Below, piece after piece: positions 1 to 64,000 of a stretch of 64,000 nucleotides of DNA (within the stretch, counting starts at the first letter, position 1; each line of letters begins with the position of its first letter). Position numbers and translations under genes: made by a program. This DNA is from Saccharopolyspora soli (lineage in GTDB: Bacteria; Actinomycetota; Actinomycetes; Mycobacteriales; Pseudonocardiaceae). The DNA is taken from contig NZ_JALBWV010000004.1 of NCBI RefSeq assembly GCF_022678645.1, positions 62,001 through 126,000 of the forward strand. The letters run 5' to 3'. The notes under the pieces are model-generated. The model was not told where the DNA came from. It saw only the letters and a list, made by a program, of their open reading frames with translations, and made no database searches.

Positions 1-168
1 GATCTGTTCTTGTTCAGGGCTGAGCTCGCCGGATGGGCTGTCGCCGCGCACCGTCCAGATCAAGGTGCTCATGTTGAGCTCAGTGCGGCGCGAGCTGGTT
101 CGTCCCCTCCGCATGGAGAAGGGGCGAACCAGCCGACCATCGATCGACGAATCATCGTCCTGGCTCAT
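1..168 (-). CDS. cvnC: DUF742 protein CvnC of conservon 1 (partial, cut by window edge)
   Basis: The first 56 codons of a DUF742 protein are present; the rest lies beyond position 1. The N-terminus shows the family hallmark of a short acidic leader followed by RLVRPFSMRRGRT and then LSPEQEQI. DUF742 proteins are winged-helix-like partners encoded between the roadblock protein and the GTPase in actinobacterial conservons. The ATG (168-166) overlaps the stop of the upstream roadblock gene as ATGA, which indicates translational coupling. A cvnD GTPase is expected just outside the window. The identification is firm for so short a fragment because both the motif and the operon position agree. Confidence 0.85.
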   Translation of the reverse strand, partial: MSQDDDSSIDGRLVRPFSMRRGRTSSRRTELNMSTLIWTVRGDSPSGELSPEQEQI

Positions 169-590
169 GGCACAGTGATCTGCTGCCCCGCTGCGGTCCT
201 CGGCGCCGACCCCATGTGCTTGCCGACGCTGGCAACCAGCCGATTCGCGGCGTAGACGACATCCCCGATGTCCGCCCAAGCCGCGCTGACGAGGACCAGC
301 ACGCTGCCCTCCGCCGCGCCGACGAGAACCAGGATCTTGTTCTCGCACTCCAGCACGAGCTGAAGTTGTGCACCGGCGGTGAGCTGCGCTGCCAATCCCT
401 TCCCGATCGACCACATGCCGCTGCCACCGGCCGCCAGCTGCTCGTGAATGTCGTCGCCGTCCTGGGAATGGGCCATCACCAGCCCGTCCGCGCTCACCAG
501 AGCCGCGGAGAGCACGGCGCCTTGAGTCTCCTGGACCATGTGGTCGAGCATGCCGCTCAGTTGGGCCCGCGTCGCCGACGATATCTTCAC
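165..590 (-). CDS. cvnB: Roadblock/LC7 domain protein CvnB of conservon 1
   Basis: About 141 residues forming a single roadblock/LC7 domain (for example GAVLSAALVSADGLVMAHS near the N-terminus, then a hydrophobic strand ENKILVLVGA). Roadblock proteins of this type are thought to act as accessory or activating partners of the conservon GTPase. I chose the GTG at 590-588, preceded by GGAGAGAG, whose GTGA overlaps the stop of the sensor gene. A longer frame begins at 644 but would run into the upstream gene. Its own stop overlaps the ATG of cvnC, so A, B and C are translationally linked. Cytoplasmic or membrane-associated; no signal peptide. Confidence 0.88.
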   Translation of the reverse strand: MKISSATRAQLSGMLDHMVQETQGAVLSAALVSADGLVMAHSQDGDDIHEQLAAGGSGMWSIGKGLAAQLTAGAQLQLVLECENKILVLVGAAEGSVLVLVSAAWADIGDVVYAANRLVASVGKHMGSAPRTAAGQQITVP

Positions 591-3232
591 TGTTCGCTCT
601 CTCCGTTCTGTCCATGTGCTCCGCTGCGGATCCGCCCAGCCCATGCCTTCCGCATCAGATTCGCCGCGGTATCTGGGGTGCGCTCATCCGACCAGGGCAG
701 TTCGTTGGTGACCGTGGTGGTTGGCTCGTGGAGGAGCTGCGGGTTCAGTTGTGCTCTCGGCGTGCGTTTCGGCAGCGGCGCCCGACCTTGCGATGCCTGC
801 GGCCGAGCGGCAGCACGGTCCGGCGCGTCAGCGTGCGCGGCTCTCTTCGGTGACGGCTGATCGGTCGCCACTCCTGGGAGTGTTCCGCTGAGCCATTTCG
901 TGTTCGGCTCCGCCACCGGTTCGGGATCGGCCGCCGACGGCTCGGTCCAGATCCGATTGCGGTGCCTCCCGGATTCGTAGTGCGGATCGATGGCGCCATG
1001 CTCGGCCGTCCCGTTGGACCTCGACGAACGGTCGTCGTTCACGGAGCGCTGGGGTCGTTGTCGGCGACGCCGCGAGGGGGACGGCGAAATCCCATTGTCC
1101 CCCTGGCCAGGAACCAGCGTCCGGACCATGGCGTTGTCACGTGGCTCATCGCTGGAGTCCTCGCGATCGATCAACTTCTCCGGGATGGAAACGGTCGCTC
1201 GGGTCCCACCGAGGTAGACCTGTTCCAGGTCGACCCGGATCCCGTGCTTGGTAGCCAGCCGGGCGACCACGAAATGGCCTTTCCGGTCGGTATTTCCGAG
1301 AGCGATCAGATCGAACTGCGACCGACCGGCGAACAAGTCGTTGGCGTGTTCGAGATCGCGATCCGCCATGCCGATGCCTTGATCTTCGATTCGCACCACG
1401 ATACCGCGCGACCGAGGCTCGACCTGCACCCGGACCGTGTCTTGCGAGAACAACGTGGCGTTGTCGATCAACTCGGCGAGCAGGTGCATGACGTCCGCCA
1501 CGGCCGACGGCACGAGCGAAACGTTCGGAATCTGGTCGTAGTGCACGCGGGTGTAGTTCTCGGTCTCGTCCCCCGCTGCGCGAACGACCTGCGGGAGCGC
1601 GACCGGCTTGCTCCACCGACGCCCAGGGGCTTCGCCACCGAGGATCAGCACGTTCTCGTTGTGCCGACGGATCTTGGTGAGTCCCCGGTCGATCTCGAAG
1701 ACGTAATCCATTGCCGTCTCCGGCAATTCCTCGATCTTCACGAGTTCGTCGACGTTCTTGAGACCGTTGTTGATGGGCACCTTGTTCCGACGGGCCAGCT
1801 TGACCAGGACGGACCGCATGCCCTCCTGCGCCCGGAAGTGTTCGAGGCTGCGATTCACCGCGATCTCGACGACACCGTCGAAGGTCTTCTTCACCATCGC
1901 AACTTCGTCGCTGCCATATTTCTGGGAGGGCAGCATCGAGGTGATATCACGTAGGTCGCCGCGACCCATCCGAGCGAAGATGTCCGGAAGAAGTTTGTCG
2001 GAAACCCGCTCCATGTCGGCCAGCAGGTACTTGAACCGCCGATTCAGCGCGGTCACGTTCTTCCGCGATCGGCGCCCTGCCACGACCGCGATCCCGACGA
2101 CGAGCACGCCGACGATCAGGATGTTCCAAATATTGCGCCAGCCTTGATTCCAACCGGCCAACGAAGCGTAATCCGCCTGGGCGACAACCAGGTCGTTCAG
2201 ATCGTTCGACACCTGTTCGGTCAGGCCGACCCATTCCTGCAGGCTGACCGGAGGAACAGCGGCGGAGCCCGGCGCGCCCCCGGCGCTCGGCCAAGGCCCG
2301 TGCGCGACCAACTGGTTCTCCAGCGCGGTCAGGCGCCGCCAGTTGTCCGTCGTGGTGATTCGCTGCCGCAAGTCACTCACGTGCGGCGGAGCGACCGGCG
2401 ACGGCGTCTCGACGTCGTAGTGGTAGACGTTCACCAGCCGCACGAACTGTTCGTAGTGCGCTTGATCGAACGAGCGCGTCTCCAGGGCGGCCGACACCAG
2501 GGATGCCGCCCTCTGCTGGCGGTCAGCGGCTTGGAACCACTCCATTGCCTGGATGCCGCCCTGCGCCACGATCGGGTCCGGGAAAGTCCGCGCCTGCGTG
2601 TTGAACATGTCGCCGCCAGCGTCCACGATCCTGTTGTAGGCGGCGTAGATCTCGTCCTGGTTGAGCTGGCGGCCATCGACGCGGGCGCGCAGCACGTCGA
2701 GATCCGCACCGCGCTGCAGCAGCGTGTCCAAGCGGGTTCTGATCGGCTCCGCGGGCGGTGCGACCTTCAGAATCCATTGCTCGTCCGTGGCCTGCCGGAC
2801 CTGCGATAACAGCTTGTCCGTCTGTTCGCGCTGGTTCCGCAGTTCCTGAGGATCGCTGCTGGTGGGGCTCAGCAGGTAGTGCAGACTGCTCGTTCGCTCC
2901 TTCGCCACCGAGGCCAAGAAGCCGACCGCGGGTATTGAAATGTTCTGCACGCTGCCCGTGATCAGCACCATTCCAGCCGCGATCGGGAATGTCAGTGCCG
3001 CGGCGATGATCAGCCCAACGACGAAGGCACCTGTCTGCCACCACCAGGCGGCACTCAGCCGCCGCTTCAGGCTGACGTCGCTGACTCGATCATCGGAGGA
3101 GCGCGGCGCGCGGATACCGCGTCGGCGTAGGCGATTCAGCGGTCCACGAGCCCGGTTCGCACCGGTTCGCTGGCCACGGGGCGCGTCTGCGGAGGACTCT
3201 GGCGGCGGCTCCGGGGTGGTTTCCGTGTTCAC
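587..3232 (-). CDS. cvnA: Conservon 1 sensor-histidine-kinase-like ATPase CvnA with nitrate/nitrite-sensing-type ectodomain
   Basis: An 881-residue membrane protein. A basic proline-rich N-terminus precedes TM1 (about residues 63-93). A roughly 270-residue helical extracytoplasmic region resembling the NIT sensing domain follows, then TM2 (about 367-387). A HAMP-like linker leads to a GHKL ATPase domain with an N-box (ELIDNATLFS, about 587-596) and a G-box (EDQGIGM, about 616-622). The phospho-acceptor H-box is replaced by IRRHNEN, as is usual for CvnA-type proteins, so classical phosphotransfer is doubtful. The C-terminal 200 residues are disordered, rich in Pro, Arg and Ser. It starts at GTG 3232 with GGAG 8 nt upstream and heads the operon cvnA-B-C. 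Confidence 0.88.
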   Translation of the reverse strand: MNTETTPEPPPESSADAPRGQRTGANRARGPLNRLRRRGIRAPRSSDDRVSDVSLKRRLSAAWWWQTGAFVVGLIIAAALTFPIAAGMVLITGSVQNISIPAVGFLASVAKERTSSLHYLLSPTSSDPQELRNQREQTDKLLSQVRQATDEQWILKVAPPAEPIRTRLDTLLQRGADLDVLRARVDGRQLNQDEIYAAYNRIVDAGGDMFNTQARTFPDPIVAQGGIQAMEWFQAADRQQRAASLVSAALETRSFDQAHYEQFVRLVNVYHYDVETPSPVAPPHVSDLRQRITTTDNWRRLTALENQLVAHGPWPSAGGAPGSAAVPPVSLQEWVGLTEQVSNDLNDLVVAQADYASLAGWNQGWRNIWNILIVGVLVVGIAVVAGRRSRKNVTALNRRFKYLLADMERVSDKLLPDIFARMGRGDLRDITSMLPSQKYGSDEVAMVKKTFDGVVEIAVNRSLEHFRAQEGMRSVLVKLARRNKVPINNGLKNVDELVKIEELPETAMDYVFEIDRGLTKIRRHNENVLILGGEAPGRRWSKPVALPQVVRAAGDETENYTRVHYDQIPNVSLVPSAVADVMHLLAELIDNATLFSQDTVRVQVEPRSRGIVVRIEDQGIGMADRDLEHANDLFAGRSQFDLIALGNTDRKGHFVVARLATKHGIRVDLEQVYLGGTRATVSIPEKLIDREDSSDEPRDNAMVRTLVPGQGDNGISPSPSRRRRQRPQRSVNDDRSSRSNGTAEHGAIDPHYESGRHRNRIWTEPSAADPEPVAEPNTKWLSGTLPGVATDQPSPKRAAHADAPDRAAARPQASQGRAPLPKRTPRAQLNPQLLHEPTTTVTNELPWSDERTPDTAANLMRKAWAGRIRSGAHGQNGESEQ

Positions 3233-4152
3233 AGTGCTCCATTAGTTGGCATGCGCACCCGTTTGCTGGTGCAGAAAGACATGTGTGGTCGCGATGAATG
3301 AGCGCTGGACCGCGCAATGGGGACCTTCGGGGGGGTTCAGCCCGACGCCACGCTCGGCTTGGCGGCCCGCGTGCTCGGCGGCGGCGCCAGCCTGGCTGCT
3401 GTCGAACGTTACAAACTTCGTCATCGTCCGTAGTCCATCATCCGTGCACGTGCGAACGGCAGCCCCGAACTGTCGTACAGAATCAGGCCGAGAATGTAGC
3501 ACAACAAGATCATTGAAGATACACAACCCGCAAGATCGCACGTATACTGAACATTCGGCCGTTTGCCCAAGTCGCCATGCTTCAAACGGCGGTACCACAA
3601 CGGCCTTTCACGACTCAGGGCGCACAGAGATCGGCGATCATCCAGGCTGACAACGAGTTTCGGCAAAGACGTCAGACGGACCATGCGCGCTATATTGACC
3701 AGGGCCCGGCGCCGAACATCCTGCGACACTCTATCCAAGAGCAGCGGAGCCCGGCAGCCTGTCCGCGGCGACGCGCAGGTGTACGACCTGGCCATGGACA
3801 CCTGGACCAACGATGTTTGGGATGGGGTGGGCCTTTCAGGGCGTCAGTACCCAACCTGCGATCATGGGCGGCAGTGCTGGTGGTGGCCAGGCATGCCGAT
3901 TGACGGCACGTAGTCGTCAGTTGTTCTACCCAGGCCGACGAGCAGTGACGACGAGATGGTGCAGGGCTGGGCGAGTGGAGGTGACCGTGCACTCGTGTCG
4001 AACCGCGCGGGTCGTCGTCGGGCCGTGGATCCAATGGCCACCCCGCAGGTCCCAGTGGAGGTGTTCGCCCCACGCCCTGCGGACACTGGCAGGACGGACG
4101 TGACGGTGACAGCCTGTCCACTCTGTTCTATGCACGATAACTGCGCACAGGG
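3233..4152. other. Intergenic region, no gene seen
   Basis: This 920-bp gap separates divergently transcribed cvnA of conservon 1 and the GAF gene. Several short open frames cross it on both strands, but none has a good ribosome binding site, family motif or consistent codon bias. Base composition drops to lower GC around 3410-3560, which fits the promoter area of cvnA. No copy of the dispersed palindromic repeat and no obvious inverted repeat was found here. Confidence 0.5.
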
Positions 4153-4743
4153 ATGGAGTTCTTCTTGAGTACCTACGATCCCCAGGGGACGATCACCTTC
4201 GACGCCTACGGCAATCGCATGCTGGAGCCGCAAGAGCCCGACCACGTCGTGCGATCGCGAGTAGCTCGGCTACGGGAGCTCGGTTTGCTGGGCCTGCAGC
4301 GGGACGAGCAGTTCTGCGATTTCGCGGCGAAGATCACGAGAGCGTTCAACGCTGCTGTTGCGGTGGTCAACATCTTCGACGACAAGAATCAAACTTTCGT
4401 CGGCGCCCACATACAAGCGGGAGGAGATGCTTCGAGCCTCACGAGCATGCCGAAGAACGTTGGTTGGTGCCCGCACACGCTAGCGCGGAGAAAAGCGTTT
4501 CCACTCGGTGATGTCATGGACTATCCGCGTTTCGCGGGGAACGTGCTGGTCGACGAGATGAACGCGAGGGCCTATCTCGGGGCGCCACTGATCGACGACA
4601 CCGGCACCGCCTTGGGCACGGTCTGCGTGGTGGACATCGAGAAACGCGACTGGAACAACTCCGACGTGCAAACCATCAAGAAATTCGCCGGAGACGTGGT
4701 GCAGGGGATCTACGATCGGCAAGGTGGGATTGTGTTGCCCTGA
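4153..4743 (+). CDS. GAF domain protein
   Basis: A soluble protein of up to 196 residues made almost entirely of one GAF domain. An N-terminal helix (VRSRVARLRELGLLGLQRD) is followed by a core with AVAVVNIFDDKNQTFVGAHI, the Cys-containing segment VGWCPHTL, YLGAPLIDDTGTALGTVCVVD and a closing helix. GAF domains bind small ligands or chromophores and often serve as input modules; no output domain is attached. The ATG at 4153 has a poor upstream site, whereas TTG at 4165 has GGATGGAG about 6 nt upstream and may be the true start. It is monocistronic, between a conservon and an acyl-CoA dehydrogenase. The ligand cannot be told from sequence. Confidence 0.8.
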   Translation: MEFFLSTYDPQGTITFDAYGNRMLEPQEPDHVVRSRVARLRELGLLGLQRDEQFCDFAAKITRAFNAAVAVVNIFDDKNQTFVGAHIQAGGDASSLTSMPKNVGWCPHTLARRKAFPLGDVMDYPRFAGNVLVDEMNARAYLGAPLIDDTGTALGTVCVVDIEKRDWNNSDVQTIKKFAGDVVQGIYDRQGGIVLP

Positions 4744-4878
4744 TCGCCGACCCCGCAGTGCAGCCCGCGTGGGCTGACGTACATCAGTCCGCGCGAGCCG
4801 CACCGCTTGCAGGTCATCGTTGTGCGGCGGGATCACGGCGTCGACGGCAGACCTCGGATCGCGCAGCAGTGGTCGCCG

Positions 4879-6492
4879 TCAACGCACGAGCAGCGGATCC
4901 ACCCAGTGTTCTTCGTCCGGCCTGCGCTGGTCGATCTCACCGATCGTCTTCTCGTACCCAGCGATATGGCTCAACAGACTCGACCGAGTCGGGAGCTCCA
5001 GCCCTACGTCGCGCCGTGCTTCCCTCAGCCGCTGGCGCAGTTTGTGCTCGCACCACTGGGCTGTGTACTCGTGCATCGGGGATCGGGTCGCCGTCGAACT
5101 TGTCAATGCTGCTAGGACAGACCAGCACAGCAGGTCTCCGAGCACGTTGTGGAGGATGTGCTGCTCCTCCTGCTTGGTGGCGGCGTGGCGGGTGGTGAAC
5201 GAAGCGGCCTCGTCGATGAGGTTGGTTACCTGCGGGGACGCGGGGAGGGCGTGGACGATCTCGGCGAAGCTGGCCGGGTTGCGGTGGATCATCTTCCCGA
5301 CGTAGACGGTGATGGCCTCGGTCGCTCCTTCGAAGATCCGGAAGAGGCGGTAATCCCGGAAGAACGGCCCGAGGATGTTCGTGTCCAGGAAGCCCCGCGC
5401 TCCCAGCGTCTGCAAGCTGCGGTCGACGACGGTGAACATCTCTTCTGTCGCGACGATTTTCGCGACGAAGTACAGCAGCTCTGGCGGCTGCACGCCCATG
5501 TCGAGCTGGGACGTGATGTGATCGAGCAGTGTCTCCACCGCCTGTGTTGCGGCCACCGCGTCAGTGAGAATCTGCTGGGTCCGGCCATTGTCCACCAGCA
5601 GGCCCGTGGCGACGGTCCGGCGTGTGGCGTATCGCGCCGCCACCTCCAGTGATCGTTTCATCGCTCCGATGCTGCCTGCGGCGAGAACGAGCCGCGCGAG
5701 CATGAATGCCGCGTTCGCGGCATTGATCCCCTCGTCTTCAGCGCCGAGCCTCCAGTCCGCTGGCACTCGCATGTCCTTGAAGGTCAAGGTGTTCTGCGGC
5801 ACAGCCTTCAGGCCCAAGGTCAGCACCTCGGGGCCAGCGGTGAAACCAGGGGTGGTGGTGTCGACGACGAAGCCGGTATATCCCAGTGGCTTGCCGTGCT
5901 CGTCGTAGAGCCGGGTGAAGACGTTCAGGTACCTGGAAGCGGCGCCGAGGCTGATCCACCGCTTCGTACCGTTGATCGTATAGCTGCCATCCTGGTTCCT
6001 GGTCGCACGGGTGGTCATGCCGCGCAGGTTCGAGCCCATGCCAGGTTCGCTGGCCGCGCTCGTGGTCAGGCTTTTCCCCTGAGCCAGCAACGGAAGGATG
6101 TCCGCTTTGACGCTTTCAGACGCGTGCTGCATGATCGGCGGGATGCCGACCGCGTTCTGCACGGCGGTCATGACGAACAGGTTGCAGTCGATGGCTCCGA
6201 GTTGTTCCATAATCCGGAAAGTGTCTCGGTAGCTTAATTCCTGTCCCTGGTACTGGCGTGGAACTTGGAGTCCCAACAGTCCGACGCTGGCGAAATCGGG
6301 CACTACGCCGAGGTCGATGGATCGACGTTCGTCCATTCGTCGCGAATCGAGTCGTTCCCGCGCGTACCAGCGGAGAAACTCCAGTATTTCCACGGCTTTG
6401 CTGGACAACATTGCGGTTTCAGCAGGGGAGGTTAAGCCTAGTTCTTCATTCGAGGTCCCGTTGAAAGCGCGCTCGTTTAAGCCTGATGTCAC
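4879..6492 (-). CDS. Acyl-CoA dehydrogenase family protein
   Basis: About 537 residues with the acyl-CoA dehydrogenase fold. The N-terminal helical domain contains GLLGLQVPRQYQGQELSYRD. The middle beta domain has the FAD/substrate region TTSAASEPGMGSNLRG and INGTKRWISLG. The C-terminal helical domain has LGARGFLDTNILGPFFRDYR and IFEGATEAITVYVGKMI, as in the flavin-binding end of the family. It has about 100 extra residues after the canonical fold, so it is longer than the usual 380-400. Such enzymes oxidise acyl-CoA or carrier-bound acyl chains at the alpha-beta position. I prefer GTG at 6492 (GGAGGAG just upstream); ATG 6537 and TTG 6624 are in-frame alternatives. The substrate is unknown and no electron-transfer partner is adjacent. 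Confidence 0.85.
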   Translation of the reverse strand: MTSGLNERAFNGTSNEELGLTSPAETAMLSSKAVEILEFLRWYARERLDSRRMDERRSIDLGVVPDFASVGLLGLQVPRQYQGQELSYRDTFRIMEQLGAIDCNLFVMTAVQNAVGIPPIMQHASESVKADILPLLAQGKSLTTSAASEPGMGSNLRGMTTRATRNQDGSYTINGTKRWISLGAASRYLNVFTRLYDEHGKPLGYTGFVVDTTTPGFTAGPEVLTLGLKAVPQNTLTFKDMRVPADWRLGAEDEGINAANAAFMLARLVLAAGSIGAMKRSLEVAARYATRRTVATGLLVDNGRTQQILTDAVAATQAVETLLDHITSQLDMGVQPPELLYFVAKIVATEEMFTVVDRSLQTLGARGFLDTNILGPFFRDYRLFRIFEGATEAITVYVGKMIHRNPASFAEIVHALPASPQVTNLIDEAASFTTRHAATKQEEQHILHNVLGDLLCWSVLAALTSSTATRSPMHEYTAQWCEHKLRQRLREARRDVGLELPTRSSLLSHIAGYEKTIGEIDQRRPDEEHWVDPLLVR

Positions 6493-6773
6493 TGCTCCTC
6501 CGGTGGACTTGGTGCGACCGCGTCGGAAGGTGTACATGGAGTCACACGGTACGTCAGCGTATGTTCCGATAGTACCGGCACTTGGGGATGCGGCTCCGTG
6601 GAGTTCGTGACAGAACGGAGTCAACGGAGACGATTCTCCTACGTGGATCGACCTAGTAACGCTTTAATGCCCGCAGACGATGATAGGTGGCGATTTACAT
6701 TTGTCCACAAAGGACATTAAGGCTCACGCAACGATTCGCCCTCCGTCGACGCACACCGCGGGTGCCGGAAAAC

Positions 6774-6808
6774 GCCGCTGAGGCTGCCGAACTGGCAGCC
6801 TCAACGGC
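6774..6808. terminator. Strong hairpin between cvnD of conservon 2 and the acyl-CoA dehydrogenase gene
   Basis: Two perfect 10-nt arms, TGAGGCTGCC (6779-6788) and GGCAGCCTCA (6794-6803), enclose a 5-nt loop. Each is extended by a further four pairs (GCCG/CGGC) after a single C/A mismatch. It lies about 60 bp past the stop of the GTPase gene and upstream of the next minus-strand gene. There is no clear T-tract, which is common for GC-rich actinomycete terminators. Confidence 0.75.
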
Positions 6809-6867
6809 GATGGCCGAGCGTGTCGAAGGTGGTCACGAGGGCCTTCCTGCCACTGTGGGCATGCCGT

Positions 6868-7440
6868 CTACGCGGGACGTGTTGCGAGGACGTGCTCGGT
6901 CAGGTGGATCAGCATCGACGCCGCGGAGCGCTTGTCGCGGGCGTCGCACATCATGATCGGCACGTGGCGCTTGATGTCCAACGCTTCGCGCACCTCCTCG
7001 GGTTGGTACCGAAAGCCGCCGTCGAATTCGTTGACCGCGACCAGGAAGTCGATGCCGCGCCGTTCGAAGAACTCGACTGCGGCGAAGCAGTCCTCCAGTC
7101 TCCGGGTGTCGGCGAGGACGATCGCTCCCAGAGCCCCGCGCACCAGGTCGTCCCACATGAACCAGAACCGCTCCTGTCCGGGGGTGCCGAACAGGAAGAG
7201 GACGAGGTTCTGCGGGTTGAAGGTGATGCGCCCGAAGTCCATGGCGACGGTGGTGGTGGTCTTGTCGCCCACGCCCGCCAGGTCGTCGGTGCCGACGCTG
7301 GCGATGGTGAGCGTCTCCTCCGTCGTCAGCGGTTCGATCTCGCTGACCGACCGGACGAACGTGGTCTTTCCGACGCCGAACCCGCCCGCGATGAGGAACT
7401 TGAACGCGGTCGGGAACGCCTCAGAGTTGTTGGAGACCAA
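6868..7440 (-). CDS. cvnD: Small GTPase CvnD of conservon 2
   Basis: About 190 residues, the normal length for the conservon GTPases (ATP/GTP-binding proteins of the MglA/Ras-like group). The P-loop GGFGVGKTT lies near residue 20, the switch II motif is GTPGQERFWFMWDD, the G4 motif is NEFD and the final helix ends the domain. The start TTG at 7440 has GGAGG about 10 nt upstream and lies inside the end of cvnC, a 20-bp overlap; a longer frame to 7707 only shadows cvnC. It is the last gene of the A-B-C-D operon and is followed by a strong hairpin. It is probably the switch that the roadblock and DUF742 partners regulate. Confidence 0.88.
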   Translation of the reverse strand: MVSNNSEAFPTAFKFLIAGGFGVGKTTFVRSVSEIEPLTTEETLTIASVGTDDLAGVGDKTTTTVAMDFGRITFNPQNLVLFLFGTPGQERFWFMWDDLVRGALGAIVLADTRRLEDCFAAVEFFERRGIDFLVAVNEFDGGFRYQPEEVREALDIKRHVPIMMCDARDKRSAASMLIHLTEHVLATRPA

Positions 7441-7786
7441 GGAGCAACGCCTCCAGTTGTTCTCGATCGGGCACGTCGTCGGGGACACGGGTGGTGACGG
7501 CTCCCCAGTCGATGAGGTCGGAGAGCAGGACCTTGGTGACCACGGCGGGCTGCCGCAGGTGGGCCGCGACCTCAGCGACTGAGGTGGCGAACTGACAGAG
7601 TTCCAGCATTTTGGCGTGCACGGGCTCGATCCGCTCGGGCGCCAGTCTGCCGGTAGACCGGACCATCGACTGCAGCGTGAGCTTGGCAGTCGGCTTGGTT
7701 CGGCCATTGGTGAGCGAGTACGGACGCAGCAGGGGACCGGCCTCGTTGTCGAGCCAAAGTTTGTCCGGGGGAACCGACATGATCAC
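7421..7786 (-). CDS. cvnC: DUF742 protein CvnC of conservon 2
   Basis: 121 residues with the complete DUF742 pattern. LLRPYSLTNGRT lies near the N-terminus, LAPERIEPVHAKMLELCQFATSVAEVAAHL is the helix-turn-helix-like centre, and PAVVTKVLLSDLIDWGAV follows. The GTG start at 7786 overlaps the roadblock stop; an ATG two codons later is an alternative. The gene overlaps cvnD by 20 bp. The domain is winged-helix-like, but a protein-binding role within the conservon complex is generally proposed rather than operator binding. Confidence 0.87.
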   Translation of the reverse strand: MIMSVPPDKLWLDNEAGPLLRPYSLTNGRTKPTAKLTLQSMVRSTGRLAPERIEPVHAKMLELCQFATSVAEVAAHLRQPAVVTKVLLSDLIDWGAVTTRVPDDVPDREQLEALLLGLQQL

Positions 7787-8220
7787 CCACCCAGGTCGGC
7801 CACACCTGACGCGGTCGGTTGCCGCGTTGGCGTGGTCAGATGCGCAGGAACCCGTTTGACGAGTTGGGCGATTTCGTAGCCGAGCACACTGGCGTCGGCG
7901 TCCGGGGACGTGAGGACGACGAGGACCGCGCCAGGACCGGCTGCCGAAACGAAGAACACGAGGCCGTCGAATTCCGCTACGACCTGGCGGACGCCGTCAC
8001 CCGCGCCGAAGCGGCGTCCCCCGTTGCGAGCGAGGGAGCATTGCGCAGCGGCCCACGCGGCGAGAGCATCCGCATCGTCGGAATCCAGACCGTGGTAGTA
8101 CCGCTTCAGCCCGTCTGTGGACGCGAGGAGCGCACAGCGGGTGTGCGGGACTCGACGAAGCAGGTCCGCGAGCAACCAACTGAGATCCGATGCCTGGCCA
8201 GCGGCCACATCATTGGCCAT
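7783..8220 (-). CDS. cvnB: Roadblock/LC7 domain protein CvnB of conservon 2
   Basis: 145 residues, one roadblock/LC7 domain. DLSWLLADLLRRVPHTRCAL starts the domain, then STDGLKRYYHGL, and the strand GAVLVVLTSPDADASVLGYE with the conserved final helix. The ATG at 8220 has AAGGAG about 10 nt upstream. The stop overlaps the cvnC start. It lies 59 bp downstream of cvnA2, so it is in the same transcript but not translationally coupled to it. Expected to work with the conservon GTPase. Confidence 0.87.
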   Translation of the reverse strand: MANDVAAGQASDLSWLLADLLRRVPHTRCALLASTDGLKRYYHGLDSDDADALAAWAAAQCSLARNGGRRFGAGDGVRQVVAEFDGLVFFVSAAGPGAVLVVLTSPDADASVLGYEIAQLVKRVPAHLTTPTRQPTASGVADLGG

Positions 8221-8279
8221 GGATAGATGTCTCCTTGAAATCAATGCGGGGAGGACGAGTGGCGGTGCGCTCGGGCCGG

Positions 8280-10133
8280 TCAGACGCGGTGATCGCCCGG
8301 ACCGTCGCTGTCGCGGGCGCCGCCCTCGACGCCCTGTCGGTAAGCCGCCCACAAACCGGGGTTGAGGCCGCCACGCGGTCCATTTGGAGAAGTGGGGCCC
8401 CCGGCGAGTTGGGGAGCCACATAGGTCTTGGTGCGGTCGCGTTTCGGCAGCGGAGGACGCTGGTCGTTGTCGCTCGGTCGGTAGCTGGTGGCATCCCCAA
8501 CCGCGGTCGCGGGGTCGGACCCGAATCCTGGAGGGCTCGCATACCACCGCGCCGTGTCCGAATCACTCGATGCAACAGGCTGGTCCGCGTCGAGGTAGCG
8601 ACGCGGGGCAGGCTGATCCGCGTCGAGGTAGCGACGCGGGGCAAGCTGGTCCGCGTCCACATAGCGAGGCGCGGAAGGCCGATCCGTACGAGCCCGGTGC
8701 GCGCCACGACGCCCGCCCGCACCTTCGCGGTCGGAAGCCGACATCGACGCCCTGGACACCACTTGCGGGACAGCGGTGTCGGATTGCGGCTCGGACAAGA
8801 CACCGGCACTCAGGACAGCAGTGCCGGAATACGACTCCGACAGGGCAACCGCACTCGGAACGGCCTCGATCTCCGCAGGAGCGCTCTCTGCTTCCTCGGT
8901 TTCCGGGTCACCCAACATGCTGCGGGGAATCACGACGTGGGCGTCTGTTCCGCCATACATGTTGTTCTCTAGCTCGACAGCGACGTGGTGCCGCTGGGCC
9001 AGTTGAGCGACCACGTACAGGCCGATCCGACCGTCCTTGAGCCGCTCATCGCGGTCCACCGAGCCGGGGTTGGCGAGAAGGGCGTTCAACTGGGCCCGAT
9101 CGTCTGGCCTGATGCCCAGTCCGCGGTCCCGAATGTCGATGGCCAGCCCAGCAGTAACCCGCTGGGTGCTCACCGTCACTTGGGTGTCGGGTTCCGAACA
9201 CGCGGTGGCGTTCTCGACGAGTTCGGCGACCAAGTGGATGACGTCGGCGACGGCATGGCCGTGCACCGTGCCGGGGACCGGCGGTATCACCTTGACTCGG
9301 GCGTAGTGCTCGACCTCGGCGACGGCGGAGCGCAGCACCGTGTACATGGCGACCGGCCGACTCCACTGACGCCGCGGCATCGAACCACCGAGCACGGCGA
9401 GGCTTTCCGCTTGACGGCGCACACCGGTCACGAGGTGGTCGACCGCGAACAACCCCTTGAGCAGGTCCGGGTCCTCCACGAGTTGTTCGAGCTCATCGAG
9501 TCGCTGGATCGCCCGGTGCGCGAGGGACTGGACTCGCCGAGCGATGTTGGCGAACACCGCGACGGTGGGATCAGCACCGACACCGGAAACGTGCTGCACG
9601 CGAACCACGGCGAACTCGATGGCGGCTTGGGCCTGCCGAACCTCGTAGGAGAGGAGTTCGAAGGGATGGCAGCCCGCGGCAGGTTCGTCGACGGGCCATC
9701 GCGGAGCTGGGTAATCGCCCCCGCGAACCCGTTCCAGCAGTTGGGGAAACTCCTTCTTCCCCTGTTCGACGGTGGAGCGCAGGTCGTCGATCCACTGCTT
9801 GGTGTGCCGCTCGGAGTCCTCGATCCACCGTTTGGAGGTCTGGACCGATTCGTCGATTCGCTGGTCGATTATGCTTGCGGTGGCCCTGACTCGGAAGACG
9901 GCAGTGGTCACGATGGCCGCGCAGCCCACGATCCCGCCACCGAGCACCGCGTACTGAAGCCCGGGGGAAGGGTTCGTGGTCAGCAGGACCGAGGCGGCGA
10001 TTCCCAGCAGCGCCATCGCAGCCAAGTGGAACATCACCAGCCGCAACAACTGGCTCCGCAGGTCATCGTCCGTGCCGTGCCATGACACCGGCAACCGCTC
10101 AGAACCCGTGGCAGATAAAGGGAGTTCAGACAT
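8280..10133 (-). CDS. cvnA: Conservon 2 sensor-histidine-kinase-like ATPase CvnA
   Basis: 617 residues from the ATG at 10133 (AAGGA five nt upstream; a GTG at 10172 is in frame but weaker). Two closely spaced TM segments near the N-terminus (LVMFHLAAMALLGIAASVLL and a GGGIVGCAAIVTTAVF helix) give only a short external loop, so unlike the CvnA proteins at 587 and 23730 it has no large sensing ectodomain. A coiled linker leads to a GHKL ATPase domain with N-box AELVENATACS and G-box RDRGLGI. No normal phospho-acceptor histidine is visible. The tail is long, Pro/Asp/Ser rich, and carries three 11-residue repeats (YVDADQLAPRR type). It heads the operon A-B-C-D that ends at 6868. Confidence 0.87.
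   Translation of the reverse strand: MSELPLSATGSERLPVSWHGTDDDLRSQLLRLVMFHLAAMALLGIAASVLLTTNPSPGLQYAVLGGGIVGCAAIVTTAVFRVRATASIIDQRIDESVQTSKRWIEDSERHTKQWIDDLRSTVEQGKKEFPQLLERVRGGDYPAPRWPVDEPAAGCHPFELLSYEVRQAQAAIEFAVVRVQHVSGVGADPTVAVFANIARRVQSLAHRAIQRLDELEQLVEDPDLLKGLFAVDHLVTGVRRQAESLAVLGGSMPRRQWSRPVAMYTVLRSAVAEVEHYARVKVIPPVPGTVHGHAVADVIHLVAELVENATACSEPDTQVTVSTQRVTAGLAIDIRDRGLGIRPDDRAQLNALLANPGSVDRDERLKDGRIGLYVVAQLAQRHHVAVELENNMYGGTDAHVVIPRSMLGDPETEEAESAPAEIEAVPSAVALSESYSGTAVLSAGVLSEPQSDTAVPQVVSRASMSASDREGAGGRRGAHRARTDRPSAPRYVDADQLAPRRYLDADQPAPRRYLDADQPVASSDSDTARWYASPPGFGSDPATAVGDATSYRPSDNDQRPPLPKRDRTKTYVAPQLAGGPTSPNGPRGGLNPGLWAAYRQGVEGGARDSDGPGDHRV
8578..8676. repeat. Three 33-bp tandem repeats inside cvnA of conservon 2
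   Basis: Units at 8578-8610, 8611-8643 and 8644-8676. The first two are almost identical, while the third has drifted in its second half. The 33-bp period keeps the frame and yields three 11-residue repeats of the type RRYLDADQPAP in the disordered C-terminal tail of CvnA2. Copy number is likely variable between strains. Confidence 0.85.
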
Positions 10134-10942
10134 CAGCGTCCTTGGTACGGGGGAATAATCGGCGACGGGCACGCCTGTCCATGGTCGGGGACGTCACCGC
10201 TGGGACCACTGGTGCTCACTATTGTTGATCAACATATCAGCGACGGTGATTCTAGCGACACAAAAGCAAGCTGAATAGGCAGGGGGCTCACCCCTCCAGA
10301 ACACCTCGATTTCCGGTCGCGACGTGCGCAAACACAATCTCGAACCAGCGGAGTGCCTGCTCCGCTGGTTGGTCGGTCGCAACTTCCAGAACGACACGGC
10401 GACCCTGTGCCCCCGGTCACCGAAGCCCGAGCCGGTTACCGACCGCAAGGCCGAACTCGCCGCGGCCGACGCCTGCGACATCCTTGTCGTACACCCTGAC
10501 GTGGCGCGACGGTTCCTTCGACTTGAGCGCTGACCGGCAGCCGCGGCAAAAACCCCTACTGACAGCGACTCTCGATTGCTCCATTCGGGTATATCTGGCT
10601 CCTGCGGCAGAACTCACTTCCACAGCGCCAACTTCAGCACGAGTCGGAGTGGTTTGAACCACGACACCTGATTCCGCGTGTCTTGTGCCGCCTCGGGGAG
10701 CGCCTGCGGCTCCCCTGGATCCGCGAGTTCGAGTCCGTGGCGCGAAGACCCGGACCGCATCAGCTTCCGGCTGACTCCCCCGTACCACCAACAGCGGCAC
10801 CCGGCTAGCGCGCAGGAGTCGGACAACCAGCGTCCGATTGTTCGCGTTGTCACGGAACGTTTGGAAAGGCCACCGCTGATGAAATGGCGCACCGGGTGTC
10901 CCTCCCGTCGGGAGCGACACCCGGTGCGCAGTCGAACTGCCA
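10134..10942. other. Intergenic region with a terminator hairpin, no gene seen
   Basis: An 809-bp gap upstream of cvnA2 and downstream of the NLP gene. A 69-codon frame (10324-10533) and minus-strand frames lack ribosome sites and family motifs, so I do not call them. A small GC hairpin (arms GGGGAGC/GCTCCCC) is at 10695-10715, and the palindrome GTGGTT-TG-AACCAC is near 10649. The lower-GC stretch 10200-10280 is the likely promoter area of conservon 2. Confidence 0.5.
10888..10930. terminator. Long hairpin after the NLP gene
   Basis: Arms of 14 perfect pairs, GCGCACCGGGTGTC (10888-10901) with GACACCCGGTGCGC (10917-10930), continue into a second 5-bp stem CTCCC/GGGAG around a 3-nt loop with only one C/C mismatch. 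It lies 13 bp beyond the stop of the minus-strand NLP gene and is well placed as its terminator. Confidence 0.85.
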
Positions 10943-11791
10943 TCATTCGTTGGGATTGAACGGAATGCCCTCCGGCTTGGCGCTTTCGAGGTTGCCCGCG
11001 AAGGCGCTGTCCTTGATCGCCAGGCTCGCGCTGCCGAAGTCGGCGGATGTCAGCTTGTCCCGTAGGCCGTCGGGGAAGTTGTCCCAGCTGACCAGATCCG
11101 GGTACTGCCACGTCCCGTAGTGGTTCTCCGGCTGTTCGTCCATGTTGGCCAGGCGGAACGCGTGGGTGCCGGGGCCGTCCTTGTGGTAGATGATCTTCGG
11201 ATGGGTCCCGTCCCAGGCGACCTGGGAACTGGGGTACGTGGAGTAGTCACCGTGCGCCGACGTCGAAACGTATTGCGCCTGGTCCTGGTAAACCCACACC
11301 ACGACGTGCTCGATGTCGTGCCGGTGGCCGCCGAGGCCGCTGCCGTCCACGGCTTGATCCTTCTCGAAGTACAGGTCGTAGAGGTAGGCGCACCAACCGT
11401 TCTGGTTGCACTTGGAACGGGAGTAGGAGTTGGTGTTGTCGAGGTCGGATTGGTCGTGGCAGTTCCCGTTGACCGCGCCGGAGGGCTCCAACCCCGGCGC
11501 GATCGTGCCATCGGAGCCGATCGCGGGAGTGGGGTAGCAGCCGTCGCCGTCGTAGTCGAAAGCGGGTTGCCATTTGGCGTCGGCTTCCGCGGCGCTGCCG
11601 GGCAGCGCCGAAGGTGGATCCGCTGAGGCATAGGCCGGGGGCAGTGCGAGCAGCAACACGGCAGCACCGGCGAAGGCGCGGATGACGAACGCCGACTTCC
11701 CGGCTCGCCGCACGCCCTTGCGCTCGACCGGCGATTCTTCTTTGCGCCGGAAAAGGCGTAACGTCTTTCTGGTTCCGTCCACTGTGTCCAT
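10943..11791 (-). CDS. Secreted NPP1/NLP (necrosis-inducing-like) protein
   Basis: 282 residues. A basic N-terminus and hydrophobic stretch (about 34-53, ending PPAYASA) form a signal peptide. The mature part matches NPP1/Nep1-like proteins: FDYDGDGCYPTPAI near residue 78, paired cysteines, and the central heptapeptide GHRHDIE at about 155-161, a close variant of the GHRHDWE motif that binds the divalent ion in plant-toxic members. NLPs from plant pathogens bind sphingolipids and lyse dicot membranes; many actinomycete and saprophyte members have unproven activity. ATG at 11791, with a loose AGAGG site. It is monocistronic with a strong terminator hairpin just after the stop. Toxic function is not implied by sequence alone. 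Confidence 0.87.
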   Translation of the reverse strand: MDTVDGTRKTLRLFRRKEESPVERKGVRRAGKSAFVIRAFAGAAVLLLALPPAYASADPPSALPGSAAEADAKWQPAFDYDGDGCYPTPAIGSDGTIAPGLEPSGAVNGNCHDQSDLDNTNSYSRSKCNQNGWCAYLYDLYFEKDQAVDGSGLGGHRHDIEHVVVWVYQDQAQYVSTSAHGDYSTYPSSQVAWDGTHPKIIYHKDGPGTHAFRLANMDEQPENHYGTWQYPDLVSWDNFPDGLRDKLTSADFGSASLAIKDSAFAGNLESAKPEGIPFNPNE

Positions 11792-12063
11792 AGCAACTAC
11801 GACCTCTCGATCTTGCCGGTAGGACTCGGCTGATCATAGTTGCTTTCCCAACCCGGACAGCGAATTCGAGTTGAACAGGAACGATCGACTCAATCTCGGC
11901 CGATGGATTTCCCATATTCAATTCAGGAGACGAGTCGACGCCGGGAGACGATTGACCTCGCAGGTCGACGTGAGGGAGCCGGGTTTCCGGAGCGGTCAGG
12001 CATTTCGCGTGGTGGCCGCCGCAGGAAAACCGGGAACTCCGGTAATGGTGAAAACTCGGCCGG

Positions 12064-13458
12064 TCAAGCGGCTGAGGACTTCAGTGTCGCGGGCTCGTTC
12101 TGGATGCGGTTGCGCACTGCCGCCCAGTAGATCAGGCCAGGCACGGCGAGCCCGAGCAGCCAGGCGATGTCGGCGCCGCCGAGGAATGGCACCAGGAAAC
12201 CGGTGAAGACGCCGTCGGCGTTGGAGAACGGGATCTGCACCAGGATGCCGAAGAGGTAGGCCACCAGCGCCGGAACGCACCAGCGCCCGTAGCGGCCGTT
12301 CGGGTCGTACATGGCTGCCAGTTCGTAGTTCTCCTTGCGCAGCAAGTAGAAATCGATCAGGTTGATCGCGCTCCACGGGGTGAGGAAGTACAGCAAGAAG
12401 TGCAGGAACAGCACGAAGTTCGACAGGAAGTCACCGCGGCCGAGCACCGCCGCGACGCCGCCCACCGCCCCGAACAGTCCGATGTAGACAATTCGGGTGC
12501 TCGGCGCGAGCATGACCTTCCGGGTGAACGCAGTCAGCGTGGTGGCCACGGTCATGTAACCGCCGTAGATGTTGAGCACGTTGACGGTGAACTTGCCCAG
12601 CGCGACTGCCATCAGCAACGGCAGCACCAGGGCCGGTCCGCCGAGCCCGACCACGTAGGCGACCTCGTGCCCCTTGAACGCCGGACCCGCGACGGCGTAG
12701 GCCAGGGCTCCGAACGACATCGCCCAGGTCGCGCCGATAGCGGTACCACCGTAGGTCCACCAGAACGTGGCGCGGATCGAGGTGCTCGCCGGAAGATACC
12801 GCGAGGTGTCCGCGACGTACGGGCCGAAGGTCAGCTGCCAGGACGCCGTCAGCGACAGCGCGAGCAGGAAAGCTGGCAGATCGAGTTCCGCATCGGCCAA
12901 CACCGGGCCGAGGTCGTGGGTGGTGAGCAGCCGGATCGTCAGGTACACGAACACCACGACCGACACCAGCGAAGCCAGCCACCCGAAGCGGTGGATCAAC
13001 CGGTAGCCCACGATCGCGATCAGCGCGGAAAGCCCGGCGTAGACCAGGATGCCCAGGTCGACGGGCAGACCGGTGATCTCGGCGAGCGCCTGACCGCCCA
13101 GCACGCTGCCGCTGGCGAAGTAGCCCAGGTACATCAGAACGACCAGGACCAAGGGCAGCACCGCACCGTAAACGCCGAACTGAGCGCGGCTCTGGATCAT
13201 CTGCGGAACACCGAGTTTGGGACCCTGCGCGGCGTGCAGCGCCATCGGTACGGCGCCGATGCCGTTGCCCAGTGCGACCGCCACCAGCGCCCACAGCGGG
13301 TGCAGGCCGACGAGCACCGTCAGCGCACCGGTAACCGCTGCGGTGATCTGCATGTTCCCGGCGAACCACAGCGTGAACAGGCTGCGCGGGTGGCCGTGCC
13401 GTTCGCGGTCCGGAACGGGGTCGATCGATCGGCCTTCGATCCGCATCGCTCCGGCCAT
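12064..13458 (-). CDS. NCS1 family nucleobase/cation symporter (cytosine/purine/allantoin permease type)
   Basis: 464 residues with about 12 TM helices. The N-terminal consensus LFTLWFAGNMQITAAVTGAL is typical of NCS1 carriers, as is GAVPMALHAAQGPKLGVPQM and the later FVLFLHFLLYFLTPWSAINLIDFYL. These proteins import nucleobases, hydantoins, thiamine or related molecules with H+ or Na+; the substrate cannot be fixed here because no catabolic enzyme is next to it. The ATG at 13458 has a very good site (GAGGAGG, 7 nt). The longer frame to 13827 has no support. Single gene on the minus strand. Confidence 0.87.
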   Translation of the reverse strand: MAGAMRIEGRSIDPVPDRERHGHPRSLFTLWFAGNMQITAAVTGALTVLVGLHPLWALVAVALGNGIGAVPMALHAAQGPKLGVPQMIQSRAQFGVYGAVLPLVLVVLMYLGYFASGSVLGGQALAEITGLPVDLGILVYAGLSALIAIVGYRLIHRFGWLASLVSVVVFVYLTIRLLTTHDLGPVLADAELDLPAFLLALSLTASWQLTFGPYVADTSRYLPASTSIRATFWWTYGGTAIGATWAMSFGALAYAVAGPAFKGHEVAYVVGLGGPALVLPLLMAVALGKFTVNVLNIYGGYMTVATTLTAFTRKVMLAPSTRIVYIGLFGAVGGVAAVLGRGDFLSNFVLFLHFLLYFLTPWSAINLIDFYLLRKENYELAAMYDPNGRYGRWCVPALVAYLFGILVQIPFSNADGVFTGFLVPFLGGADIAWLLGLAVPGLIYWAAVRNRIQNEPATLKSSAA

Positions 13459-14172
13459 GTGCCCTCCTCGCGATGGCAACGTCAAGTTCGTTCCATTAGC
13501 CGCCGCGCACCCGAGCAGAGCAATGGCCACCACGCACCAGCTGTCCAGAATCCCAGACACACGCCCACTGACCGACACGCACAACGCCGACCTGTTCCGG
13601 CTTCCGGTGGGCGGCAGTTGTCCTGGACCGGGCCGCCCTGAGTGAGCCCGACAGCGCCGCAGCCGAAGCGACGGTCCAGGAAGCCAATCTCCACCGGAGA
13701 TCTGCGGCGGATGGTCCGAGATTTCGTGAGAATTCTCGCCCCTTCCCCGATCAGTCCCGACGCGGTCCCGCCGACACCCCAGCCCACAACGCCGAAGTCG
13801 CCCAACGCCATGGCGACGGTTGCGCACCGATCACGCAACAGCAGCCACCGCCACCCCCAGACCGAACCCCCAGCCACCATCCGCCCAGGCCACGGCCCGG
13901 AGGGTGACAGGAAGGTTCCCATGCTACGAAAACGCGGCGGCCGAACCGCACGAATCCGCCGCTGTCCAGCAGCGCGAGCGACTCGGAGCGATCCGCCCCA
14001 CAGGGTCTTAACTCCATAACCGTCGGGAGCTCGCTGGGATCCCCAAGAGGCCGTAGATCGAGACCGCGTGCAGCTTCGGCACTCTGGCGCGACTGGCCGA
14101 GGCGTTGGATGCGCCAGTGTGCGCAGGGCTGACACCGAGCCAGTCGTCACCTACAACACTCTGAGTTCTGAT
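13459..14172. other. Intergenic region with one single-arm copy of the palindromic repeat
   Basis: A 714-bp gap with no convincing gene. It holds a single right arm of the dispersed repeat (TGACAGGAAGGTTCCC core) at 13905-13925, the leftmost copy in the window. Open frames on both strands are compositional shadows with no start sites. Confidence 0.5.
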
Positions 14173-15648
14173 TCACCGCTGGTCGGCTTGAGGGCGTCCC
14201 GACTCGATCATCCAGGACGAGACGGTGCGCACGGCACCACCGGGATCGCTGGTGTCAGCGGCGAGGAAGTCGGTGCGCCACTGGGAGGCATTGATCGTGC
14301 AGAGCGTGTATCCGCTGTTCTCGTCGTAGAAGCGGACTTGCGGGTTCTCCGGCAGCGACGGCTTGGTCAGGTGCGAGGTGGAAGCGGCAGACGAGCTGAT
14401 GCCGGTGGTGAGGAATTCAGTCAGCACCGGCAGGCCGTCGAGGTTCCGGTCCGCTGGAACGTTGTTCACCCACGCGGTATGCCAGTCAGCTGAGAGAAAC
14501 ACCGGATTTCGCGCCCGTGTCTCGGCGAGATCGTCCAACAGCCGCTGCCGAGCCGCTGGATAGCCATTCCACGAGGCGTAATACACGTCCCGGCCCGCAC
14601 CAGCTGCGAGGTCGTACGGCGTGAAAAGCCCTGCTTGCACGATCGGGTTCCATGCCGTGTCGGTGCTGCTCAAGCTCCGGCGCAGCCACTGCTCCTGGCT
14701 CGCGCCGAGCATCGACCGCGCGGGGTCGTGAACTTGCTGGTCATCGCGGAATTGCTGGGTGTCGAGCAGGTGCAGCCGGGCGAGTGCGCCGAAGTCGATG
14801 TTGTGGTGGATGCGCATGCTCGGCCCGTTGGGATGGGCAACCGCGGACATCGGGAGGTGTTCGTAAAACGCCTGGTAGGCGGCGGAACGACGATCGGACG
14901 GGGTTTGTTCGCCGTCCTCGGCTGCTTCGTCGCTGTTGGGTATCACCAGCCACGGCGCGGACGCGTGGGCGTCCTGCAGGTGCGGGTCGAGCCGGTACAG
15001 GGCGTGACGCAAGCGGTAGGACTGCAGATCCGTCGCGTCCGCACGCAGATGGGAGGGGATCTCGGCCAACCGAGGTCGAGCTCCGGTGGTGTAGACGTTC
15101 TCGTAGATGTAGTCGCCGACGTGGACAACGAGGTCGAGGTCTCGGACGGCCATGTCCCGGTAAGCGGTGTAGTAGCCGTCCTCGAATCGCTGGCAGGACG
15201 CGACTGCCATTCGCAACGTGGACACCCTCGCATCCTCTGCTGGCAGGGTCCTGGTGCGGCCGATCCGGCTCGTCGCCCTGCCGCAGTGAAACCGGTAGAA
15301 GTACCAGCGTCCTGGTGCCAACCCGGCAACGTCCACATGCACGCTGTGCGCGGCCTCGGGGAATGCGACTGCAGTGCCTTGCTGCACTACCTTGCAGAAC
15401 CGTTCGTCCTCGGCAATCTGCCACTGCACCGGCAGAGCACGCGGGGCGAGACCACCGTCGATCTCCAGTGGCGACGGTGCCAACCGGGTCCACAGCGTGA
15501 CTCGCGTCGGAGTCGGCGCACCGGACGCGACGCCGAGCGTGAACGGATAGCGATCCCACTCCCCGATGGCGACGCCGGTGCCGAAGTAGAGGCCCGCAGC
15601 GGCACCGAGCCCGCCCCCAAGCACACCGCGCCGCCCGATTCGGATCAC
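14173..15648 (-). CDS. phoD: PhoD-like alkaline phosphatase/phosphodiesterase, with altered metal-site motif
   Basis: About 491 residues. The N-terminus has a twin-arginine-type signal (RIGRRGVLGGG plus hydrophobic run), so Tat export is likely. It follows the PhoD layout: PFTLGVASGAPTPTRVTLWTRL Fn3-like domain, then SCQRFEDGYYTAYRDMA, VVHVGDYIYEN, YRLRHALYRLDPHLQDAHAS, and SADWHTAWVNN near the end. PhoD enzymes use Fe3+ and Ca2+ to hydrolyse phosphomono- and diesters. The usual block after the PW pair, WDDHE, is replaced here by IPNSDE, so metal ligands appear lost; all three frames were checked and a simple frameshift does not restore it. It may be catalytically altered. GTG 15648 has GGAGGG upstream; GTG 15666 is an alternative. 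Confidence 0.82.
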   Translation of the reverse strand: MIRIGRRGVLGGGLGAAAGLYFGTGVAIGEWDRYPFTLGVASGAPTPTRVTLWTRLAPSPLEIDGGLAPRALPVQWQIAEDERFCKVVQQGTAVAFPEAAHSVHVDVAGLAPGRWYFYRFHCGRATSRIGRTRTLPAEDARVSTLRMAVASCQRFEDGYYTAYRDMAVRDLDLVVHVGDYIYENVYTTGARPRLAEIPSHLRADATDLQSYRLRHALYRLDPHLQDAHASAPWLVIPNSDEAAEDGEQTPSDRRSAAYQAFYEHLPMSAVAHPNGPSMRIHHNIDFGALARLHLLDTQQFRDDQQVHDPARSMLGASQEQWLRRSLSSTDTAWNPIVQAGLFTPYDLAAGAGRDVYYASWNGYPAARQRLLDDLAETRARNPVFLSADWHTAWVNNVPADRNLDGLPVLTEFLTTGISSSAASTSHLTKPSLPENPQVRFYDENSGYTLCTINASQWRTDFLAADTSDPGGAVRTVSSWMIESGRPQADQR

Positions 15649-15746
15649 AACACCGACCCTCCCCACACCTCACACCGCGAGCAGAAAACCAGCCGGACAT
15701 GAACGGCCGACACGCCCGCCATGAACACCACGCTGCCGACCGATGC

Positions 15747-15792
15747 AGCATGGGAACCTTCCTGTCAGTTTTGACAGGAAGGTTCCCATGCT
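15747..15792. repeat. Full copy of the dispersed palindromic repeat
   Basis: The cleanest copy: two perfectly complementary 21-nt arms (15747-15767 and 15772-15792; core GGGAACCTTCCTGTCA) around a GTTT loop. It lies in the 373-bp gap between the GntR stop and the phoD start, two minus-strand genes. It could end GntR transcription. The rest of the gap holds no gene. Confidence 0.95.
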
Positions 15793-16021
15793 CCTGGTCG
15801 AACTCGCCCGGCGAGCGGCGTCCAGCCATCAGGACCATCCACTGTGGTTGCCTTCGTGATGCCGCTGATGATGTCGACCGCACGGCGCTGGTCGAGCTCG
15901 GCGGAGCGACAACGTCAGCCGCGATGGTCTGCCCCATAGCCGTATCCGGCAATGCCGTGGAGCTGCGCGGCCCGAATAAGGGCCAAGTACCCCGCCCGAT
16001 TGGCAGTCGGAGAGGTCCCGG

Positions 16022-16777
16022 TCAGCGGGTAGGCCGGGAAGTTCCGCCGGTGAACGGTTCGACTTCGTAGAAGTCGTTGATGTGACGTCGGACGAGGTCG
16101 ACCGCCCGTGATGCGTCGCGCTCCTCGATAGCCCGCACGATTTCTCGATGTTCGGCGCGCACCGTCTTCGCGGTCTCCTGCCAGTCGGCCAGCCGCTCGT
16201 ACGCGTCGATCATCCGCCGTTGAATGGCGGTGCGCAGGGAACTCATCAAGTAGGAAGCCAGCGAATTGCCGGTGGACTCCGCGACACGCACGTGGAATTC
16301 GGTGTCGAGCCGGTTGAAGTCGCGGGCGGTGAGCTCCATCGCGTCCATCTGGTCCAGGATGCCCCGCAATGCCTTGTGATCTTCGACGGTGGCGTTGCGC
16401 GCGGCATCTGCGACCGCCCACTCCTCCAACATCAGCCGGGTGCGGAGCACATCGGTGTCGCTGAAATGCCCGAGCGCCAACTGCATCTTCAGCAGGATCG
16501 TGAAGCCCCCGCCGGGACGGCCGACGAACACTGTCCCGCCATCGGGCCCCCGACCCGGCCGAACGTCGACGATGCCGAGGGCTTCCAGCACCCGCAGCGA
16601 CTCGCGCAGCGATGGGCGGCTGACACCGAGGAGTTGGGAGAGTTCGCGTTCGCTGGGCAGCCGGTCGCCCGGTGCGAGCAGTCCATCGAGCATCCGCTGC
16701 TCGATCTGCGCCATGACCTGCTCATAGGTGCGAACTTTGCGCACCGGCTCCCATGAGCTCTGACTTGCGGAACTCAC
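16022..16777 (-). CDS. FadR-type GntR transcriptional regulator (FCD domain)
   Basis: 251 residues. An N-terminal winged HTH (about 18-85: AQIEQRMLDGLLAPGDRLPS ERELSQLLGVSRPSLRESLR) is followed by the GRG wing and an all-helical FCD effector domain with RLMLEEWAVADAARN, DTEFHVRVAESTGN and EHREIVRAIEERD, including the conserved Asp and His residues that hold a metal in this group. The GTG at 16777 has GAGGAG upstream. It lies 63 bp downstream of, and in the same direction as, the SAF-domain oxidoreductase, so it probably autoregulates that two-gene operon in response to an acid or sugar-acid substrate. The effector is unknown. Confidence 0.86.
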   Translation of the reverse strand: MSSASQSSWEPVRKVRTYEQVMAQIEQRMLDGLLAPGDRLPSERELSQLLGVSRPSLRESLRVLEALGIVDVRPGRGPDGGTVFVGRPGGGFTILLKMQLALGHFSDTDVLRTRLMLEEWAVADAARNATVEDHKALRGILDQMDAMELTARDFNRLDTEFHVRVAESTGNSLASYLMSSLRTAIQRRMIDAYERLADWQETAKTVRAEHREIVRAIEERDASRAVDLVRRHINDFYEVEPFTGGTSRPTR

Positions 16778-16840
16778 GCCTCTCCTCGAATTCCAGCGGT
16801 GGCGTCGGAGACCGCGTCACCTTGCGGGCGCTGCCCGATG

Positions 16841-18181
16841 TCAGCCGCGCATTGTTTGCTCCAACTCCCGCCGCAGTTGCACCGCCAGCACCGAATCGTC
16901 GACTTCGACATCGGTCCAGCGAAGCACGCCGCCTTCGGGAACGTCATTGCACAGTTTGAACCCACGCGCCAATCCCATGGGCAGCGCATTCAACTCCAGC
17001 GACGCCGCGGCTGGAGCAAGCTTGCCGTAGACCATGTAGCCGCCCTCGCCGTCGAGGATTTCCCCGGCCTTGAGCTGGCGTTTGGCCACCGAGATCACGT
17101 CACCTCGGAAGCCGGTCGGGCATCCGGTCGCCTCTCCGCGCACTGCCGCCGAAACGACGCTGACACCGAGTTCGAGGCCGATCATGTGGTACGGCCGGTA
17201 AAGCGAGCCGTAACGGCCGGTCTCGTCGGTGCGCACGCCGTACTCGGCAAAGCATTGGACCGCGTAGTCAGTGCGTGCCTCGAAGGTGACGTAGACGCCC
17301 CAACGCAGATCCCGCACCACTTCGGCGCCGTCGCGGTGCACGCTGGACGCGATTTCCACGGTGCCACGGCGGGTCAACCGGCCGCCGATCTCGGTCGGCC
17401 GGAACACAGTCGACAGGTCGTCGATGCCACATGGTGGGAAGAACAATCCTTCGTCCTGCGGGTGCAGCCCGGTGCCGTTTGCCACGGCTGCCATTTCGAT
17501 CGCCGACTTCGTCCCGTCCAGGAAAGAGTTGAACATCTTCGGGTTGAAGTCCCCGCGGTCCAGCTGTTCCTGCGTGAAACCGTAGTGGTCCCACACCGTG
17601 TCCGGGGTGGATGCGTGGTATTCCGGCAGGTACTTCGTGCCCTTGCCCGCGGCCACCACGTCGAAGCCCACGGTGCGCGCCCAATCGACGAGTTCGCAGA
17701 TCAGTGCTGGCTGGTCGCCGTAAGCCATCGAGTAGACCACGCCAGCCTTCCGGGCCCGTTCGGCCAACAACGGCCCCACCATGCAGTCGGCCTCGACGTT
17801 GACCATCACGATGTGCCGACCGGCCTCGATCGCCCGAACCGCGTGATGGGTGCCAGCCACGGGGTCACCGGTGATCTCCACGACCACGTCCAGTCCAGGG
17901 GCACCTATCAGCGCATCGGCACTGTCCGTGATGTGCGTTCCGCCGCTGCGCAGCGCCTCGTCGAAACTGGCGGCCACGTAGCGCTCGGCGGGCCAACCGG
18001 TGCGATCCAACGCAGCCCGCGCCCGCTCGGGCGACAGGTCGGCCACGCCGACGACGTGCACACCTTCGGTGCTGAGTACCTGGGTGAGGAACATCGAGGC
18101 AAACTTCCCCGCCCCGATCACTCCGACCCTGACCGGCCCGACACGCCGAGCACGTTCACCCAACAAAGTGTGGAGGTTCAT
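16841..18181 (-). CDS. NAD(P)-dependent oxidoreductase with SAF domain (homoserine-dehydrogenase-like)
   Basis: 446 residues. N-terminal Rossmann fold with VRVGVIGAGKFASMFLTQVL and later VVVEITGDPVAGTHHAVRAIEAG, then a substrate domain (KGTKYLPEYHASTPDTVWDH). A C-terminal SAF segment (VSVAKRQLKAGEILDGEGGYMVYG) is like that in AFP, FlgA and altronate hydrolase-type proteins. Members of this family appear in sugar-acid and branched sugar catabolism. ATG 18181 has GAGGAG 4-5 nt upstream; the longer frame to 18253 is rejected. It forms an operon with the downstream GntR regulator. A single left-arm repeat lies upstream at 18272. The exact substrate is not known. Confidence 0.8.
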   Translation of the reverse strand: MNLHTLLGERARRVGPVRVGVIGAGKFASMFLTQVLSTEGVHVVGVADLSPERARAALDRTGWPAERYVAASFDEALRSGGTHITDSADALIGAPGLDVVVEITGDPVAGTHHAVRAIEAGRHIVMVNVEADCMVGPLLAERARKAGVVYSMAYGDQPALICELVDWARTVGFDVVAAGKGTKYLPEYHASTPDTVWDHYGFTQEQLDRGDFNPKMFNSFLDGTKSAIEMAAVANGTGLHPQDEGLFFPPCGIDDLSTVFRPTEIGGRLTRRGTVEIASSVHRDGAEVVRDLRWGVYVTFEARTDYAVQCFAEYGVRTDETGRYGSLYRPYHMIGLELGVSVVSAAVRGEATGCPTGFRGDVISVAKRQLKAGEILDGEGGYMVYGKLAPAAASLELNALPMGLARGFKLCNDVPEGGVLRWTDVEVDDSVLAVQLRRELEQTMRG

Positions 18182-18271
18182 CGAACTCCTCACCGGCCAT
18201 ACGGTCTGACCAAAACGAAAGCCGAAACTAACCCGACCCCCACACCCCGTCAACCCGCCGCCGAGCTTCGC

Positions 18272-18292
18272 AGCATGGGAACCTTCCTGTCA
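18272..18292 (+). repeat. Single-arm copy of the palindromic repeat
   Basis: One left arm (CATGGGAACCTTCCTGTCA) in the divergent gap between the SAF oxidoreductase (minus) and the histidine-rich gene (plus). There is no partner arm within 60 bp, so it cannot form the usual hairpin. Confidence 0.9.
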
Positions 18293-18428
18293 CCCTTGGC
18301 CGCCTATGGCAGCGAGGTCCCTTCATCGCATCCGCTGTTGAGCAGCAATCACGGGCGCCTGAAATATGCGAACGTGCGAATGCGGACTTATTCTCCGGGC
18401 ATCTCCCAAAGCACCAGGAGTGATCGAC

Positions 18429-18725
18429 ATGGCAACCGCGCATCAACAACACGCCGGCCACAACCACACCCACGGCCCAACTTGTGGACACGCAGCAATC
18501 CCGCACGAAGATCACGTCGACTACGTCCACGACGGGCATCTACACCGAGAACACGAAGACCACTACGACGAGTGCGAAGCCAGCGAACACGTCGAACACC
18601 CTCAGCACGACCACGTCCACGGTGAAAACTGCGGCCACGTAGCGATCCCGCACGGCGACCACGTCGACTACTTGCACGACGAACACCGCCACGCGTACCA
18701 CGATGGGCATTACGACGAGCACTGA
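18429..18725 (+). CDS. Histidine-rich, probable zinc-binding protein with two internal repeats
   Basis: 98 residues, about one quarter histidine. The protein is two copies of one module, HGPTCGHAAIPHEDHVDYVH (about 16-35) and HGENCGHVAIPHGDHVDYLH (about 64-83), each followed by an acidic/His stretch. Each copy has one Cys next to His clusters. No TM segment, despite the 'zinc transporter' name often given to such proteins. The ATG at 18429 has AGGAG 8-9 nt upstream; a frame from 18366 is rejected. Likely a metal store or chaperone for Zn, Ni or Co. A Zur/Fur-like palindrome follows the gene, before an acetyltransferase, which supports a metal-homeostasis link. Confidence 0.75.
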   Translation: MATAHQQHAGHNHTHGPTCGHAAIPHEDHVDYVHDGHLHREHEDHYDECEASEHVEHPQHDHVHGENCGHVAIPHGDHVDYLHDEHRHAYHDGHYDEH

Positions 18726-18853
18726 TAGAACCGTCTAAGTCCACGCCTGGGCGCTCGACTCGACCGCGCCGGGAACACCTGTTTGATCCGCACGAGAACT
18801 CCCGCCGCAACCAGACAACTCCGCTTCAACGAGGGCACCGTTCGCCAACTAAT

Positions 18854-18871
18854 TGAAAATGATTATCATTG
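18854..18871. promoter_or_regulatory. Zur/Fur-like operator
   Basis: TGAAAATGATTATCATTG contains the 6-1-6 palindrome AATGAT-T-ATCATT, in an AT-rich island unlike its surroundings. This matches the shape of Fur-family (Zur, Fur, Nur) boxes. It lies about 100 bp upstream of the acetyltransferase start and 130 bp after the histidine-rich gene. Zur is favoured because of the His-rich neighbour, but this is inference. Confidence 0.6.
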
Positions 18872-18907
18872 CGTCACTGGCACAGGTTTCAGCCGCCTCG
18901 GACCGGC

Positions 18908-18928
18908 AGCAAGGGAACCTTCCTGTCA
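18908..18928 (+). repeat. Single-arm copy of the palindromic repeat
   Basis: One left arm (GCAAGGGAACCTTCCTGTCA) between the Zur-like box and the acetyltransferase start, in the 5' leader of the latter. No partner arm nearby. Confidence 0.88.
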
Positions 18929-18971
18929 CTCCGAAACGTCACGTACCACCGAATCGACCGGAAAGGACACA

Positions 18972-19523
18972 ATGCAGCACAACCTGGAACACCGCATCGG
19001 CGACTACGTCGTCCGCGCTGCCCGACCAGCCGACGTCGAGGGCGCACGGAGGGTCATGCTCGACACCTTCTACAAGGAGTTCGGACACGGCTACGACCCG
19101 AGATGGCACGCGGACGTGATCGACATCGAGGACGCCTACCTGCACCATCCCCGGCACGCCCTCTTCGTCGCGGTCCGCGACGAAGAGGTGGCAGCCACAA
19201 CCGCGGTGCGGGCAAACGGCCCCAGCAGCCCGCCGCATCCACAGTGGATCACCGACCGGTACCCGAGCGGCGAGACCGCCCAACTGTTCCGGGTGTATGT
19301 CGACCGCGCCCATCGCCGACACGGACTCGCGCGTGCCCTCGTCTCCATGGCGTGCGACTTCGTCGCCGCAACCGACGGTTACTCCGCGATCTACCTGCAC
19401 ACCAACCCCGCAGTCGAGGGAGCCGAACCCTTCTGGCGCGCGGTGGCAAAGCAGATCCACGACGCACGCGAGGATCCGCAGTACAGCCCGTCGATCCACT
19501 TCGAAATCCCGATCCCACACTGA
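18972..19523 (+). CDS. GNAT family N-acetyltransferase
   Basis: 183 residues. The GNAT fold is visible: YVVRAARPADVEGARRVMLD at the start, the beta4 strand, and the acetyl-CoA pyrophosphate loop in VDRAHRRHGLARALVSMACD (R/Q-x-x-G-x-A variant), followed by AIYLHTNP and a final strand. It would transfer an acyl group from CoA to an amine; no substrate clue is present. The ATG at 18972 has AAAGGA upstream; a frame from 18783 crosses the operator and repeat and is rejected. The Zur/Fur-like box suggests metal-dependent expression. Confidence 0.82.
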   Translation: MQHNLEHRIGDYVVRAARPADVEGARRVMLDTFYKEFGHGYDPRWHADVIDIEDAYLHHPRHALFVAVRDEEVAATTAVRANGPSSPPHPQWITDRYPSGETAQLFRVYVDRAHRRHGLARALVSMACDFVAATDGYSAIYLHTNPAVEGAEPFWRAVAKQIHDAREDPQYSPSIHFEIPIPH

Positions 19524-20045
19524 GCCGAAGCCGAACGCAGGATCCCGCCAGCGAGCGGAAGGTTCCCTTGCTCTGACAGTCGGCCAACGCCTCCCTCCGA
19601 CCCCATCTGCGGCACGGCCGAGCGGGGCCGAACGATCGCAGCCTGGGAACCTTCCGGTCCGCGGTGACAGGAACGTTCCCTTCCTCGCCACCGCGGTCGA
19701 CCTACATTCACAGTTCGCGGGCTTCGGATACCTCCGAGCCTTGGAGAGAATGGGATCACGCTCGTCCGAACAGCTCGAAGCCACGAGTCCAATTCGTGGT
19801 TAAGTCCCATTTATTGCTCTCGTCAGCCATGCTTACATATTTATTCCAGACAACTCAACAAGTCGTCTACCTGCGAAAACAAGCCCTTCGGGCAAGATTT
19901 CCCGCGAGCAGCAATAGACATTTTCAGGTGGACTTCGCAGGCTTCGTCGAGTCAATATCTATTCGCCCCGAAACGATGACCCAGTGACCGGCGCGGCGTT
20001 GTGTGCGACCGGCGTCGACACGGGCGAATAGCAAGGAGACTCGAC
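19524..20045. other. Intergenic region: two degenerate palindromic repeats and LPMO promoter
   Basis: A 522-bp gap without a gene. A truncated right arm (GGAAGGTTCCCTTGCT) lies at 19557-19572. A decayed two-armed copy lies at 19640-19685, with arms differing at several sites. The last 250 bp is clearly AT-richer than the flanks and is the likely promoter and leader of the LPMO gene. Confidence 0.6.
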
Positions 20046-20837
20046 GTGAATGTGCGCCGCAAGGCCACCGCAGCCGCTGTTCTCGGCGGCTTGTCCGTTG
20101 TTGGCACGCTGCTGGCCCCGCAGGCCGCTTTCGCCCACGGCGACATGCAGGCACCAGCTGGTCGCGCCTACACCTGTTTTCTGGAAGGCGCGGAGAGCCC
20201 GGACTCCGAGGGCTGCAAGGGAGTTGTCGCCGAGAACGGCACCGCCCCGATCTACGACTGGATGAGCAACCGGATCGGCGACTCCAATGGCCGACACCAA
20301 GAGCTGATCCCGGACGGAAAGCTCTGCAGCGCCAACAATCCGACGTACTCCGGGTTCGACTCCCCGGCCACGGCCTGGCCGACTACCCAACTGCAGACCG
20401 GCGACGTCAACCTTGAATTCAAGGCAACCGCCAAGCACAAGGGCGGCTTCCAGGTCTTCATCACCAAGGACGGCTGGGATCCGGCGAAGCCGCTCGCGTG
20501 GGGTGACCTGGAGAAGATCGCGGATGTCGCCAGCCCGCAGGAGACCGCCGAGGGCTACTCGATCCCCGTGAAGATCCCGGAGGGCAAGACCGGCCAGCAC
20601 ATGCTCTACACGATCTGGCAGCGCACCGACAGCCCGGAGGCGTTCTACTCCTGCTCGGACGTGGTCTTCGATCAGCAGGGCACTGCGCAGACCGGCGCCC
20701 TGGAGGCGCAACAACCCGCGACTGCGACGACGACTTCGCACGACCACTCCACCCATGAGGCGACGCAGCCCACCGCTCCGGCACCCGCCGCCGAAGCACC
20801 TTCCTTCTGGGACAAGTTGATGAACTGGTTCGCCTGA
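20046..20837 (+). CDS. Secreted AA10 lytic polysaccharide monooxygenase
   Basis: 263 residues. A signal peptide ends AAFA, exposing His31 as the mature N-terminus (HGDMQAPAGRAYTC). With His131 (KATAKHKGGFQVFITKDGWD) this forms the copper histidine brace of AA10 (CBM33) enzymes. DSPEAFYSCSDVVF carries the aromatic axial residue region. AA10 enzymes cleave crystalline chitin or cellulose oxidatively outside the cell. No carbohydrate-binding module follows; instead there is a short Thr/His/Pro-rich tail (TTTSHDHSTHEATQ). The GTG at 20046 has AAGGAG 7 nt upstream. A full palindromic repeat 23 bp after the stop separates it from convergent actP. Confidence 0.92.
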   Translation: MNVRRKATAAAVLGGLSVVGTLLAPQAAFAHGDMQAPAGRAYTCFLEGAESPDSEGCKGVVAENGTAPIYDWMSNRIGDSNGRHQELIPDGKLCSANNPTYSGFDSPATAWPTTQLQTGDVNLEFKATAKHKGGFQVFITKDGWDPAKPLAWGDLEKIADVASPQETAEGYSIPVKIPEGKTGQHMLYTIWQRTDSPEAFYSCSDVVFDQQGTAQTGALEAQQPATATTTSHDHSTHEATQPTAPAPAAEAPSFWDKLMNWFA

Positions 20838-20860
20838 CCGGGACCAACAGCCCCTGGGGG

Positions 20861-20906
20861 AGCAAGGGAACCTTCCTGTCAAAGGTGACAGGAAGGTTCC
20901 CTTGCT
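20861..20906. repeat. Full copy of the palindromic repeat at a convergent gene end
   Basis: Perfect 21-nt arms (20861-20881, 20886-20906) with loop AAGG, between the stops of the LPMO gene (plus) and actP (minus). The position fits a bidirectional terminator. Confidence 0.95.
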
Positions 20907-20916
20907 TGCGGAGCGG

Positions 20917-22482
20917 TCAGGAGGAGCCGATGCCGGTGAGGGAGCGGACTTCCATCTCGGCGGTGCGTTCCGGGCTGACGCGGCCGCCGAGCAAGGTTCC
21001 GAGGTAGCCGCACAGGAATGAGATCGGGATCGACACGATTCCGGGATTGCTCAGCGGGAACCATGCGAAGTCCACGCCGGGCAGGACCGAGTCCGGTGAT
21101 CCGGACACCACTGGCGAGAAGATGACGAGCACCAGACACGAACCCAGTCCGCCGTAGATTCCCCACAACGTGCCTCGGGTGTTGAACCTCCGCCAGAACA
21201 GCGAGAACAGCAGTGTCGACAGGTTGGCCGACGCGGCGAACGCGAACGCAAGCGCGACCAGGAACGCGATGTTCTGCCCGTTGACGAGGATTCCGCCCAG
21301 GATCGAAGCCACTCCGATCACGAGCGCGGTCAGCCGAGCAACCCGAACCTCCGAGATTGGGTCGGTTTTGGCGCGCTTGACGACGTTGGCGTAGAAGTCG
21401 TGGGCGAACGACGCGGACGCGGTCAGCGTCAACCCGGAGACGACGGCGAGGATAGTCGCGAACGCGATCGCAGCGACGACACCCAGCAGCACAGTGCCCC
21501 CGATGCGGAACGCCAGCAGTGGCGCGGCGGAATTCTCGCCACCCGGAGCTGCGAGGATCGTCTCGGTACCGTTGACGGCCCCTGCCCCGTACCCGATCAC
21601 GAGCGTGCAGAGGTAGAACACAGCCATCGTGCAGGTTGCCCAGACCACGGAACGTCTGGCCTGGAACGCATTGGGCACGGTGTAGAAACGCATCAGCACG
21701 TGCGGCAGCCCGGCAACACCCAGCACCAAGGCCAGCGACAGCGACACGAAGTCCAACTTGGTCAGCTCGTTCTCGCCGTACTTCGCGCCGGGCGCGAAAA
21801 TCCGATCTCCCAACGGGTTCTTGTCAGCTGCCTGCTGCAGCAGCGAGGTCAGGCTGTAGCCGAACTTGCCCAGCAGGAACACGGTCATCATTGCCGCGCA
21901 CAGGATGAGCATGGCCGCCTTGATGATCTGCACCCAGGTGGTCCCCTTCATGCCACCGACCAGTACGTAAACGACCATGACCAGGCCCACGACGGCGATC
22001 ACCAACGCCTGACCGCTGGAACTGCGCACGTCGAGCAGCAGCGCGACCAGACTGCCCGCCCCAGCCATCTGGGCGATCATGTAGACGGCGGAGATCACCA
22101 GTGTTGACACCGCCGCTGCGGCGCGGACCGGCCGTTGCCGCATCCGGAAGCTCAGCACGTCGCCCATTGTGAAACGCCCGGTGTTGCGCAGGAGTTCGGC
22201 GATCAGCAGCAGGTTGACCAGCCAACCGACGAGGAAGCCGACCGAGTAGAGGAAGCCGTCGTAGCCGTGCACCGCGATGGCCCCGGCGATGCCGAGGAAC
22301 GACGCCGCCGACAGGAAGTCCCCGGACAGCGCGATGCCGTTTTGCGCCCCGGTGAACCGGCCACCGGCGGCGAAGTAGTCGGGGGCGCTGTCGACGCTGC
22401 TCACGCGGTAGACGATGAACAAGGTGATCAGCACGAACACCCCGAAGATGCCCATGTTGAGCACCGGGTTCGCGTCGATCAT
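20917..22482 (-). CDS. actP: Sodium:solute symporter, acetate/monocarboxylate type (ActP/MctC-like)
   Basis: 521 residues with about 13 TM helices of the SSS family. Clear landmarks are DYFAAGGRFTGAQNGIALSG DFLSAASFLGIAGAI near the N-terminus, WLVNLLLIAELLRNTGRFTMGDVL, and the later GLTLTASASFAHDFYANVVKRA, characteristic of ActP and of MctC of Corynebacterium. It would import acetate, pyruvate or propionate with Na+ or H+. Its ATG overlaps the stop of the small DUF485 gene (ATGA), as in the yjcH-actP pair. Which monocarboxylates it prefers cannot be read from sequence. Confidence 0.88.
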   Translation of the reverse strand: MIDANPVLNMGIFGVFVLITLFIVYRVSSVDSAPDYFAAGGRFTGAQNGIALSGDFLSAASFLGIAGAIAVHGYDGFLYSVGFLVGWLVNLLLIAELLRNTGRFTMGDVLSFRMRQRPVRAAAAVSTLVISAVYMIAQMAGAGSLVALLLDVRSSSGQALVIAVVGLVMVVYVLVGGMKGTTWVQIIKAAMLILCAAMMTVFLLGKFGYSLTSLLQQAADKNPLGDRIFAPGAKYGENELTKLDFVSLSLALVLGVAGLPHVLMRFYTVPNAFQARRSVVWATCTMAVFYLCTLVIGYGAGAVNGTETILAAPGGENSAAPLLAFRIGGTVLLGVVAAIAFATILAVVSGLTLTASASFAHDFYANVVKRAKTDPISEVRVARLTALVIGVASILGGILVNGQNIAFLVALAFAFAASANLSTLLFSLFWRRFNTRGTLWGIYGGLGSCLVLVIFSPVVSGSPDSVLPGVDFAWFPLSNPGIVSIPISFLCGYLGTLLGGRVSPERTAEMEVRSLTGIGSS

Positions 22483-22892
22483 CGAGGATCCTCCCCCGTC
22501 GCGTTCCGGTACAGCGCCAGCACCCGCGGATCGATCTGGCGTGCCGCGTACCGGAGGTACAGGGCGATGATCAGGATCGTGGTGGCGAACTGCCCGATTC
22601 CCATGACCAGCCCGATGTTGACCACGCCGACGAGCCGGATGCTCATGAACTCCGGCAGGTACGCGGCGACGGCGACGTAGCCCAGGTACCAGCTGAGGAA
22701 CACCGCGCTCATCGGAAATACGAAGCGGCGCAGTCTGGTGCGCAGGTCGAGGAATTCCGGACTCCGCGCGATGGCTGTGTAGTCGGGTGGCGGTGCTGGT
22801 GATCGCATCGCGGACTTTTCGATCTCGCCGAAGGTGGCCGCCGGTGCGGCCGCGTCATCGGGCGTCCGCGGCGGCTGGGGTGCGTTGGGCAT
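22479..22892 (-). CDS. DUF485 (YjcH-like) small membrane protein
   Basis: 137 residues. A Pro/Ala-rich cytoplasmic N-terminus is followed by the DUF485 core, SPEFLDLRTRLRRFVFPMSAVFLSWYLGYVAVAAY and VNIGLVMGIGQFATTILIIALYLRYA, giving two TM helices. DUF485 proteins are encoded with ActP-type symporters and are probably small accessory subunits. The ATG at 22892 has GGAAGGA 5 nt upstream; a frame to 23135 has no site. It forms a translationally coupled operon with actP. Confidence 0.88.
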   Translation of the reverse strand: MPNAPQPPRTPDDAAAPAATFGEIEKSAMRSPAPPPDYTAIARSPEFLDLRTRLRRFVFPMSAVFLSWYLGYVAVAAYLPEFMSIRLVGVVNIGLVMGIGQFATTILIIALYLRYAARQIDPRVLALYRNATGEDPR

Positions 22893-23729
22893 GCGTCCTT
22901 CCAAGCAGTCGACAATTGCATCGACGTGGTTTTCGGCCGATGTTTCGGAGTTCCCCCTGGGTTTTCGCCGATCACCTGGGTTCGCATCGATCCGGCGATA
23001 TCGTTGGTCGCGAATCCAGGCATCGACAAACCGCGCTGCATGCGACGCCAACCGGCTCGGAAGTCTAACCAGCGATCCGGTCCACACCGACCATCGCAGC
23101 GACACAGCACACACATTGATGAATTTGCCGATCACGGTATGCGATCAATTCTATGTGCAGAGGCGCCGCTGAACGACCACCAGGTCCGTCGCACGCGTCG
23201 TGAAATGTCCTGAAACAACCGAGATTTCAGCTGGTCAGCAAGAAATTCACCCGGCTCACCAGGCGCCTCGCGCAGTCCTCGACCATGCGGTGCGACAGCA
23301 GGGCCAATCGTAGCTTCAACATCGATCTATCGGGCGACAAAAGCACAACTCAAATTCAGCGCAATGAACACATTCAGTGTCCAAGGCTTCAGCCATCCAG
23401 CACCAACCCCGCGAAAATGATCTACCCGCCAGCCGAATTCGCTGGTCAGCAAACCAAATTCGAGAACAGAAGGAGATCGTTCAGCGCACGATAGGGTTCT
23501 GCCACCGACAACCGGCGACAACTCATCCGGTACGGCCGCGATCACCCCCGACATCGCAGGCTCCGGATGCCGGTATCAACGACCGCACCGGCCACCAGCA
23601 ACACACCTGGCCAGGCAGCGCCGCCAGCCATGCAAGACCTGCCGCGCACACCACAGACGGGCCCAGCCTGCCCACCACACGAACGCGCAGTTGGCGATGA
23701 AGTCCGACCGCGCGGGAAAGGACTGCGTC
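22893..23729. other. Divergent intergenic region, no gene seen
   Basis: 837 bp between the DUF485/actP operon (minus) and conservon 3 (plus). The stretch 23200-23480 is noticeably AT-richer than average. Open frames in both directions lack ribosome sites. No copy of the dispersed repeat was seen. Presumed to hold both promoters. Confidence 0.5.
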
Positions 23730-26681
23730 GTGAGCAGCGGACTCGAACGCACACCCGCGAAGAGAACTTGGGTGTCCGCGTGGTCGCGCGCCATGTCGAA
23801 GATCACCGGGCGGATCATCAATTGGCGCCACTGGAGACTACCGGTCAAGATCACCGCAGTTGTACTCGTTCCGGTGATTTTCACCCTCGTGCTCGGTGTT
23901 CTGCAGATCAGCGGCCAGACCCGACAAGCCAACGAATACGCCAACATCGGCCGGGTGGTCACCGCTGGCAGCGCGGTGCGCTTGGCCATCGACCGCCTGC
24001 AGCGGGAACGCAGCCAGGCCGCCGAGTTCCTGGTGCGCGGGCCGATAGCCGCACCGGAAGTGCAGGAGCGCTTCACCGCATCGGACCGCGCCCTCGAAGA
24101 CATCCAGCGCCTGCTGCGGGCCGCCCCGGACAGCGAGTCGGTCAGGTTCGCCCGGCAGGAAACCGATCGGCAGCTCACCGAACTCGCTCCGCTGCGCAAA
24201 CAAGTCCTGGGCACCCACACGGATCCGGGGGTGGCGATCAACTCCTACACCGAGCTCATCGGTGTCCTGCTGGCGCTCGACCGCACCCTGATCAGCCAAA
24301 TCTCGTCGTCGCAACTGGTTTCCACCGCGACCACCGCGCACGAACTGGCCCAGATCAGCGAAGAGGTGCAACTCCAGCAGGCGTTGGTGCTCGTCGGGTT
24401 GACCCGCGGCAGCTTCACCACCGACAACCTCGCTCGGCTCGCGTCCAGTGAATCCCGCCGCACGGCAGCTGTCCAGGAGTTCCGCGCCGCCGCCACACCG
24501 CAACAGCGGCTGCGCTACGACCAGCTCTACGCCAAACCCGAGGTCCCGGCGAGGGAGACCTCGGTCCAGCTGGCGATGGCCGAACGCGACAGCGGCACAT
24601 CGCGGATCTCTCCGCTGCTGGTGTCATCGGCAACCTGGAAGGACCAGTCGCGAATATCCCTTGAAGCGTTGAACGCGCTCCAGGCTCGGCTCGACAGCGA
24701 CCTGCACAACACCGCCTTCACCTTGCAAGACACCGCCAGCAACATGGCCGGGCTGGAGTCGGTGATCCTGCTGTCCGCGCTGCTCATCGCGGGGGCAATC
24801 GTCGTAGTGGTCGCCAGACAACTGCTCGGGTCACTCGACGTGCTGCGACGCAGCGCACTGGATACCGCGAACTACCAGCTGCCCCAAGCGGTCGCCAACA
24901 TCCGTGCCGGTCACAACACGCTGGCACCCGTCCAACCGGTTCCGGTGAACACCATCGATGAGATCGGCGAAGTTGCGCGGGCCTTCGACGACGTGCACGC
25001 CCAGGCCGTCAACCTCGCCACCGAACAGGCCGAACTGCGCCGCAGTTACAGCGACTCGTTCGTCAACGTGTCGCGGCGCAGCCAGAGCTTGCTGGAGCGG
25101 CAGCTCCGACTGTTCGATCAGCTCGAACGCGACGAGGAAGACCCCGACCAGTTGGCGACGCTGTTCCAGCTGGACCACCTGGCGACCCGGATGCGCCGCA
25201 ACAACGAGAACCTCATGGTGCTCTCGGGGACGGACCCCGCCCGGCGGTTCACCCAGCCGACCTCGCCCGGCGATCTGATCCGAGCCGCGGTGTCGGAGAT
25301 CGAGCACTACCCGCGGGTGATCGTCCAGCCGCTACCGAACGCCAAAATCGTCGGATATGCGGCCAGCGACCTGGTGCGGCTGCTGGCCGAACTGCTGGAC
25401 AACGCCGCGAACTTCTCCGCGCCAGATACCCAGGTCGCAGTTTCCGGGCAACTGCGCAGCGACGGATCGCTGGGTCTCGACATCGTCGATCGCGGTATCG
25501 GCATGACCGATGCCGAACTCGCCGCGGTGAACCAACGGCTGACCAGCGATGAAGAGATCAAGCTGTCCACGTCTCGACGCATGGGCCTGTTCGTCGTCGG
25601 TCAGCTCGCCACCCGGCACGGCATCCGGGTCGAACTGCGTCCCGGACCCGATGAGGTCGGCGTGCACGTCGCAGTGAGCGTGGCACCGGAGCTGATGCTG
25701 GACGCGGCGGGCCCAGCACCGGACGACATGGTGCCCGACGATCGCGACGAGGACACGCTCGTCGAGGAGTTCGACTGGGAGGCAGCCGAACAGGATGCGG
25801 CCAGCCAACACCACTTGGTGAACAACGGCTCCCACCTGCTCCAGCCACCAGCCGAAGGCGCCCAACCTCAGCAGCCACCGAGCGACCTGTCCGACACCGA
25901 CGAGATCATCCCCGCCTTCTCGGACCCCGCGCACCACAACGACGCCCCGGCCACCACACCGATCTTCGACGACCTCGCCTCCGCGTGGTTCCAGGCAGCA
26001 CCGCCCGCCCCCTGGCTGCAAGCCCGGCCCACCCCCACCACCCACTCACCCAATCCCCCGGCAGACGTTGCGAGCAAGGGAACCTTCCTGTCACCGATGA
26101 CAGGAAGGTTCCCTTCCACACAGCCAACACCGAACGGACACAGCCAGAAGACGTGGATATTCGCCAATGACCAGGCTTGGCGCCGGGCCGAGGAGGTTGC
26201 CGGCGCCGAACCCGCCGACTACACCTCGGCTGGACTTCCCTTGCGTGTTCCGCAGGCGAATTTGGTGGCAGGCAGTGCCGAAGTTGAAAAAGCCGAGCGC
26301 TCCCGCCTACCCCGCGATCCGCAGCTGGTTCGTGGCCGGTTGGCCAGTTTCCAGGCCGGTGTCCGACGTGGCCGCCACCGCCAGCAGGCGGCGCTCGGCA
26401 GCTCCACCGCACCAACCGGGGTGTCGCAAGTGGACTGGAACTCGCGTGCCAACAGCCACGCCGAAGCGCCGGGGACCACGTCCGTCGACTACACCTCGGC
26501 CGGGCTGCCCAGGCGATCCCCAAGAGCACAACTGGTACCGGGACCGGCCACCGAGTCGGTGGCGAAACCGCCTCGCGACGCAGATCTGATGCGCGGCCGA
26601 CTAGCGAGCTTCCAACGCGGCGTCCGCGAAGGCAAGCACAGTCTCCGCGCCCCGCAGCACTCGGCCGATGAACGCCGGTGA
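23730..26681 (+). CDS. cvnA: Conservon 3 sensor-histidine-kinase-like ATPase CvnA with NIT-type ectodomain, carrying an in-frame repeat insertion
   Basis: 983 residues from GTG 23730 (AAAGGA 7 nt upstream; 23691 is an in-frame alternative). TM1 near residues 38-60, an about 285-residue helical NIT-like ectodomain (LAIDRLQRERSQAAEFLVRG), TM2 near 343-365, a HAMP-like linker (IDEIGEVARAFDDVH), then a GHKL ATPase with N-box AELLDNAANFS and G-box VDRGIGM. No phospho-acceptor His. The tail holds the usual conservon end motif twice: DYTSAGLPLRVPQANLV...RGRLASFQAGVRRG and DYTSAGLPRRSPRAQLV...RGRLASFQRGVREG. Just upstream, around residue 782, a full palindromic repeat is translated as SKGTFLSPMTGRFPS. 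First gene of the A-B-C-D operon. Confidence 0.88.
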   Translation: MSSGLERTPAKRTWVSAWSRAMSKITGRIINWRHWRLPVKITAVVLVPVIFTLVLGVLQISGQTRQANEYANIGRVVTAGSAVRLAIDRLQRERSQAAEFLVRGPIAAPEVQERFTASDRALEDIQRLLRAAPDSESVRFARQETDRQLTELAPLRKQVLGTHTDPGVAINSYTELIGVLLALDRTLISQISSSQLVSTATTAHELAQISEEVQLQQALVLVGLTRGSFTTDNLARLASSESRRTAAVQEFRAAATPQQRLRYDQLYAKPEVPARETSVQLAMAERDSGTSRISPLLVSSATWKDQSRISLEALNALQARLDSDLHNTAFTLQDTASNMAGLESVILLSALLIAGAIVVVVARQLLGSLDVLRRSALDTANYQLPQAVANIRAGHNTLAPVQPVPVNTIDEIGEVARAFDDVHAQAVNLATEQAELRRSYSDSFVNVSRRSQSLLERQLRLFDQLERDEEDPDQLATLFQLDHLATRMRRNNENLMVLSGTDPARRFTQPTSPGDLIRAAVSEIEHYPRVIVQPLPNAKIVGYAASDLVRLLAELLDNAANFSAPDTQVAVSGQLRSDGSLGLDIVDRGIGMTDAELAAVNQRLTSDEEIKLSTSRRMGLFVVGQLATRHGIRVELRPGPDEVGVHVAVSVAPELMLDAAGPAPDDMVPDDRDEDTLVEEFDWEAAEQDAASQHHLVNNGSHLLQPPAEGAQPQQPPSDLSDTDEIIPAFSDPAHHNDAPATTPIFDDLASAWFQAAPPAPWLQARPTPTTHSPNPPADVASKGTFLSPMTGRFPSTQPTPNGHSQKTWIFANDQAWRRAEEVAGAEPADYTSAGLPLRVPQANLVAGSAEVEKAERSRLPRDPQLVRGRLASFQAGVRRGRHRQQAALGSSTAPTGVSQVDWNSRANSHAEAPGTTSVDYTSAGLPRRSPRAQLVPGPATESVAKPPRDADLMRGRLASFQRGVREGKHSLRAPQHSADERR
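26073..26118. repeat. Full palindromic repeat inside the cvnA coding sequence of conservon 3
   Basis: Arms at 26073-26093 and 26098-26118 with loop CCGA; only the last bases of the right arm have diverged. It is read in frame without a stop codon, in the disordered part of the C-terminal tail, between a Pro-rich stretch and the first end motif. All other copies in the window are intergenic. Confidence 0.93.
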
Positions 26682-26712
26682 CAACCCGAATCAGTGAGGA
26701 CAGGAGGCGCCG

Positions 26713-27153
26713 ATGAACGCCCACAATTCCCAACCGAGCCAGTTCGGCTGGCTGGTCACGGACTTCACCGAACGAGTTCCTGGCGTGGCCCACGCAGTGG
26801 TCGTGTCCGCCGATGGCTTGCTGCTGACCAAGTCAGCGAAACTGCCGACCGACCGGGCCGACCAACTAGCAGCCGTGGCATCTGGGCTGCTCAGCCTCAC
26901 CCAAGGCGCGGCACGGTGCTTCGAGGCAGGGGCCGTGACGGAGACCGTGGTCGAAATGGAGCGCGGCCTGATGCTGCAGATGGCGATCAGCGACGGTTCG
27001 TGCCTGACCGTGCTGGCCGCACCGCACTGCGACATGGGGCTGATCGCCTACGAGATGGCCCTGCTCGTAGAACGGGTCGGCCAGATCCTGACCCCGGAAC
27101 TGCGCTCTCAACTACAGGGGACGAATCGTGTTATGACCAGTCAGTCGGTGTGA
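26713..27153 (+). CDS. cvnB: Roadblock/LC7 domain protein CvnB of conservon 3
   Basis: 146 residues, one roadblock/LC7 domain: FGWLVTDFTERVPGVAHAVV, SADGLLLTKSAKLPTDRADQ, a central helix, MLQMAISDGSCLTVLAAPHCD and the closing helix YEMALLVERVGQILTPELR. The ATG at 26713 has GGAGG 5 nt upstream. It sits 31 bp after cvnA and 7 bp before cvnC. Putative accessory partner of the conservon GTPase. Confidence 0.9.
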   Translation: MNAHNSQPSQFGWLVTDFTERVPGVAHAVVVSADGLLLTKSAKLPTDRADQLAAVASGLLSLTQGAARCFEAGAVTETVVEMERGLMLQMAISDGSCLTVLAAPHCDMGLIAYEMALLVERVGQILTPELRSQLQGTNRVMTSQSV

Positions 27154-27160
27154 GGAAGGG

Positions 27161-27751
27161 ATGAGCACAGGTCCGGACTCGTCCGGGCGGCACCGCTGGG
27201 GCGACCACAAGTCACCCGAAGCGGACGCCGGGGCCGAGTTCTCCAACGGGTTCGCCCTCGACAGCGGCCGTCGCGGCCGCGGTAGGAGGACGTGCGACGA
27301 GTCCGAACCACAGAGCTCGGCACGGCCCGCGCCTGAACCGAAATGGCCCTCCTCCGAAGCGGAGCCCCCGGCCCCCACACTGTTGCCCGAGGAATCACAT
27401 CATCGGGAAGAAGCCACCGCCTGCTACATCCGACCGTATGCCTGGACCGGTGGCCGCACTCGGTCGAACCACCGGCTGGAACTGGAAACCCTGGTGTCCA
27501 CCAGTGAGTCGTGCCAAGGCGGAAGGCTGCAGCGGCTCGAACACCACCACATCGCGGATCTGTGTCGGCATCCGCGTTCGGTGGCCGAGATCGGTGCGTT
27601 GCTCAGCGTTCCGCTCGGGGTGACGAAAGTCCTGATCAGTGACATGGCCGACCTCGGGCTGATCATCGTGCACCGAACAGTCAGCGAGAACGGCAGCAAG
27701 TCGCACTTGTTGTTGATGGAGAGGATTTTGAGTGGGCTTCGTCGGCTCTGA
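27161..27751 (+). CDS. cvnC: DUF742 protein CvnC of conservon 3, with long N-terminal extension
   Basis: 196 residues. The DUF742 core begins only near residue 88 (YIRPYAWTGGRTRSNHRLELETLV) and continues with LEHHHIADLCRHPRSVAEIGALLSVPLGVTKVLISDMADLGL. The first 85 residues are low-complexity, Pro/Glu/Ser rich, and lie outside the usual family length of about 120. The ATG at 27161 has GGAAGG upstream, which supports the long form, but no internal start in the region was excluded. It is tightly packed after cvnB and 76 bp before cvnD. Confidence 0.85.
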   Translation: MSTGPDSSGRHRWGDHKSPEADAGAEFSNGFALDSGRRGRGRRTCDESEPQSSARPAPEPKWPSSEAEPPAPTLLPEESHHREEATACYIRPYAWTGGRTRSNHRLELETLVSTSESCQGGRLQRLEHHHIADLCRHPRSVAEIGALLSVPLGVTKVLISDMADLGLIIVHRTVSENGSKSHLLLMERILSGLRRL

Positions 27752-27827
27752 ATCTTCCGCGGGGGTCTCGTTGAGCAGCGCGCAACCCGCAGACACCAAC
27801 TTGACTCGATAACTGAGGTGGGCAGAC

Positions 27828-28430
27828 ATGACATCGGAAACGCGATCTCGACCTATGCACACCACCAAGCCGCCAACCACGACGTCGGCGAAGATCGTCG
27901 TCGCGGGTGGCTTCGGGGTCGGGAAGACGACATTCGTCGGCTCGGTGTCGGAAATCGTGCCGCTGACCACCGAAGCAGTCATGACCGACGCCAGCAAGGG
28001 CATCGACGACCTGCACGCCACACCGGGCAAGAACATGACAACGGTGGCCATGGATTTCGGCCGGTTATCCCTGGATTCCGACCTGATCCTGTACCTGTTC
28101 GGCACACCCGGCCAGCAGCGGTTCTGGTTCATGTGGGACGACCTGGTCCGCGGCGCGATCGGCGCCGTGGTGCTGGTGGACACCCGGCGCCTCGCGGACA
28201 GCTTCCCGGCCATCGACTACTTCGAGGACCGGCAACTCCCCTACATCGTGGGGCTCAACTGCTTCAACGGAACGCTGCATCATCGCATCGAGGCGGTCCG
28301 CGACGCCCTCGCAATCCCGGCTGACGTTCCGATCATCACCTGCGACGCCCGGAACCGGGAATCCACCAAGCACGCGTTGATCAAGCTGGCCGAATACGCC
28401 ATGCAGTGCTGGATGCAGCGCTCCGCGTAG
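27828..28430 (+). CDS. cvnD: Small GTPase CvnD of conservon 3
   Basis: 200 residues. P-loop GGFGVGKTT near residue 28, GTPGQQRFWFMWDDLVRGA as switch II, VVLVDTRRLADSFPAIDYFE, and a G4-like motif NCFN in place of N-x-x-D. The missing Asp in G4 could weaken guanine specificity compared with CvnD of conservon 2 (NEFD). G5-like TCDAR is present. ATG 27828 has GAGGTGG upstream. It is the last gene of the operon; a full palindromic repeat starts 10 bp after the stop. Confidence 0.88.
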   Translation: MTSETRSRPMHTTKPPTTTSAKIVVAGGFGVGKTTFVGSVSEIVPLTTEAVMTDASKGIDDLHATPGKNMTTVAMDFGRLSLDSDLILYLFGTPGQQRFWFMWDDLVRGAIGAVVLVDTRRLADSFPAIDYFEDRQLPYIVGLNCFNGTLHHRIEAVRDALAIPADVPIITCDARNRESTKHALIKLAEYAMQCWMQRSA

Positions 28431-28439
28431 CGGGAATGC

Positions 28440-28485
28440 AGCAAGGGAACCTTTCTGTCGTCGCCCGGCAGAAAAGTTCCCTTCC
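28440..28485. repeat. Full palindromic repeat at a convergent gene end
   Basis: Two arms with several compensated and uncompensated changes (left GCAAGGGAACCTTTCTGTC; right GCAGAAAAGTTCCCTTCC). It fills almost the whole gap between the cvnD stop (plus) and the htrA stop (minus). The changes keep the stem largely paired, as a working terminator would. Confidence 0.88.
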
Positions 28486-28491
28486 ACACAC

Positions 28492-29781
28492 CTACCCGTC
28501 GCTTGGCAGCTGACCGTTGGGCCACATGAAGGGACTCTGTTCTTGAGTACCTGGGTCTTCGGCTGTCTCGGCGGCCTTGTCCTGTTGGCTGCCCAGGGTC
28601 ACCTCGACCTGTCGTTGGTTTCCGCCCTGCGGGTCCGCGACGGTGAGGGAGATCTTCGATCCGGGCGCATTGGCGTTGATCTTGGCGATCAGATCAGCGA
28701 AACTGCTGACGGTCTGGGACCCGACCTTGACGATGGTTTCCCCTGTCTTGAGTCCGGCCTGTTCAGCGGCTGAACCTGCAACGACCGAGCTGATAGTCGC
28801 GCCTCCGGACTGGCCGTCCGTGCCGAACACACCGAGCTGGGGCTTTGTCGCCACGCCGCTCTTGATGAGTTCGTTCGCGACCCTGCTAGCTGTGTCGATC
28901 GGGATCGAGAATCCCAACCCGATGTTTCCCGAGGTGCTGCTCTTGGACAGGATGCTGGAGTTGATTCCGACCACCTGGCCGTCCAGGTTGACCAGTGGCC
29001 CACCGGAGTTCCCGGAGTTGATCGAAGCGTCGGTCTGAATCCCGTTGTAGATGACGGATTGGCCGCTGTCGTCTTGCGGTTCGACAGTTCGGTTGAGGGC
29101 GCTGATGATGCCTGACGTCACGGTTCCTTCCAACCCCAGCGGCGAGCCGATGGCGACCACGGGCTGCCCGACCGTCAGATCCGCGGACTTGCCGAGCTCC
29201 GCTGGGGTGAGACCGTCAGCACCGTTGAGCTTGATGACTGCCAGGTCGTACGAAGGTGAGGTGCCCACAACGGTTGCGGTCTTCTTCGTCCCATCGGCCA
29301 ACGTAACGCTGATCTCGCCACCCGATCCGACCACGTGGTTGTTGGTCAACACGTATCCATCCGGAGTCAACACCACGCCGGTTCCCTCCGTCCCACTCCT
29401 GCCGGATCGAACGGAAATGTCCACTGTGCTCGATGACGCCTTGCTGGCTGCGTACTGCACGGTGCCGGTCTGTGCATTGACCTGAGTACCAGTAACTGGA
29501 TCATGCTGCGAAATCACCGGACCACCGCCGCTATCGGCGAGCAACATCCCGCCGCCAACGCCGACACCGCCCCCGATCAGGCCAGCGACGAGAGCGACCG
29601 CGATCATGCCCTTCCAGGGCCGACGTTCAGTGGTTCGCGGGTTACCTGGATCAACGCCTGAGCCACTCGGTGGCGGCCCAGGCACGGGACCAACGGATCC
29701 GGCAGGCACGGTGTCCTGCCCCAGAGTGCGCTTCTCGCTGTCTCTGTTCTCCGGCGATTCACCGGCTCCAGTTGCTGTCAT
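28492..29781 (-). CDS. htrA: HtrA/DegP-like membrane-anchored serine protease with PDZ domain
   Basis: 429 residues. A cytoplasmic Pro/Gly-rich N-terminus, one TM helix (about 59-82), a trypsin-like domain with His149 (TNNHVV), Asp179 (YDLAVIKL) and Ser259 (GNSGGPL), then one PDZ domain (about 325-405: LGVFGTDGQSGGATISSVVAGSAAEQAGL). All triad residues are present. Such PepD/HtrA proteases act outside the membrane in quality control and envelope stress. The ATG at 29781 opens a single-gene unit; its stop faces the end of conservon 3 across the palindrome. Confidence 0.92.
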   Translation of the reverse strand: MTATGAGESPENRDSEKRTLGQDTVPAGSVGPVPGPPPSGSGVDPGNPRTTERRPWKGMIAVALVAGLIGGGVGVGGGMLLADSGGGPVISQHDPVTGTQVNAQTGTVQYAASKASSSTVDISVRSGRSGTEGTGVVLTPDGYVLTNNHVVGSGGEISVTLADGTKKTATVVGTSPSYDLAVIKLNGADGLTPAELGKSADLTVGQPVVAIGSPLGLEGTVTSGIISALNRTVEPQDDSGQSVIYNGIQTDASINSGNSGGPLVNLDGQVVGINSSILSKSSTSGNIGLGFSIPIDTASRVANELIKSGVATKPQLGVFGTDGQSGGATISSVVAGSAAEQAGLKTGETIVKVGSQTVSSFADLIAKINANAPGSKISLTVADPQGGNQRQVEVTLGSQQDKAAETAEDPGTQEQSPFMWPNGQLPSDG

Positions 29782-29873
29782 GACATCAACAGTGCCTCGC
29801 CGAGCTGAGAACTACCTTGGCGCTTCCTGTGACTTCATCGAAACCACGCGGCGATGAGCTCCGGCAGTTGTCG

Positions 29874-29919
29874 GCAAGGGAACCTTCCTATCACCGGGCG
29901 GCAGAAAGGTTCCCATGCT
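29874..29919. repeat. Full palindromic repeat in a divergent promoter gap
   Basis: 46-bp copy with a GTCA to ATCA change in the left arm and a C/G change in the right arm. It lies between htrA (minus, start 29781) and the AbiEi-like gene (plus, start 30022), where a terminator role is not expected. Confidence 0.88.
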
Positions 29920-30021
29920 CGTGCGCTAGTGGTTGGCGGGCGAAAATGGGGTGCCCGACACACTTCCAGAACTGGATAAATCAGCGAAGCTGTGGGCGCC
30001 GCATGCCGGATAGTGCTGAAC

Positions 30022-30684
30022 ATGCTTACAACGATCAACGCAGTCTCAGTCACACCGGACGTCGACCGACGGGTTCTTCGCGTCGTCGAATTGGAGAAGC
30101 TCGGAATCTCGCAGTCCAAGTCGTATCGGCGTGCCCGTCCCGGCGGGCCTTGGACGCGCCTGGCACCGGGCGTCCTGCTCATCGCACCCGGACCACCAAC
30201 GATTGAAGATCGCATCAACGCGGCGCTGCTGCGCGCCGGACCTGGTGCCATGATCACCGGTCTCCACGCGGCACGCCTGCACGGGCTTGAAACTCCACCG
30301 GAAGATGCGGATATCCACGTACTGATCCCACACAGCCGCAAGATCCAGAGCTACCCCGGAACATACTTCGAACGCACCACCCGGCTGCCAAAACCCGTCT
30401 ACGTCAACGGTATTCCGCTCGCACCGCCGGTGCGGGCGGTCATGGACGGTGCTCGCAGCTGGCGGAGGTGGGCATTCACGGAAAGGTTGTTGTTCGAGGC
30501 GATTGAGCGAGAAACCCTCTGCAGGCTGGAAGAGCTGATCAACGAGATGGAACTCGGCAGCCGAAGGGGCACAGCGGTGCCGCGCGCCATTCTGCGCTCG
30601 TTCAAGGGCAGCCTCAACCCGCCACGGGCGTCTCCAGCACGCGATGCACCACCACCAGCTTGCACTGTGCGCAACGCGGCTTGA
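30022..30684 (+). CDS. AbiEi-like (type IV antitoxin family) protein, apparently without C-terminal nuclease domain
   Basis: 220 residues. The N-terminal winged helix (DRRVLRVVELEKLGISQSKSYRRARPGGPWTRLAPGVLLIAPG) followed by ALLRAGPGAMITGLHAARLHGLE, DIHVLIPHSRK, FERTTRLPKPVYVNGIPLAPPVRAVMDGAR resembles the AbiEi antitoxin family common in actinobacteria. Many relatives are about 300 residues and end in a Vsr/DUF559-like nuclease-fold domain. Here the protein stops after a short Pro/Arg-rich tail, so it may be a shortened version. No AbiEii-like nucleotidyltransferase toxin is next to it. The ATG at 30022 is preferred over 29992. Confidence 0.65.
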   Translation: MLTTINAVSVTPDVDRRVLRVVELEKLGISQSKSYRRARPGGPWTRLAPGVLLIAPGPPTIEDRINAALLRAGPGAMITGLHAARLHGLETPPEDADIHVLIPHSRKIQSYPGTYFERTTRLPKPVYVNGIPLAPPVRAVMDGARSWRRWAFTERLLFEAIERETLCRLEELINEMELGSRRGTAVPRAILRSFKGSLNPPRASPARDAPPPACTVRNAA

Positions 30685-30772
30685 AAGATCCGCAGTGTTG
30701 CGCCGAGGGCTGGTGCTCAACTGATTTACCAGGCAGCATGCCAGGGCATCGACCGCTGTCGTGGGAGGTGCT

Positions 30773-32419
30773 GTGGCGAGCGCTGGACAACCACCAACTC
30801 TGGTCACCGCCAGCCGGATCATCACGATGGCCGACCAGCCGTACGTTTACGCAGCTCGGCCTGCTCTGGCGATCCAAGGCGAGCGGGTTGTCGGTGTCGG
30901 CGACCTCGGTGACCTGCGCCGCCGCATGCCCGATGCCAGCTTGATCGACTTCGGGGAAGCCTCAATCGCCCCTGGGTTCAACGACGCACATCAGCATCCA
31001 ACGATGACTGCGGCGAACCAACGGGGCGTCGATTTGTCAGCGGCGGGCTCCCGCACTGTCCTGCTGGATGAGCTCCGGAGCCGTGCGTGCGACACGCCGA
31101 GCGGAGAGTGGGTGCTCGGGACTCGCTACGACCACGGGAAGTCGACCGGCGGTACGCCGCTGTCGCGTACGGATCTGGATGAAGTCACCGAAACCCACCC
31201 CGTGCTGCTGATCAATATCGGAGCGCATTGGGGTGTGCTGAACTCTGCGGGTCTCGCCGCTGCTGGTCTGTCCGATGACAGCGTGCCGCCACCTGGTGGT
31301 GAGCTCAGCAGGGATGCCGCGGGCCACCTCACCGGTGTGGTCCACGAGCAAGCGCTGTTCGATCTGGCGTATCCGTCGCTCGCCCGTGGCCGCCCTGTGT
31401 TGCCCGTGCAAGACACCGAAACCGCCTTGGTGCAGCTGAGGAGGAGCCTTCGTGCGCTGAATGCCGCTGGTATCACCAGCGTCGGAGATGCGATGGTCGG
31501 CCCCACCGAGTTGGCGTTGCTGCAAGAGGCACGCCAACGGGGCGAGCTGACTGCGCGGGTCAACGCTCTGCTCACCTTTCGGCATTTCGACGCCTTCCTC
31601 GCCGCAGGTCTGCGTACTGGGTTCGGCGACCACTGGCTGCGGGTTGGAGGTGTGAAGGCATTCGCGGACGGTGCTGTCGCCGGTGGCACCTGCCTGGTCG
31701 AGGAACCTTTCGAAGGCACCGATGATCACGGCATTCAAACGCTGAGCACCGACGAGCTCAACGAACTGGCGCTTCGCGTGCACGCGGCCGGTAGTCGACT
31801 TGCCATCCACGCCAACGGCGACCGGGCGATCAAGCTCGTGCTCACCGCTCTCGAACAAGCGAGGGCAGCACATCCGGTGATAACCACCGCGCATCGGCTC
31901 GAACACTGCAGCCTGGTGGACGCGGAAATCCTGGCACGCATGAAAAACCTCGGCGCCGTCGCCGTCCCTTTCGGCAGCTATGTCGCATTCCATGGAGACA
32001 AGCTCGTCGACTACTACGGTGTGGAGCGTCTGGAACGGATGTTCGCGCACCGCAGCTTCTTGGAGGCGGGTGTGCCAGTGGCCGGATCGAGCGACTTCCC
32101 GTGTGGCCCATTCGAACCACTGCTCGGACTTGCCAGCTGCGTGACCCGCGTCTCATCGATCGGGCGAACTGCCGGACAGATCCTTGGACCGTCACAACGC
32201 ATCAGCGCGCAAGAGGCACTCGCGATCTACACCACCGGGTCGGCATATGCGGCTGGCGAGGCCGCAGTAAAAGGCCGACTCGTGACGGGCAACCTGGCGG
32301 ACTTCGTAGTGCTGTCCGACGATCCACTCGCAATCGACCCCAGACACCTGCCAGAAATCCACGTTCACCAAACCTGGGTAGGCGGAAGACCGGTGTGGCG
32401 CGACGAGGACCCGCCGTGA
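30773..32419 (+). CDS. Amidohydrolase family protein (YtcJ/AmdII-like)
   Basis: About 548 residues. TIM-barrel amidohydrolase of the YtcJ type: ASIAPGFNDAHQHP holds the first two metal ligands (HxH), VGGVKAFADGAVAGGT the lysine strand, AIHANGDRAIK and TAHRLEHCS the next His ligands, and AGSSDFPCGPFEP the final Asp. The C-terminal beta part is complete (KGRLVTGNLADFVVLSDDPL). The family hydrolyses amide or ester bonds, including N-substituted formamides; substrate unknown. GTG 30773 has GGAGG just upstream and is preferred to GTG 30761. Followed by DUF3311 and an SSS transporter in the same direction, which might import its substrate, though a palindromic repeat separates them. Confidence 0.87.
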   Translation: MASAGQPPTLVTASRIITMADQPYVYAARPALAIQGERVVGVGDLGDLRRRMPDASLIDFGEASIAPGFNDAHQHPTMTAANQRGVDLSAAGSRTVLLDELRSRACDTPSGEWVLGTRYDHGKSTGGTPLSRTDLDEVTETHPVLLINIGAHWGVLNSAGLAAAGLSDDSVPPPGGELSRDAAGHLTGVVHEQALFDLAYPSLARGRPVLPVQDTETALVQLRRSLRALNAAGITSVGDAMVGPTELALLQEARQRGELTARVNALLTFRHFDAFLAAGLRTGFGDHWLRVGGVKAFADGAVAGGTCLVEEPFEGTDDHGIQTLSTDELNELALRVHAAGSRLAIHANGDRAIKLVLTALEQARAAHPVITTAHRLEHCSLVDAEILARMKNLGAVAVPFGSYVAFHGDKLVDYYGVERLERMFAHRSFLEAGVPVAGSSDFPCGPFEPLLGLASCVTRVSSIGRTAGQILGPSQRISAQEALAIYTTGSAYAAGEAAVKGRLVTGNLADFVVLSDDPLAIDPRHLPEIHVHQTWVGGRPVWRDEDPP

Positions 32420-32519
32420 TCCTCCACACGGCGACCAGAGCCGCGAAGTTGCCGGAGCCAGCGCTAAAGCCAGCGTCGAAGCTGACGCGGAAGCGCCGAG
32501 CCACGGCCTGACTGGAAAG

Positions 32520-32564
32520 AGCATGGGAACCTTCCTGTCACATGCACGCCATAGGTTCCCAGCT
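32520..32564. repeat. Two-armed, partly decayed palindromic repeat
   Basis: Left arm intact (32520-32540). The right arm is shortened to ATAGGTTCCCAGCT (32551-32564) and pairs only in its outer half. It lies between the amidohydrolase stop and the DUF3311 gene, which are codirectional. Confidence 0.85.
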
Positions 32565-32594
32565 GAGTCGGATGCAACGGGTCCGGAGGGGTAC

Positions 32595-32822
32595 GTGCTC
32601 AAGAAACGAAAATCGCTGTGGTGGCTGTTGGGGCCGGTCGTGCTTTATGTGCTGGCACTCCCGCTGTACAACAGGATCGAACCGGTTGTCCTGGGCCTGC
32701 CGTTCTTCATGTTCTGGACGCTGCTGGCAACCGTGCTGACCCCAGGGTGCATTTGGCTCGCAGCCCGCAAGGATCCACTGTGGCGCGCCGATCGAGATCG
32801 CGGAAGAGGTGACGGCGAGTGA
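32595..32822 (+). CDS. DUF3311 small membrane protein
   Basis: 75 residues with two TM helices (SLWWLLGPVVLYVLALPLYN and LPFFMFWTLLATVLTPGCIWLA) separated by NRIEP, the typical DUF3311 arrangement. GTG 32595 has GGAGG 5 nt upstream; the open frame continues upstream into the palindromic repeat, which I exclude. Its stop overlaps the GTG of the symporter (GTGA). DUF3311 proteins pair with SSS transporters in actinobacteria and are probably accessory subunits, parallel to DUF485 with ActP. Confidence 0.87.
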   Translation: MLKKRKSLWWLLGPVVLYVLALPLYNRIEPVVLGLPFFMFWTLLATVLTPGCIWLAARKDPLWRADRDRGRGDGE

Positions 32823-34297
32823 GCACCAACGCCACGATATCGGTCGGAATTTTCGCTGCCTTCATGTTCGGCGCGGTCGCATTGGGCCTGCTTTCCCTGC
32901 GGGGGCGGGACCGTACGAATCTCACCGAATGGTCGATCGGGGGGCGCAGCCTCGGCGTCGTGCTGATCTTCGTGCTCATGGCGGGCGAGACCTACACGAG
33001 CTTCAGCTACCTCGGCGCGGCTGGTTGGTCCTACAACTACGGAATGCCGGTGTTCTATCTCCTGGCATATCTGGCGATCGGGTTCGCCGTGGGCTACGTA
33101 GTCGGACCGATCCTGTGGCACTACGCCCACCGCAACAACCTGCACAACATCACTGACATCACCGCATACCGGTTCGACTCCCCGTGGTTCGGCGCGGCGG
33201 TGGCGATACTCACGACGGTGTTTCTGCTCCCTTACATCCAGCTTCAGATCACCGGCATGGGTGTGGTCGTTTCCACGATCAGTTACGGCACGATCGGCTT
33301 GGGTACGGGGTATTTCATCGCATTCGTGGTGACCGAGGCGTTCATCATCTTTTCAGGGCTGCGCGGCAGTGCCTGGGTGTCCATCCTCAAGGACAGCCTG
33401 GTGATCGTCACCCTGTTGATCGTCTTCGTCTACGTGCCCGTGCACTACTTCGGCGGGCTCGGGCCCATGTTGGATCGGCTCGTCGCAGAACGCCCGGAGT
33501 GGCTCGTGCTGCCAGGGCACGGTGACGAATCCCTCGGCATGCTGTGGTTCGCCACGACGGGCTTGCTCAACGGCGTTGTTTACACGATCTTTCCGACCAC
33601 TGTGGCCGGTTACCTGGGTGCGAAGAGTCCGGGCGTGCTGCGACGCAACGCGATCATCATGCCCTTCTACCAGGTGTTGTTGTTCGTTCCTATCCTGCTG
33701 GGCTTGGCGGCCGTGTTCGTGGTCCCCGGACTTCGTGATTCGAACCTGGCCATGTTCGAGCTCGTGGTGGACTCGATGCCAGCGTGGCTCGTTGGCCTCG
33801 TCGGGGTTGCCGGAGCGTTGTCATCGATCGTCCCGATGGCGGTCTTCATGCTCGTGATCGGCACGATGTGGGGTCGGTCAGTCCTGGGCGTACATCCCCG
33901 AACTGCACCACGGCAGAAGCAACTGTCCCAACTGGTCACCTTCCTCGTCGGACTGGTGGCGTTGCTGTTCACGTTCATTTCACCAAGCACCCTGGTGCAA
34001 CTGTCAGTGCTCTCGTACCAAGGGCTGGCACAACTTCTGCCAGTGGTTTTGATCAGCTTGTTGTGGAAGCGCATGTCGACCGCTGGTGCCGCAGCCGGAC
34101 TCGCGTCAGGGGTGGTTGTTGTCGCGCTGCTCGTCGCCACCGGCAACGACCCGTGGCTAGGGATCAACGCTGGCTTGCTCGGGCTCGCGGTCAACATCCT
34201 CGTCAACGTTGCGGTGACCGTGGCGCGCCCAGCCACGGCGCCGCCCGAACGACTCGCCGTCGACGAACTAGCTGAGCCAACACCAGTCCCGAACTGA
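32819..34297 (+). CDS. Sodium:solute symporter family transporter
   Basis: 492 residues, about 13 TM helices. SSS features include LTEWSIGGRSLGVVLIFVLMAGETYTSFSYLGAAGW, NNLHNITDITAYRFDSPW, and TIFPTTVAGYLGAKSPGVLRRNAI. The sequence resembles the actinobacterial group close to MctP-like monocarboxylate carriers and differs clearly from the ActP homologue at 20917. It is translationally coupled to DUF3311. Na+-coupled uptake of a monocarboxylate, amino acid or the amidohydrolase substrate is possible. Confidence 0.88.
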   Translation: MSTNATISVGIFAAFMFGAVALGLLSLRGRDRTNLTEWSIGGRSLGVVLIFVLMAGETYTSFSYLGAAGWSYNYGMPVFYLLAYLAIGFAVGYVVGPILWHYAHRNNLHNITDITAYRFDSPWFGAAVAILTTVFLLPYIQLQITGMGVVVSTISYGTIGLGTGYFIAFVVTEAFIIFSGLRGSAWVSILKDSLVIVTLLIVFVYVPVHYFGGLGPMLDRLVAERPEWLVLPGHGDESLGMLWFATTGLLNGVVYTIFPTTVAGYLGAKSPGVLRRNAIIMPFYQVLLFVPILLGLAAVFVVPGLRDSNLAMFELVVDSMPAWLVGLVGVAGALSSIVPMAVFMLVIGTMWGRSVLGVHPRTAPRQKQLSQLVTFLVGLVALLFTFISPSTLVQLSVLSYQGLAQLLPVVLISLLWKRMSTAGAAAGLASGVVVVALLVATGNDPWLGINAGLLGLAVNILVNVAVTVARPATAPPERLAVDELAEPTPVPN

Positions 34298-34308
34298 TCC
34301 TGGTCGGG

Positions 34309-34355
34309 AGCAAGGGAACCTTCCTGTCAGAGCGTGACTGAAAGGTTCCCTTGCT
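34309..34355. repeat. Full palindromic repeat at a convergent gene end
   Basis: Arms 34309-34329 and 34335-34355, loop GAGCG, two mismatches in the right arm. It lies between the stops of the SSS transporter (plus) and the patatin gene (minus), leaving only about 11 bp on each side. Confidence 0.92.
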
Positions 34356-34365
34356 CCCAGCCTGG

Positions 34366-35310
34366 TCACTGTGCGCTGGGCGCTGATTCCGAGACCCCGA
34401 ATCGGCCGTCTGCGATCGGATGGCCGCCGATGTCAACAGGTCCGACCGGTACGGGCTTGGCCGTGGGGTGCCAGCGCTTGGCGATCTCCCAGGCAGCATT
34501 GATCAAGGCGCTGGCGTGGGCGAACGAATACGGCGAGAGGCCAATCACCGACGGGGCAGGCAAAACGTAGAGTTCGCAACGCGTCGCATTCAACTGCATG
34601 TCCAGTCGCGCGGCGGATACCATCGCCGCGCCCAGCGCCGCTCCGTTCACGCCTCCGACCGACCTCGGTGGTGTTTTCGGCGGTGGCCAGGTCGCGATCG
34701 AGCCGATCCCGCGTCTGGGGTCGTTGAATTCAAAGGGCTCGGTGCCGCCGCAAGGCAGCACGAAAACACGTTCCGCACCCTGCTCGACAGCGCGACTGAT
34801 CGGCATGAACGCCGCCGGACCACCGTCCACCAGCCATCGGTCCCCGACCTGTACCGGCGGGAACATGCCGGGAATCGAGCAGGACGCCACCAATGGCGGA
34901 AGCGCGGGGCCGCTCTCGAAATACACGGGCTCACCGGTGTCGATATCGGTTGCGGTCACGGTCACCGGTACCTGAGCGTCCTCCAACCGGCGAAACGGCA
35001 GGTTGTTGTGCAGCCAGCGGGCCAGTCCGTGGTTGCTCATCACGTGGTTGGACAACCCGAGTTTCCCGGCGAGTATCCGTGTCGGCTGAATCGGGAAGAC
35101 GTCCGTGCGCCGCATCGACGCCCAAATTTCGCGAAGTTTTGCCGCGCCAGTCGGTGTGGGATCGCCAGCGAGCCACGCAGCGTTGAGTGAGCCAGCAGAG
35201 GTCCCGATGAGCAAGTCGGGTTCGACACCAACCTCGAACAACGCCGTAACCAGGCCAGCCTGAATTGCCCCGAAAGTGGAGCCACCCGGCAAGACCCACG
35301 CCGTGCGCAT
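34366..35310 (-). CDS. Patatin-like phospholipase
   Basis: 314 residues. Patatin fold with oxyanion loop LPGGSTFGA (near residue 9), nucleophile elbow GTSAG (about 37-41), and the Asp of the dyad in LVDGG (about 161-165). SCSIPGMFPPVQVGDRWLVDGG is the usual second half of the site. No signal peptide, so it acts inside the cell on phospholipid or acyl ester substrates. The ATG at 35310 has AAAGGA 8 nt upstream; TTG 35316 is less likely. Monocistronic. Confidence 0.9.
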   Translation of the reverse strand: MRTAWVLPGGSTFGAIQAGLVTALFEVGVEPDLLIGTSAGSLNAAWLAGDPTPTGAAKLREIWASMRRTDVFPIQPTRILAGKLGLSNHVMSNHGLARWLHNNLPFRRLEDAQVPVTVTATDIDTGEPVYFESGPALPPLVASCSIPGMFPPVQVGDRWLVDGGPAAFMPISRAVEQGAERVFVLPCGGTEPFEFNDPRRGIGSIATWPPPKTPPRSVGGVNGAALGAAMVSAARLDMQLNATRCELYVLPAPSVIGLSPYSFAHASALINAAWEIAKRWHPTAKPVPVGPVDIGGHPIADGRFGVSESAPSAQ

Positions 35311-35372
35311 CGGCAATGTCCTTTCTACTCGCGTCCTCCACCGAGGCTAGCGGCGAGCAGCCGCATCCCGCG

Positions 35373-35807
35373 TCAGGCGTCGCCGGGATCACCTCGACGA
35401 CGCTGCCGCTTCACCTCGGCGCGCCGCTTCTTGCTTGCGAGGCGCCGCCGCTGCGAGCCCTTGGTCGGCTTGGTGCGCCGCCGCTTGGGTGCCGGGGGCG
35501 CAACAGCTTCGGCCAGCAGACTGGCCAACCGCTCTCGCGCGGCTTGGCGGTTGGCGAGCTGTGTTCGATGCTCCGACGCCGCAATCGTGATCACGCCGTC
35601 GACAAGACGTCGGCCGAGGCGTTCCATCGCACGTTCCCGCAACAACTGTGGTGTGGAGGGTGAGTGTGCGAGGTCGAAGGACAGTTCGACCCGCGAGTCC
35701 GTCGTGTTAACTCCCTGCCCACCTGGCCCCGAGGATCGCGAGAAGCGCTCGGAAAGCTCGGCCGCCGGGATGCTCCAACGACTGGTAACGGGCAGGTCTG
35801 CGGCCAT
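35373..35807 (-). CDS. arfB: ArfB/YaeJ-type peptidyl-tRNA hydrolase (ribosome rescue)
   Basis: 144 residues. The release-factor catalytic domain contains FSRSSGPGGQGVNTTDSRVEL with the GGQ loop at about 29-31. The C-terminal tail is very basic (KRRRTKPTKGSQRRRLASKK RRAEVKRQRRRG), as needed to enter the mRNA channel of a stalled ribosome. ArfB hydrolyses peptidyl-tRNA on nonstop complexes. ATG 35807 is chosen by homology; its ribosome site is weak. It is the gene preceding patatin on the minus strand, 62 bp upstream. Confidence 0.9.
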   Translation of the reverse strand: MAADLPVTSRWSIPAAELSERFSRSSGPGGQGVNTTDSRVELSFDLAHSPSTPQLLRERAMERLGRRLVDGVITIAASEHRTQLANRQAARERLASLLAEAVAPPAPKRRRTKPTKGSQRRRLASKKRRAEVKRQRRRGDPGDA

Positions 35808-35904
35808 ACCAACCAGGATGCCGCACACCGCTTCGACCAGACTCCCGGCACTCTGCCCCACGTTATTGAGCCCAGCGCCGGGCAGGACGCCGTCGGACCG
35901 TCGA

Positions 35905-35950
35905 AGCAAGGGAACCTTCCTGTCACCTGTGGCAGGAAGGTTCCCTTGCT
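35905..35950. repeat. Full palindromic repeat
   Basis: Arms 35905-35925 and 35930-35950, loop CTGT, with a single GGCAGG/TGACAGG change at the inner end. It lies between the serine hydrolase stop (35968) and the arfB start, both minus strand, so it could end the hydrolase transcript. Confidence 0.93.
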
Positions 35951-35967
35951 CCCACTCCAGACCGGGA

Positions 35968-37326
35968 TCACCGGGCTGGGTTCCAGCCTGCGACACCGCC
36001 AGGAACTGGTGCGTCCGGGGCGTACGGCGTGCGAGTGAAGATGAAAGTGTTGAGGTCGAGGTGCGTGGGAACGCCGTCCGCGTCACGTCCTACTCGGAGA
36101 ACTTCCCCCGCGTAGTAGCCGTCCAATCCGGTCCAAGTGCCGTCGGCATTGGCTCGAAATCGCGACGCTCGCCCCCGCCCCTGCCACGGCGAAAGGTCGA
36201 GCAAGCCACTGGGCAGAACCCGCAGAACGTGCGGCATCGGTCCCCAGTACCACTGGCCGGTGAGGTCGAGAAGTCGCATGTCCACGTCGGCGCGAGGTTC
36301 CCACGGGGCGGGGATTCGCGGTTCGTGCTCTTCGAGCAGGTCGAGCAGGTCAGTGGCGAAGGCTCCGGTGACGCCTGCTGTGGTGTTGGCCATGAAGATC
36401 ACGCCGGTGGCTTCGGCCGGGTCTGCCCAGATCGTCGCGAGGAAACCGGGCATCGAGCCGCCGTGCCCGACCAACCGGCGTCCCCGATGCCGCAGCAACT
36501 GGAGCCCGAGCCCCGAGCCGCTCCGCCATTCGGCGCCATCGTCCACCGCGGCCGGAGACCGCATCTCCGAGACTGTGTCCGGGTGCAGCACCTCGCCGGT
36601 GTCGCCGCTTACGAAGCGCACCCACCTGGTCAGGTCGTCGAAAGTCGACCACAGCTGGCCAGCCGGGGCCATCGCCCCGGCGTCCTCGGTCGGCTCGGAC
36701 AGCAAGACATCCGCCCACGGGTGCACGGCGAACCCGTCTGCGTGTGGTGCGACCGGGCTCAACGTGGTGCGGTTCATACCGAGCGGCGCCAAGATCTCGC
36801 GCCGCAACACCTCATGCCAAGGAGCTCCACGCAGCCGGGACACCAACTCGCCCAGTACTCCGAACCCAACGTTGGAGTAGTGGAAGCCATGACGCGGCGT
36901 CGGGCGCAGTGCATGTTCGTCGATGCTGGACAGCAGTTCGTCAGCGTTGCCGCCTGGAGTTCTCTCCCACCATTGCCCAGCGGGTTCGGCAGTCACGCCA
37001 CTCGAATGCGAAAGTATCTCGCTAATGCTTCGCTTTCCGATCGAGGTTCCTGGAACGTACTCGTCGAGCTTGTCAACGAGGTCGAGCCGACCTTCGTCGC
37101 GCAGGCGCATCACCAAAACCGCGACGAAAGTCTTCGTGATCGAACCGATCCGGTATTGGGTGTCCGTTGTGGAGGAGCAACCACCGACCCGCCCACGGGT
37201 GTCCACCCAAATCGTCGCACCATCACGAATCAGGCCCGCAATCAGCGAGGGAACCCGGTTCTCACTCTGCTCCACCGCCAGACGCCGCAGCAACGCACGC
37301 TGGGTGGAGGGCAGCAAACTCGTCAT
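35968..37326 (-). CDS. Serine hydrolase of the beta-lactamase/DD-peptidase (class C-like) family
   Basis: 452 residues. The beta-lactamase-related (pfam Beta-lactamase) fold shows the SxxK motif SITK (in YRIGSITKTFVAVLV), the YxN motif YSN (HYSNVGFGVLGELV), and HGG (VGHGGSMPGF) in place of KTG. A C-terminal extension of about 130 residues has a beta-rich character (LTGQWYWGPMPHVLRVLPSG). No signal peptide is evident, so it is probably a cytoplasmic esterase or peptidase rather than an antibiotic-resistance enzyme. Flanked on both sides by palindromic repeat copies. Confidence 0.87.
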   Translation of the reverse strand: MTSLLPSTQRALLRRLAVEQSENRVPSLIAGLIRDGATIWVDTRGRVGGCSSTTDTQYRIGSITKTFVAVLVMRLRDEGRLDLVDKLDEYVPGTSIGKRSISEILSHSSGVTAEPAGQWWERTPGGNADELLSSIDEHALRPTPRHGFHYSNVGFGVLGELVSRLRGAPWHEVLRREILAPLGMNRTTLSPVAPHADGFAVHPWADVLLSEPTEDAGAMAPAGQLWSTFDDLTRWVRFVSGDTGEVLHPDTVSEMRSPAAVDDGAEWRSGSGLGLQLLRHRGRRLVGHGGSMPGFLATIWADPAEATGVIFMANTTAGVTGAFATDLLDLLEEHEPRIPAPWEPRADVDMRLLDLTGQWYWGPMPHVLRVLPSGLLDLSPWQGRGRASRFRANADGTWTGLDGYYAGEVLRVGRDADGVPTHLDLNTFIFTRTPYAPDAPVPGGVAGWNPAR

Positions 37327-37406
37327 AGCCCAATGCTGTCACTCCGCGAACCACGGGCTGAAGCAATCGGGGTTCCCTGCGACCGGCAGACATCTCCTCA
37401 GTCAGA

Positions 37407-37427
37407 TGACAGGAAGGTTCCCATGCT
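37407..37427 (-). repeat. Single-arm copy of the palindromic repeat
   Basis: One right arm (TGACAGGAAGGTTCCCATG core) between the CPBP protease stop (37441) and the serine hydrolase start, both on the minus strand. No partner arm. Confidence 0.9.
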
Positions 37428-37440
37428 CTCGTCGCAATCC

Positions 37441-38397
37441 TCAGCGTCGGTTGCGGCGGTTGACGCCTCGGGAGATCCCGACTTTCTCCACCGGAATCCG
37501 CACCGGAAGTTTGCCGATCATGACGAGCACCAAGATCAGCAGCGCGAGTACGATCCACCCAGTCCAACCGAGAAGGCCCACTGAAGCGTTGTCGACCGGG
37601 TGCCCGGCCGCGCTGAAAACCGTGGCCAAACCGGCCGCCGCATTGAGGAATCCGTGCGCGATCACGGATGGCCAGACACTTCCTGAAGCAAGCCTGAGCC
37701 AGGCCAGCAACGTCCCGACCAGCGTGCAGAAGCACACCATCATGATGAACGCGACGACGATCGGGACCGTCGGGTAGTTGTAGCCGAGGATCAGTACAGG
37801 TGCATGCCAAAGACCCCAGAGCACACCTGTCGTGAGAAAGGCCCCAGGCTGTCCGAGCGGCAGCAGTGCTTGGGTCAGGTAGCCGCGCCACCCCAACTCT
37901 TCACCGAGCGCGGGCACCGCCTGCAGCCAACCCAGCACGAAGATCTGGGCGATCTGGATGAGCGCCAGAGTCCCAGGGGATGTTTGCGGCGCCGCACCGA
38001 CCACTGTGGGCCCGGACTGTTCAGTGAGCCCGGAGAAACCAGTCCAATCGGCCTGGTACACGCCCAAAAGGTCACCGACCAGCAGAGCGAGGACCGCAGC
38101 CAGAAGCGGCCCCAACCAGGCAATCAGGACATAAGGCCACCACTTCCGGATTCCGCCGGGATTGGTAATGCCGAGGCTGCGCAGCAACTTCGGTCGCGGG
38201 CTGATCCACTTGGTGACCACGATGGCTGCCACCGCTGGCATGAACATCATGAGCACTAATACGACCGGCGCCCAAGTCCACGACAGACCGTCGCCCGTGA
38301 GCCAAAGCGGCAAGGTCAGCAGCCACGCCGGTGCGTAGGCGATCGCGACGAAACTTACAGTGCCGCGGACGTCGACTCGGTCATGCTCGGTGCTCAC
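37441..38397 (-). CDS. CPBP family intramembrane glutamic endopeptidase (CAAX protease-like)
   Basis: 318 residues, about 8 TM helices. The three family motifs are present: EELGWRG (about 166-172), a His motif WGLWHAPVLILGY (His about 198), and HGFLNA (about 248). These form the glutamate-based active site of the ABI/CPBP (Rce1-related) proteases. Bacterial members are linked to bacteriocin immunity or protein processing. GTG 38397 is the likely start, but the ribosome site is weak; the frame runs on to 38979 across two repeats and the PBP gene, which is rejected. Confidence 0.85.
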   Translation of the reverse strand: MSTEHDRVDVRGTVSFVAIAYAPAWLLTLPLWLTGDGLSWTWAPVVLVLMMFMPAVAAIVVTKWISPRPKLLRSLGITNPGGIRKWWPYVLIAWLGPLLAAVLALLVGDLLGVYQADWTGFSGLTEQSGPTVVGAAPQTSPGTLALIQIAQIFVLGWLQAVPALGEELGWRGYLTQALLPLGQPGAFLTTGVLWGLWHAPVLILGYNYPTVPIVVAFIMMVCFCTLVGTLLAWLRLASGSVWPSVIAHGFLNAAAGLATVFSAAGHPVDNASVGLLGWTGWIVLALLILVLVMIGKLPVRIPVEKVGISRGVNRRNRR

Positions 38398-38476
38398 GTC
38401 GGCATTTTGCCAACCCTTTCTGAGCGCCTGCTGAGTACCGGGAGCACGGACCACCAGGCGCCCCGTCCCGCCGAAG

Positions 38477-38582
38477 TGACAGGAAGGTTCCCATGCTCGC
38501 TTCGTACCTCGACTCGGTGGGCTGGCATGAAACGAAGAAGGGAACCTTCCTGTCGATGGCGTGACAGGAAGGTTCCCTTGCT
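38477..38582. repeat. Two palindromic repeats in one gap: one single arm and one full copy
   Basis: A single right arm lies at 38477-38497. A two-armed copy follows at 38536-38582, whose left arm has lost one base (AGAAGGGAACC). Both sit between the PBP stop (38592) and the CPBP start. The spacing of 85 bp between the two right arms hints at local duplication. Confidence 0.92.
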
Positions 38583-38591
38583 GCGGATTGA

Positions 38592-40766
38592 CTACGGGGC
38601 CGGGGTGCCTGGTAGGGGGGCTACCGGTAGGCCCTCGTGGATCTTGGTCATTGCGTCGTACCACGTTCTGGCTGGCACCTTGCCACCGTAGATGTTGCCG
38701 CCGTTCTTCCCGCACAGGAACGGCGGTGCGTCGCCGCCGCCATCGCAGATGCCCTCGGGGCTGCTGCCGTCGGCGTAGGTCAGGACTGCTCCGGCCATCT
38801 GCGGGGTGGCGGCGAGGAACCCGGCCGATTTGTGTTCCTGGGTGGTTCCGGTCTTGCCGATCATGGGTCGGTTCCAGCCGACGGCCTGTGCCGCGGCGCG
38901 GGACGTGCCGTCGGTGTCGTCCTTGCTCAATCCTTGCGCGAGGGTGGCCGCGACCTGCGGGGAGATCACCTGCTCGCATGGCGCATCGTTGAGCGGAACC
39001 GGATTGCCGTGCCGGTCCGTCACCTCTTCGATCGGGGTGGGCGGGCAGTACACCCCGTCGCTCATGATCGTTGCGGCAACGTTGGACAGTTCCAGCACGC
39101 TGGTCGGCGTGTAGCCGAGGGTGAACGCGCCCCGGTTGCCCTTCTTGATCGCATCCGCCTGGGACGGCCCGTTCGAGCCGTCGGACTTCAGGCTCTGACC
39201 GCTGGCGTTGACGCCGTTCATGCCGATCCGCAAGCCCATCCGCGAGGCCATGTCGACGACGTTGTTGAGGCCAACCCTCTCCTGCAACGCCACGAAAGCA
39301 GTGTTCGGCGAGGTGGCCAATGCCATCTGCAATGTTCTCGGCCCCGGCTGCACACCGTCGGCGTTTCCAACGGTGTACGGCGCGGTCCCGTTCTTGTAAA
39401 CGCGAGAGGTGTAAGAGGGTGGCACGTCGAGCGTGTCGAAGATGCTCATGCCCTGTTCGATAGCGGTCGCCGCGGTGAACACCTTGTAGATCGAGCCAGC
39501 GCCGAAGGGCTGCACCCGGCTGACGATGTCATACGCCGTCTGGCCTTTGCTCGCGTCGTTGCCGAAGTCGCGGTTGGCGACCAGCGCTCGAACCTTGTGC
39601 TTGTCCTTGCCGGGCTCGACCATCGCCATGGCGTTGGCGATGCCTTCCGTCTGCGTCGGCACCTGGGCTTCGGCGGCGGCTTTGGCCGCGTTGGTGGACT
39701 TGCGGTCGAGCGTCGTACGAATGGTGTAGCCGCCGGTCTTCAGCTTGTCGGTGTCGATACCGAGCCGTTCGAGGTAGTCCACGACGTAGCTGCAGAAGAA
39801 CCCGTCGGTGGTGCCGTCCCCGACGCCGACGCAGCCGTTCGGTGGCCGCCCGAGCGGCGACATCACACCCAGCGGCTCCTTCTTGGCGATTTCGGCGTCT
39901 TCCTTCGTGATGCGGATGTTGTTGTTCGGATCCGTCATCAGGTCGATCACGAGGTTGCGCCGCTGCAACGCGTCTTCCGGGTTGCTGTTGGGGTTCAGCG
40001 AGCCCGGCTGGTTGACGACCGCGGCGAGCAGCGCGGATTGGGCGATGGTCAGCTTGTCGGGCGTGGTGCCGAAGTAGGTCTGGGCGGCCGCGCCGACACC
40101 GAACGTCTGGTTCCCGAAGGGCACCACGTTGAGGTATCCGGTGAGGATCTCCTCCTTGGACATGGTGCGCTCCAGTTCAACGGCGATCTTCGCCTCCCGG
40201 AGCTTTCGGGCGATCGTGGTCTCCTTGGCCTTCTCCGCCTCCACCTCGTTGCTCGCCGCTACGTGCACGAGGTAGTTCTTCACGTACTGCTGGGTGATCG
40301 TTGAGGCGCCCTGCGCCGTCTCACCGCTGCTGAGGTTGGTCGCCAGCGCACGCATGGTGCCGTGCCAGTCCACACCGCCGTGGTCCCAGAAACGCTTGTC
40401 CTCGACCGCGGTGATCGCGGCTTTCATGGTGTCCGCGACCTGCTCGGGCGGCGTTTCGATGCGGTAGTCCTGGAAGAAGTACGCGATCGGTTTGCCGTCC
40501 TTGTCCGTGACGGTGGACACCTGCGGCATATCCCGCCTAGCCAGCGAACCAGACATCTTGGACATGGCGTCTGTCGTCTGGTTGACCATTGCCCCCGCAC
40601 CGGTCGCCATCGGGAGCAGCAAGGCCGCCACCAGGACGCCAGCAAGGACGCACAACCCGAACATTTTCAACAGCACGCCGCCGCGCACGCCTGCCCCAAT
40701 CATCAAATGTCCATACGACTTGACCACCGACCGTGGATCGCGGTGCCCACCCAGGACCTGTCTCAC
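38592..40766 (-). CDS. Class A penicillin-binding protein (transglycosylase/transpeptidase)
   Basis: About 724 residues. One TM helix near the N-terminus (LKMFGLCVLAGVLVAALLLP). The GT51 transglycosylase has TAVEDKRFWDHGGVDWHGTMRA and ASTITQQYVKNYL. The transpeptidase domain has SIYK (in FGAGSIYKVFTAATAIEQG), SPN (ATSPNTAF) and KTGTT, so all active-site motifs are intact. It builds and cross-links peptidoglycan outside the membrane. GTG 40766 (GGTGGA just upstream) is preferred; ATG 40703 and the 40865 frame are alternatives. Divergent from the small gene at 40982. Confidence 0.92.
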   Translation of the reverse strand: MRQVLGGHRDPRSVVKSYGHLMIGAGVRGGVLLKMFGLCVLAGVLVAALLLPMATGAGAMVNQTTDAMSKMSGSLARRDMPQVSTVTDKDGKPIAYFFQDYRIETPPEQVADTMKAAITAVEDKRFWDHGGVDWHGTMRALATNLSSGETAQGASTITQQYVKNYLVHVAASNEVEAEKAKETTIARKLREAKIAVELERTMSKEEILTGYLNVVPFGNQTFGVGAAAQTYFGTTPDKLTIAQSALLAAVVNQPGSLNPNSNPEDALQRRNLVIDLMTDPNNNIRITKEDAEIAKKEPLGVMSPLGRPPNGCVGVGDGTTDGFFCSYVVDYLERLGIDTDKLKTGGYTIRTTLDRKSTNAAKAAAEAQVPTQTEGIANAMAMVEPGKDKHKVRALVANRDFGNDASKGQTAYDIVSRVQPFGAGSIYKVFTAATAIEQGMSIFDTLDVPPSYTSRVYKNGTAPYTVGNADGVQPGPRTLQMALATSPNTAFVALQERVGLNNVVDMASRMGLRIGMNGVNASGQSLKSDGSNGPSQADAIKKGNRGAFTLGYTPTSVLELSNVAATIMSDGVYCPPTPIEEVTDRHGNPVPLNDAPCEQVISPQVAATLAQGLSKDDTDGTSRAAAQAVGWNRPMIGKTGTTQEHKSAGFLAATPQMAGAVLTYADGSSPEGICDGGGDAPPFLCGKNGGNIYGGKVPARTWYDAMTKIHEGLPVAPLPGTPAP

Positions 40767-40981
40767 CAGTCCACCGACGGCCGGAGAGCATCCCGTCGAC
40801 ACCCGCTTTCGCGGAACCAGTCGACACCTGCTTCTCTTTGCTGTCAGTCGATTCGTTGATATCACATCCGCTGGTCCACACGACGTTGCACCAAACGGAC
40901 GAGTCCGGGCCGACTACCTCCACGGACATGGACCTGATCACTACACTTGGTGACCATCGGAGTCGATCACGCGGAGGAGAT

Positions 40982-41362
40982 ATGACCGATCCGTTCCTGG
41001 ATTCCCTTGCCACCGCACTCGCCGGTCAGGTCGCCACCGCGCTAGGCGCAGCCGGAACCCAGGCCCTGGCGAAAGTCCGCGAGTTGCTGCGTCGGAGGGC
41101 GCAGAACGACCCGGAGACGCAGGCCGCGCTCGAAGCCGCTGAGCAGCCGTCTGCCGGACAGCCGCAAATCACCGCGTTGGCCGAGCGGCTGGATCAGGTC
41201 TGCGCACAGGACGCCGCATTCGCTGAGCAGCTGCGCTCCGAGGGGGAAGAGCTGTACAAGGAAATCTCGGCCACCGACGACAGCGTGGTGAATGTGAACC
41301 ACGGCCAAGTCAACAATCTGATTCAGGCGCGCGAGATCAAGGGCGACATCACGTTCAGCTAG
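40982..41362 (+). CDS. Small protein with C-terminal QAREIKGDI motif, function unknown
   Basis: 126 residues. An Ala-rich helical N-terminus (FLDSLATALAGQVATALGAA) leads to a helical linker and ends NVNHGQVNNLIQAREIKGDI TFS. That ending recalls the short beta tail (pattern VQAx-I-xGx) that closes many actinomycete proteins encoded near NACHT, STAND or protease effector genes. No effector gene is next to it here. The ATG at 40982 has GGAGGAG 3-4 nt upstream. It starts divergently from the PBP gene and its stop overlaps the convergent gene at 41355 by 8 bp. I do not know its function. Confidence 0.7.
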   Translation: MTDPFLDSLATALAGQVATALGAAGTQALAKVRELLRRRAQNDPETQAALEAAEQPSAGQPQITALAERLDQVCAQDAAFAEQLRSEGEELYKEISATDDSVVNVNHGQVNNLIQAREIKGDITFS

Positions 41363-41786
41363 CGCGCCGATCCCTCTCGCTCAACTCAGCCAGGTACTGG
41401 TTGTAGGCGGCGAGCTCGGGATCTTCGTCGGCATCAACGGGCGGCGCTGGTGGCGGCACCAGCGGCCGCTTCCGACGGGTGGCGGTCGTGGGCCCGTCGC
41501 CGAGCTGCGCCGCAACCGCATCCTCCGGAGCGGGCTCTGCGGTGGATTCCGGTTCGGCCTCTTCCTGGTTCCCGTGCACGTCCATGCGCATCAGCCGGAT
41601 CCACAGGAAGATCGTGAACACGCCGAACAACGGCCACTGCAGGGCGTAGCCGAGGTTCTGGAAACTTCCCCCAGCCTCGTGCGCGCGGTCCCACTGCCAC
41701 ACGGCCAGAAAGCCGGTGGCGACTGTGGCGATGACGAACAGCGCATGCAGCAGCAGCCAACGCGGGGTCAACAGGCTGCGGAACAC
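41355..41786 (-). CDS. Two-TM membrane protein, actinobacterial SURF1-like/unknown
   Basis: 143 residues. TM1 (WLLLHALFVIATVATGFLAVWQWDRAHE) and TM2 (LQWPLFGVFTIFLWIRLMRMD) are joined by a loop with the conserved actinobacterial string GGSFQNLGYALQWP. A polar, Pro/Glu-rich cytoplasmic tail ends AAYNQYLAELSERDRR, which is also typical of the family. WQWDR recalls the SURF1 N-terminus, but the rest of SURF1 is missing. Role unknown. It converges on the preceding plus-strand gene with an 8-bp overlap of stops. Confidence 0.75.
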   Translation of the reverse strand: MFRSLLTPRWLLLHALFVIATVATGFLAVWQWDRAHEAGGSFQNLGYALQWPLFGVFTIFLWIRLMRMDVHGNQEEAEPESTAEPAPEDAVAAQLGDGPTTATRRKRPLVPPPAPPVDADEDPELAAYNQYLAELSERDRRAS

Positions 41787-42018
41787 AACTCGGATTCTAG
41801 GTGGTCGAGCGCCCGGGGGATCGGCCCGGCTCCGTCACGGACTGTTCACCCCCGTATCCCTCCGCCCGTGTCGTTCAGCAGATTGCATCAGCCGTCACAT
41901 GTGTCGAAAGACACACCAAAAGTCTCAGCCGCCGCCACGCCCAGCAGGCAAGGCTGCCCACCTCACCCGATGGCAAACGCCCTTCGCCACGTTTCACGGC
42001 ACCGGTCCGCACTGCGTA
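41787..42018. other. Short intergenic stretch, no gene
   Basis: No gene or repeat is visible between the two-TM gene start and the repeat cluster at 42019. Confidence 0.5.
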
Positions 42019-42211
42019 TGACAGGAAGGTTCCCTTCCTGCAGAAATGCGACCCGCCCCAGGGGCGGATGACAGAACAGTTCTCCTATTCCGAAGCTCCA
42101 GCCAGGTCGAGCATCGACGAGTTCGAGTCACAGGAAAGTTCCCATGCTGCGGTCGCCTGACCGGAGCGCCAGCGATGCGGGCCGGGGTGGTGACAGGAAG
42201 GTTCCCTTGCT
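42019..42211 (-). repeat. Cluster of four same-orientation single-arm repeats
   Basis: Right arms at 42019-42039, 42069-42089 (degenerate, TGACAGAACAGTTC), 42128-42148 (TCACAGGAAAGTTCCC) and 42191-42211. All face the same way with start-to-start distances of 50, 59 and 63 bp. The intervening sequences are unrelated to each other by eye. The last copy ends one base before the MFS stop codon. Confidence 0.88.
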
Positions 42212-42212
42212 C

Positions 42213-43364
42213 TCAGTCGCGGCGGGGGTGGCGGTTTGTGGCGAGGGGAACGCAGAGGGTGACGAGGGTCGCTGCGATGGCGAAGGTTGTCGGATAGCCC
42301 GACAAGGTGATCAGGATTCCGAAGCCCATTGAGCCGAGGCCGTTGCCCGCGTCGTAGGCGATGTTCCAGGCCGTGCTGGCCGGACCAGATTCGGCACGTT
42401 CGAACATCACGACCAGGGTGATGTTCTGCACCGCGCCGAACCCGATCCCGGAAGCAACCGCGCCCAGCAGAGCCAGCGGGTGCACACCCCCAGCCGCGAC
42501 CGCGAACAGACCCGTGCCCAACCCGGTCAGCACCACGGCTGGAACCAGCACCCGGTGTTGGCCGAGCCGATCGCCCAACTGCCCGGCGGTCCAACGGCCG
42601 AGCATGGTGGCGGCGCCGAAAGCCATCAGCGCCGCCGGTGCCATCGATCCGGCGACGGCCAGCGGCAGGAACGCGACGAGACCGCCAGCCGCGACTGCCG
42701 CGGCAGTCATGACCGTCCAGAGCGGCAGCAACGCGACGGGGAATGCAGGCGTGCCGGACCGCTCAGTGGGCCGGACCGGCACCCGTGACATGCCCAGCAC
42801 CGCGGCAGTCGCCACCACCGGCAACGCCCCGGCGATCCAGAACAGCGGAGCGAACCCGATCTGCTGGGCCAACCACACCCCAGCCGGGAGGAACAGAACG
42901 TTCGGCAGACCGACCGACAACCCGTAAAGGCCAGCCGCACGGCCGCGCTGCCTGGCGGGCACGAGTTCGGCGACCAGCGCGCCGCCCGTCACCGTGAGCA
43001 GGCCGAAGCCCACCCCTCGCAGGCCGGACACGCCAAGCAGCAGCCACAGATCGCTGGACAGCACGAACAACGGCGTCGGCAGGCCGATCAGGACGGTGCC
43101 CAGCCCGAAGGCGAGGCGGTGGTCGATCCGCTTCAGCAGCCACGGCATGCCCAGCTGGGTCAGCACTGTGACGAGCATGAAGACCGCGTTCGTCGCACCC
43201 GCCGCGACCTCACCCGCGCCTCCCGCTACCGCCCACAACGGGACGACCGGCAGCAGCAGTCCGTATCCGGCGAAGCCACCGACTGTAGCCACCAGCAACA
43301 ACCGAAAAGACCGGAGCTGCAACGGCGTCCTGTCCTTGGCACGCGATTCAACCGGTACTCGCAC
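42213..43364 (-). CDS. Major facilitator superfamily transporter
   Basis: About 383 residues, 12 TM helices. MFS features: LRSFRLLLVATVGGFAGYGLLLPVVPLW at TM1, GVSGLRGVGFGLLTVTGGALVAELVPARQRGRAAGLYGLSVGLPN at TM4-5 (motif close to the efflux signature), and a central loop RVPVRPTERSGTP. Most likely an exporter of a small molecule. GTG 43364 is chosen because TM1 follows at a normal distance; the frame to 43598 has no ribosome site. Divergent from the M14 peptidase gene, 134 bp away. Confidence 0.83.
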   Translation of the reverse strand: MRVPVESRAKDRTPLQLRSFRLLLVATVGGFAGYGLLLPVVPLWAVAGGAGEVAAGATNAVFMLVTVLTQLGMPWLLKRIDHRLAFGLGTVLIGLPTPLFVLSSDLWLLLGVSGLRGVGFGLLTVTGGALVAELVPARQRGRAAGLYGLSVGLPNVLFLPAGVWLAQQIGFAPLFWIAGALPVVATAAVLGMSRVPVRPTERSGTPAFPVALLPLWTVMTAAAVAAGGLVAFLPLAVAGSMAPAALMAFGAATMLGRWTAGQLGDRLGQHRVLVPAVVLTGLGTGLFAVAAGGVHPLALLGAVASGIGFGAVQNITLVVMFERAESGPASTAWNIAYDAGNGLGSMGFGILITLSGYPTTFAIAATLVTLCVPLATNRHPRRD

Positions 43365-43498
43365 CAGTTCTTGATAGGCCGCGCACACGCCGTCTGTCCA
43401 TCCGGACCAAAAGACCGAGATGTCCCCTCCTGGCCGATTGTGGCGTTGGCGAAGATCGGCTTGGCTAAGGCCGTCACTGCAACGGCTGGGAGGTCTGC

Positions 43499-44743
43499 AT
43501 GCATCGGATGCGAGCACTGGCACTGGCGACTTTGGTCGTGGGATCGGCGTTCGTTCCCGCAGCAGCCACCGCACCACCGATGATGGCGGCCCCACCACCG
43601 TGCAGCGAGGAACCGCGGGAAAACCCGATCACCGAGTTCACCAGCTACGACGAAATCCTGGTCGAGCTCGACCGGATCGAACGGGTGAGCGCGGGCAAGG
43701 TCGCGGTGGAAACCGTCGGCGAATCCAACCGGGGCCGCGACATGCTGCTCGCGCGTGTCGGCACTGGTCCCAAGGTTGTGCTCATCACCGGCGAGATCCA
43801 CGGCAACGAGAAGACCGGGCCAGACGCGGTGCTGGATCTGCTCGACTACCTGGGCACCTCGGATTCAGGTCGGGCCGCGCAGATCCGCGAGCAGCTGACC
43901 GTGGTGGCGATGCCGAAGATCAACCCGGACGGGGCGGCGCTGGACCGGCGTGGCAACGACATGACGTGGCAGGAAGTGCAGGCCCGCTTCCCGCAGCTGG
44001 CGACCGCGCAACCGGCGTGGAACTACTACACCGAGCCGCGGCAGGGTGACGACTACTCGCAGCGGCCTGGCTTCGACGTCAACCGCGACTACAACCCGAA
44101 TCTCGACTACCAGCCGCAGCCCCAGGACTTCCCGGGCTCCAGCGACCAGCCGGGTTGGTTCATCAGCCCCGAGACGCAGACAGTTCGCGACGTCTACCGC
44201 TCGTTGCAGGCCGAATTCGGCGCGGTCGACACCTACATCGACCTGCACCACCAGGGCGCGTGCTACACGGTTCCGGGCACCGACCGGTTCGTGACCATGA
44301 GCCTGTCCGGCAAGTTTGTCGCAGACCCCGCTACTCCGGCAGGTGCCGCGTACGCCGATTTCGCCGACACCTTCCGCCCGGAGTACTCCAAGCAGCTGAA
44401 CGTGGCCGCGTACAACGCGTTGCAAGCCGCAGCCAACCAGAATCCCGACTTCGGCAACATCACGCTGTACCCGCAGGACATCAACCTGCCGGGCACCGGG
44501 CTCGGCTCGTTCCAGCTCAACGGCAGCGGGGCGGTGTTGTTCGAGGTCCGCGGCCAGACCCAGACGCTCGGCGAGCAGTACCGGGAGATGCTGACCCGAA
44601 CCGTCTACATCGGACTTGACGGAATCCTCTCGTCGGTCGCCAGCGGCCAGGTCAACCAACTCGACCCTGCGGCTTACGACCGGATCCCACCGACTGAGCG
44701 CGGCGAGCAGACCATGACCACCATCACCGACATCGAGTCCTGA
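43499..44743 (+). CDS. Secreted M14 family zinc carboxypeptidase
   Basis: 414 residues. Signal peptide (MHRMRALALATLVVGSAFVP AAATA). Zinc ligands His101 and Glu104 in GEIHGNEKTG and a third His at about 250 in DLHHQG; catalytic Glu about 349 in LFEVRGQ. DVNRDYN supplies the substrate Arg/Asn pair. All M14 key residues are therefore visible. It would trim C-terminal residues from peptides, or act on peptidoglycan peptides, outside the cell. ATG 43499 has GGGAGGT 5 nt upstream. Followed by three repeat arms. Confidence 0.92.
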   Translation: MHRMRALALATLVVGSAFVPAAATAPPMMAAPPPCSEEPRENPITEFTSYDEILVELDRIERVSAGKVAVETVGESNRGRDMLLARVGTGPKVVLITGEIHGNEKTGPDAVLDLLDYLGTSDSGRAAQIREQLTVVAMPKINPDGAALDRRGNDMTWQEVQARFPQLATAQPAWNYYTEPRQGDDYSQRPGFDVNRDYNPNLDYQPQPQDFPGSSDQPGWFISPETQTVRDVYRSLQAEFGAVDTYIDLHHQGACYTVPGTDRFVTMSLSGKFVADPATPAGAAYADFADTFRPEYSKQLNVAAYNALQAAANQNPDFGNITLYPQDINLPGTGLGSFQLNGSGAVLFEVRGQTQTLGEQYREMLTRTVYIGLDGILSSVASGQVNQLDPAAYDRIPPTERGEQTMTTITDIES

Positions 44744-44810
44744 TCGACCTCGGTCATCAACGAGCAGAGCACGCCGCACGCGCTGACGCCGTGGCGTGCT
44801 CGGTGACGGA

Positions 44811-44935
44811 TGACAGAAAGGTTCCCATACTGCGGGAACTGGGGCGCCGGGCCGGGCGACGATGACAGGAAGGTTCCCTTGCTGCGGAAATGCGGCACGG
44901 ACCAAGGCGGGGAGTGACAGGAAGGTTCCCTTGCT
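44811..44935 (-). repeat. Cluster of three repeat arms with exact 52-bp period
   Basis: Same-orientation right arms at 44811-44831 (two changes), 44863-44883 and 44915-44935 (both perfect). Start-to-start distance is 52 bp in both intervals, with 31-bp spacers that share GCGG-type beginnings (TGCGGGAACTGGGG, GCGGAAATGCGGC) but then differ. Located after the M14 peptidase stop. Confidence 0.9.
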
Positions 44936-45324
44936 CCGGCATGAGACGAGCTCCGCGGGCGGGTGTTGATCTTGGAGCGTGGGCTTGCGTTTGGACCGGA
45001 GCGGGTCGCGGCTCGCACTCGGCGTGGGCAGCAGCAGGGTGGGCGTCGTGCACCTCTCCTGACTGACGCGCGGATGTTCATCGCCGCACATCTGGCGGGT
45101 GCGATCTGTTCAGACGCGGCATCGACGCGAGCTACGGCCTTTGGATCGGCGGTGTGGCTGTGTCGCAGCAACAGCGATGCCACACCGCTGGGGATCGCAT
45201 GCACCCAGCACGCAGGCGACCGGTGCGTGGGAACGGCCGTAGCGCGATCACGTCCGGTCGTGAACGAATCCGCGCACGACGGTACGGCTGGGCGTCCTTC
45301 GGACGTCGAAGTGTGTCGTGCGGC
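44936..45324. other. Intergenic region, no gene seen
   Basis: 389 bp between the repeat cluster and the stop of the convergent gene at 45325. Open frames on both strands have no ribosome site or motif. Confidence 0.5.
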
Positions 45325-46008
45325 TCAGTCCGTCAATTCGTCTAGCGCCGCTTGCGCTGCCGCGAGCTCCGCTCGGAGCTGTTCGACTCGGGCTCGCTGC
45401 TGCTCGCGGGCAGCGTCGATCAACGGCTCCACTGCCGCCGCGACATCGTCGTGCAGCGCTTTCGCCGCCTGGGCTACCGCGTTCGCCGCGACCGGCGTCG
45501 GGCGCAGCACCCGCTTTTTGCCAGTGCTGACCTCCACGCTCCACTGGCCGTCCTGATCCGCCGTCAGCGTCACCGTCGCTCCGCCTACCGGCTTCGGCTG
45601 ACGCGGCTTGCGCCGCGCCGCCGCGCTCTCGGCCGACTTCGTCGAGGCCGACGCAGCTGCTGGCGCTGGGGTCGAAGCCGCAGCGGCCCGGGGCTTCGCA
45701 GCGGCCGCAGGTTTCGCCGGAGCTGGGGCTGGCGCCGCGGGCTTCGCCGGTGGCTCAGCTGGCGCTGCCCGCTTGCGGGGTGGTTTGACCCGGGTGACCT
45801 CCGCCGCTGAGAAGGACAGCACGTCCTTCGAGCCAGCCGGGCGGACCTGGATGAAGTCGCCCTCGGCCGGTTCGCCGAGAGCGACGACCTTGCCGGAACG
45901 GCCTTCCTGGACGCCAACGGCCGAGCCGGTGAACCACACCGTCGGAGTGGTTCCGGCGCTCAGTTCCTCGCGGATTCCGCGCAGTTCGTCGGACGACAGC
46001 GGTGACAT
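45325..46008 (-). CDS. DUF6319-like conserved actinobacterial protein
   Basis: 227 residues. The N-terminal 75 residues form a small beta domain (GTTPTVWFTGSAVGVQEGRSGKVVALGEPAEGDFIQVRPAGSKDVLSFSAAEV). A low-complexity Ala/Pro/Lys linker (about 80-140) follows, then a Lsr2-like or DNA-binding-looking basic stretch (RRKPRQPKPVGG), a short beta segment (VTLTADQDGQWSVEVSTGKK) and a C-terminal coiled coil (LIDAAREQQRARVEQLRAELAAAQAALDEL). I recall a family called DUF6319 with this start, but cannot verify it. ATG 46008 is preferred. Function unknown; a nucleoid or ribosome-associated role is only a guess. Confidence 0.65.
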   Translation of the reverse strand: MSPLSSDELRGIREELSAGTTPTVWFTGSAVGVQEGRSGKVVALGEPAEGDFIQVRPAGSKDVLSFSAAEVTRVKPPRKRAAPAEPPAKPAAPAPAPAKPAAAAKPRAAAASTPAPAAASASTKSAESAAARRKPRQPKPVGGATVTLTADQDGQWSVEVSTGKKRVLRPTPVAANAVAQAAKALHDDVAAAVEPLIDAAREQQRARVEQLRAELAAAQAALDELTD

Positions 46009-46090
46009 GGCCACCCCTTGCTCAAGGGTGAGCCCCAACGGGGCTGTTCGACAGTGACCGTTCCACTATATCGAACGCCCGTGCGAAGCT

Positions 46091-47587
46091 TCAACGGGAT
46101 TCGCCCGCGGTGATCTCGTAGTCGGCCGGATTCGCTTTTCTGGTGCGCAGCCAGTACTTCCACGTGAATCCGGGCCAGATCGTGCGGTTGATGCCGTTCT
46201 CGTCGAGGTACCAGCTTCGGCAGCCGCCTGCCGACCAGACCGCGTCGGTGAGCTTCGACTGGATCTCGGCGTTGAAGGAGTCCTGCACCGACTGCCGCAC
46301 GTCGACCTGGCCCACTTCGTCGCGGCAGATCGGCCGCAGGCAGCTGAGCACGTAGTTGATCTGCGACTCGATCATGAACACCACGGAGTTGTGGCCGAGT
46401 CCGGTGTTGGGGCCCAGCAGGAAGAACAGGTTCGGGAAGCCGGAGACGGTGATGCCGAGGTATGCCTCCATCCCGTTGCGCCAGGCGTCCTGCAGCTTGC
46501 GACCGTCGCGGCCGACGATGCCCAGGTGGGCGAACGCGTCGGTGACGTGGAAGCCGGTGCCGTAGATGATTGCGTCCACCGGGTGTTCCGCGCCGTCGCC
46601 GGTGACCACCGAGCGGCGCCGAACTCCGGCCACCCCGCTGGTCACGAGGTCCACATTGGACCGGTTCAGCGTCGGGTAGTAGTCGCTGGAGAGCAGGATC
46701 CGCTTGCAGCCGATGGCGTAATCCGGCGTCACCGCCGCGCGCACCTTCGGATCCTTGATGGTTTCGCGGATGTGGCGCTTGGACATCCGCTCGGCGAGCT
46801 TGCCGAGCCGACGGTTGAACACCGCCACGTAGCGCGCTTCCAGCAACCAGTAGAGCGCCGCTCGCGCGATGCGCTGCAACATCGGCGTCCGGCGGAACCG
46901 GCGCTGCCAGGAACTCGGGATGGGCCAATCCGGTTTCGGTTGGATCCACGGCGGAGTGCGCTGGAACAGGTGCAACCGGGCGACCTGCTCGGCGATGCGC
47001 GGGACGAACTGGATCGCGCTGGCTCCGGTGCCGATCACCGCGACGCGCTTGTCGGCCAGGTCGAAGTCGTGGTTCCACTCCGCGGAGTGGAACACCTCGC
47101 CCTCGAAGGTCTCCACACCCGGCAGTTCCGGGTAGCTCGGAATGTGCAGGGCGCCGACACCGGACACCAGCGCGCGTCCCACGTACTCGGTCCCGTCCGC
47201 CGTGGACACCCGCCAGGTGTTGGCGCTCTCGTCGTACTCGGCGCCGGTGAACCGCACGCCGTAGTGGATGTGCTCGCGCACCCGGTACTTGTCGGCGCAG
47301 CGCTGCAGGTAGTCGGAGATCTCGCCCTGCTCGGCGAACATCCGGGACCAGGAGGGGTTCTGCTCGAACGAGAAGGAGTACATCAGCGACGGCACGTCGC
47401 AGGCGCAGCCGGGATAGGTGTTGTCCCGCCAGGTGCCGCCGAGATCGGCGGACTTCTCCAGCACGATGAAGTCGTCGATGCCGGCCTGCTTGAGGCGGAT
47501 CGCCATCCCGAGTCCGGCGAACCCGCTGCCTACGATGACCACCGATGTCTGATATCTGCGCTGGTCCCGCGTTTGCCGTTGCGCCAT
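46091..47587 (-). CDS. Flavin-containing monooxygenase, Baeyer-Villiger type
   Basis: 498 residues. FAD-binding GxGxxG (IVGSGFAGLGMAIRL, about 18-32), NADP-binding GTGASA (about 185-193), and the BVMO fingerprint FEGEVFHSAEW (about 160-170, FxGxxxHxxxW). DIAVYGTGFHVTD-like region (AIIYGTGFHVTDAFAHLGI) matches the C-terminal part. It would insert oxygen next to a ketone, or oxygenate N or S. ATG at 47587 has AGGAGGGC upstream. Divergent from a TetR gene with an inverted-repeat operator between them, so TetR probably represses it. Confidence 0.9.
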   Translation of the reverse strand: MAQRQTRDQRRYQTSVVIVGSGFAGLGMAIRLKQAGIDDFIVLEKSADLGGTWRDNTYPGCACDVPSLMYSFSFEQNPSWSRMFAEQGEISDYLQRCADKYRVREHIHYGVRFTGAEYDESANTWRVSTADGTEYVGRALVSGVGALHIPSYPELPGVETFEGEVFHSAEWNHDFDLADKRVAVIGTGASAIQFVPRIAEQVARLHLFQRTPPWIQPKPDWPIPSSWQRRFRRTPMLQRIARAALYWLLEARYVAVFNRRLGKLAERMSKRHIRETIKDPKVRAAVTPDYAIGCKRILLSSDYYPTLNRSNVDLVTSGVAGVRRRSVVTGDGAEHPVDAIIYGTGFHVTDAFAHLGIVGRDGRKLQDAWRNGMEAYLGITVSGFPNLFFLLGPNTGLGHNSVVFMIESQINYVLSCLRPICRDEVGQVDVRQSVQDSFNAEIQSKLTDAVWSAGGCRSWYLDENGINRTIWPGFTWKYWLRTRKANPADYEITAGESR

Positions 47588-47628
47588 CAGGCCCTCCTAG
47601 GACACCGACACGACTAAACTACCCAACG

Positions 47629-47651
47629 GTAGCCTACTACCAGTAGGTTAC
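47629..47651. promoter_or_regulatory. Probable TetR operator
   Basis: Inverted repeat GTAGCCTAC-TACCA-GTAGGTTAC (one mismatch), placed between the divergent monooxygenase (start 47587) and TetR (start 47670) genes. Half-site and spacer sizes fit a TetR-family dimer. A further half-like GGTAG lies on each side (47627 and 47656). Confidence 0.75.
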
Positions 47652-47669
47652 TTGCGGTAGGGTGCTTCC

Positions 47670-48281
47670 GTGGATGCGCAGCAGGCCCCGACCACCGGGC
47701 GCAAGCGGATGCCGCGAGCCGAGCGGGAGCGGCAGATCCTGGCCGTCGCCGAGCAGGTGTTCGCCGCCGACGGCTACCAGGCCGCCTCGATGGACAACAT
47801 CGCCGCACGGGTCGGCCTGTCCAAGCCGATGCTCTACGAGTACTTCGGTTCGAAGGAGGGTCTGCTGCTCGCCTGCCTGCAGAAGTCCAAGCGCGAACTG
47901 CTGGCCGCCACCACGGTCGCGGCCGCCGTTGCCAGCACTCCGGAACAGCTGCTGCACGACTGCCTGCTGGCCTTCTTCAAATTCGGCGACGAGCACGCCC
48001 AGGCGTGGGCGCTGCTGCGCAACGAGGCTGCCGTGTCGAGCGCTTCGGTGAACTCCGAATTCGAGGCGATCCGCGCGCAGCAGGTGGATTTCACCGCCGG
48101 ACTGCTGAAAACCGCCCGCCCCGCGCTCGATCCGGTGCGGCTGGAGGCATTCGCCGAGGCGATCATCGGCGCGTGCGAACGGCTCGCGGTTTGGCGGGAG
48201 CGCCACCCGGAGGTCACTCCGGAACAGGCCACCGATCATCTGCTGGCCCTGCTCAGCCCGAGCCTCGCGCAGAACCTCTAG
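47670..48281 (+). CDS. TetR family transcriptional regulator
   Basis: 203 residues. N-terminal HTH (about 16-62: RAERERQILAVAEQVFAADGYQAASMDNIAARVGLSKPMLYEYFGSKEGLL) and a variable ligand domain with CLLAFFKFGDEHAQAWALLRNEA. GTG 47670. Ligand unknown, perhaps the ketone substrate or a related compound of the divergent monooxygenase. It presumably binds the inverted repeat at 47629-47651 and controls both genes. Confidence 0.9.
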   Translation: MDAQQAPTTGRKRMPRAERERQILAVAEQVFAADGYQAASMDNIAARVGLSKPMLYEYFGSKEGLLLACLQKSKRELLAATTVAAAVASTPEQLLHDCLLAFFKFGDEHAQAWALLRNEAAVSSASVNSEFEAIRAQQVDFTAGLLKTARPALDPVRLEAFAEAIIGACERLAVWRERHPEVTPEQATDHLLALLSPSLAQNL

Positions 48282-48434
48282 CGTTTCCAACGAAATCGCC
48301 GCACCGCCAGGTCGGCGAACCGATCTTTCCTCACTCGTTCGGGTGGTCGCGGGATCTTCGGGGTCAAGATCGTCGGCACGTCCTCCGATACCGAGGCAGC
48401 CGTGTCAACACGTCATACCCAAGGAGAACAGATC

Positions 48435-49283
48435 TTGCGCCCCTGGACCACGCGCACAGTACAGGCAGCCGTTGTGGCCGCGGGGTTCGCCGCAGTCGGG
48501 ACCGGTGCCGCCTCTGCCGCGGACAACGTCGACATCCCGAAGCCGGACCTGTCGTCCGTTCCGGACAACATCGAGGTCTTCGCCCCGATGAACGCCTGCC
48601 AGATGCAGAACGAACCGGGCTACGGCCCGGCCAAGGCACCGTGCGCGGACACCCAACTGCACGCGAACACCCCGAACCTGATCAAGAAGGTGGGCGCGGA
48701 CATCACCACCACCGGCCACGGGGTGGCTGGTGAGCTGCGGGACGGCCGTCCGCTGCTCACCCCCGGCAAGCCGAACCGGGTGCTCGACCACGTCTTCGCC
48801 GAGACCACCCGCGTCGCGAAGATGACCAAAACCCGCCCGACCGTCGGCGGCTCGGTGACGCCCAACCACCTCGGCGTCGTCACCGAACGCCTCCCCAACG
48901 CGGCGCTGCTGGACACCGAGGTCGGGCCGCTGAAACCCGACCACCAGGGCACCTCGGCGCTGGACACCGCGGTCGACCTGACCGCCGCACAGGGCTACGA
49001 GGCGGAACCGCTGACCAACCCCGTCGGCATGGTCGCCCCGACGTTGGCGAACAACCCGTTGCAGAACTCCGGCGAGCCCGTGACCCTGCCGCAGCCGGAG
49101 AGGGTCCTGCCGGTTGCTGGCAAGCTCCCGGTCGTCTCCCAGTTGGACGGGGGCGGCGTCGGTGCGATGTCCCAGAACGTGGCCGGTCGGGTCACCGACC
49201 TGGTCTCGCAGGCCCCGGTGCACCGGATCATCGGGCAGCTCCCGGTGGTCGATCACGTCACCGGAACTCTGGCGCCGCGCTGA
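48435..49283 (+). CDS. Secreted protein of unknown function
   Basis: 282 residues from TTG 48435, which has AAGGAG 8 nt upstream; a GTG at 48402 is in frame but would put the ribosome site inside the gene. Signal peptide ends ASA (TVQAAVVAAGFAAVGTGAASA). The mature part is Pro/Gly-rich and low in hydrophobic blocks, with one Cys pair (MNACQMQ and APCADT, about 55-75), and repeated motifs such as VLPVAGKLPVVSQL and IIGQLPVVDHVTG at the C-terminus. It looks like an actinomycete cell-surface or spore-coat-type protein. I do not recognise a family. Ends in a canonical terminator. Confidence 0.75.
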   Translation: MRPWTTRTVQAAVVAAGFAAVGTGAASAADNVDIPKPDLSSVPDNIEVFAPMNACQMQNEPGYGPAKAPCADTQLHANTPNLIKKVGADITTTGHGVAGELRDGRPLLTPGKPNRVLDHVFAETTRVAKMTKTRPTVGGSVTPNHLGVVTERLPNAALLDTEVGPLKPDHQGTSALDTAVDLTAAQGYEAEPLTNPVGMVAPTLANNPLQNSGEPVTLPQPERVLPVAGKLPVVSQLDGGGVGAMSQNVAGRVTDLVSQAPVHRIIGQLPVVDHVTGTLAPR

Positions 49284-49300
49284 ATCAGCGGTCGCATCGA

Positions 49301-49337
49301 GTGGTCCCGGAACCAGTTCCGGGACCACTTTTCTTTT
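49301..49337 (+). terminator. Canonical rho-independent terminator
   Basis: 13-bp perfect stem GTGGTCCCGGAAC / GTTCCGGGACCAC (49301-49313 and 49316-49328) followed by TTTTCTTTT. This is the clearest intrinsic terminator in the window, 17 bp after the secreted-protein stop. Confidence 0.95.
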
Positions 49338-49549
49338 CCGTGCAACTGTTTCATGACAGTCTATAGTGGATTCTTCACCTCATGTTGTGAATCTTGCTGG
49401 AAAAGCCCGGTGGAATTCGACTTTCTCGGTGGATGTCGCGCAAACTCTGCCGCGCGGTCGCCGCTGGATGCGGACGTGCTCCGACGATGCCCCGGCACCG
49501 CAGGGCATGGATGCACCCCGCGAATCAGTCAACTTGAGGAGAAGCCACA

Positions 49550-49804
49550 GTGCGTACTGGTGCACGTATTGCGAGTGTTGCCACGGCTGCCGCCGCCATG
49601 CTGGCCGTCGCGTCTCCGGCCTTCGCCGACAGCGCGGACAACGACGGCATCAACGTCCTGGAGGACAACAACGTGAGCGCCATCCCGGTGCAGGCGTGCG
49701 GCAACAACGTCGGCGTCTTGATCGGTATCGTCGTGCCGATCCTGTCCCCGCAGGCCGACCAGTGCGTCAACGCGCCGATCGTCGACCACCCGAGCGCGGG
49801 CTGA
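49550..49804 (+). CDS. Small secreted chaplin-like protein
   Basis: 84 residues. Signal peptide MRTGARIASVATAAAAMLAV ASPAFA, then a mature peptide of about 57 residues: DGINVLEDNNVSAIPVQACGNNVGVLIGIVVPILSPQADQCVN. The pair of cysteines around a Val/Gly/Asn hydrophobic segment, with ACGNNVGV, is close to the chaplin pattern (CGNxVxV...C), though the spacing is longer and the NP motif differs. Chaplins assemble into amyloid surface films on aerial hyphae. GTG 49550 has GGAG 8-9 nt upstream. The nearby secreted gene at 48435 is in the same direction but has its own terminator. Confidence 0.7.
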   Translation: MRTGARIASVATAAAAMLAVASPAFADSADNDGINVLEDNNVSAIPVQACGNNVGVLIGIVVPILSPQADQCVNAPIVDHPSAG

Positions 49805-49820
49805 ACGCGACGAATGGGCG

Positions 49821-49852
49821 AAGGCGCCGGGCCAGCGTGGGCACGGCGCCTT
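49821..49852. terminator. Hairpin between convergent genes
   Basis: Perfect 9-bp arms AAGGCGCCG (49821-49829) and CGGCGCCTT (49844-49852) around a 14-nt loop, with T's after the right arm on the plus strand and A's on the minus. It lies between the chaplin-like stop (plus) and the aminotransferase stop (minus). Confidence 0.85.
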
Positions 49853-49865
49853 TGCCGTTGCTAGG

Positions 49866-51113
49866 TCAGGGTTTCCGGATCGCGTCCAACGCGTTGCCCA
49901 GCTGCGTGAGCGTGTCCGCGATCCATGGCAGCGCGGTCGGGTCGTCGCTGCGCAGCGCCGTCCAACGCTGTTCGTCGGTGCTGCCGTAGAGCAGGCTGGT
50001 GGCGGCGCGGAACCGCAGTCCTGCCGGGTCGTCGCCGAAGGCAGCGCCGGAAAGCACCCCGATTCCGTGCTGGTCGAGGAGGTATTCGGCGAGGCCGTCG
50101 GCGTCGCCAACGCCGCGTTCGGCCAGCACCGGCCGCAGGGGTTCGAAGTCCGGGTAGAGGTAGAACGCCGCCTGCGGTTCTCGGCACGGGATCCCGGCTG
50201 CCGTGAACCGTTCGTGGGTGGCCTTGGCGACGTGTTCGTGCAGTGCGCGGCTGGCAGCGATGTGCGCGGTGGTTTCCGCCGATTCGTCGAGGACGTGTGC
50301 GGCGACCTCCTGCATCGGAGCGGCGAGACTGGACCAGATCTCGCTGGCGATGCCGACGACGTCGCGTTGCACCCGCCTGCCAAGTGCACCGTCCGGGAAC
50401 CGGGAAAAACCGATTCGCCAACCGCCCAACGCCATGCTCTTCGACAGCCCGCTGGTGACGAAGCACCTGTCCGGCAGCACGGTCGCCGGGCTGCACACCC
50501 GCGATCGGTAGGTGAGATCGCGGTAGATCTCATCGGAGATGATCGCGAGATCGTGCTCCGCGGCGACCGCGCAAACCCGCTTGACCAGGTCCTCGCTGGC
50601 GAGCGTGCCGGTCGGATTGTCCGGCAGCGTGACCACGAGGATGCCTGGCTGATGCCCGGTGGCACGGGCTTCGCGGAGCTCGCGGTCGAGTTCGTCCGGG
50701 TCCGGCACGCCGCCCGCTTCCGGCGGCACTGGCACGCCGATGACGTGCTTCCCGGCCAGCGCAGCCTGCGCGGCATAGGTGACCCACGACGGCTGCGGCA
50801 GCACGACGTCACCGGGCAGCGCGGTGATCAGCGCGTACAGCAGGGCTTTGCTGCCGGGCGCGACGATGATCTGGTCCTCTCCGGTCGGCAGTCCCCGGCG
50901 CCCGAAGTAACCGGCGGCGGCCCGGCGGACCTGCGATGTGCCGACCACCGGCCCATACGCGTTCAGCGGGCTGGCGGCGGCCAGCACGTCCGCTAGGTGC
51001 GGCGGAACCGGCAGCCCGGCCTCGCCGAATCCCAGGTGCACGACCCGCTCCCCAGCAGCCCGCTTGGCCTGCAACCGTTCGTTGATGGCAAGTGTCGCGG
51101 AGTGGGCTACCAC
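49866..51113 (-). CDS. PLP-dependent class I/II aminotransferase
   Basis: 415 residues, fold type I. Substrate region INERLQAKRAAGERVVHLGFGEAGLPVP, then the cofactor motifs PDNPTGTLASEDLV, IISDEIYRDLTY (Asp and Tyr contacts to PLP), and the Schiff-base lysine in SGLSKSMALGGWRIGF. RFRAATSLLYGS has the carboxylate-binding Arg near the end. It resembles aspartate/tyrosine-type aminotransferases; the amino donor is unknown. GTG 51113 has GGAGG 5 nt upstream; the frame to 51170 runs into the palindrome and is rejected. Confidence 0.88.
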   Translation of the reverse strand: MVAHSATLAINERLQAKRAAGERVVHLGFGEAGLPVPPHLADVLAAASPLNAYGPVVGTSQVRRAAAGYFGRRGLPTGEDQIIVAPGSKALLYALITALPGDVVLPQPSWVTYAAQAALAGKHVIGVPVPPEAGGVPDPDELDRELREARATGHQPGILVVTLPDNPTGTLASEDLVKRVCAVAAEHDLAIISDEIYRDLTYRSRVCSPATVLPDRCFVTSGLSKSMALGGWRIGFSRFPDGALGRRVQRDVVGIASEIWSSLAAPMQEVAAHVLDESAETTAHIAASRALHEHVAKATHERFTAAGIPCREPQAAFYLYPDFEPLRPVLAERGVGDADGLAEYLLDQHGIGVLSGAAFGDDPAGLRFRAATSLLYGSTDEQRWTALRSDDPTALPWIADTLTQLGNALDAIRKP

Positions 51114-51128
51114 GATCAGCCTCCGTTC

Positions 51129-51172
51129 TCGTGAGTGCTGGTGGTCGTTCCAACGACCACCAGCACTCACGA
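51129..51172. repeat. 44-bp perfect palindrome, unrelated to the main repeat family
   Basis: Perfect 21-nt arms (51129-51149, beginning TCGTGAGTGCTGGTGG, and 51152-51172) with a CC centre. It lies between the fadB stop (51178) and the aminotransferase start on the minus strand. It may end fadB transcription. The GTGAGTGCTGG...CCAGCACTCAC shape is unlike the GGGAACCTTCC family. Confidence 0.95.
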
Positions 51173-51177
51173 CTGCC

Positions 51178-53394
51178 TCACGCCGCCGTGGCGGCGACGA
51201 TTTCCGCGTCGGGTTCGCCGAGGTCGAACGGCTCCCCCGCGGCCGCCCGGCGGACCAGCGAGGCCGGAGGTTCGAACCGCTGCCCGTATCGCTGCGCCAG
51301 TTCCCGTGCGCGTGCGACGAATCCGGCCAGCCCGTCCGGATATCCGTTCATGTACTGCACGACACCGCCGGTCCAGGCGGGGAATCCGATGCCCAGGATC
51401 GACCCGATGTTGGCGTCCGGCACCGAGTGCAGCACACCTTCGTCCAGGCACTTGACGGTTTCCAGGGCCTCGATGAACAGCATGCGTTCGATGAGGTCGG
51501 TCAGGCCCACCTCGGCCGGATCGCGGTCGGCCGCACCGAAGTGCTCGACCAATCCCGGCCACAGACCGGCCCGCTTGCCATCGACGTAGTCGTAGAAACC
51601 CGCGCCGCTGGAGCGCCCCTTGCGGTCGAACTCGTCGACCATCCGGTCCAGCACCCGCTCGGCGGGGTGCGGGGTCCAGGTGCCACCGGCGGCTTCGACG
51701 GCGCGCTTGCTCTCGTCGCGGATCTTGCGCGGCAGGGTCAGGGTCAGTTCGTCGAACAGTTGCAGGACGGGCGCTGGGAATCCGGCCTGCGCGGACGCCT
51801 GCTCGATGGAGGCCGGGTGGATGCCCTCGGCGAGCATCGACACACCCTCGTTGATGAACGTGCCGATGACCCGGCTGGTGAAGAAACCGCGGCTGTCGTT
51901 GACCACGATGGGTGTCTTGTTGATCTGGCGGACCACGTCGAACGCGCGCGCCAGCGCCCGGTCGCTGGTGTGCTCGCCGCGGATGATCTCCACCAGCGGC
52001 ATCTTGTCGACCGGGGAGAAGAAGTGCAGGCCGATGAAGTCCTCGCGGCGGCGCACGCCCTCGGCGAGGCTGGTGATCGGCAACGTGGAGGTGTTGGAAC
52101 AGATCAGCGCGTCGGCGTCGACGACGTCCTGCACTTCGGCGTAAACCTGCTTCTTGAGCGCCGGGTCCTCGAAGACGGCCTCGATGACCAGGTCACATCC
52201 GGCGAGCGACCCGAGTTGGTCGGTCGGTGCGATCCGGCTGAGCAACTCGTCCGCCTCGGCCTGCGTCGAACGGCCCCTGGCGATGGCCTTCTCCAGCAGC
52301 TTCGCCGAATACGCTTTGCCCTTCTCGGCCGCTGCGGTGGAGATGTCCTTGAGCACGACCTGCATTCCGGCTTTGGCGCACACGTAGGCGATGGCCGCGC
52401 CCATCATGCCGCCCCCGAGCACCGCCACTTTCTTCGCCTGCCAAGCGGTTTCACGGCCGGGGCGGCTGCCACCGGAGTTGATGTGCTGCAGGTCGAAGAA
52501 GAACGCCTTGCTCATGTTCTTGGCGGTCTGGCCGCAGACGAGTTCCACGAAGTAGCGGCCTTCGATGGTGAGCGCGGTGTCGAAGTCGACCTGCGCGCCC
52601 TCCACCGCAGCGGCCAGGATGTTGCGCGGCGCGGGCAGCGGCGCACCCTTCAGCTGTTTGCGCAGGTTGGCCGGGAACGCCGGGAGGTTGGCGGCGAACT
52701 TCGGGTTCGACGGCGTGCCACCGGGGATCTTGTGCCCGGCGCGGTCCCAGGGTTGCGCGGCGTCGGGGTTGACCTTGATCCACTCCTTGGCGCGGGCCAG
52801 GAGTTGTTCGGGTGCATCGACGAGTTCGTCGATGATGCCGACTTCCACCGCTTTCGCGGGGCGCAGCCGCTGGCCCTGCAGCAGGACGTTGAGCAGCGCA
52901 TCGGCGATGCCCAGCAACCGGACCGCGCGGACCACACCGCCAGCGCCGGGCAGCAGGCCGAGGGTGACCTCGGGGAAACCGAAGCGGGCGCTGGCGGTGT
53001 TCAGGGCGATGCGGTGGTGGCAAGCCAGCGCGATCTCCAACCCGCCGCCGAGTGCGGTGCCGTTGAGCGCGGCGACCACCGGCACGCCGAGGGTTTCGAG
53101 GCGGCGCAACTGCTGTTTGATGGCGGTGCTGGTCTCGGCGACCCGCTGGGCGTCACCGGGCCGGGCGCGGACCAGGTCGCGCAGGTCACCACCGGCGAAG
53201 AAGGTGCTCTTCGCGGAGGTGATGACGACGCCGGTGATGTTCTCGCGTTCCGCTTCCAGGCGTTGCACCGTTTCGGCCATGCTGCGCCGGTAGCGCTCGT
53301 TCATGGTGTTGGCCTGCTGCTGCGGGTCGTCCAGGGTCAGCACGACGATGCCGTCGGCGTCGGACTCCCAGCGGATGGTGTTCTGCTCGCTCAT
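51178..53394 (-). CDS. fadB: Bifunctional enoyl-CoA hydratase / 3-hydroxyacyl-CoA dehydrogenase (fatty acid oxidation alpha subunit)
   Basis: 738 residues. N-terminal crotonase domain (about 1-200) with FFAGGDLRDLV and GTALGGGLEIALACHHRIA, whose oxyanion and Glu residues fit a hydratase. The C-terminal NAD-binding domain (about 320-600) has VAVLGGGMMGAAIAYVCAKAG, SNTSTLPITSLA, and GLHFFSPVDKMPLVEII with the catalytic His. The order hydratase then dehydrogenase is that of FadB/FadJ. GTG/ATG start near 53394 follows fadA by 12 bp, so the two are co-transcribed. Together they carry three steps of beta-oxidation. Confidence 0.93.
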   Translation of the reverse strand: MSEQNTIRWESDADGIVVLTLDDPQQQANTMNERYRRSMAETVQRLEAERENITGVVITSAKSTFFAGGDLRDLVRARPGDAQRVAETSTAIKQQLRRLETLGVPVVAALNGTALGGGLEIALACHHRIALNTASARFGFPEVTLGLLPGAGGVVRAVRLLGIADALLNVLLQGQRLRPAKAVEVGIIDELVDAPEQLLARAKEWIKVNPDAAQPWDRAGHKIPGGTPSNPKFAANLPAFPANLRKQLKGAPLPAPRNILAAAVEGAQVDFDTALTIEGRYFVELVCGQTAKNMSKAFFFDLQHINSGGSRPGRETAWQAKKVAVLGGGMMGAAIAYVCAKAGMQVVLKDISTAAAEKGKAYSAKLLEKAIARGRSTQAEADELLSRIAPTDQLGSLAGCDLVIEAVFEDPALKKQVYAEVQDVVDADALICSNTSTLPITSLAEGVRRREDFIGLHFFSPVDKMPLVEIIRGEHTSDRALARAFDVVRQINKTPIVVNDSRGFFTSRVIGTFINEGVSMLAEGIHPASIEQASAQAGFPAPVLQLFDELTLTLPRKIRDESKRAVEAAGGTWTPHPAERVLDRMVDEFDRKGRSSGAGFYDYVDGKRAGLWPGLVEHFGAADRDPAEVGLTDLIERMLFIEALETVKCLDEGVLHSVPDANIGSILGIGFPAWTGGVVQYMNGYPDGLAGFVARARELAQRYGQRFEPPASLVRRAAAGEPFDLGEPDAEIVAATAA

Positions 53395-53406
53395 TCGTGA
53401 TGTCCT

Positions 53407-54621
53407 TCAGCCGATCCGTTCGACGACAGTCGCGATTCCCATGCCGCCGCCGATGCACAGCGTGGCCAGGCCGTAGCGCAGGTTGCGGCGTTCCAACTCG
53501 TCGATGAGGGTGCCCAGGATCATCGCCCCGGTGGCGCCCAGCGGATGGCCCATCGCGATGGCCCCGCCGTTGACGTTGATCTTGTCGTGCCCGACGCCGA
53601 ATTCCTTCATGAACTTCAGCGGGACCGCGGCGAATGCCTCGTTGATCTCGATCAGGTCGATCTGGTCGATGCTCAGGTCGGCCTTGCCCAGTGCCTTGCG
53701 CACCGCCGGGCCGGGGCCGGTCAGCATGATCGTCGGGTCGGCGCCGCTGAGCGCGGCGGCGACGATCCGGGCTCGGGGGCGCAGTCCGGTGCGTTCGCCG
53801 AGGGCTTCGCCGCCGATCAGCGCGAGCGCGGCACCGTCCACGATGCCGGAGGAGTTCCCGGCGGTGTGCACGTGCTCGATGCGCTCCACCCAGTGGTACT
53901 TCTGCAGCGCGACGGCGTCGAACCCGCCGAGTTCGCCGATGTCCGCGAAGGACGGTTTCAGCTGGCCAAGACTGTCCACTGTGGTGTTCGCCCGGATGTG
54001 TTCGTCGCGGTCGAGGACGGTGATCCCGTTGCGGTCGGTCACCGGCACGACCGATCGGGCGAACCGGCCGTCGGCCCAAGCCTTGGCGGCGCGGGTCTGC
54101 GACTCCGCGGCGAAGGCGTCCACGGCCTCCCGGTCGAAGCCCTCGGTGGTGGCGATGAGGTCGGCGCCGATGCCCTGCGGCACGAAGGAGGTGGTGAAGT
54201 TGGTTTCGGGGTCCATCGCCCAGGCGCCGCCGTCGGAGCCCATCGGAACCCGGGACATGGACTCGACGCCCCCGGCGAGCACGGCGTCCTCCCAGCCGGA
54301 GCGCACCTTCTGGGCGGCGATGTTGACCGCTTCGAGCCCGGAGGCGCAGAAGCGGTTGAGCTGCACACCGCTGACGGTCTCGGGCAGGCCCGCGGCCAGC
54401 GCGGCGGTCTTGGCGATGTCGGCGCCCTGGTCGGCGATCGGCGAGACCACGCCCAGCACGACGTCGTCGATCAGCGCGGGGTCCAGTTGGGGATGACGCC
54501 GCTGCAGTTCCCGGATGAGGCCCACGACCAGGCTGATCGGTTTGACCCCGTGCAGCGACCCGGTTTTCTTGCCGCGACCGCGTGGTGTGCGGATCGCGTC
54601 GTAGACGAACGCCTCGGACAT
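53407..54621 (-). CDS. fadA: Acetyl-CoA C-acyltransferase (thiolase, beta subunit)
   Basis: 404 residues. Thiolase with nucleophile Cys92 ([10 protein letters not shown]), His about 359 ([11 protein letters not shown]) and Cys about 389 (CIGGGMG). [15 protein letters not shown] and [12 protein letters not shown] are standard. It cleaves 3-ketoacyl-CoA to acetyl-CoA and a shortened acyl-CoA. ATG 54621 has GAGGAGG 10 nt upstream; a frame to 54789 lacks support. First gene of the fadA-fadB operon. Confidence 0.93.
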
Positions 54622-55175
54622 CTGTGGCGTGCCTCCTCGTTGCGGCAGGTGCTCCACCCAGAGTGTGACACCAAGACTGTCACAATGGAACCGACCTCGA
54701 CCTGCCCGCAAGTCCTGCTGTTGGGCAGACGTTGAGTGCTTCGAGCAGCTGGTGGCAAGCGCCGACAGCCGCATTGCCGTTGCGGTCATGGTAACCGCGC
54801 TGTTGCGGAGTTTTGGTCCCGAGCTGGCGGGTGCGCTGTTCGCCGTCGTGCCTGCGGATCAAGTGCGGGTGATCTCAGCGGCGGCCCGCCCGTGGGGATG
54901 GCACGGCGGCCTCCTGCTGTTTCGGCGGTTCGGGGGTGTCCGATGGCCCGGCATGGCACGAGCACACCTGCACCCGATGCGGGACCAGCCTCGGCGGCGA
55001 CACGGCGACGATCACCCTTCGGGTGTCCCACTACGAGCTGATGACCACCGGCCGCGAGCGGGAAGCGATCGGAGACTGGAGTACGCCCGAAAGCACGGGC
55101 GCCATCATCTGCGCAAGTCGTCCTAGGAAACGCCATGGCCAGACAACTCGCCAACGCCTTGTTCAGCGGCGCGTC
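54622..55175. other. Divergent intergenic region with possible small upstream frame
   Basis: 554 bp between fadA (minus) and the secreted gene at 55176 (plus). An open frame from GTG 54936 continues in phase into that gene and encodes HTCTRCGTSLGGDTATITLR, a zinc-knuckle-like start, but the hydrophobic signal sequence in its middle shows the secreted protein starts later. I call it unsupported. No repeat copy seen. Confidence 0.5.
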
Positions 55176-55904
55176 ATGATCGCCCGGCTGGCGTTGGTGG
55201 CGTGCTTGGTGCTGGTCGGCTCACCAGCAGCGAACGCGACCACGGAGACGTACGCGGATTACTCGATGACCGAAGTCCGATCTGGCGGCGAGTTCTGGGC
55301 GGAGGACAACAAACCGCACGACCAGGACGGTTGGCGGAACAAGTGGACATGGACGCCGCTGGAGGGCACCCCGGAATCCAGTGTGGCGTGGGGCGACCCG
55401 AACGCGTGGCCACCGGAGAGCAGTGAGCGGTTCATCCAGTCCGGCGACTGGTTGCTGCTGGACGGCTGGTCGGACAACGGCACCTACTACCGGCAGCGCG
55501 TCGAATCGGAGGGGATCGGCGACGGGCTCGACTGCACGAACCAACGGCCGATCCCCTCGGACGGGGACCGGCAGCACTACGTGCCGTGGCAGGTCCCCGC
55601 GTCGATCGTGTGCCTGATCGCTGAGGGGACGATCACCGAGGAGTCGTCCGGGACGGTGATCCGGTTCCGGCACGAGCAGCTGTGGTTCCCGCCCGGCCCC
55701 TGCTCGAACCCGTACCACTCGGAGCAGCGCTGCCTGAAGCAGTACGAGCGGTGGTCCGACGACAACCAGCACTACGACGGGGTGCTGCGGGAGAAGCTGC
55801 GCCGCGACCAGTTCATCGCCAAGGGCAAGGGCATGGCGTTCCGCATCGTCCAGTACGCCCCCACCCCCTGGACGGCCAACGGCCGCTACTACTGGCGGTG
55901 GTAG
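55176..55904 (+). CDS. Secreted protein of unknown family
   Basis: 242 residues from ATG 55176. Signal peptide MIARLALVACLVLVGSPAANA. The mature protein is Trp/Tyr and acidic rich (GEFWAEDNKPHDQDGWRNKWTWTPL, WLLLDGWSDNGTYYRQR), with four Cys that could form two disulfides (DGLDCTNQ, SIVCLIAEG, GPCSNPYHSEQRCLKQY). No known family. The ribosome site for this ATG is weak; the same frame is open back to 54936. It is convergent with the XRE regulator at 56130. Function unknown. Confidence 0.65.
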   Translation: MIARLALVACLVLVGSPAANATTETYADYSMTEVRSGGEFWAEDNKPHDQDGWRNKWTWTPLEGTPESSVAWGDPNAWPPESSERFIQSGDWLLLDGWSDNGTYYRQRVESEGIGDGLDCTNQRPIPSDGDRQHYVPWQVPASIVCLIAEGTITEESSGTVIRFRHEQLWFPPGPCSNPYHSEQRCLKQYERWSDDNQHYDGVLREKLRRDQFIAKGKGMAFRIVQYAPTPWTANGRYYWRW

Positions 55905-56129
55905 CCGGTGCCGATTCGGCGGCTGCGGCGTCTATGGTGGATTTTCCGCGCAACGGCGGCAAATACCGTGCCATGAGGCGACTTCGGCGAAACGTGTGGA
56001 AAGATTTCGTGCTGTTCTTGGACTACGACTTCGGGAGCAGCCGAATGATCTGCTGCACCAACACGATTGAACCGCTCAACGCACGACATCGGCGCGAGGG
56101 CACTTCTCGACCGAACAGTGCGGCACCGA

Positions 56130-57014
56130 TCATGAGATGGACCCTCCTGCCCGCTTGGGATCGCTGGGCGGGTCGGTGTCCGGAGTGAGCTGTTGCAGGC
56201 CGATGACCGACAGGAGTTCGAGCTGTTCGACCGCTGCTGAACCCGGCGGCGCGGTGAACCACAGCAGGCGTTGTTGCCCGTCTTCGCTGAACAGCGTCAG
56301 GCAGTTGAGGTCGAGGACTCCGAGGCTGGGGTGCACGATGCGCTTTCGGTCGCTGCGGCGTACGGCTACGTCCTGCCGTGCCCAGAGTTCGGCGAATTCG
56401 GAGCTGTACCGCAGCAGGTTGTCGATCAGGTCGGTGACCTGCGGGTCTCGGCCACGGCGGCCGACCACGGCACGCAGGTCGGACACGAATGCGCGGGAAT
56501 GGTGATCGTGCTCCTCGGGCGGGTAGAGGCGGCGGCTGTCGGGCTCGGTGAACCACCGGTACAGGAAACTGGCTCGCGGGCCACGGGTTTCGGGTGGGGC
56601 GCCGAGCAGTGCTCGGGCCAGCGGGTTCTGCACGAGGGTGACCTGCAGGTCGGTGATGACCTGCGCAGGGGTGCTGGGTAGTCGGTCGAGCAGGTCGAGC
56701 ATGCCGGGTTGCACGTGCGCGGAGGATCCGGTTTGCGATGGCAGTGGCCGGGCGGCGAGTCGGAACAGGTAGTCCCGTTCGTCGTGGGTGAGCCGCAGCG
56801 CGCGGGCCAGCGCGGCGAGCATCTGCTCCGAGGGCTGGGCGGCCCCGCGTTCGAGCTGGATGTAGTAGTCGGTGGAGGCACCGGCGAGTTGGGCGACCTC
56901 GTCACGGCGCAGGCCGGACACGCGGCGGCGCGGGCCGACTGGCAGGCCGACGTCCTGCGGACGTACCCGTTCGCGTCGGTTGCGCAGGAATGTTCCCAGC
57001 TCCGCGAGTTCCAC
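56130..57014 (-). CDS. XRE family regulator with MmyB-like ligand-binding domain
   Basis: 294 residues. N-terminal HTH with the actinobacterial marker LGTFLRNRRERVRPQDVGLPVGPRRRVSGLRRDEVAQLAGASTDYYIQLERG (about 5-60). A PAS-like MmyB ligand domain follows, with HVQPGMLDLLDRLPSTPAQVITDLQVTLVQNPLARALLG and a C-terminal YSSEFAELWARQDVAVR motif. GTG start at 57014. Divergent from the SDR gene 135 bp away, which it probably controls. Such regulators are very common next to redox enzymes of secondary or detoxification metabolism. Confidence 0.88.
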   Translation of the reverse strand: MELAELGTFLRNRRERVRPQDVGLPVGPRRRVSGLRRDEVAQLAGASTDYYIQLERGAAQPSEQMLAALARALRLTHDERDYLFRLAARPLPSQTGSSAHVQPGMLDLLDRLPSTPAQVITDLQVTLVQNPLARALLGAPPETRGPRASFLYRWFTEPDSRRLYPPEEHDHHSRAFVSDLRAVVGRRGRDPQVTDLIDNLLRYSSEFAELWARQDVAVRRSDRKRIVHPSLGVLDLNCLTLFSEDGQQRLLWFTAPPGSAAVEQLELLSVIGLQQLTPDTDPPSDPKRAGGSIS

Positions 57015-57149
57015 CCCGCCAGTATCAGCGGTCCCGCAGCCCGTATCCAGGGGACGTCATCACCTGGGTAAGCAGCGCCTCCCGCTGCTCACCACCCGAG
57101 GTCACGATCGTGTCGTCCCACCGATTCGACGCGAAGCGAGAGGAACCCC

Positions 57150-57929
57150 ATGTCTGACCCAACAGGCAAGATCGCGGTGATCACGGGCGGAAACCGTGGC
57201 CTGGGCCGAGCTGTCGCCAAGGCGCTAGGCGTCGTCGGCGTCGACGTCGTGCTCACGTACCGCTCCCACGAGGACGAGGCGAAGGAGGTCGTCGAGGAAC
57301 TGGCCGCCCACGGCCGCAAGGCGGAGGCGATCCAGCTCGACACCACCCGCACCAGCAGCTTCGCCGACTTCACCGACGCGCTGCGCAGCAGGCTGCGTGC
57401 CCGGTGGGGCCGCGACAGCTTCGACATCCTCGTCAACAACGCTGGCTTCTCCGGCAACACCACCCTCGGCAACACCACCGAGGACGAGATCGACGAGTTG
57501 TTCGCCGTCCACTTCAAGGGCGTCTACCTGCTCACCCAGGCCCTCACCACCGGCGGGACGCCGTTGTTGGCCGACGGCGGCCGCATCGTCAACTTCTCCT
57601 CCGGCCTGGCCAGATTCGTCACCTCCCCCTACGCCGTGTACGCGTCCATGAAGGGCGCCATCGAGGTCCTCACCCGCTACTGGGCCGCCGAACTCGGCCC
57701 GCGCGGCATCACGGTCAACACCATCGCTCCCGGACCGGTGGCAACCGACTTCGCGGGCGGGTACCTCCGCGCCAGCGAAGACGTCCAGCGGGCCATGACC
57801 GGCATGACCGCGCTCGGCCGCATCGCGCATGCGGCCGACATCGGCCCCGCTGTCGCCGCGCTGGTCAGTGATGGCACCGGCTGGATCACTGGCCAGCGCA
57901 TCGAGGCCAGCGGCGGGTTCCGACTGTGA
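57150..57929 (+). CDS. Short-chain dehydrogenase/reductase
   Basis: 259 residues, classical SDR. TGGNRGLG (12-19), NNAG (near 95), active-site Tyr and Lys in YASMK (near 165-169), and SSGLARFVTSPYAVY. ITVNTIAPGPVATDFAGG matches the family. NAD(P)H-dependent reduction of a carbonyl; substrate unknown. ATG 57150 has AGAGGAACCCC upstream. Followed 19 bp later by the kelch gene, so they may be co-transcribed. Confidence 0.92.
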   Translation: MSDPTGKIAVITGGNRGLGRAVAKALGVVGVDVVLTYRSHEDEAKEVVEELAAHGRKAEAIQLDTTRTSSFADFTDALRSRLRARWGRDSFDILVNNAGFSGNTTLGNTTEDEIDELFAVHFKGVYLLTQALTTGGTPLLADGGRIVNFSSGLARFVTSPYAVYASMKGAIEVLTRYWAAELGPRGITVNTIAPGPVATDFAGGYLRASEDVQRAMTGMTALGRIAHAADIGPAVAALVSDGTGWITGQRIEASGGFRL

Positions 57930-57948
57930 CGACGAGGAAGTAAAGCCC

Positions 57949-59070
57949 ATGAATTCCCCGAAAATCCGCCGACGTGAGACCGACGGAGCGACCCCGCGCC
58001 GGATCGCCTCGATAGCCGTCAGCGTCACGCTGGCGTCGGCGCTGGGCCTGCAAGTCGGTGTGGCCCACGCGCACCCCGGTCACCTGGGGCGTCCTGTGGT
58101 GTCGGCACCGATCGCGACGGCGCCGGTATACGCCGACGGCTGGATGCAGCTCGCGCCGATCGCAGGTGGGCCGCGCCAGGAGCACAGCGTCGCCGCGATC
58201 GGCCAGGACGTCTACGTGATTGGCGGCATCCGGCCCGACGGGATCGGCGGTTCCGTCACCGTCGGCGATGTCGAGGTCTACGACACCAAGCGGAACACCT
58301 GGCGTAACGCGGCTCCGCTACCAGTGGCGATGAACCATCCGAACGTCGCAGCGGTCGGTGGCAAGCTCTACGTCCTCGGCGGTCTGTCCGGTGGCGCGTC
58401 GTGGCAGGCGTTGCGCGACAGCTATGTCTACGATCCCGCGACGAGCAGGTGGACACCGCTGCCACCGATGCCCGAGGGCACCGAGCGAGGCAGCGCCGCC
58501 ATGGGTGTGTTCGACACGCGGATCTATCTCGCCGGGGGCATGCGCACCCTGACCCCAGGCCCTGGCGGCCTGCAGGACACGGTCGCCACGGTCAGCGCCT
58601 ACGACGTCACCACTGGCCGCTGGTCCAACCTGCCCGACCTGCCCGAGGCCCGCGACCACGTCGGCGGCGCGGTCGTCGGCCACACCCTGTACGTGCTCGG
58701 CGGCCGCGACCGCGGCCAGATCAACGTGCGTGACACCGTCTACGCCCTCGACCTGCGTGGCGGCCAGTGGGTCGAACGCGCCCCGATGCCGACCGCGCGG
58801 GGCGGTATCGCGGCCGCCGCCGTCGGTGGGGTCATCTACACCTTCGGTGGGGAAGGCAACGTGGTTGATGGCGTGAACACCGTCTTCGACCAGACCGAGG
58901 CATACGACACCCAGCATGACCGGTGGCAGCAGTTGGCCCCCATGCCAGTACCCCGCCACGGCACCGCTGCCGTCGCTGTCGGCGACACCATCCACATCCC
59001 CGGCGGCGGCAACGCAGGCGGCGCCGCTCCGATGGACGTCAACGACGCCTACCGTCCCCACATCCGCTGA
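57949..59070 (+). CDS. Secreted kelch-repeat (beta-propeller) protein
   Basis: 373 residues. Signal peptide (ASIAVSVTLASALGLQVGVAHA), then about six kelch blades with the signature of double Gly followed by Tyr and Trp: YVIGGIRPDGIGG, LYVLGGLSGGASW, IYLAGGMRTLTPG, LYVLGGRDRG, IYTFGGEGNVVDG and IHIPGGGNAGG. The blades run to the end, so it is a stand-alone propeller. No galactose-oxidase metal site is seen (Cys/Tyr cross-link residues absent). ATG 57949 has GAGGAAG 9 nt upstream. Possibly surface-bound sugar or protein binding; function not known. Confidence 0.88.
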   Translation: MNSPKIRRRETDGATPRRIASIAVSVTLASALGLQVGVAHAHPGHLGRPVVSAPIATAPVYADGWMQLAPIAGGPRQEHSVAAIGQDVYVIGGIRPDGIGGSVTVGDVEVYDTKRNTWRNAAPLPVAMNHPNVAAVGGKLYVLGGLSGGASWQALRDSYVYDPATSRWTPLPPMPEGTERGSAAMGVFDTRIYLAGGMRTLTPGPGGLQDTVATVSAYDVTTGRWSNLPDLPEARDHVGGAVVGHTLYVLGGRDRGQINVRDTVYALDLRGGQWVERAPMPTARGGIAAAAVGGVIYTFGGEGNVVDGVNTVFDQTEAYDTQHDRWQQLAPMPVPRHGTAAVAVGDTIHIPGGGNAGGAAPMDVNDAYRPHIR

Positions 59071-59097
59071 TCCCGACGGTCCCGCAACACCGTGGGT

Positions 59098-59148
59098 CGG
59101 CCCGCCGTGCGGTGCCGGGGGTTCGCCTCCGGTCCGTGCGGCGGGCCG
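59098..59148 (+). terminator. Long hairpin after the kelch gene
   Basis: Outer arms CGGCCCGCCG (59098-59107) and CGGCGGGCCG (59139-59148) are perfect; an inner CCGG/CCGG pair and partly matching GCGGTGC/GTGC sequences fill the 31-nt middle. It starts 28 bp after the kelch stop. Confidence 0.75.
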
Positions 59149-59291
59149 CCGCCGTGCGTCCTCCGCGCAGATCCTCAACGTCCCCGCAGCGGGGCCCATA
59201 CCAGACGGACTGACCAAAAGGGACTATCACGAATTTTCTGCCATATCGGGCTGATCGCGTGTGGGCTCAACGGAATTTTTCCAGCGTTGGG

Positions 59292-59312
59292 TGACAGGAA
59301 GGTTCCCTTGCT
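59292..59312 (-). repeat. Single-arm copy of the palindromic repeat, outlying
   Basis: One perfect right arm (TGACAGGAAGGTTCCC core) between the kelch and TetR genes. It is the only copy after 45 kb in the window. Confidence 0.9.
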
Positions 59313-59422
59313 CGCACCCGAAGCCCGCCGGGGGGCTTGGCACCCGCTACTGTCAGCGGAGAATGTGAGCGAATGGTCGCATCTTCGCCGTTCGTGAAGG
59401 TGATGCGCAGGAGGTGACGGAG

Positions 59423-60025
59423 ATGGCGAATCGGGCACCACAACGTCGCAGGCAGGCGCGTGGGGAACGACGCATCGAGCTGCTGCTGGACGCTGCCGCC
59501 GAAGTGTTCGGTGACGTCGGCTACGCCGCGGCCACCACGAACGCGATCGCGGCCCGCGCCGAATCCTCACCCGGCTCGCTCTACCAGTTCTTCCCGAACA
59601 AGGAAGAGATCGCCCGTGCGCTCGCCGATCGCTACCTGCGACAGCTGCAGGCCGCGCACCGCACCGCCTTCGCAGCCGAAAACGCCCGGCTGCCGCTTCC
59701 CGAGCTGATCGACGCAATGCTCGACCCGATGATCGACTTCAACCTGTCGAATCCGGGTTTTCAGGCGCTGTTCAACACCCCGGACGAGGTGGCGACCAAA
59801 CCGCTGCACATCCGCGAAGCGGTGATCGACCGGCTGAGCGCGATCTTCGCGGCACGCGCCCCGGAACTGCCGGAGGACCAGCGGGTGCGCACCGCACGCG
59901 TGCTGGTCGGGGTGTTCCGGGGCGTACTGCCGTTGATCATCGTGTCCTCGGGCGCGGAGCGGGCCGCTGTCGTCGGCGAGGTCAAGCAGATCTTCCACGA
60001 CTACTTGACGCAACGGGTCGGCTGA
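59423..60025 (+). CDS. TetR family transcriptional regulator
   Basis: 200 residues. HTH at about 12-60 (RIELLLDAAAEVFGDVGYAAATTNAIAARAESSPGSLYQFFPNKEEIARALADRYL) and a variable ligand-binding domain. ATG 59423 has GGAGG 7-8 nt upstream; GTG 59414 is in frame and less likely. Convergent with the F420-type enzyme gene. A small hairpin (CGGCTG...CAGCCG, 60019-60041) lies at the 3' end. Regulated genes unknown. Confidence 0.88.
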   Translation: MANRAPQRRRQARGERRIELLLDAAAEVFGDVGYAAATTNAIAARAESSPGSLYQFFPNKEEIARALADRYLRQLQAAHRTAFAAENARLPLPELIDAMLDPMIDFNLSNPGFQALFNTPDEVATKPLHIREAVIDRLSAIFAARAPELPEDQRVRTARVLVGVFRGVLPLIIVSSGAERAAVVGEVKQIFHDYLTQRVG

Positions 60026-60053
60026 GGCAACAACCCAGCCGCGGAAGATCCCG

Positions 60054-61049
60054 CTAGCGACCACCTGCGCGCACGGCCCCGCCGAGCGCGGCTCGCAGGA
60101 TCCCGCCAGCATGGGCCAGCCGGTCCGGCTCGTGGCTGTCGCCGGGCAGGTTGACGATCACGCCGTCGAGTCCCAGCTCTATCAACCCCTGGATCTGTTC
60201 GCCCACCGAATCGGCATCCCCGACGATCATCCGGCTGGTCAGTGCCGCGGGCAGCCCGCGCCCCGAGGCGACGCCGAGCCGCTGCCTGGCGAGCAAGGCG
60301 TCCCGCTTGGCCATCGCCTCCTCGGTCGTCCGCCCGAGGAACACCACTGCCAGCGCGTTCTTGTTGATCGCGGCGTAATCCCGCCCCACTGCGGCGCACT
60401 TCTCGCGCAGCACCGCCAGTTTCCGGGGAATGTCGGGGAAGCCGCAGTTGAGGTTGAGGATGTCGGCGTACTTGGCCGCGAGCGGAATCGTTCGGCGTTC
60501 ACCGGCACCGCCGATGAGGATCGGCGGCACGTGCACCGGCTGCGGCTCGTTGAACGCGTCGGTGACCGCGTAATGCTCGCCGCGGAAGGTCGTCGGTTCT
60601 CCGGCGAACATCGACCGGCAGATCTGCAGCGCTTCTTCGAGCCACTCGAACCGCTGCTGCACGCTCGGGAAGGTGTAGCCGTAGCGGCGGTGTTCCTCCT
60701 CGAACCACGCTGCCCCGATGCCGAGCAGCGCGCGGCCACCGGAAACGACGTCCAGCGCGGTCACGGTTTTGGCCAGCCGCGCCGGGTTGTGGTAGGTCAC
60801 GCCGGTCACCAAGGTGCCGAGCCGGATCCGCTCGGTGCTCGCCGCGACCGCGCCCAGCAGCGTGTACGGTTCGAGCATCGGTTCGTTCGGCGCACCTTGC
60901 AGGGGGAGCTGCATCAGGTGGTCCATCACCGCGAACAGCTCGAAACCTGCTTCCTCGGCGGTGCGGGCGGTCGCCGCGATCCGTTCGAAGAGCTTCGCGG
61001 GCGGGGTTTTCGGGTAGTTGAAGCTGGTCAGCTGCAAGCCCAGTCTCAT
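60054..61049 (-). CDS. LLM-class (luciferase-like) F420-dependent oxidoreductase
   Basis: 331 residues. Luciferase-like monooxygenase fold with MRLGLQLTSFNYPKTPPAKL at the start, MDHLMQLPLQG, IRLGTLVTGVTYHNPARLAKTVTALDVVSGGRALLGIGAAW, and ILIGGAGERRTIPLAAKYAD. The start and middle are typical of F420-dependent members in actinobacteria, as opposed to FMN ones, but the cofactor is inferred. ATG 61049 has GGAGGA 7-8 nt upstream and overlaps the ACP stop (ATGA). Last gene of the FAD monooxygenase-ACP-LLM operon; it may oxidise or reduce a carrier-bound intermediate. Confidence 0.88.
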   Translation of the reverse strand: MRLGLQLTSFNYPKTPPAKLFERIAATARTAEEAGFELFAVMDHLMQLPLQGAPNEPMLEPYTLLGAVAASTERIRLGTLVTGVTYHNPARLAKTVTALDVVSGGRALLGIGAAWFEEEHRRYGYTFPSVQQRFEWLEEALQICRSMFAGEPTTFRGEHYAVTDAFNEPQPVHVPPILIGGAGERRTIPLAAKYADILNLNCGFPDIPRKLAVLREKCAAVGRDYAAINKNALAVVFLGRTTEEAMAKRDALLARQRLGVASGRGLPAALTSRMIVGDADSVGEQIQGLIELGLDGVIVNLPGDSHEPDRLAHAGGILRAALGGAVRAGGR

Positions 61050-61297
61050 GCGTCTTTCCTCCGTGCCTCGGTCAGGATGTAGTCGGCCAGGTCCCGCAGC
61101 CCCGGGCGCAGAACGCGGTCCGGGATCTGGACCCCGAACCGCTGTTCGGCTTCGGTGAGGAGCTGCGCGAGGGACAGCTCGTCCAGGCCGAGATCCGTGG
61201 TCAGGCACGCTTCGGCGGTGAGCGCCCGAGCCGGTAGATCGGTGAGTTCGACGACCATCTTCTTGAGTTCGTCCAGAACGCTTTCGCTGCTGCGCAC
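61046..61297 (-). CDS. Acyl carrier protein-like protein lacking the usual phosphopantetheine serine
   Basis: 83 residues, four-helix ACP fold: VLDELKKMVVELTDLPARAL, TTDLGLDELSLAQLLTEAEQ and FGVQIPDRVLRPGLRDLADYI. The canonical DSL attachment motif is changed to DEL at positions 39-41 (Ser to Glu), with a Ser two residues later at 42. A holo form by the normal site is therefore not expected. GTG 61297 has GGGGA 5 nt upstream. It is coupled to the LLM gene by ATGA overlap and 30 bp after the FAD monooxygenase. Confidence 0.82.
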   Translation of the reverse strand: MRSSESVLDELKKMVVELTDLPARALTAEACLTTDLGLDELSLAQLLTEAEQRFGVQIPDRVLRPGLRDLADYILTEARRKDA

Positions 61298-61327
61298 TTC
61301 GGTCCCCTGCGGTTCGTCGCTTGTACT

Positions 61328-62869
61328 TCACCGTCCGATGTGGCCGGTCGCCGGAGCTGCGTGTGCGACGACCCCATCGGGGCGTATTACGACCAGTGCT
61401 GGTTCGGAGATGCCGAGCAGCCGGTGCGCCGCCGCGGCCGCGTCGAACAGGTCGGTCGCGGATTCGGGCGGCGAGGCGCGCAGGATCGCGACGTCCACTT
61501 CCGTGCCCAGCTTCGCAGTCCACTGCGCCGCGAGTTTCGTGGCACTTCCGCGCACAGCGGGCAGCATGTCCGCGGAACGCCGGTCGGCAGCGCAGCCCAG
61601 GACGAGAGCGTTGCCGGTGAGCGAGTCGTGCAACCACTTCCCGTCGCCCAGCGGCACGTCCGGCAGCCGCGTTCCCGGTTTGAGCACGCCAATCCCGGCT
61701 TCGCTGCCCGGATAGGCCAGCGCCAGCTGTGCCATGCGCGGCGGCATGGCCCGGTCGAGCACTCCCGTTCGCGAGGCGACTGCGAGCGCACCGTCGCGGA
61801 CCTTGCGCCGCCAGCCGGTCAGCATCCACATCTTCGTCTGCCGGTCGGTATCGGCGACCACCCGCTCGGCGACGTATCGACGTTCAGCGGCCCAAGCCTG
61901 CACACCCGCGATACCTGCCGAGCCGGGTTCGGCCGACGCGAGCCGCCAACCAAGGGACTGGGCGTCTTCGATACCGGTGTTCATGCCCTGGCCACCGGCC
62001 GGGCTGTGCACGTGCGCGGCGTCGCCCGCGAGCAGCACTCGGCCGACTTGGAACCGCTTCGCGACGCGGCGGTTCACCTGGAAGCTCCCGGTCTGCTGTT
62101 CGCCGACCAGCCGCACCGGAACCGGGCAGCGCTGCGCTGCGGCCTGCTGCACCACGGCGTCCAAGTTCGACAGATCGGCTCCCGGTGGCATGCTCACGAA
62201 CACCCGGTACAGCCCACCGGGTAGTCCGACCACGACGAGCACGCCGTGCGGTGTCATGAAGTAGTGCGCTTCATCTTGCGCCAGCGGGGTTTCGCACTCG
62301 CCGTCGGAGAGCGCGAAGGTCTCCTGGTAGGGCATGCCCTCGAATTCGACACCGAGTTGTTCCCGCGTGTGGCTGTGCGCGCCGTCGCAGCCCACCGCCC
62401 AGTCGAACTCCGCTGTGGAGTCACCGGATGCGTCTTCCAGTCCGGCGTGCACGCTGCTGGTCTCCGGCCGCAGCCAGTTCATCCGAACGCCGTACTCGAT
62501 CTTCCCGCCGCGCTGCTCGAAGCAGCGTCGCAACACCGCTTCGGTCTCCTTCTGCGGAAATGACAACGGAGTTCGGTATCGAGTACCGGACAGCCCGTCC
62601 AGCCGCAACCGGGCGACGCGGCGCCCGCCGGTATAGTAGTTGGCCGCTCTGAGCGGAAGCGCGCGATCCACGATCTCGTCGGCGGCGCCGCAGCGCCGCA
62701 GGGCTTCCAGGGCTCGTGGCCAGAGCACGATTGCCCGCGAGTGCGGATGCGGGCGTTCGCCGCGATCGATCACCCGGACCGGATGTCCCCGGCTGATCAG
62801 CTCGGTGGCCACGGTGAGCCCGGTGGGCCCGGCGCCGACGACCAACGTGCCGCCCGATTCGATGTTCAC
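61328..62869 (-). CDS. FAD-dependent aromatic monooxygenase (polyketide hydroxylase type)
   Basis: 513 residues. GTLVVGAGPTGLTVATELISRGHPVRVIDRGE (N-terminal FAD motif), DG motif in VGCDGAHSHTREQLGVEFEG, and GDAAHVHSPAGGQGMNTGIEDAQSLGWRLA (second FAD motif, about 278-307). A C-terminal thioredoxin-like domain (about 395-513) is typical of PgaE/RdmE/MhpA hydroxylases. It would hydroxylate an aromatic ring or polyketide. GTG 62869 has GGAGG 6-7 nt upstream; the frame to 62986 is rejected. First gene of the three-gene operon. Confidence 0.9.
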   Translation of the reverse strand: MNIESGGTLVVGAGPTGLTVATELISRGHPVRVIDRGERPHPHSRAIVLWPRALEALRRCGAADEIVDRALPLRAANYYTGGRRVARLRLDGLSGTRYRTPLSFPQKETEAVLRRCFEQRGGKIEYGVRMNWLRPETSSVHAGLEDASGDSTAEFDWAVGCDGAHSHTREQLGVEFEGMPYQETFALSDGECETPLAQDEAHYFMTPHGVLVVVGLPGGLYRVFVSMPPGADLSNLDAVVQQAAAQRCPVPVRLVGEQQTGSFQVNRRVAKRFQVGRVLLAGDAAHVHSPAGGQGMNTGIEDAQSLGWRLASAEPGSAGIAGVQAWAAERRYVAERVVADTDRQTKMWMLTGWRRKVRDGALAVASRTGVLDRAMPPRMAQLALAYPGSEAGIGVLKPGTRLPDVPLGDGKWLHDSLTGNALVLGCAADRRSADMLPAVRGSATKLAAQWTAKLGTEVDVAILRASPPESATDLFDAAAAAHRLLGISEPALVVIRPDGVVAHAAPATGHIGR

Positions 62870-63252
62870 GCGCAGCCTCCTGCAGAACTCGTCGAATACT
62901 CCATTTGCCGCACGGAAAGAAGAGCCGATCGCGCAGGACGGCAACATTGGCGCACCGCGAGACGGCGGTTTCGCGTGCGCCAACATTCTTACGAGCCGGA
63001 TTCCGGCCCGGAATACTACTTAGGTGACATCAGCTCGACCAGCACAATTGGTCGGCCGAAATGTTTCGACGAACCCGCGCTCGATATTTGAGTGATCTGG
63101 ATCACAACAAGTTGCAAGTGATTGCTCACATTGAGCTAATGTCGCTCGCGGTCCGGCGAGCAAACCGTCACTTTACTCGTCACCCGCTACCAGGCGATTC
63201 CAGCAGCGGATGACTTGCGTTCTTGTCCGATGGAGCAATCCTGGGGGATGCC
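62870..63252. other. Divergent intergenic region, no gene
   Basis: 383 bp between the monooxygenase operon (minus) and the LuxR gene (plus). It is AT-richer than the flanks (about 62990-63180), which fits two promoters. No repeat copy or clear operator was seen. Confidence 0.5.
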
Positions 63253-63999
63253 GTGGGAGAACCGAGGTTCGAGGATCCAACTCGATTATTGTTGCGCATT
63301 GAGAACAAGCTGCTGCACCAAACGGTGGCACGCACATTGCTACCTGTCGAGAATCTGCAAATCGCAGAAGACCTAGATTCGGAGGCCGACTTAGACGCTG
63401 CCGAGCACCATCGGCCGGACATCGCCCTGGTCGGCTGCACGGTGCCGTCCAACTACCTGATCGCGAACATCGCTCGCATCCGGCTGGCTTCGCCGGGCAC
63501 GCGGATCATCGCCTTGGTTCCGCAGGTCACGGCCGAGCTGACCAGCACGTTACGCGCCGTCGGAGTGACCGAGCTGACGGATCTCGACAGCACGTTGGAG
63601 GACTTGCTCGGGTGCCTGCGCCGCACTCGCCGAGCTCCGTCGCCGGGACGGCTCGACGCAGCCCAGGTCCAGGCGATCCGGGCGAGGCTGCAGTGCGGCC
63701 ACAAACTGTCCGCGCGAGAACGCGAGATCGTGGATCTGGTGGCCCAGGCGATGAGCAACCGACAAATCGCCAGCAAGCTGCGCATCACGGAAGGAACAGT
63801 CAAGCGTCATATGCGAAATATTTTCGCAAAACTCCGTGCGAATTCAAGAATTGACGCGGTGAACAAAGCGACGACGACCATCTGCTGCCACCTACCGGTT
63901 AGTAGCGGAAGCCACGGTAAAGTTTCGGTAAAATCTACTTGCCTCGGTCCATTGTGTGACTATTTCGACTCCGCTCAACGCCCGCCGCTGTCGGCGTGA
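63253..63999 (+). CDS. LuxR (NarL-type) transcriptional regulator
   Basis: 248 residues from GTG 63253 (GGGGGA upstream). The N-terminal part resembles a response-regulator receiver fold (RLLLRIENKLLHQTVARTLL, DIALVGCTVPSN, GTRIIALVPQ), but the phospho-acceptor Asp and Lys positions are not clear, so it may be a pseudo-receiver. The C-terminal HTH (about 154-212) is LSAREREIVDLVAQAMSNRQIASKLRITEGTVKRHMRNIFAKLRANSRIDAV. The last 40 residues are unusual. Ends near the right edge of the window. Divergent from the monooxygenase-ACP-LLM operon and a likely regulator of it. Confidence 0.87.
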   Translation: MGEPRFEDPTRLLLRIENKLLHQTVARTLLPVENLQIAEDLDSEADLDAAEHHRPDIALVGCTVPSNYLIANIARIRLASPGTRIIALVPQVTAELTSTLRAVGVTELTDLDSTLEDLLGCLRRTRRAPSPGRLDAAQVQAIRARLQCGHKLSAREREIVDLVAQAMSNRQIASKLRITEGTVKRHMRNIFAKLRANSRIDAVNKATTTICCHLPVSSGSHGKVSVKSTCLGPLCDYFDSAQRPPLSA

Positions 64000-64000
64000 T

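Follow-up and report, generated by a model that had tools for sequence, protein, structure and literature searches.

A dyad-repeat family confined to one mid-arm chromosomal region in three genera, possibly the sites of a region-organising protein

Introduction

To our knowledge, the region-limited site systems otherwise known mark either the origin or the terminus; parS sites in Streptomyces are clustered. The MatP/matS system of E. coli is described in PMC3330122 as having a 13-bp target with 23 repeats in an 800-kb domain. Like the repeat family reported here it consists of many short dyad sites limited to one chromosomal region, whereas matS lies in Ter and the present family lies mid-arm and differs in having a 25-bp site, arrays and 40-128 copies. 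ParB/parS is presented in PMC8494293 and PMC7083940 as clustered, mostly non-coding palindromic sites which seed a nucleoprotein complex. The sites in Corynebacterium and Streptomyces are in this respect similar to those found here, but parS is 16 bp long and located near oriC while the present sites have another sequence and lie about 0.8-1.4 Mb from dnaA. MaoP/maoS of E. coli, a site-specific organiser of one chromosomal region according to PMC5023128, parallels our proposal in that one region is organised through a specific site, although it works on the Ori region whereas here scores of sites occur away from oriC.

REP, BIME and REPIN elements are outlined in PMC3116915 and PMC3733652 as short palindromic extragenic units occurring singly or in inverted pairs, and REP units are described as ending in a GTAG or CGTC tag on one side (PMC3733652). 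The present family shares with them short, mostly extragenic palindromes in single and inverted-pair form. However, it is region-bound, mostly without a Y1 transposase in the carriers searched, inherited in position and untagged, as the columns conserved in three genomes show neither GTAG nor CGTC. No such region-confined family was found in the literature searched, and neither the 16-base core nor its complement was found in print in a search that lay mostly outside subscription journals and matched shorter pieces only.

Results and Discussion

Repeat units in the window

A total of 31 matches to the 16-base core GGGAACCTTCCTGTCA were found at up to three mismatches in the window (the whole 64,000-nucleotide stretch of DNA analysed), 20 of them exact and 25 with at most one mismatch, whereas 100 dinucleotide shuffles gave 0.50 on average and never more than 3 (Table 1). 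The palindromic repeat family proposed in the earlier note is therefore real, its copies span 13905-59312 as proposed, and they are neither at chance level nor restricted to gene ends. The fourteen single arms claimed were recovered, whereas nine two-armed hairpins were counted instead of ten; their arms are matched and their loops variable, as had been described. Our own gene calls agree in placing the pairs at 20861 and 28440 between convergent stops and the pair at 29874 in a divergent gap, while the convergent placement claimed for 34309 holds only if the patatin-like open reading frame at 34366-35316, which has a Pfam match, is real. Rfam gave no match in the window at the gathering score.

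Table 1. Positions of the repeat sites in the window
Feature	Position	Strand	Basis
Single 25-bp dyad site, exact core	13905..13929	-	core match
Tail-to-tail pair, both cores exact, core starts 15752/15772, 21-nt perfect hairpin arms	15743..15796	.	core match, folding
Single site, exact core	18268..18292	+	core match
Single site, exact core	18904..18928	+	core match
Degenerate single site, 3 mismatches	19552..19576	-	core match
Tail-to-tail pair, 2 and 1 mismatches, core starts 19645/19665	19636..19689	.	core match
Tail-to-tail pair, exact cores, core starts 20866/20886, between convergent stops	20857..20910	.	core match, folding
Tail-to-tail pair in sensor kinase open frame, core starts 26078/26098	26069..26122	.	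core match, orthologues
Tail-to-tail pair, 2 and 4 mismatches, core starts 28445/28466, between convergent stops	28436..28490	.	core match
Tail-to-tail pair, 1 and 3 mismatches, core starts 29878/29899, divergent gap	29869..29923	.	core match
Single site, exact core	32516..32540	+	core match
Tail-to-tail pair, 0 and 2 mismatches, core starts 34314/34335	34305..34359	.	core match, folding
Tail-to-tail pair, 0 and 1 mismatch, core starts 35910/35930	35901..35954	.	core match, folding
Single site, exact core	37407..37431	-	core match
Single site, exact core	38477..38501	-	core match
Tail-to-tail pair, 1 and 0 mismatches, core starts 38540/38562	38531..38586	.	core match
Three-site same-strand array, starts 42019, 42128 and 42191; fourth at 42069 with 4 mismatches	42019..42215	-	core match
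Three-site same-strand array, 52 bp apart, starts 44811, 44863 and 44915	44811..44939	-	core match; two units folded
Single site, exact core	59292..59316	-	core match

Every single arm belongs to an imperfect dyad of 25 bp with the approximate sequence TGNNAGNAAGG-GAA-CCTTCCTGTCA. The consensus is symmetrical at nine of twelve pairs in G034, a level reached by 13 of 20000 shuffles, and at seven to eight of twelve in the genus, where eight was reached by 97 of 20000. The sites occur as singles, tail-to-tail pairs and arrays of up to seven. Among tail-to-tail neighbours, 16 of 19 in G000 have a spacing of 20-22, and 15 of 17 in G034 have a spacing of 20. The spacings preferred overall are close to 29-31, 41-42 and 52-53 bp. 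Same-strand spacings peak at 31, 40-43 and 52-54 bp with a period of about 11 bp, and off-phase groups occur at 37 and 46-48 bp, in a count made on related, non-independent genomes and including 58 of the 86 G020 copies, entered by hand.

Distribution along the chromosome

Of the 128 copies with at most one mismatch in G000, 125 are located on three contigs, which make up 328 kb of the 9.35-Mb genome and are collinear with a single stretch of core genes in relatives. Because they carry these collinear core genes, the contigs are unlikely to stem from contamination or a foreign replicon. Copies were likewise observed inside a single collinear region in G014 (119/119), G034 (40/41), G020 (86/86), G003 (42/42), G161 (78/78) and G177 (66/66), and all 30 loci retrieved from G161 and G177 match genes of the same stretch. 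Confinement was thus seen in every genome for which a full list of copies on long contigs was available, G000 and six further genomes of three genera, with G001, G002, G004-G006, G008-G012, G015-G018, G021, G143 and G192 left out of the copy-by-copy check. In the draft genome G007, all 30 copies are on contigs C23 (26), C34 (3) and C62 (1). Site-rich genomes comprise 20 members of the genus as well as G034, G143, G161, G177 and G192. As a positive control for dispersal, a hairpin family in G036 has 222 copies, the first 100 of which span 19 contigs.

The region is about 165-330 kb in size, and an array at its edge occupies the same gap in G000, G014, G021 and G034. In the four genomes in which oriC and dif were placed it lies mid-arm, and its distance from oriC/dnaA there (about 0.8-1.4 Mb) led us to reject an origin marker of the parS type; a terminus marker was rejected because the single dif-type site of each genome lies elsewhere (G034, G014, G020 and G003). 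The mirror position on the other arm of G014 contained no copies at up to three mismatches in the 80 kb searched. The sole G034 copy beyond the region is located behind phoX, with no recognised regulator adjoining it.

The near-exclusive occurrence of about a hundred copies in one stretch, seen in many Saccharopolyspora relatives, suggests protein sites that mark or organise the region and not a jumping repeat. We propose, with a probability of roughly 0.55 and by analogy with the logic of matS and parS, that the repeats are the sites of a candidate dimeric protein organising this one region. The 25-bp imperfect dyad would be the recognition site of the putative DNA-binding dimer, with sites staying extragenic and more often by stop codons, and because the spacings favour one helix face, neighbouring dimers could join into a single nucleoprotein complex. 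Spread along one arm at a distance from oriC and dif, dozens of such complexes would bridge, anchor or compact the region, a regional action like that of MatP/matS or ParB/parS. The proposal in its full form is held more tentatively, at somewhat less than even odds: a dedicated system of Saccharopolyspora-type actinobacteria in which a dimeric protein would act on dozens of phased dyad arrays in a fixed mid-arm segment that is neither Ori nor Ter, with the whole array set absent in a close sister species. Three genera would then have kept a mid-arm region that is marked by sites numbering from dozens to about 130.

Inheritance and mobility

Site positions are common to several species, and G000 and G014 were concordant in site presence in 58 of 59 comparable gaps. 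This concordance weighs against a non-autonomous REPIN-like repeat that has no host function, depends on an enzyme encoded elsewhere and is limited in its spread by local copying, an explanation which we regard as unlikely. Such a repeat would fit the tail-to-tail pairs, which look like REPINs, and the varying unit number of the arrays, including a four-unit array (gap 186) found only in G014 among the seven genomes with that gap. It would also fit an accessory island in G000, roughly 15 kb long and missing from G006, that holds 11 copies, and excision could account for the eight of 16 array-bearing gaps in which G013 has at most 35 bp in place of the whole array. However, confinement holds in all three genera, and other accessory DNA in the region, about 34 kb in all, is free of copies. 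A plasmid, phage or viral source was rejected, as a 281-base array query gave no phage matches and a single weak hit among plasmids, 35 bp long and inside a P450 gene, and two patterns searched in viral contigs found nothing. Spread into accessory DNA at 16-21 kb of the window was also rejected, as G006 has the same gene block with sites.

The Y1 transposase (PF01797) expected of a RAYT-driven repeat was found, in one or more copies, in the carriers G000, G006 and G016 and also in the site-poor G013 and G033, but was missing from seven of the ten site-rich carriers searched. With the copies confined to one core region and their positions shared by descent, the REP/BIME-type mobile repeat favoured by the earlier note is not borne out, while its description of a mostly intergenic family of single and double arms stands.

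Aligned sites are 0.88-0.92 identical compared to 0.70-0.77 for the spacers between them. The sites show no clear excess of conservation over gaps that lack the motif (0.918 vs 0.876, 0.879 vs 0.862, 0.882 vs 0.889 and 0.886 vs 0.813). The site system is dispensable, since several lineages are without arrays, namely G013, G033 and G096 (g13) and G090 and G122 (g68); G033, probably S. erythraea, has no copies. G013 is nested among carriers, yet none of 61 G014 copies is present in its aligned DNA in the part compared, and 115 kb of this draft genome contained three matches at up to three mismatches, two of which form one T-tailed hairpin. Such clean, wholesale loss is not the slow decay expected after loss of a binder.

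Placement relative to genes

A total of 316 of the 329 copies are outside called genes. The pair at 26069-26122 lies inside the coding frame of a sensor kinase (23793-26681), where it is conserved in the G000, G014 and G034 orthologues and replaced in the site-free G033. Clustered dyad sites outside genes, in a region with a gene set of its own, might also be operators or insulators for a local regulator of many region genes, but their placement makes this improbable. The promoter side is avoided, with 130 of 179 tandem-gap copies nearer to the upstream stop than to the downstream start. Divergent gaps carry copies least often in G000 (9/54) and G014 (9/62) and less clearly so in G034 (5/29), gap-class counts that are approximate because our home-made gene caller missed two window open reading frames with Pfam matches. 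Orientation is independent of gene direction (79 singles in tandem gaps are in the same orientation as the genes and 56 in the opposite one), and the genes of the region are functionally unrelated.

A role as locally arisen transcription terminators, or as hairpins that stabilise mRNA, is very improbable: all four pairs tested fold strongly (z -7.7 to -9.1), convergent gaps hold eight of the 16 pairs of G000 and G013 retains its T-tailed hairpin of similar core (C77:113719), but the G000 and G014 copies are mostly single arms whose RNA folding was no better than that of shuffles (4/4 tested), none of eight terminator-like calls in the 13800-33000 scanned falls at a copy, a separate hairpin with a T run was seen by eye after kgd and before the sites in G014, and confinement is left unexplained. 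The earlier view that a pure terminator role is insufficient agrees with this.

Search for a binding protein

If the repeats are the sites of a dimeric organising protein, a close sister species without them, probably joined by S. erythraea, would provide a natural plus/minus comparison for regional chromosome organisation, and the pattern of presence and absence among species should lead to the binder through whole-proteome comparison. A domain search covering part of the region's proteins gave no candidate binder gene. Since the region genes well kept in G000, G014 and G034 are all present in the site-free G033, apart from two poorly conserved ones, the binder, if any, would be encoded elsewhere. 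One of these two genes encodes a subtilisin-inhibitor family protein.

The repeat family in the window

A total of 31 matches to the core GGGAACCTTCCTGTCA were found in the window at up to three mismatches, where 0.5 would be expected; 20 of the 31 are exact. They are arranged as nine tail-to-tail pairs and fourteen single arms, with one second arm carrying four mismatches. The earlier note had reported about 24 copies, ten two-armed and fourteen single; the fourteen single arms were recovered but the pairs number nine. Rfam gave no match in the window at the gathering score. Unrelated to this family is an inverted repeat at window 51129-51172, whose 21-bp arms match perfectly around a 2-base loop.

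Confinement to one chromosomal stretch

The genome-wide count of the core suggested in that note gave 128 copies at up to one mismatch in the S. soli draft (G000, 9.35 Mb) and none for the reversed control pattern. In this draft the window corresponds to positions 62001-126000 of contig C129. By local counts, 125 of the 128 fall in three contigs, C129, C133 and C163, together 328 kb, which line up consecutively with a single stretch of the relatives G014 and G034 (196 and 140 reciprocal best hits, respectively). This stretch includes an ATP synthase alpha/beta subunit gene, a 2-oxoglutarate dehydrogenase gene, here named kgd, and the gene of an EPSP-synthase-family enzyme, presumably murA. G161 and G177 represent a third genus (g68), and each of the 30 loci retrieved from them has gene matches on the three G000 contigs. 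In the draft G007, one contig carries 26 of the 30 copies and two others the remaining four.

Confinement of the repeat in relatives' genomes with all copies listed or counted in place
Genome	Copies within stretch	Coordinates
G014	119/119	3856801-4144563
G034	40/41	3836464-4001948
G020	86/86	1589797-1780142
G003	42/42	5477998-5681198
G161	78/78	5292635-5472739
G177	66/66	1001414-1166472

In G034, G014, G020 and G003 the region lies about 0.8-1.4 Mb from dnaA by coordinate arithmetic (the length of G003 being known only as 6.6 Mb), roughly one third of the way out on the same arm in each, namely the arm behind a forward-reading dnaA. This placement uses dnaA together with a dif-type site, which occurs once per genome in all 23 genomes. 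The region is neither Ori nor Ter.

The nearest-relative set includes 22 genomes of the genus, of which 20 contain 30-128 copies and two, G013 and G019, one each; a drifted form, GGGAACTTTTCTGCC, was observed in G019, likewise in tail-to-tail pairs. A survey of 249 genomes of the family found at least 30 copies in 21 (16 of 17 from the genus, the only one from genus g14 and four of six from g68) and 0-2 in the other 228. Named exact two-arm matches comprise 10 stretches in four records, every one Saccharopolyspora. G033, probably S. erythraea NRRL 2338, has no copies genome-wide at up to one mismatch and none in its orthologous region (320 kb) at up to three. The literature searched, which leaves most subscription papers outside its scope, yielded neither the core word or its complement nor a description of a region-limited family in Saccharopolyspora.

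Unit anatomy and proposed role

In aligned copies conservation extends upstream of the core, giving an imperfect dyad of 25 bp as the unit. Its G034 form, TGACAGTAAGGGAACTTTCCTGTCA, has 9 of 12 symmetric positions, a score reached by 13 of 20000 shuffles; the genus form, approximately TGCGAGCAAGGGAACCTTCCTGTCA, has 8 of 12 (97 of 20000 shuffles) and a T variant of G014 has 7. Tail-to-tail neighbours are 20-22 bp apart in 16 of 19 cases in G000 and exactly 20 in 15 of 17 in G034, so the dyad centres of pairs lie 29-31 bp apart. Same-strand neighbours less than 110 bp apart (n=241) include 12 at 31, 12 at 37, 75 at 40-43, 17 at 46-48 and 52 at 52-54 bp, and units are 29 bp apart in several G161 and G177 arrays. 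A period of about 11 bp fits the spacings best (R 0.45, n 215), with the groups at 37 and 46-48 off-phase and the species being kin, not independent.

The reading that we favour is that a putative dimeric protein would occupy the dyads, that neighbouring dimers would lie on about the same helix face, and that dozens of loaded arrays may organise the region. If so, the family would work in the manner of matS or parS, but we do not assign it to either, since position and sequence differ and the binder is putative.

Called genes contain 13 of 329 copies (up to three mismatches; fetched G000, G014 and G034 regions). In tandem gaps 130 of 179 copies are closer to the upstream stop than to the downstream start. 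One pair lies within a sensor-kinase frame (window 26069-26122) and encodes a peptide, around SKGTFLSPMTGRFPS, that G014 and G034 retain within an otherwise variable linker and that is replaced in G033. This single case has the pattern expected if DNA is what is kept.

One rival explanation is a locally copied repeat. The Y1 transposase family PF01797 was not found in seven of the ten site-rich genomes searched. A 281-base array query matched no phage and had a single weak match among plasmids, and two patterns compared with viral contigs found none. As a positive control, the hairpin family AAGGGGCCTTTCATTGC of the G036 orthologous region (e.g. L122-L126) gave 222 copies at up to two mismatches, the first 100 listed lying on 19 contigs; the repeat search therefore does detect dispersed families. 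G006 showed 19 Y1 transposase family matches, several being fragmentary; the 13 other genomes searched had 0-1.

Operators or insulators are a second rival and terminators a third. As RNA, four of four pairs fold far better than shuffles and four of four single arms do not. Since most copies in G000 and G014 are single arms, a dyad acting at the DNA level accounts for the family better than a hairpin in RNA does.

Inheritance, gain and loss

For orthologous gaps of 60 bp or longer (n=59), G000 and G014 are concordant in 58, of which 16 carry copies and 42 do not, and discordant in one. In the comparison with G034, both sides have copies in three gaps, neither side has any in 22, and seven gaps are discordant. 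Largely the same gaps bear arrays, of 1-7 units, in G000, G014, G004, G006, G008 and G021, and more sparsely in G016. Aligned identity in four of four genome pairs is 0.88-0.92 for sites, 0.70-0.77 for spacers and 0.81-0.89 for motif-free gaps; the sites are thus better kept than the spacers, but their advantage over other gaps is not clear.

By coordinates, the kgd-side edge has a lone copy or array, separated by 28-46 kb from its nearest neighbour, in G000, G014, G034, G003, G020, G161 and G177, the side being established for all but G003 and G020. It occupies the same gap in G000, G014, G021 and G034 and is absent from that gap in G013, G033 and G019.

G013 is the sister of G014 and G004 (91% nucleotide identity) and is nested among carriers. 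None of the 61 G014 copies of the shared span falls in DNA aligned to G013, which has at most 35 bp in the array's place in 8 of 16 array-bearing gaps. This loss is our least explained observation. G013 keeps one T-tailed hairpin of a similar, variant core (C77:113719-113755, L160), the sole pair-like relative in the 115 kb read, which may point to the source of the family.

Two G000 islands are missing from G006: one accessory stretch of about 34 kb (C129:41.7-75.9 kb, overlapping window 1-13.9 kb) with no copies, and one of about 15 kb (C129:117-132 kb) with 11.

Other repeat families

Further families were seen in the relatives. G036 has a second one around GCATTCAGAGGAC, occurring seven times in 100 kb, and G027 (L127-L130) has two more intergenic families in 74 kb, CCGAAGTTGRCGATGTTCGG in inverted pairs and AGTAAGGGGCACC with units 30 bp apart in places. 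On the right arm of G014 (L170-L173), ATTTCAATTGAAA and ATTTCCATTGAAA occur six and five times in 80 kb and are possibly another local palindromic motif.
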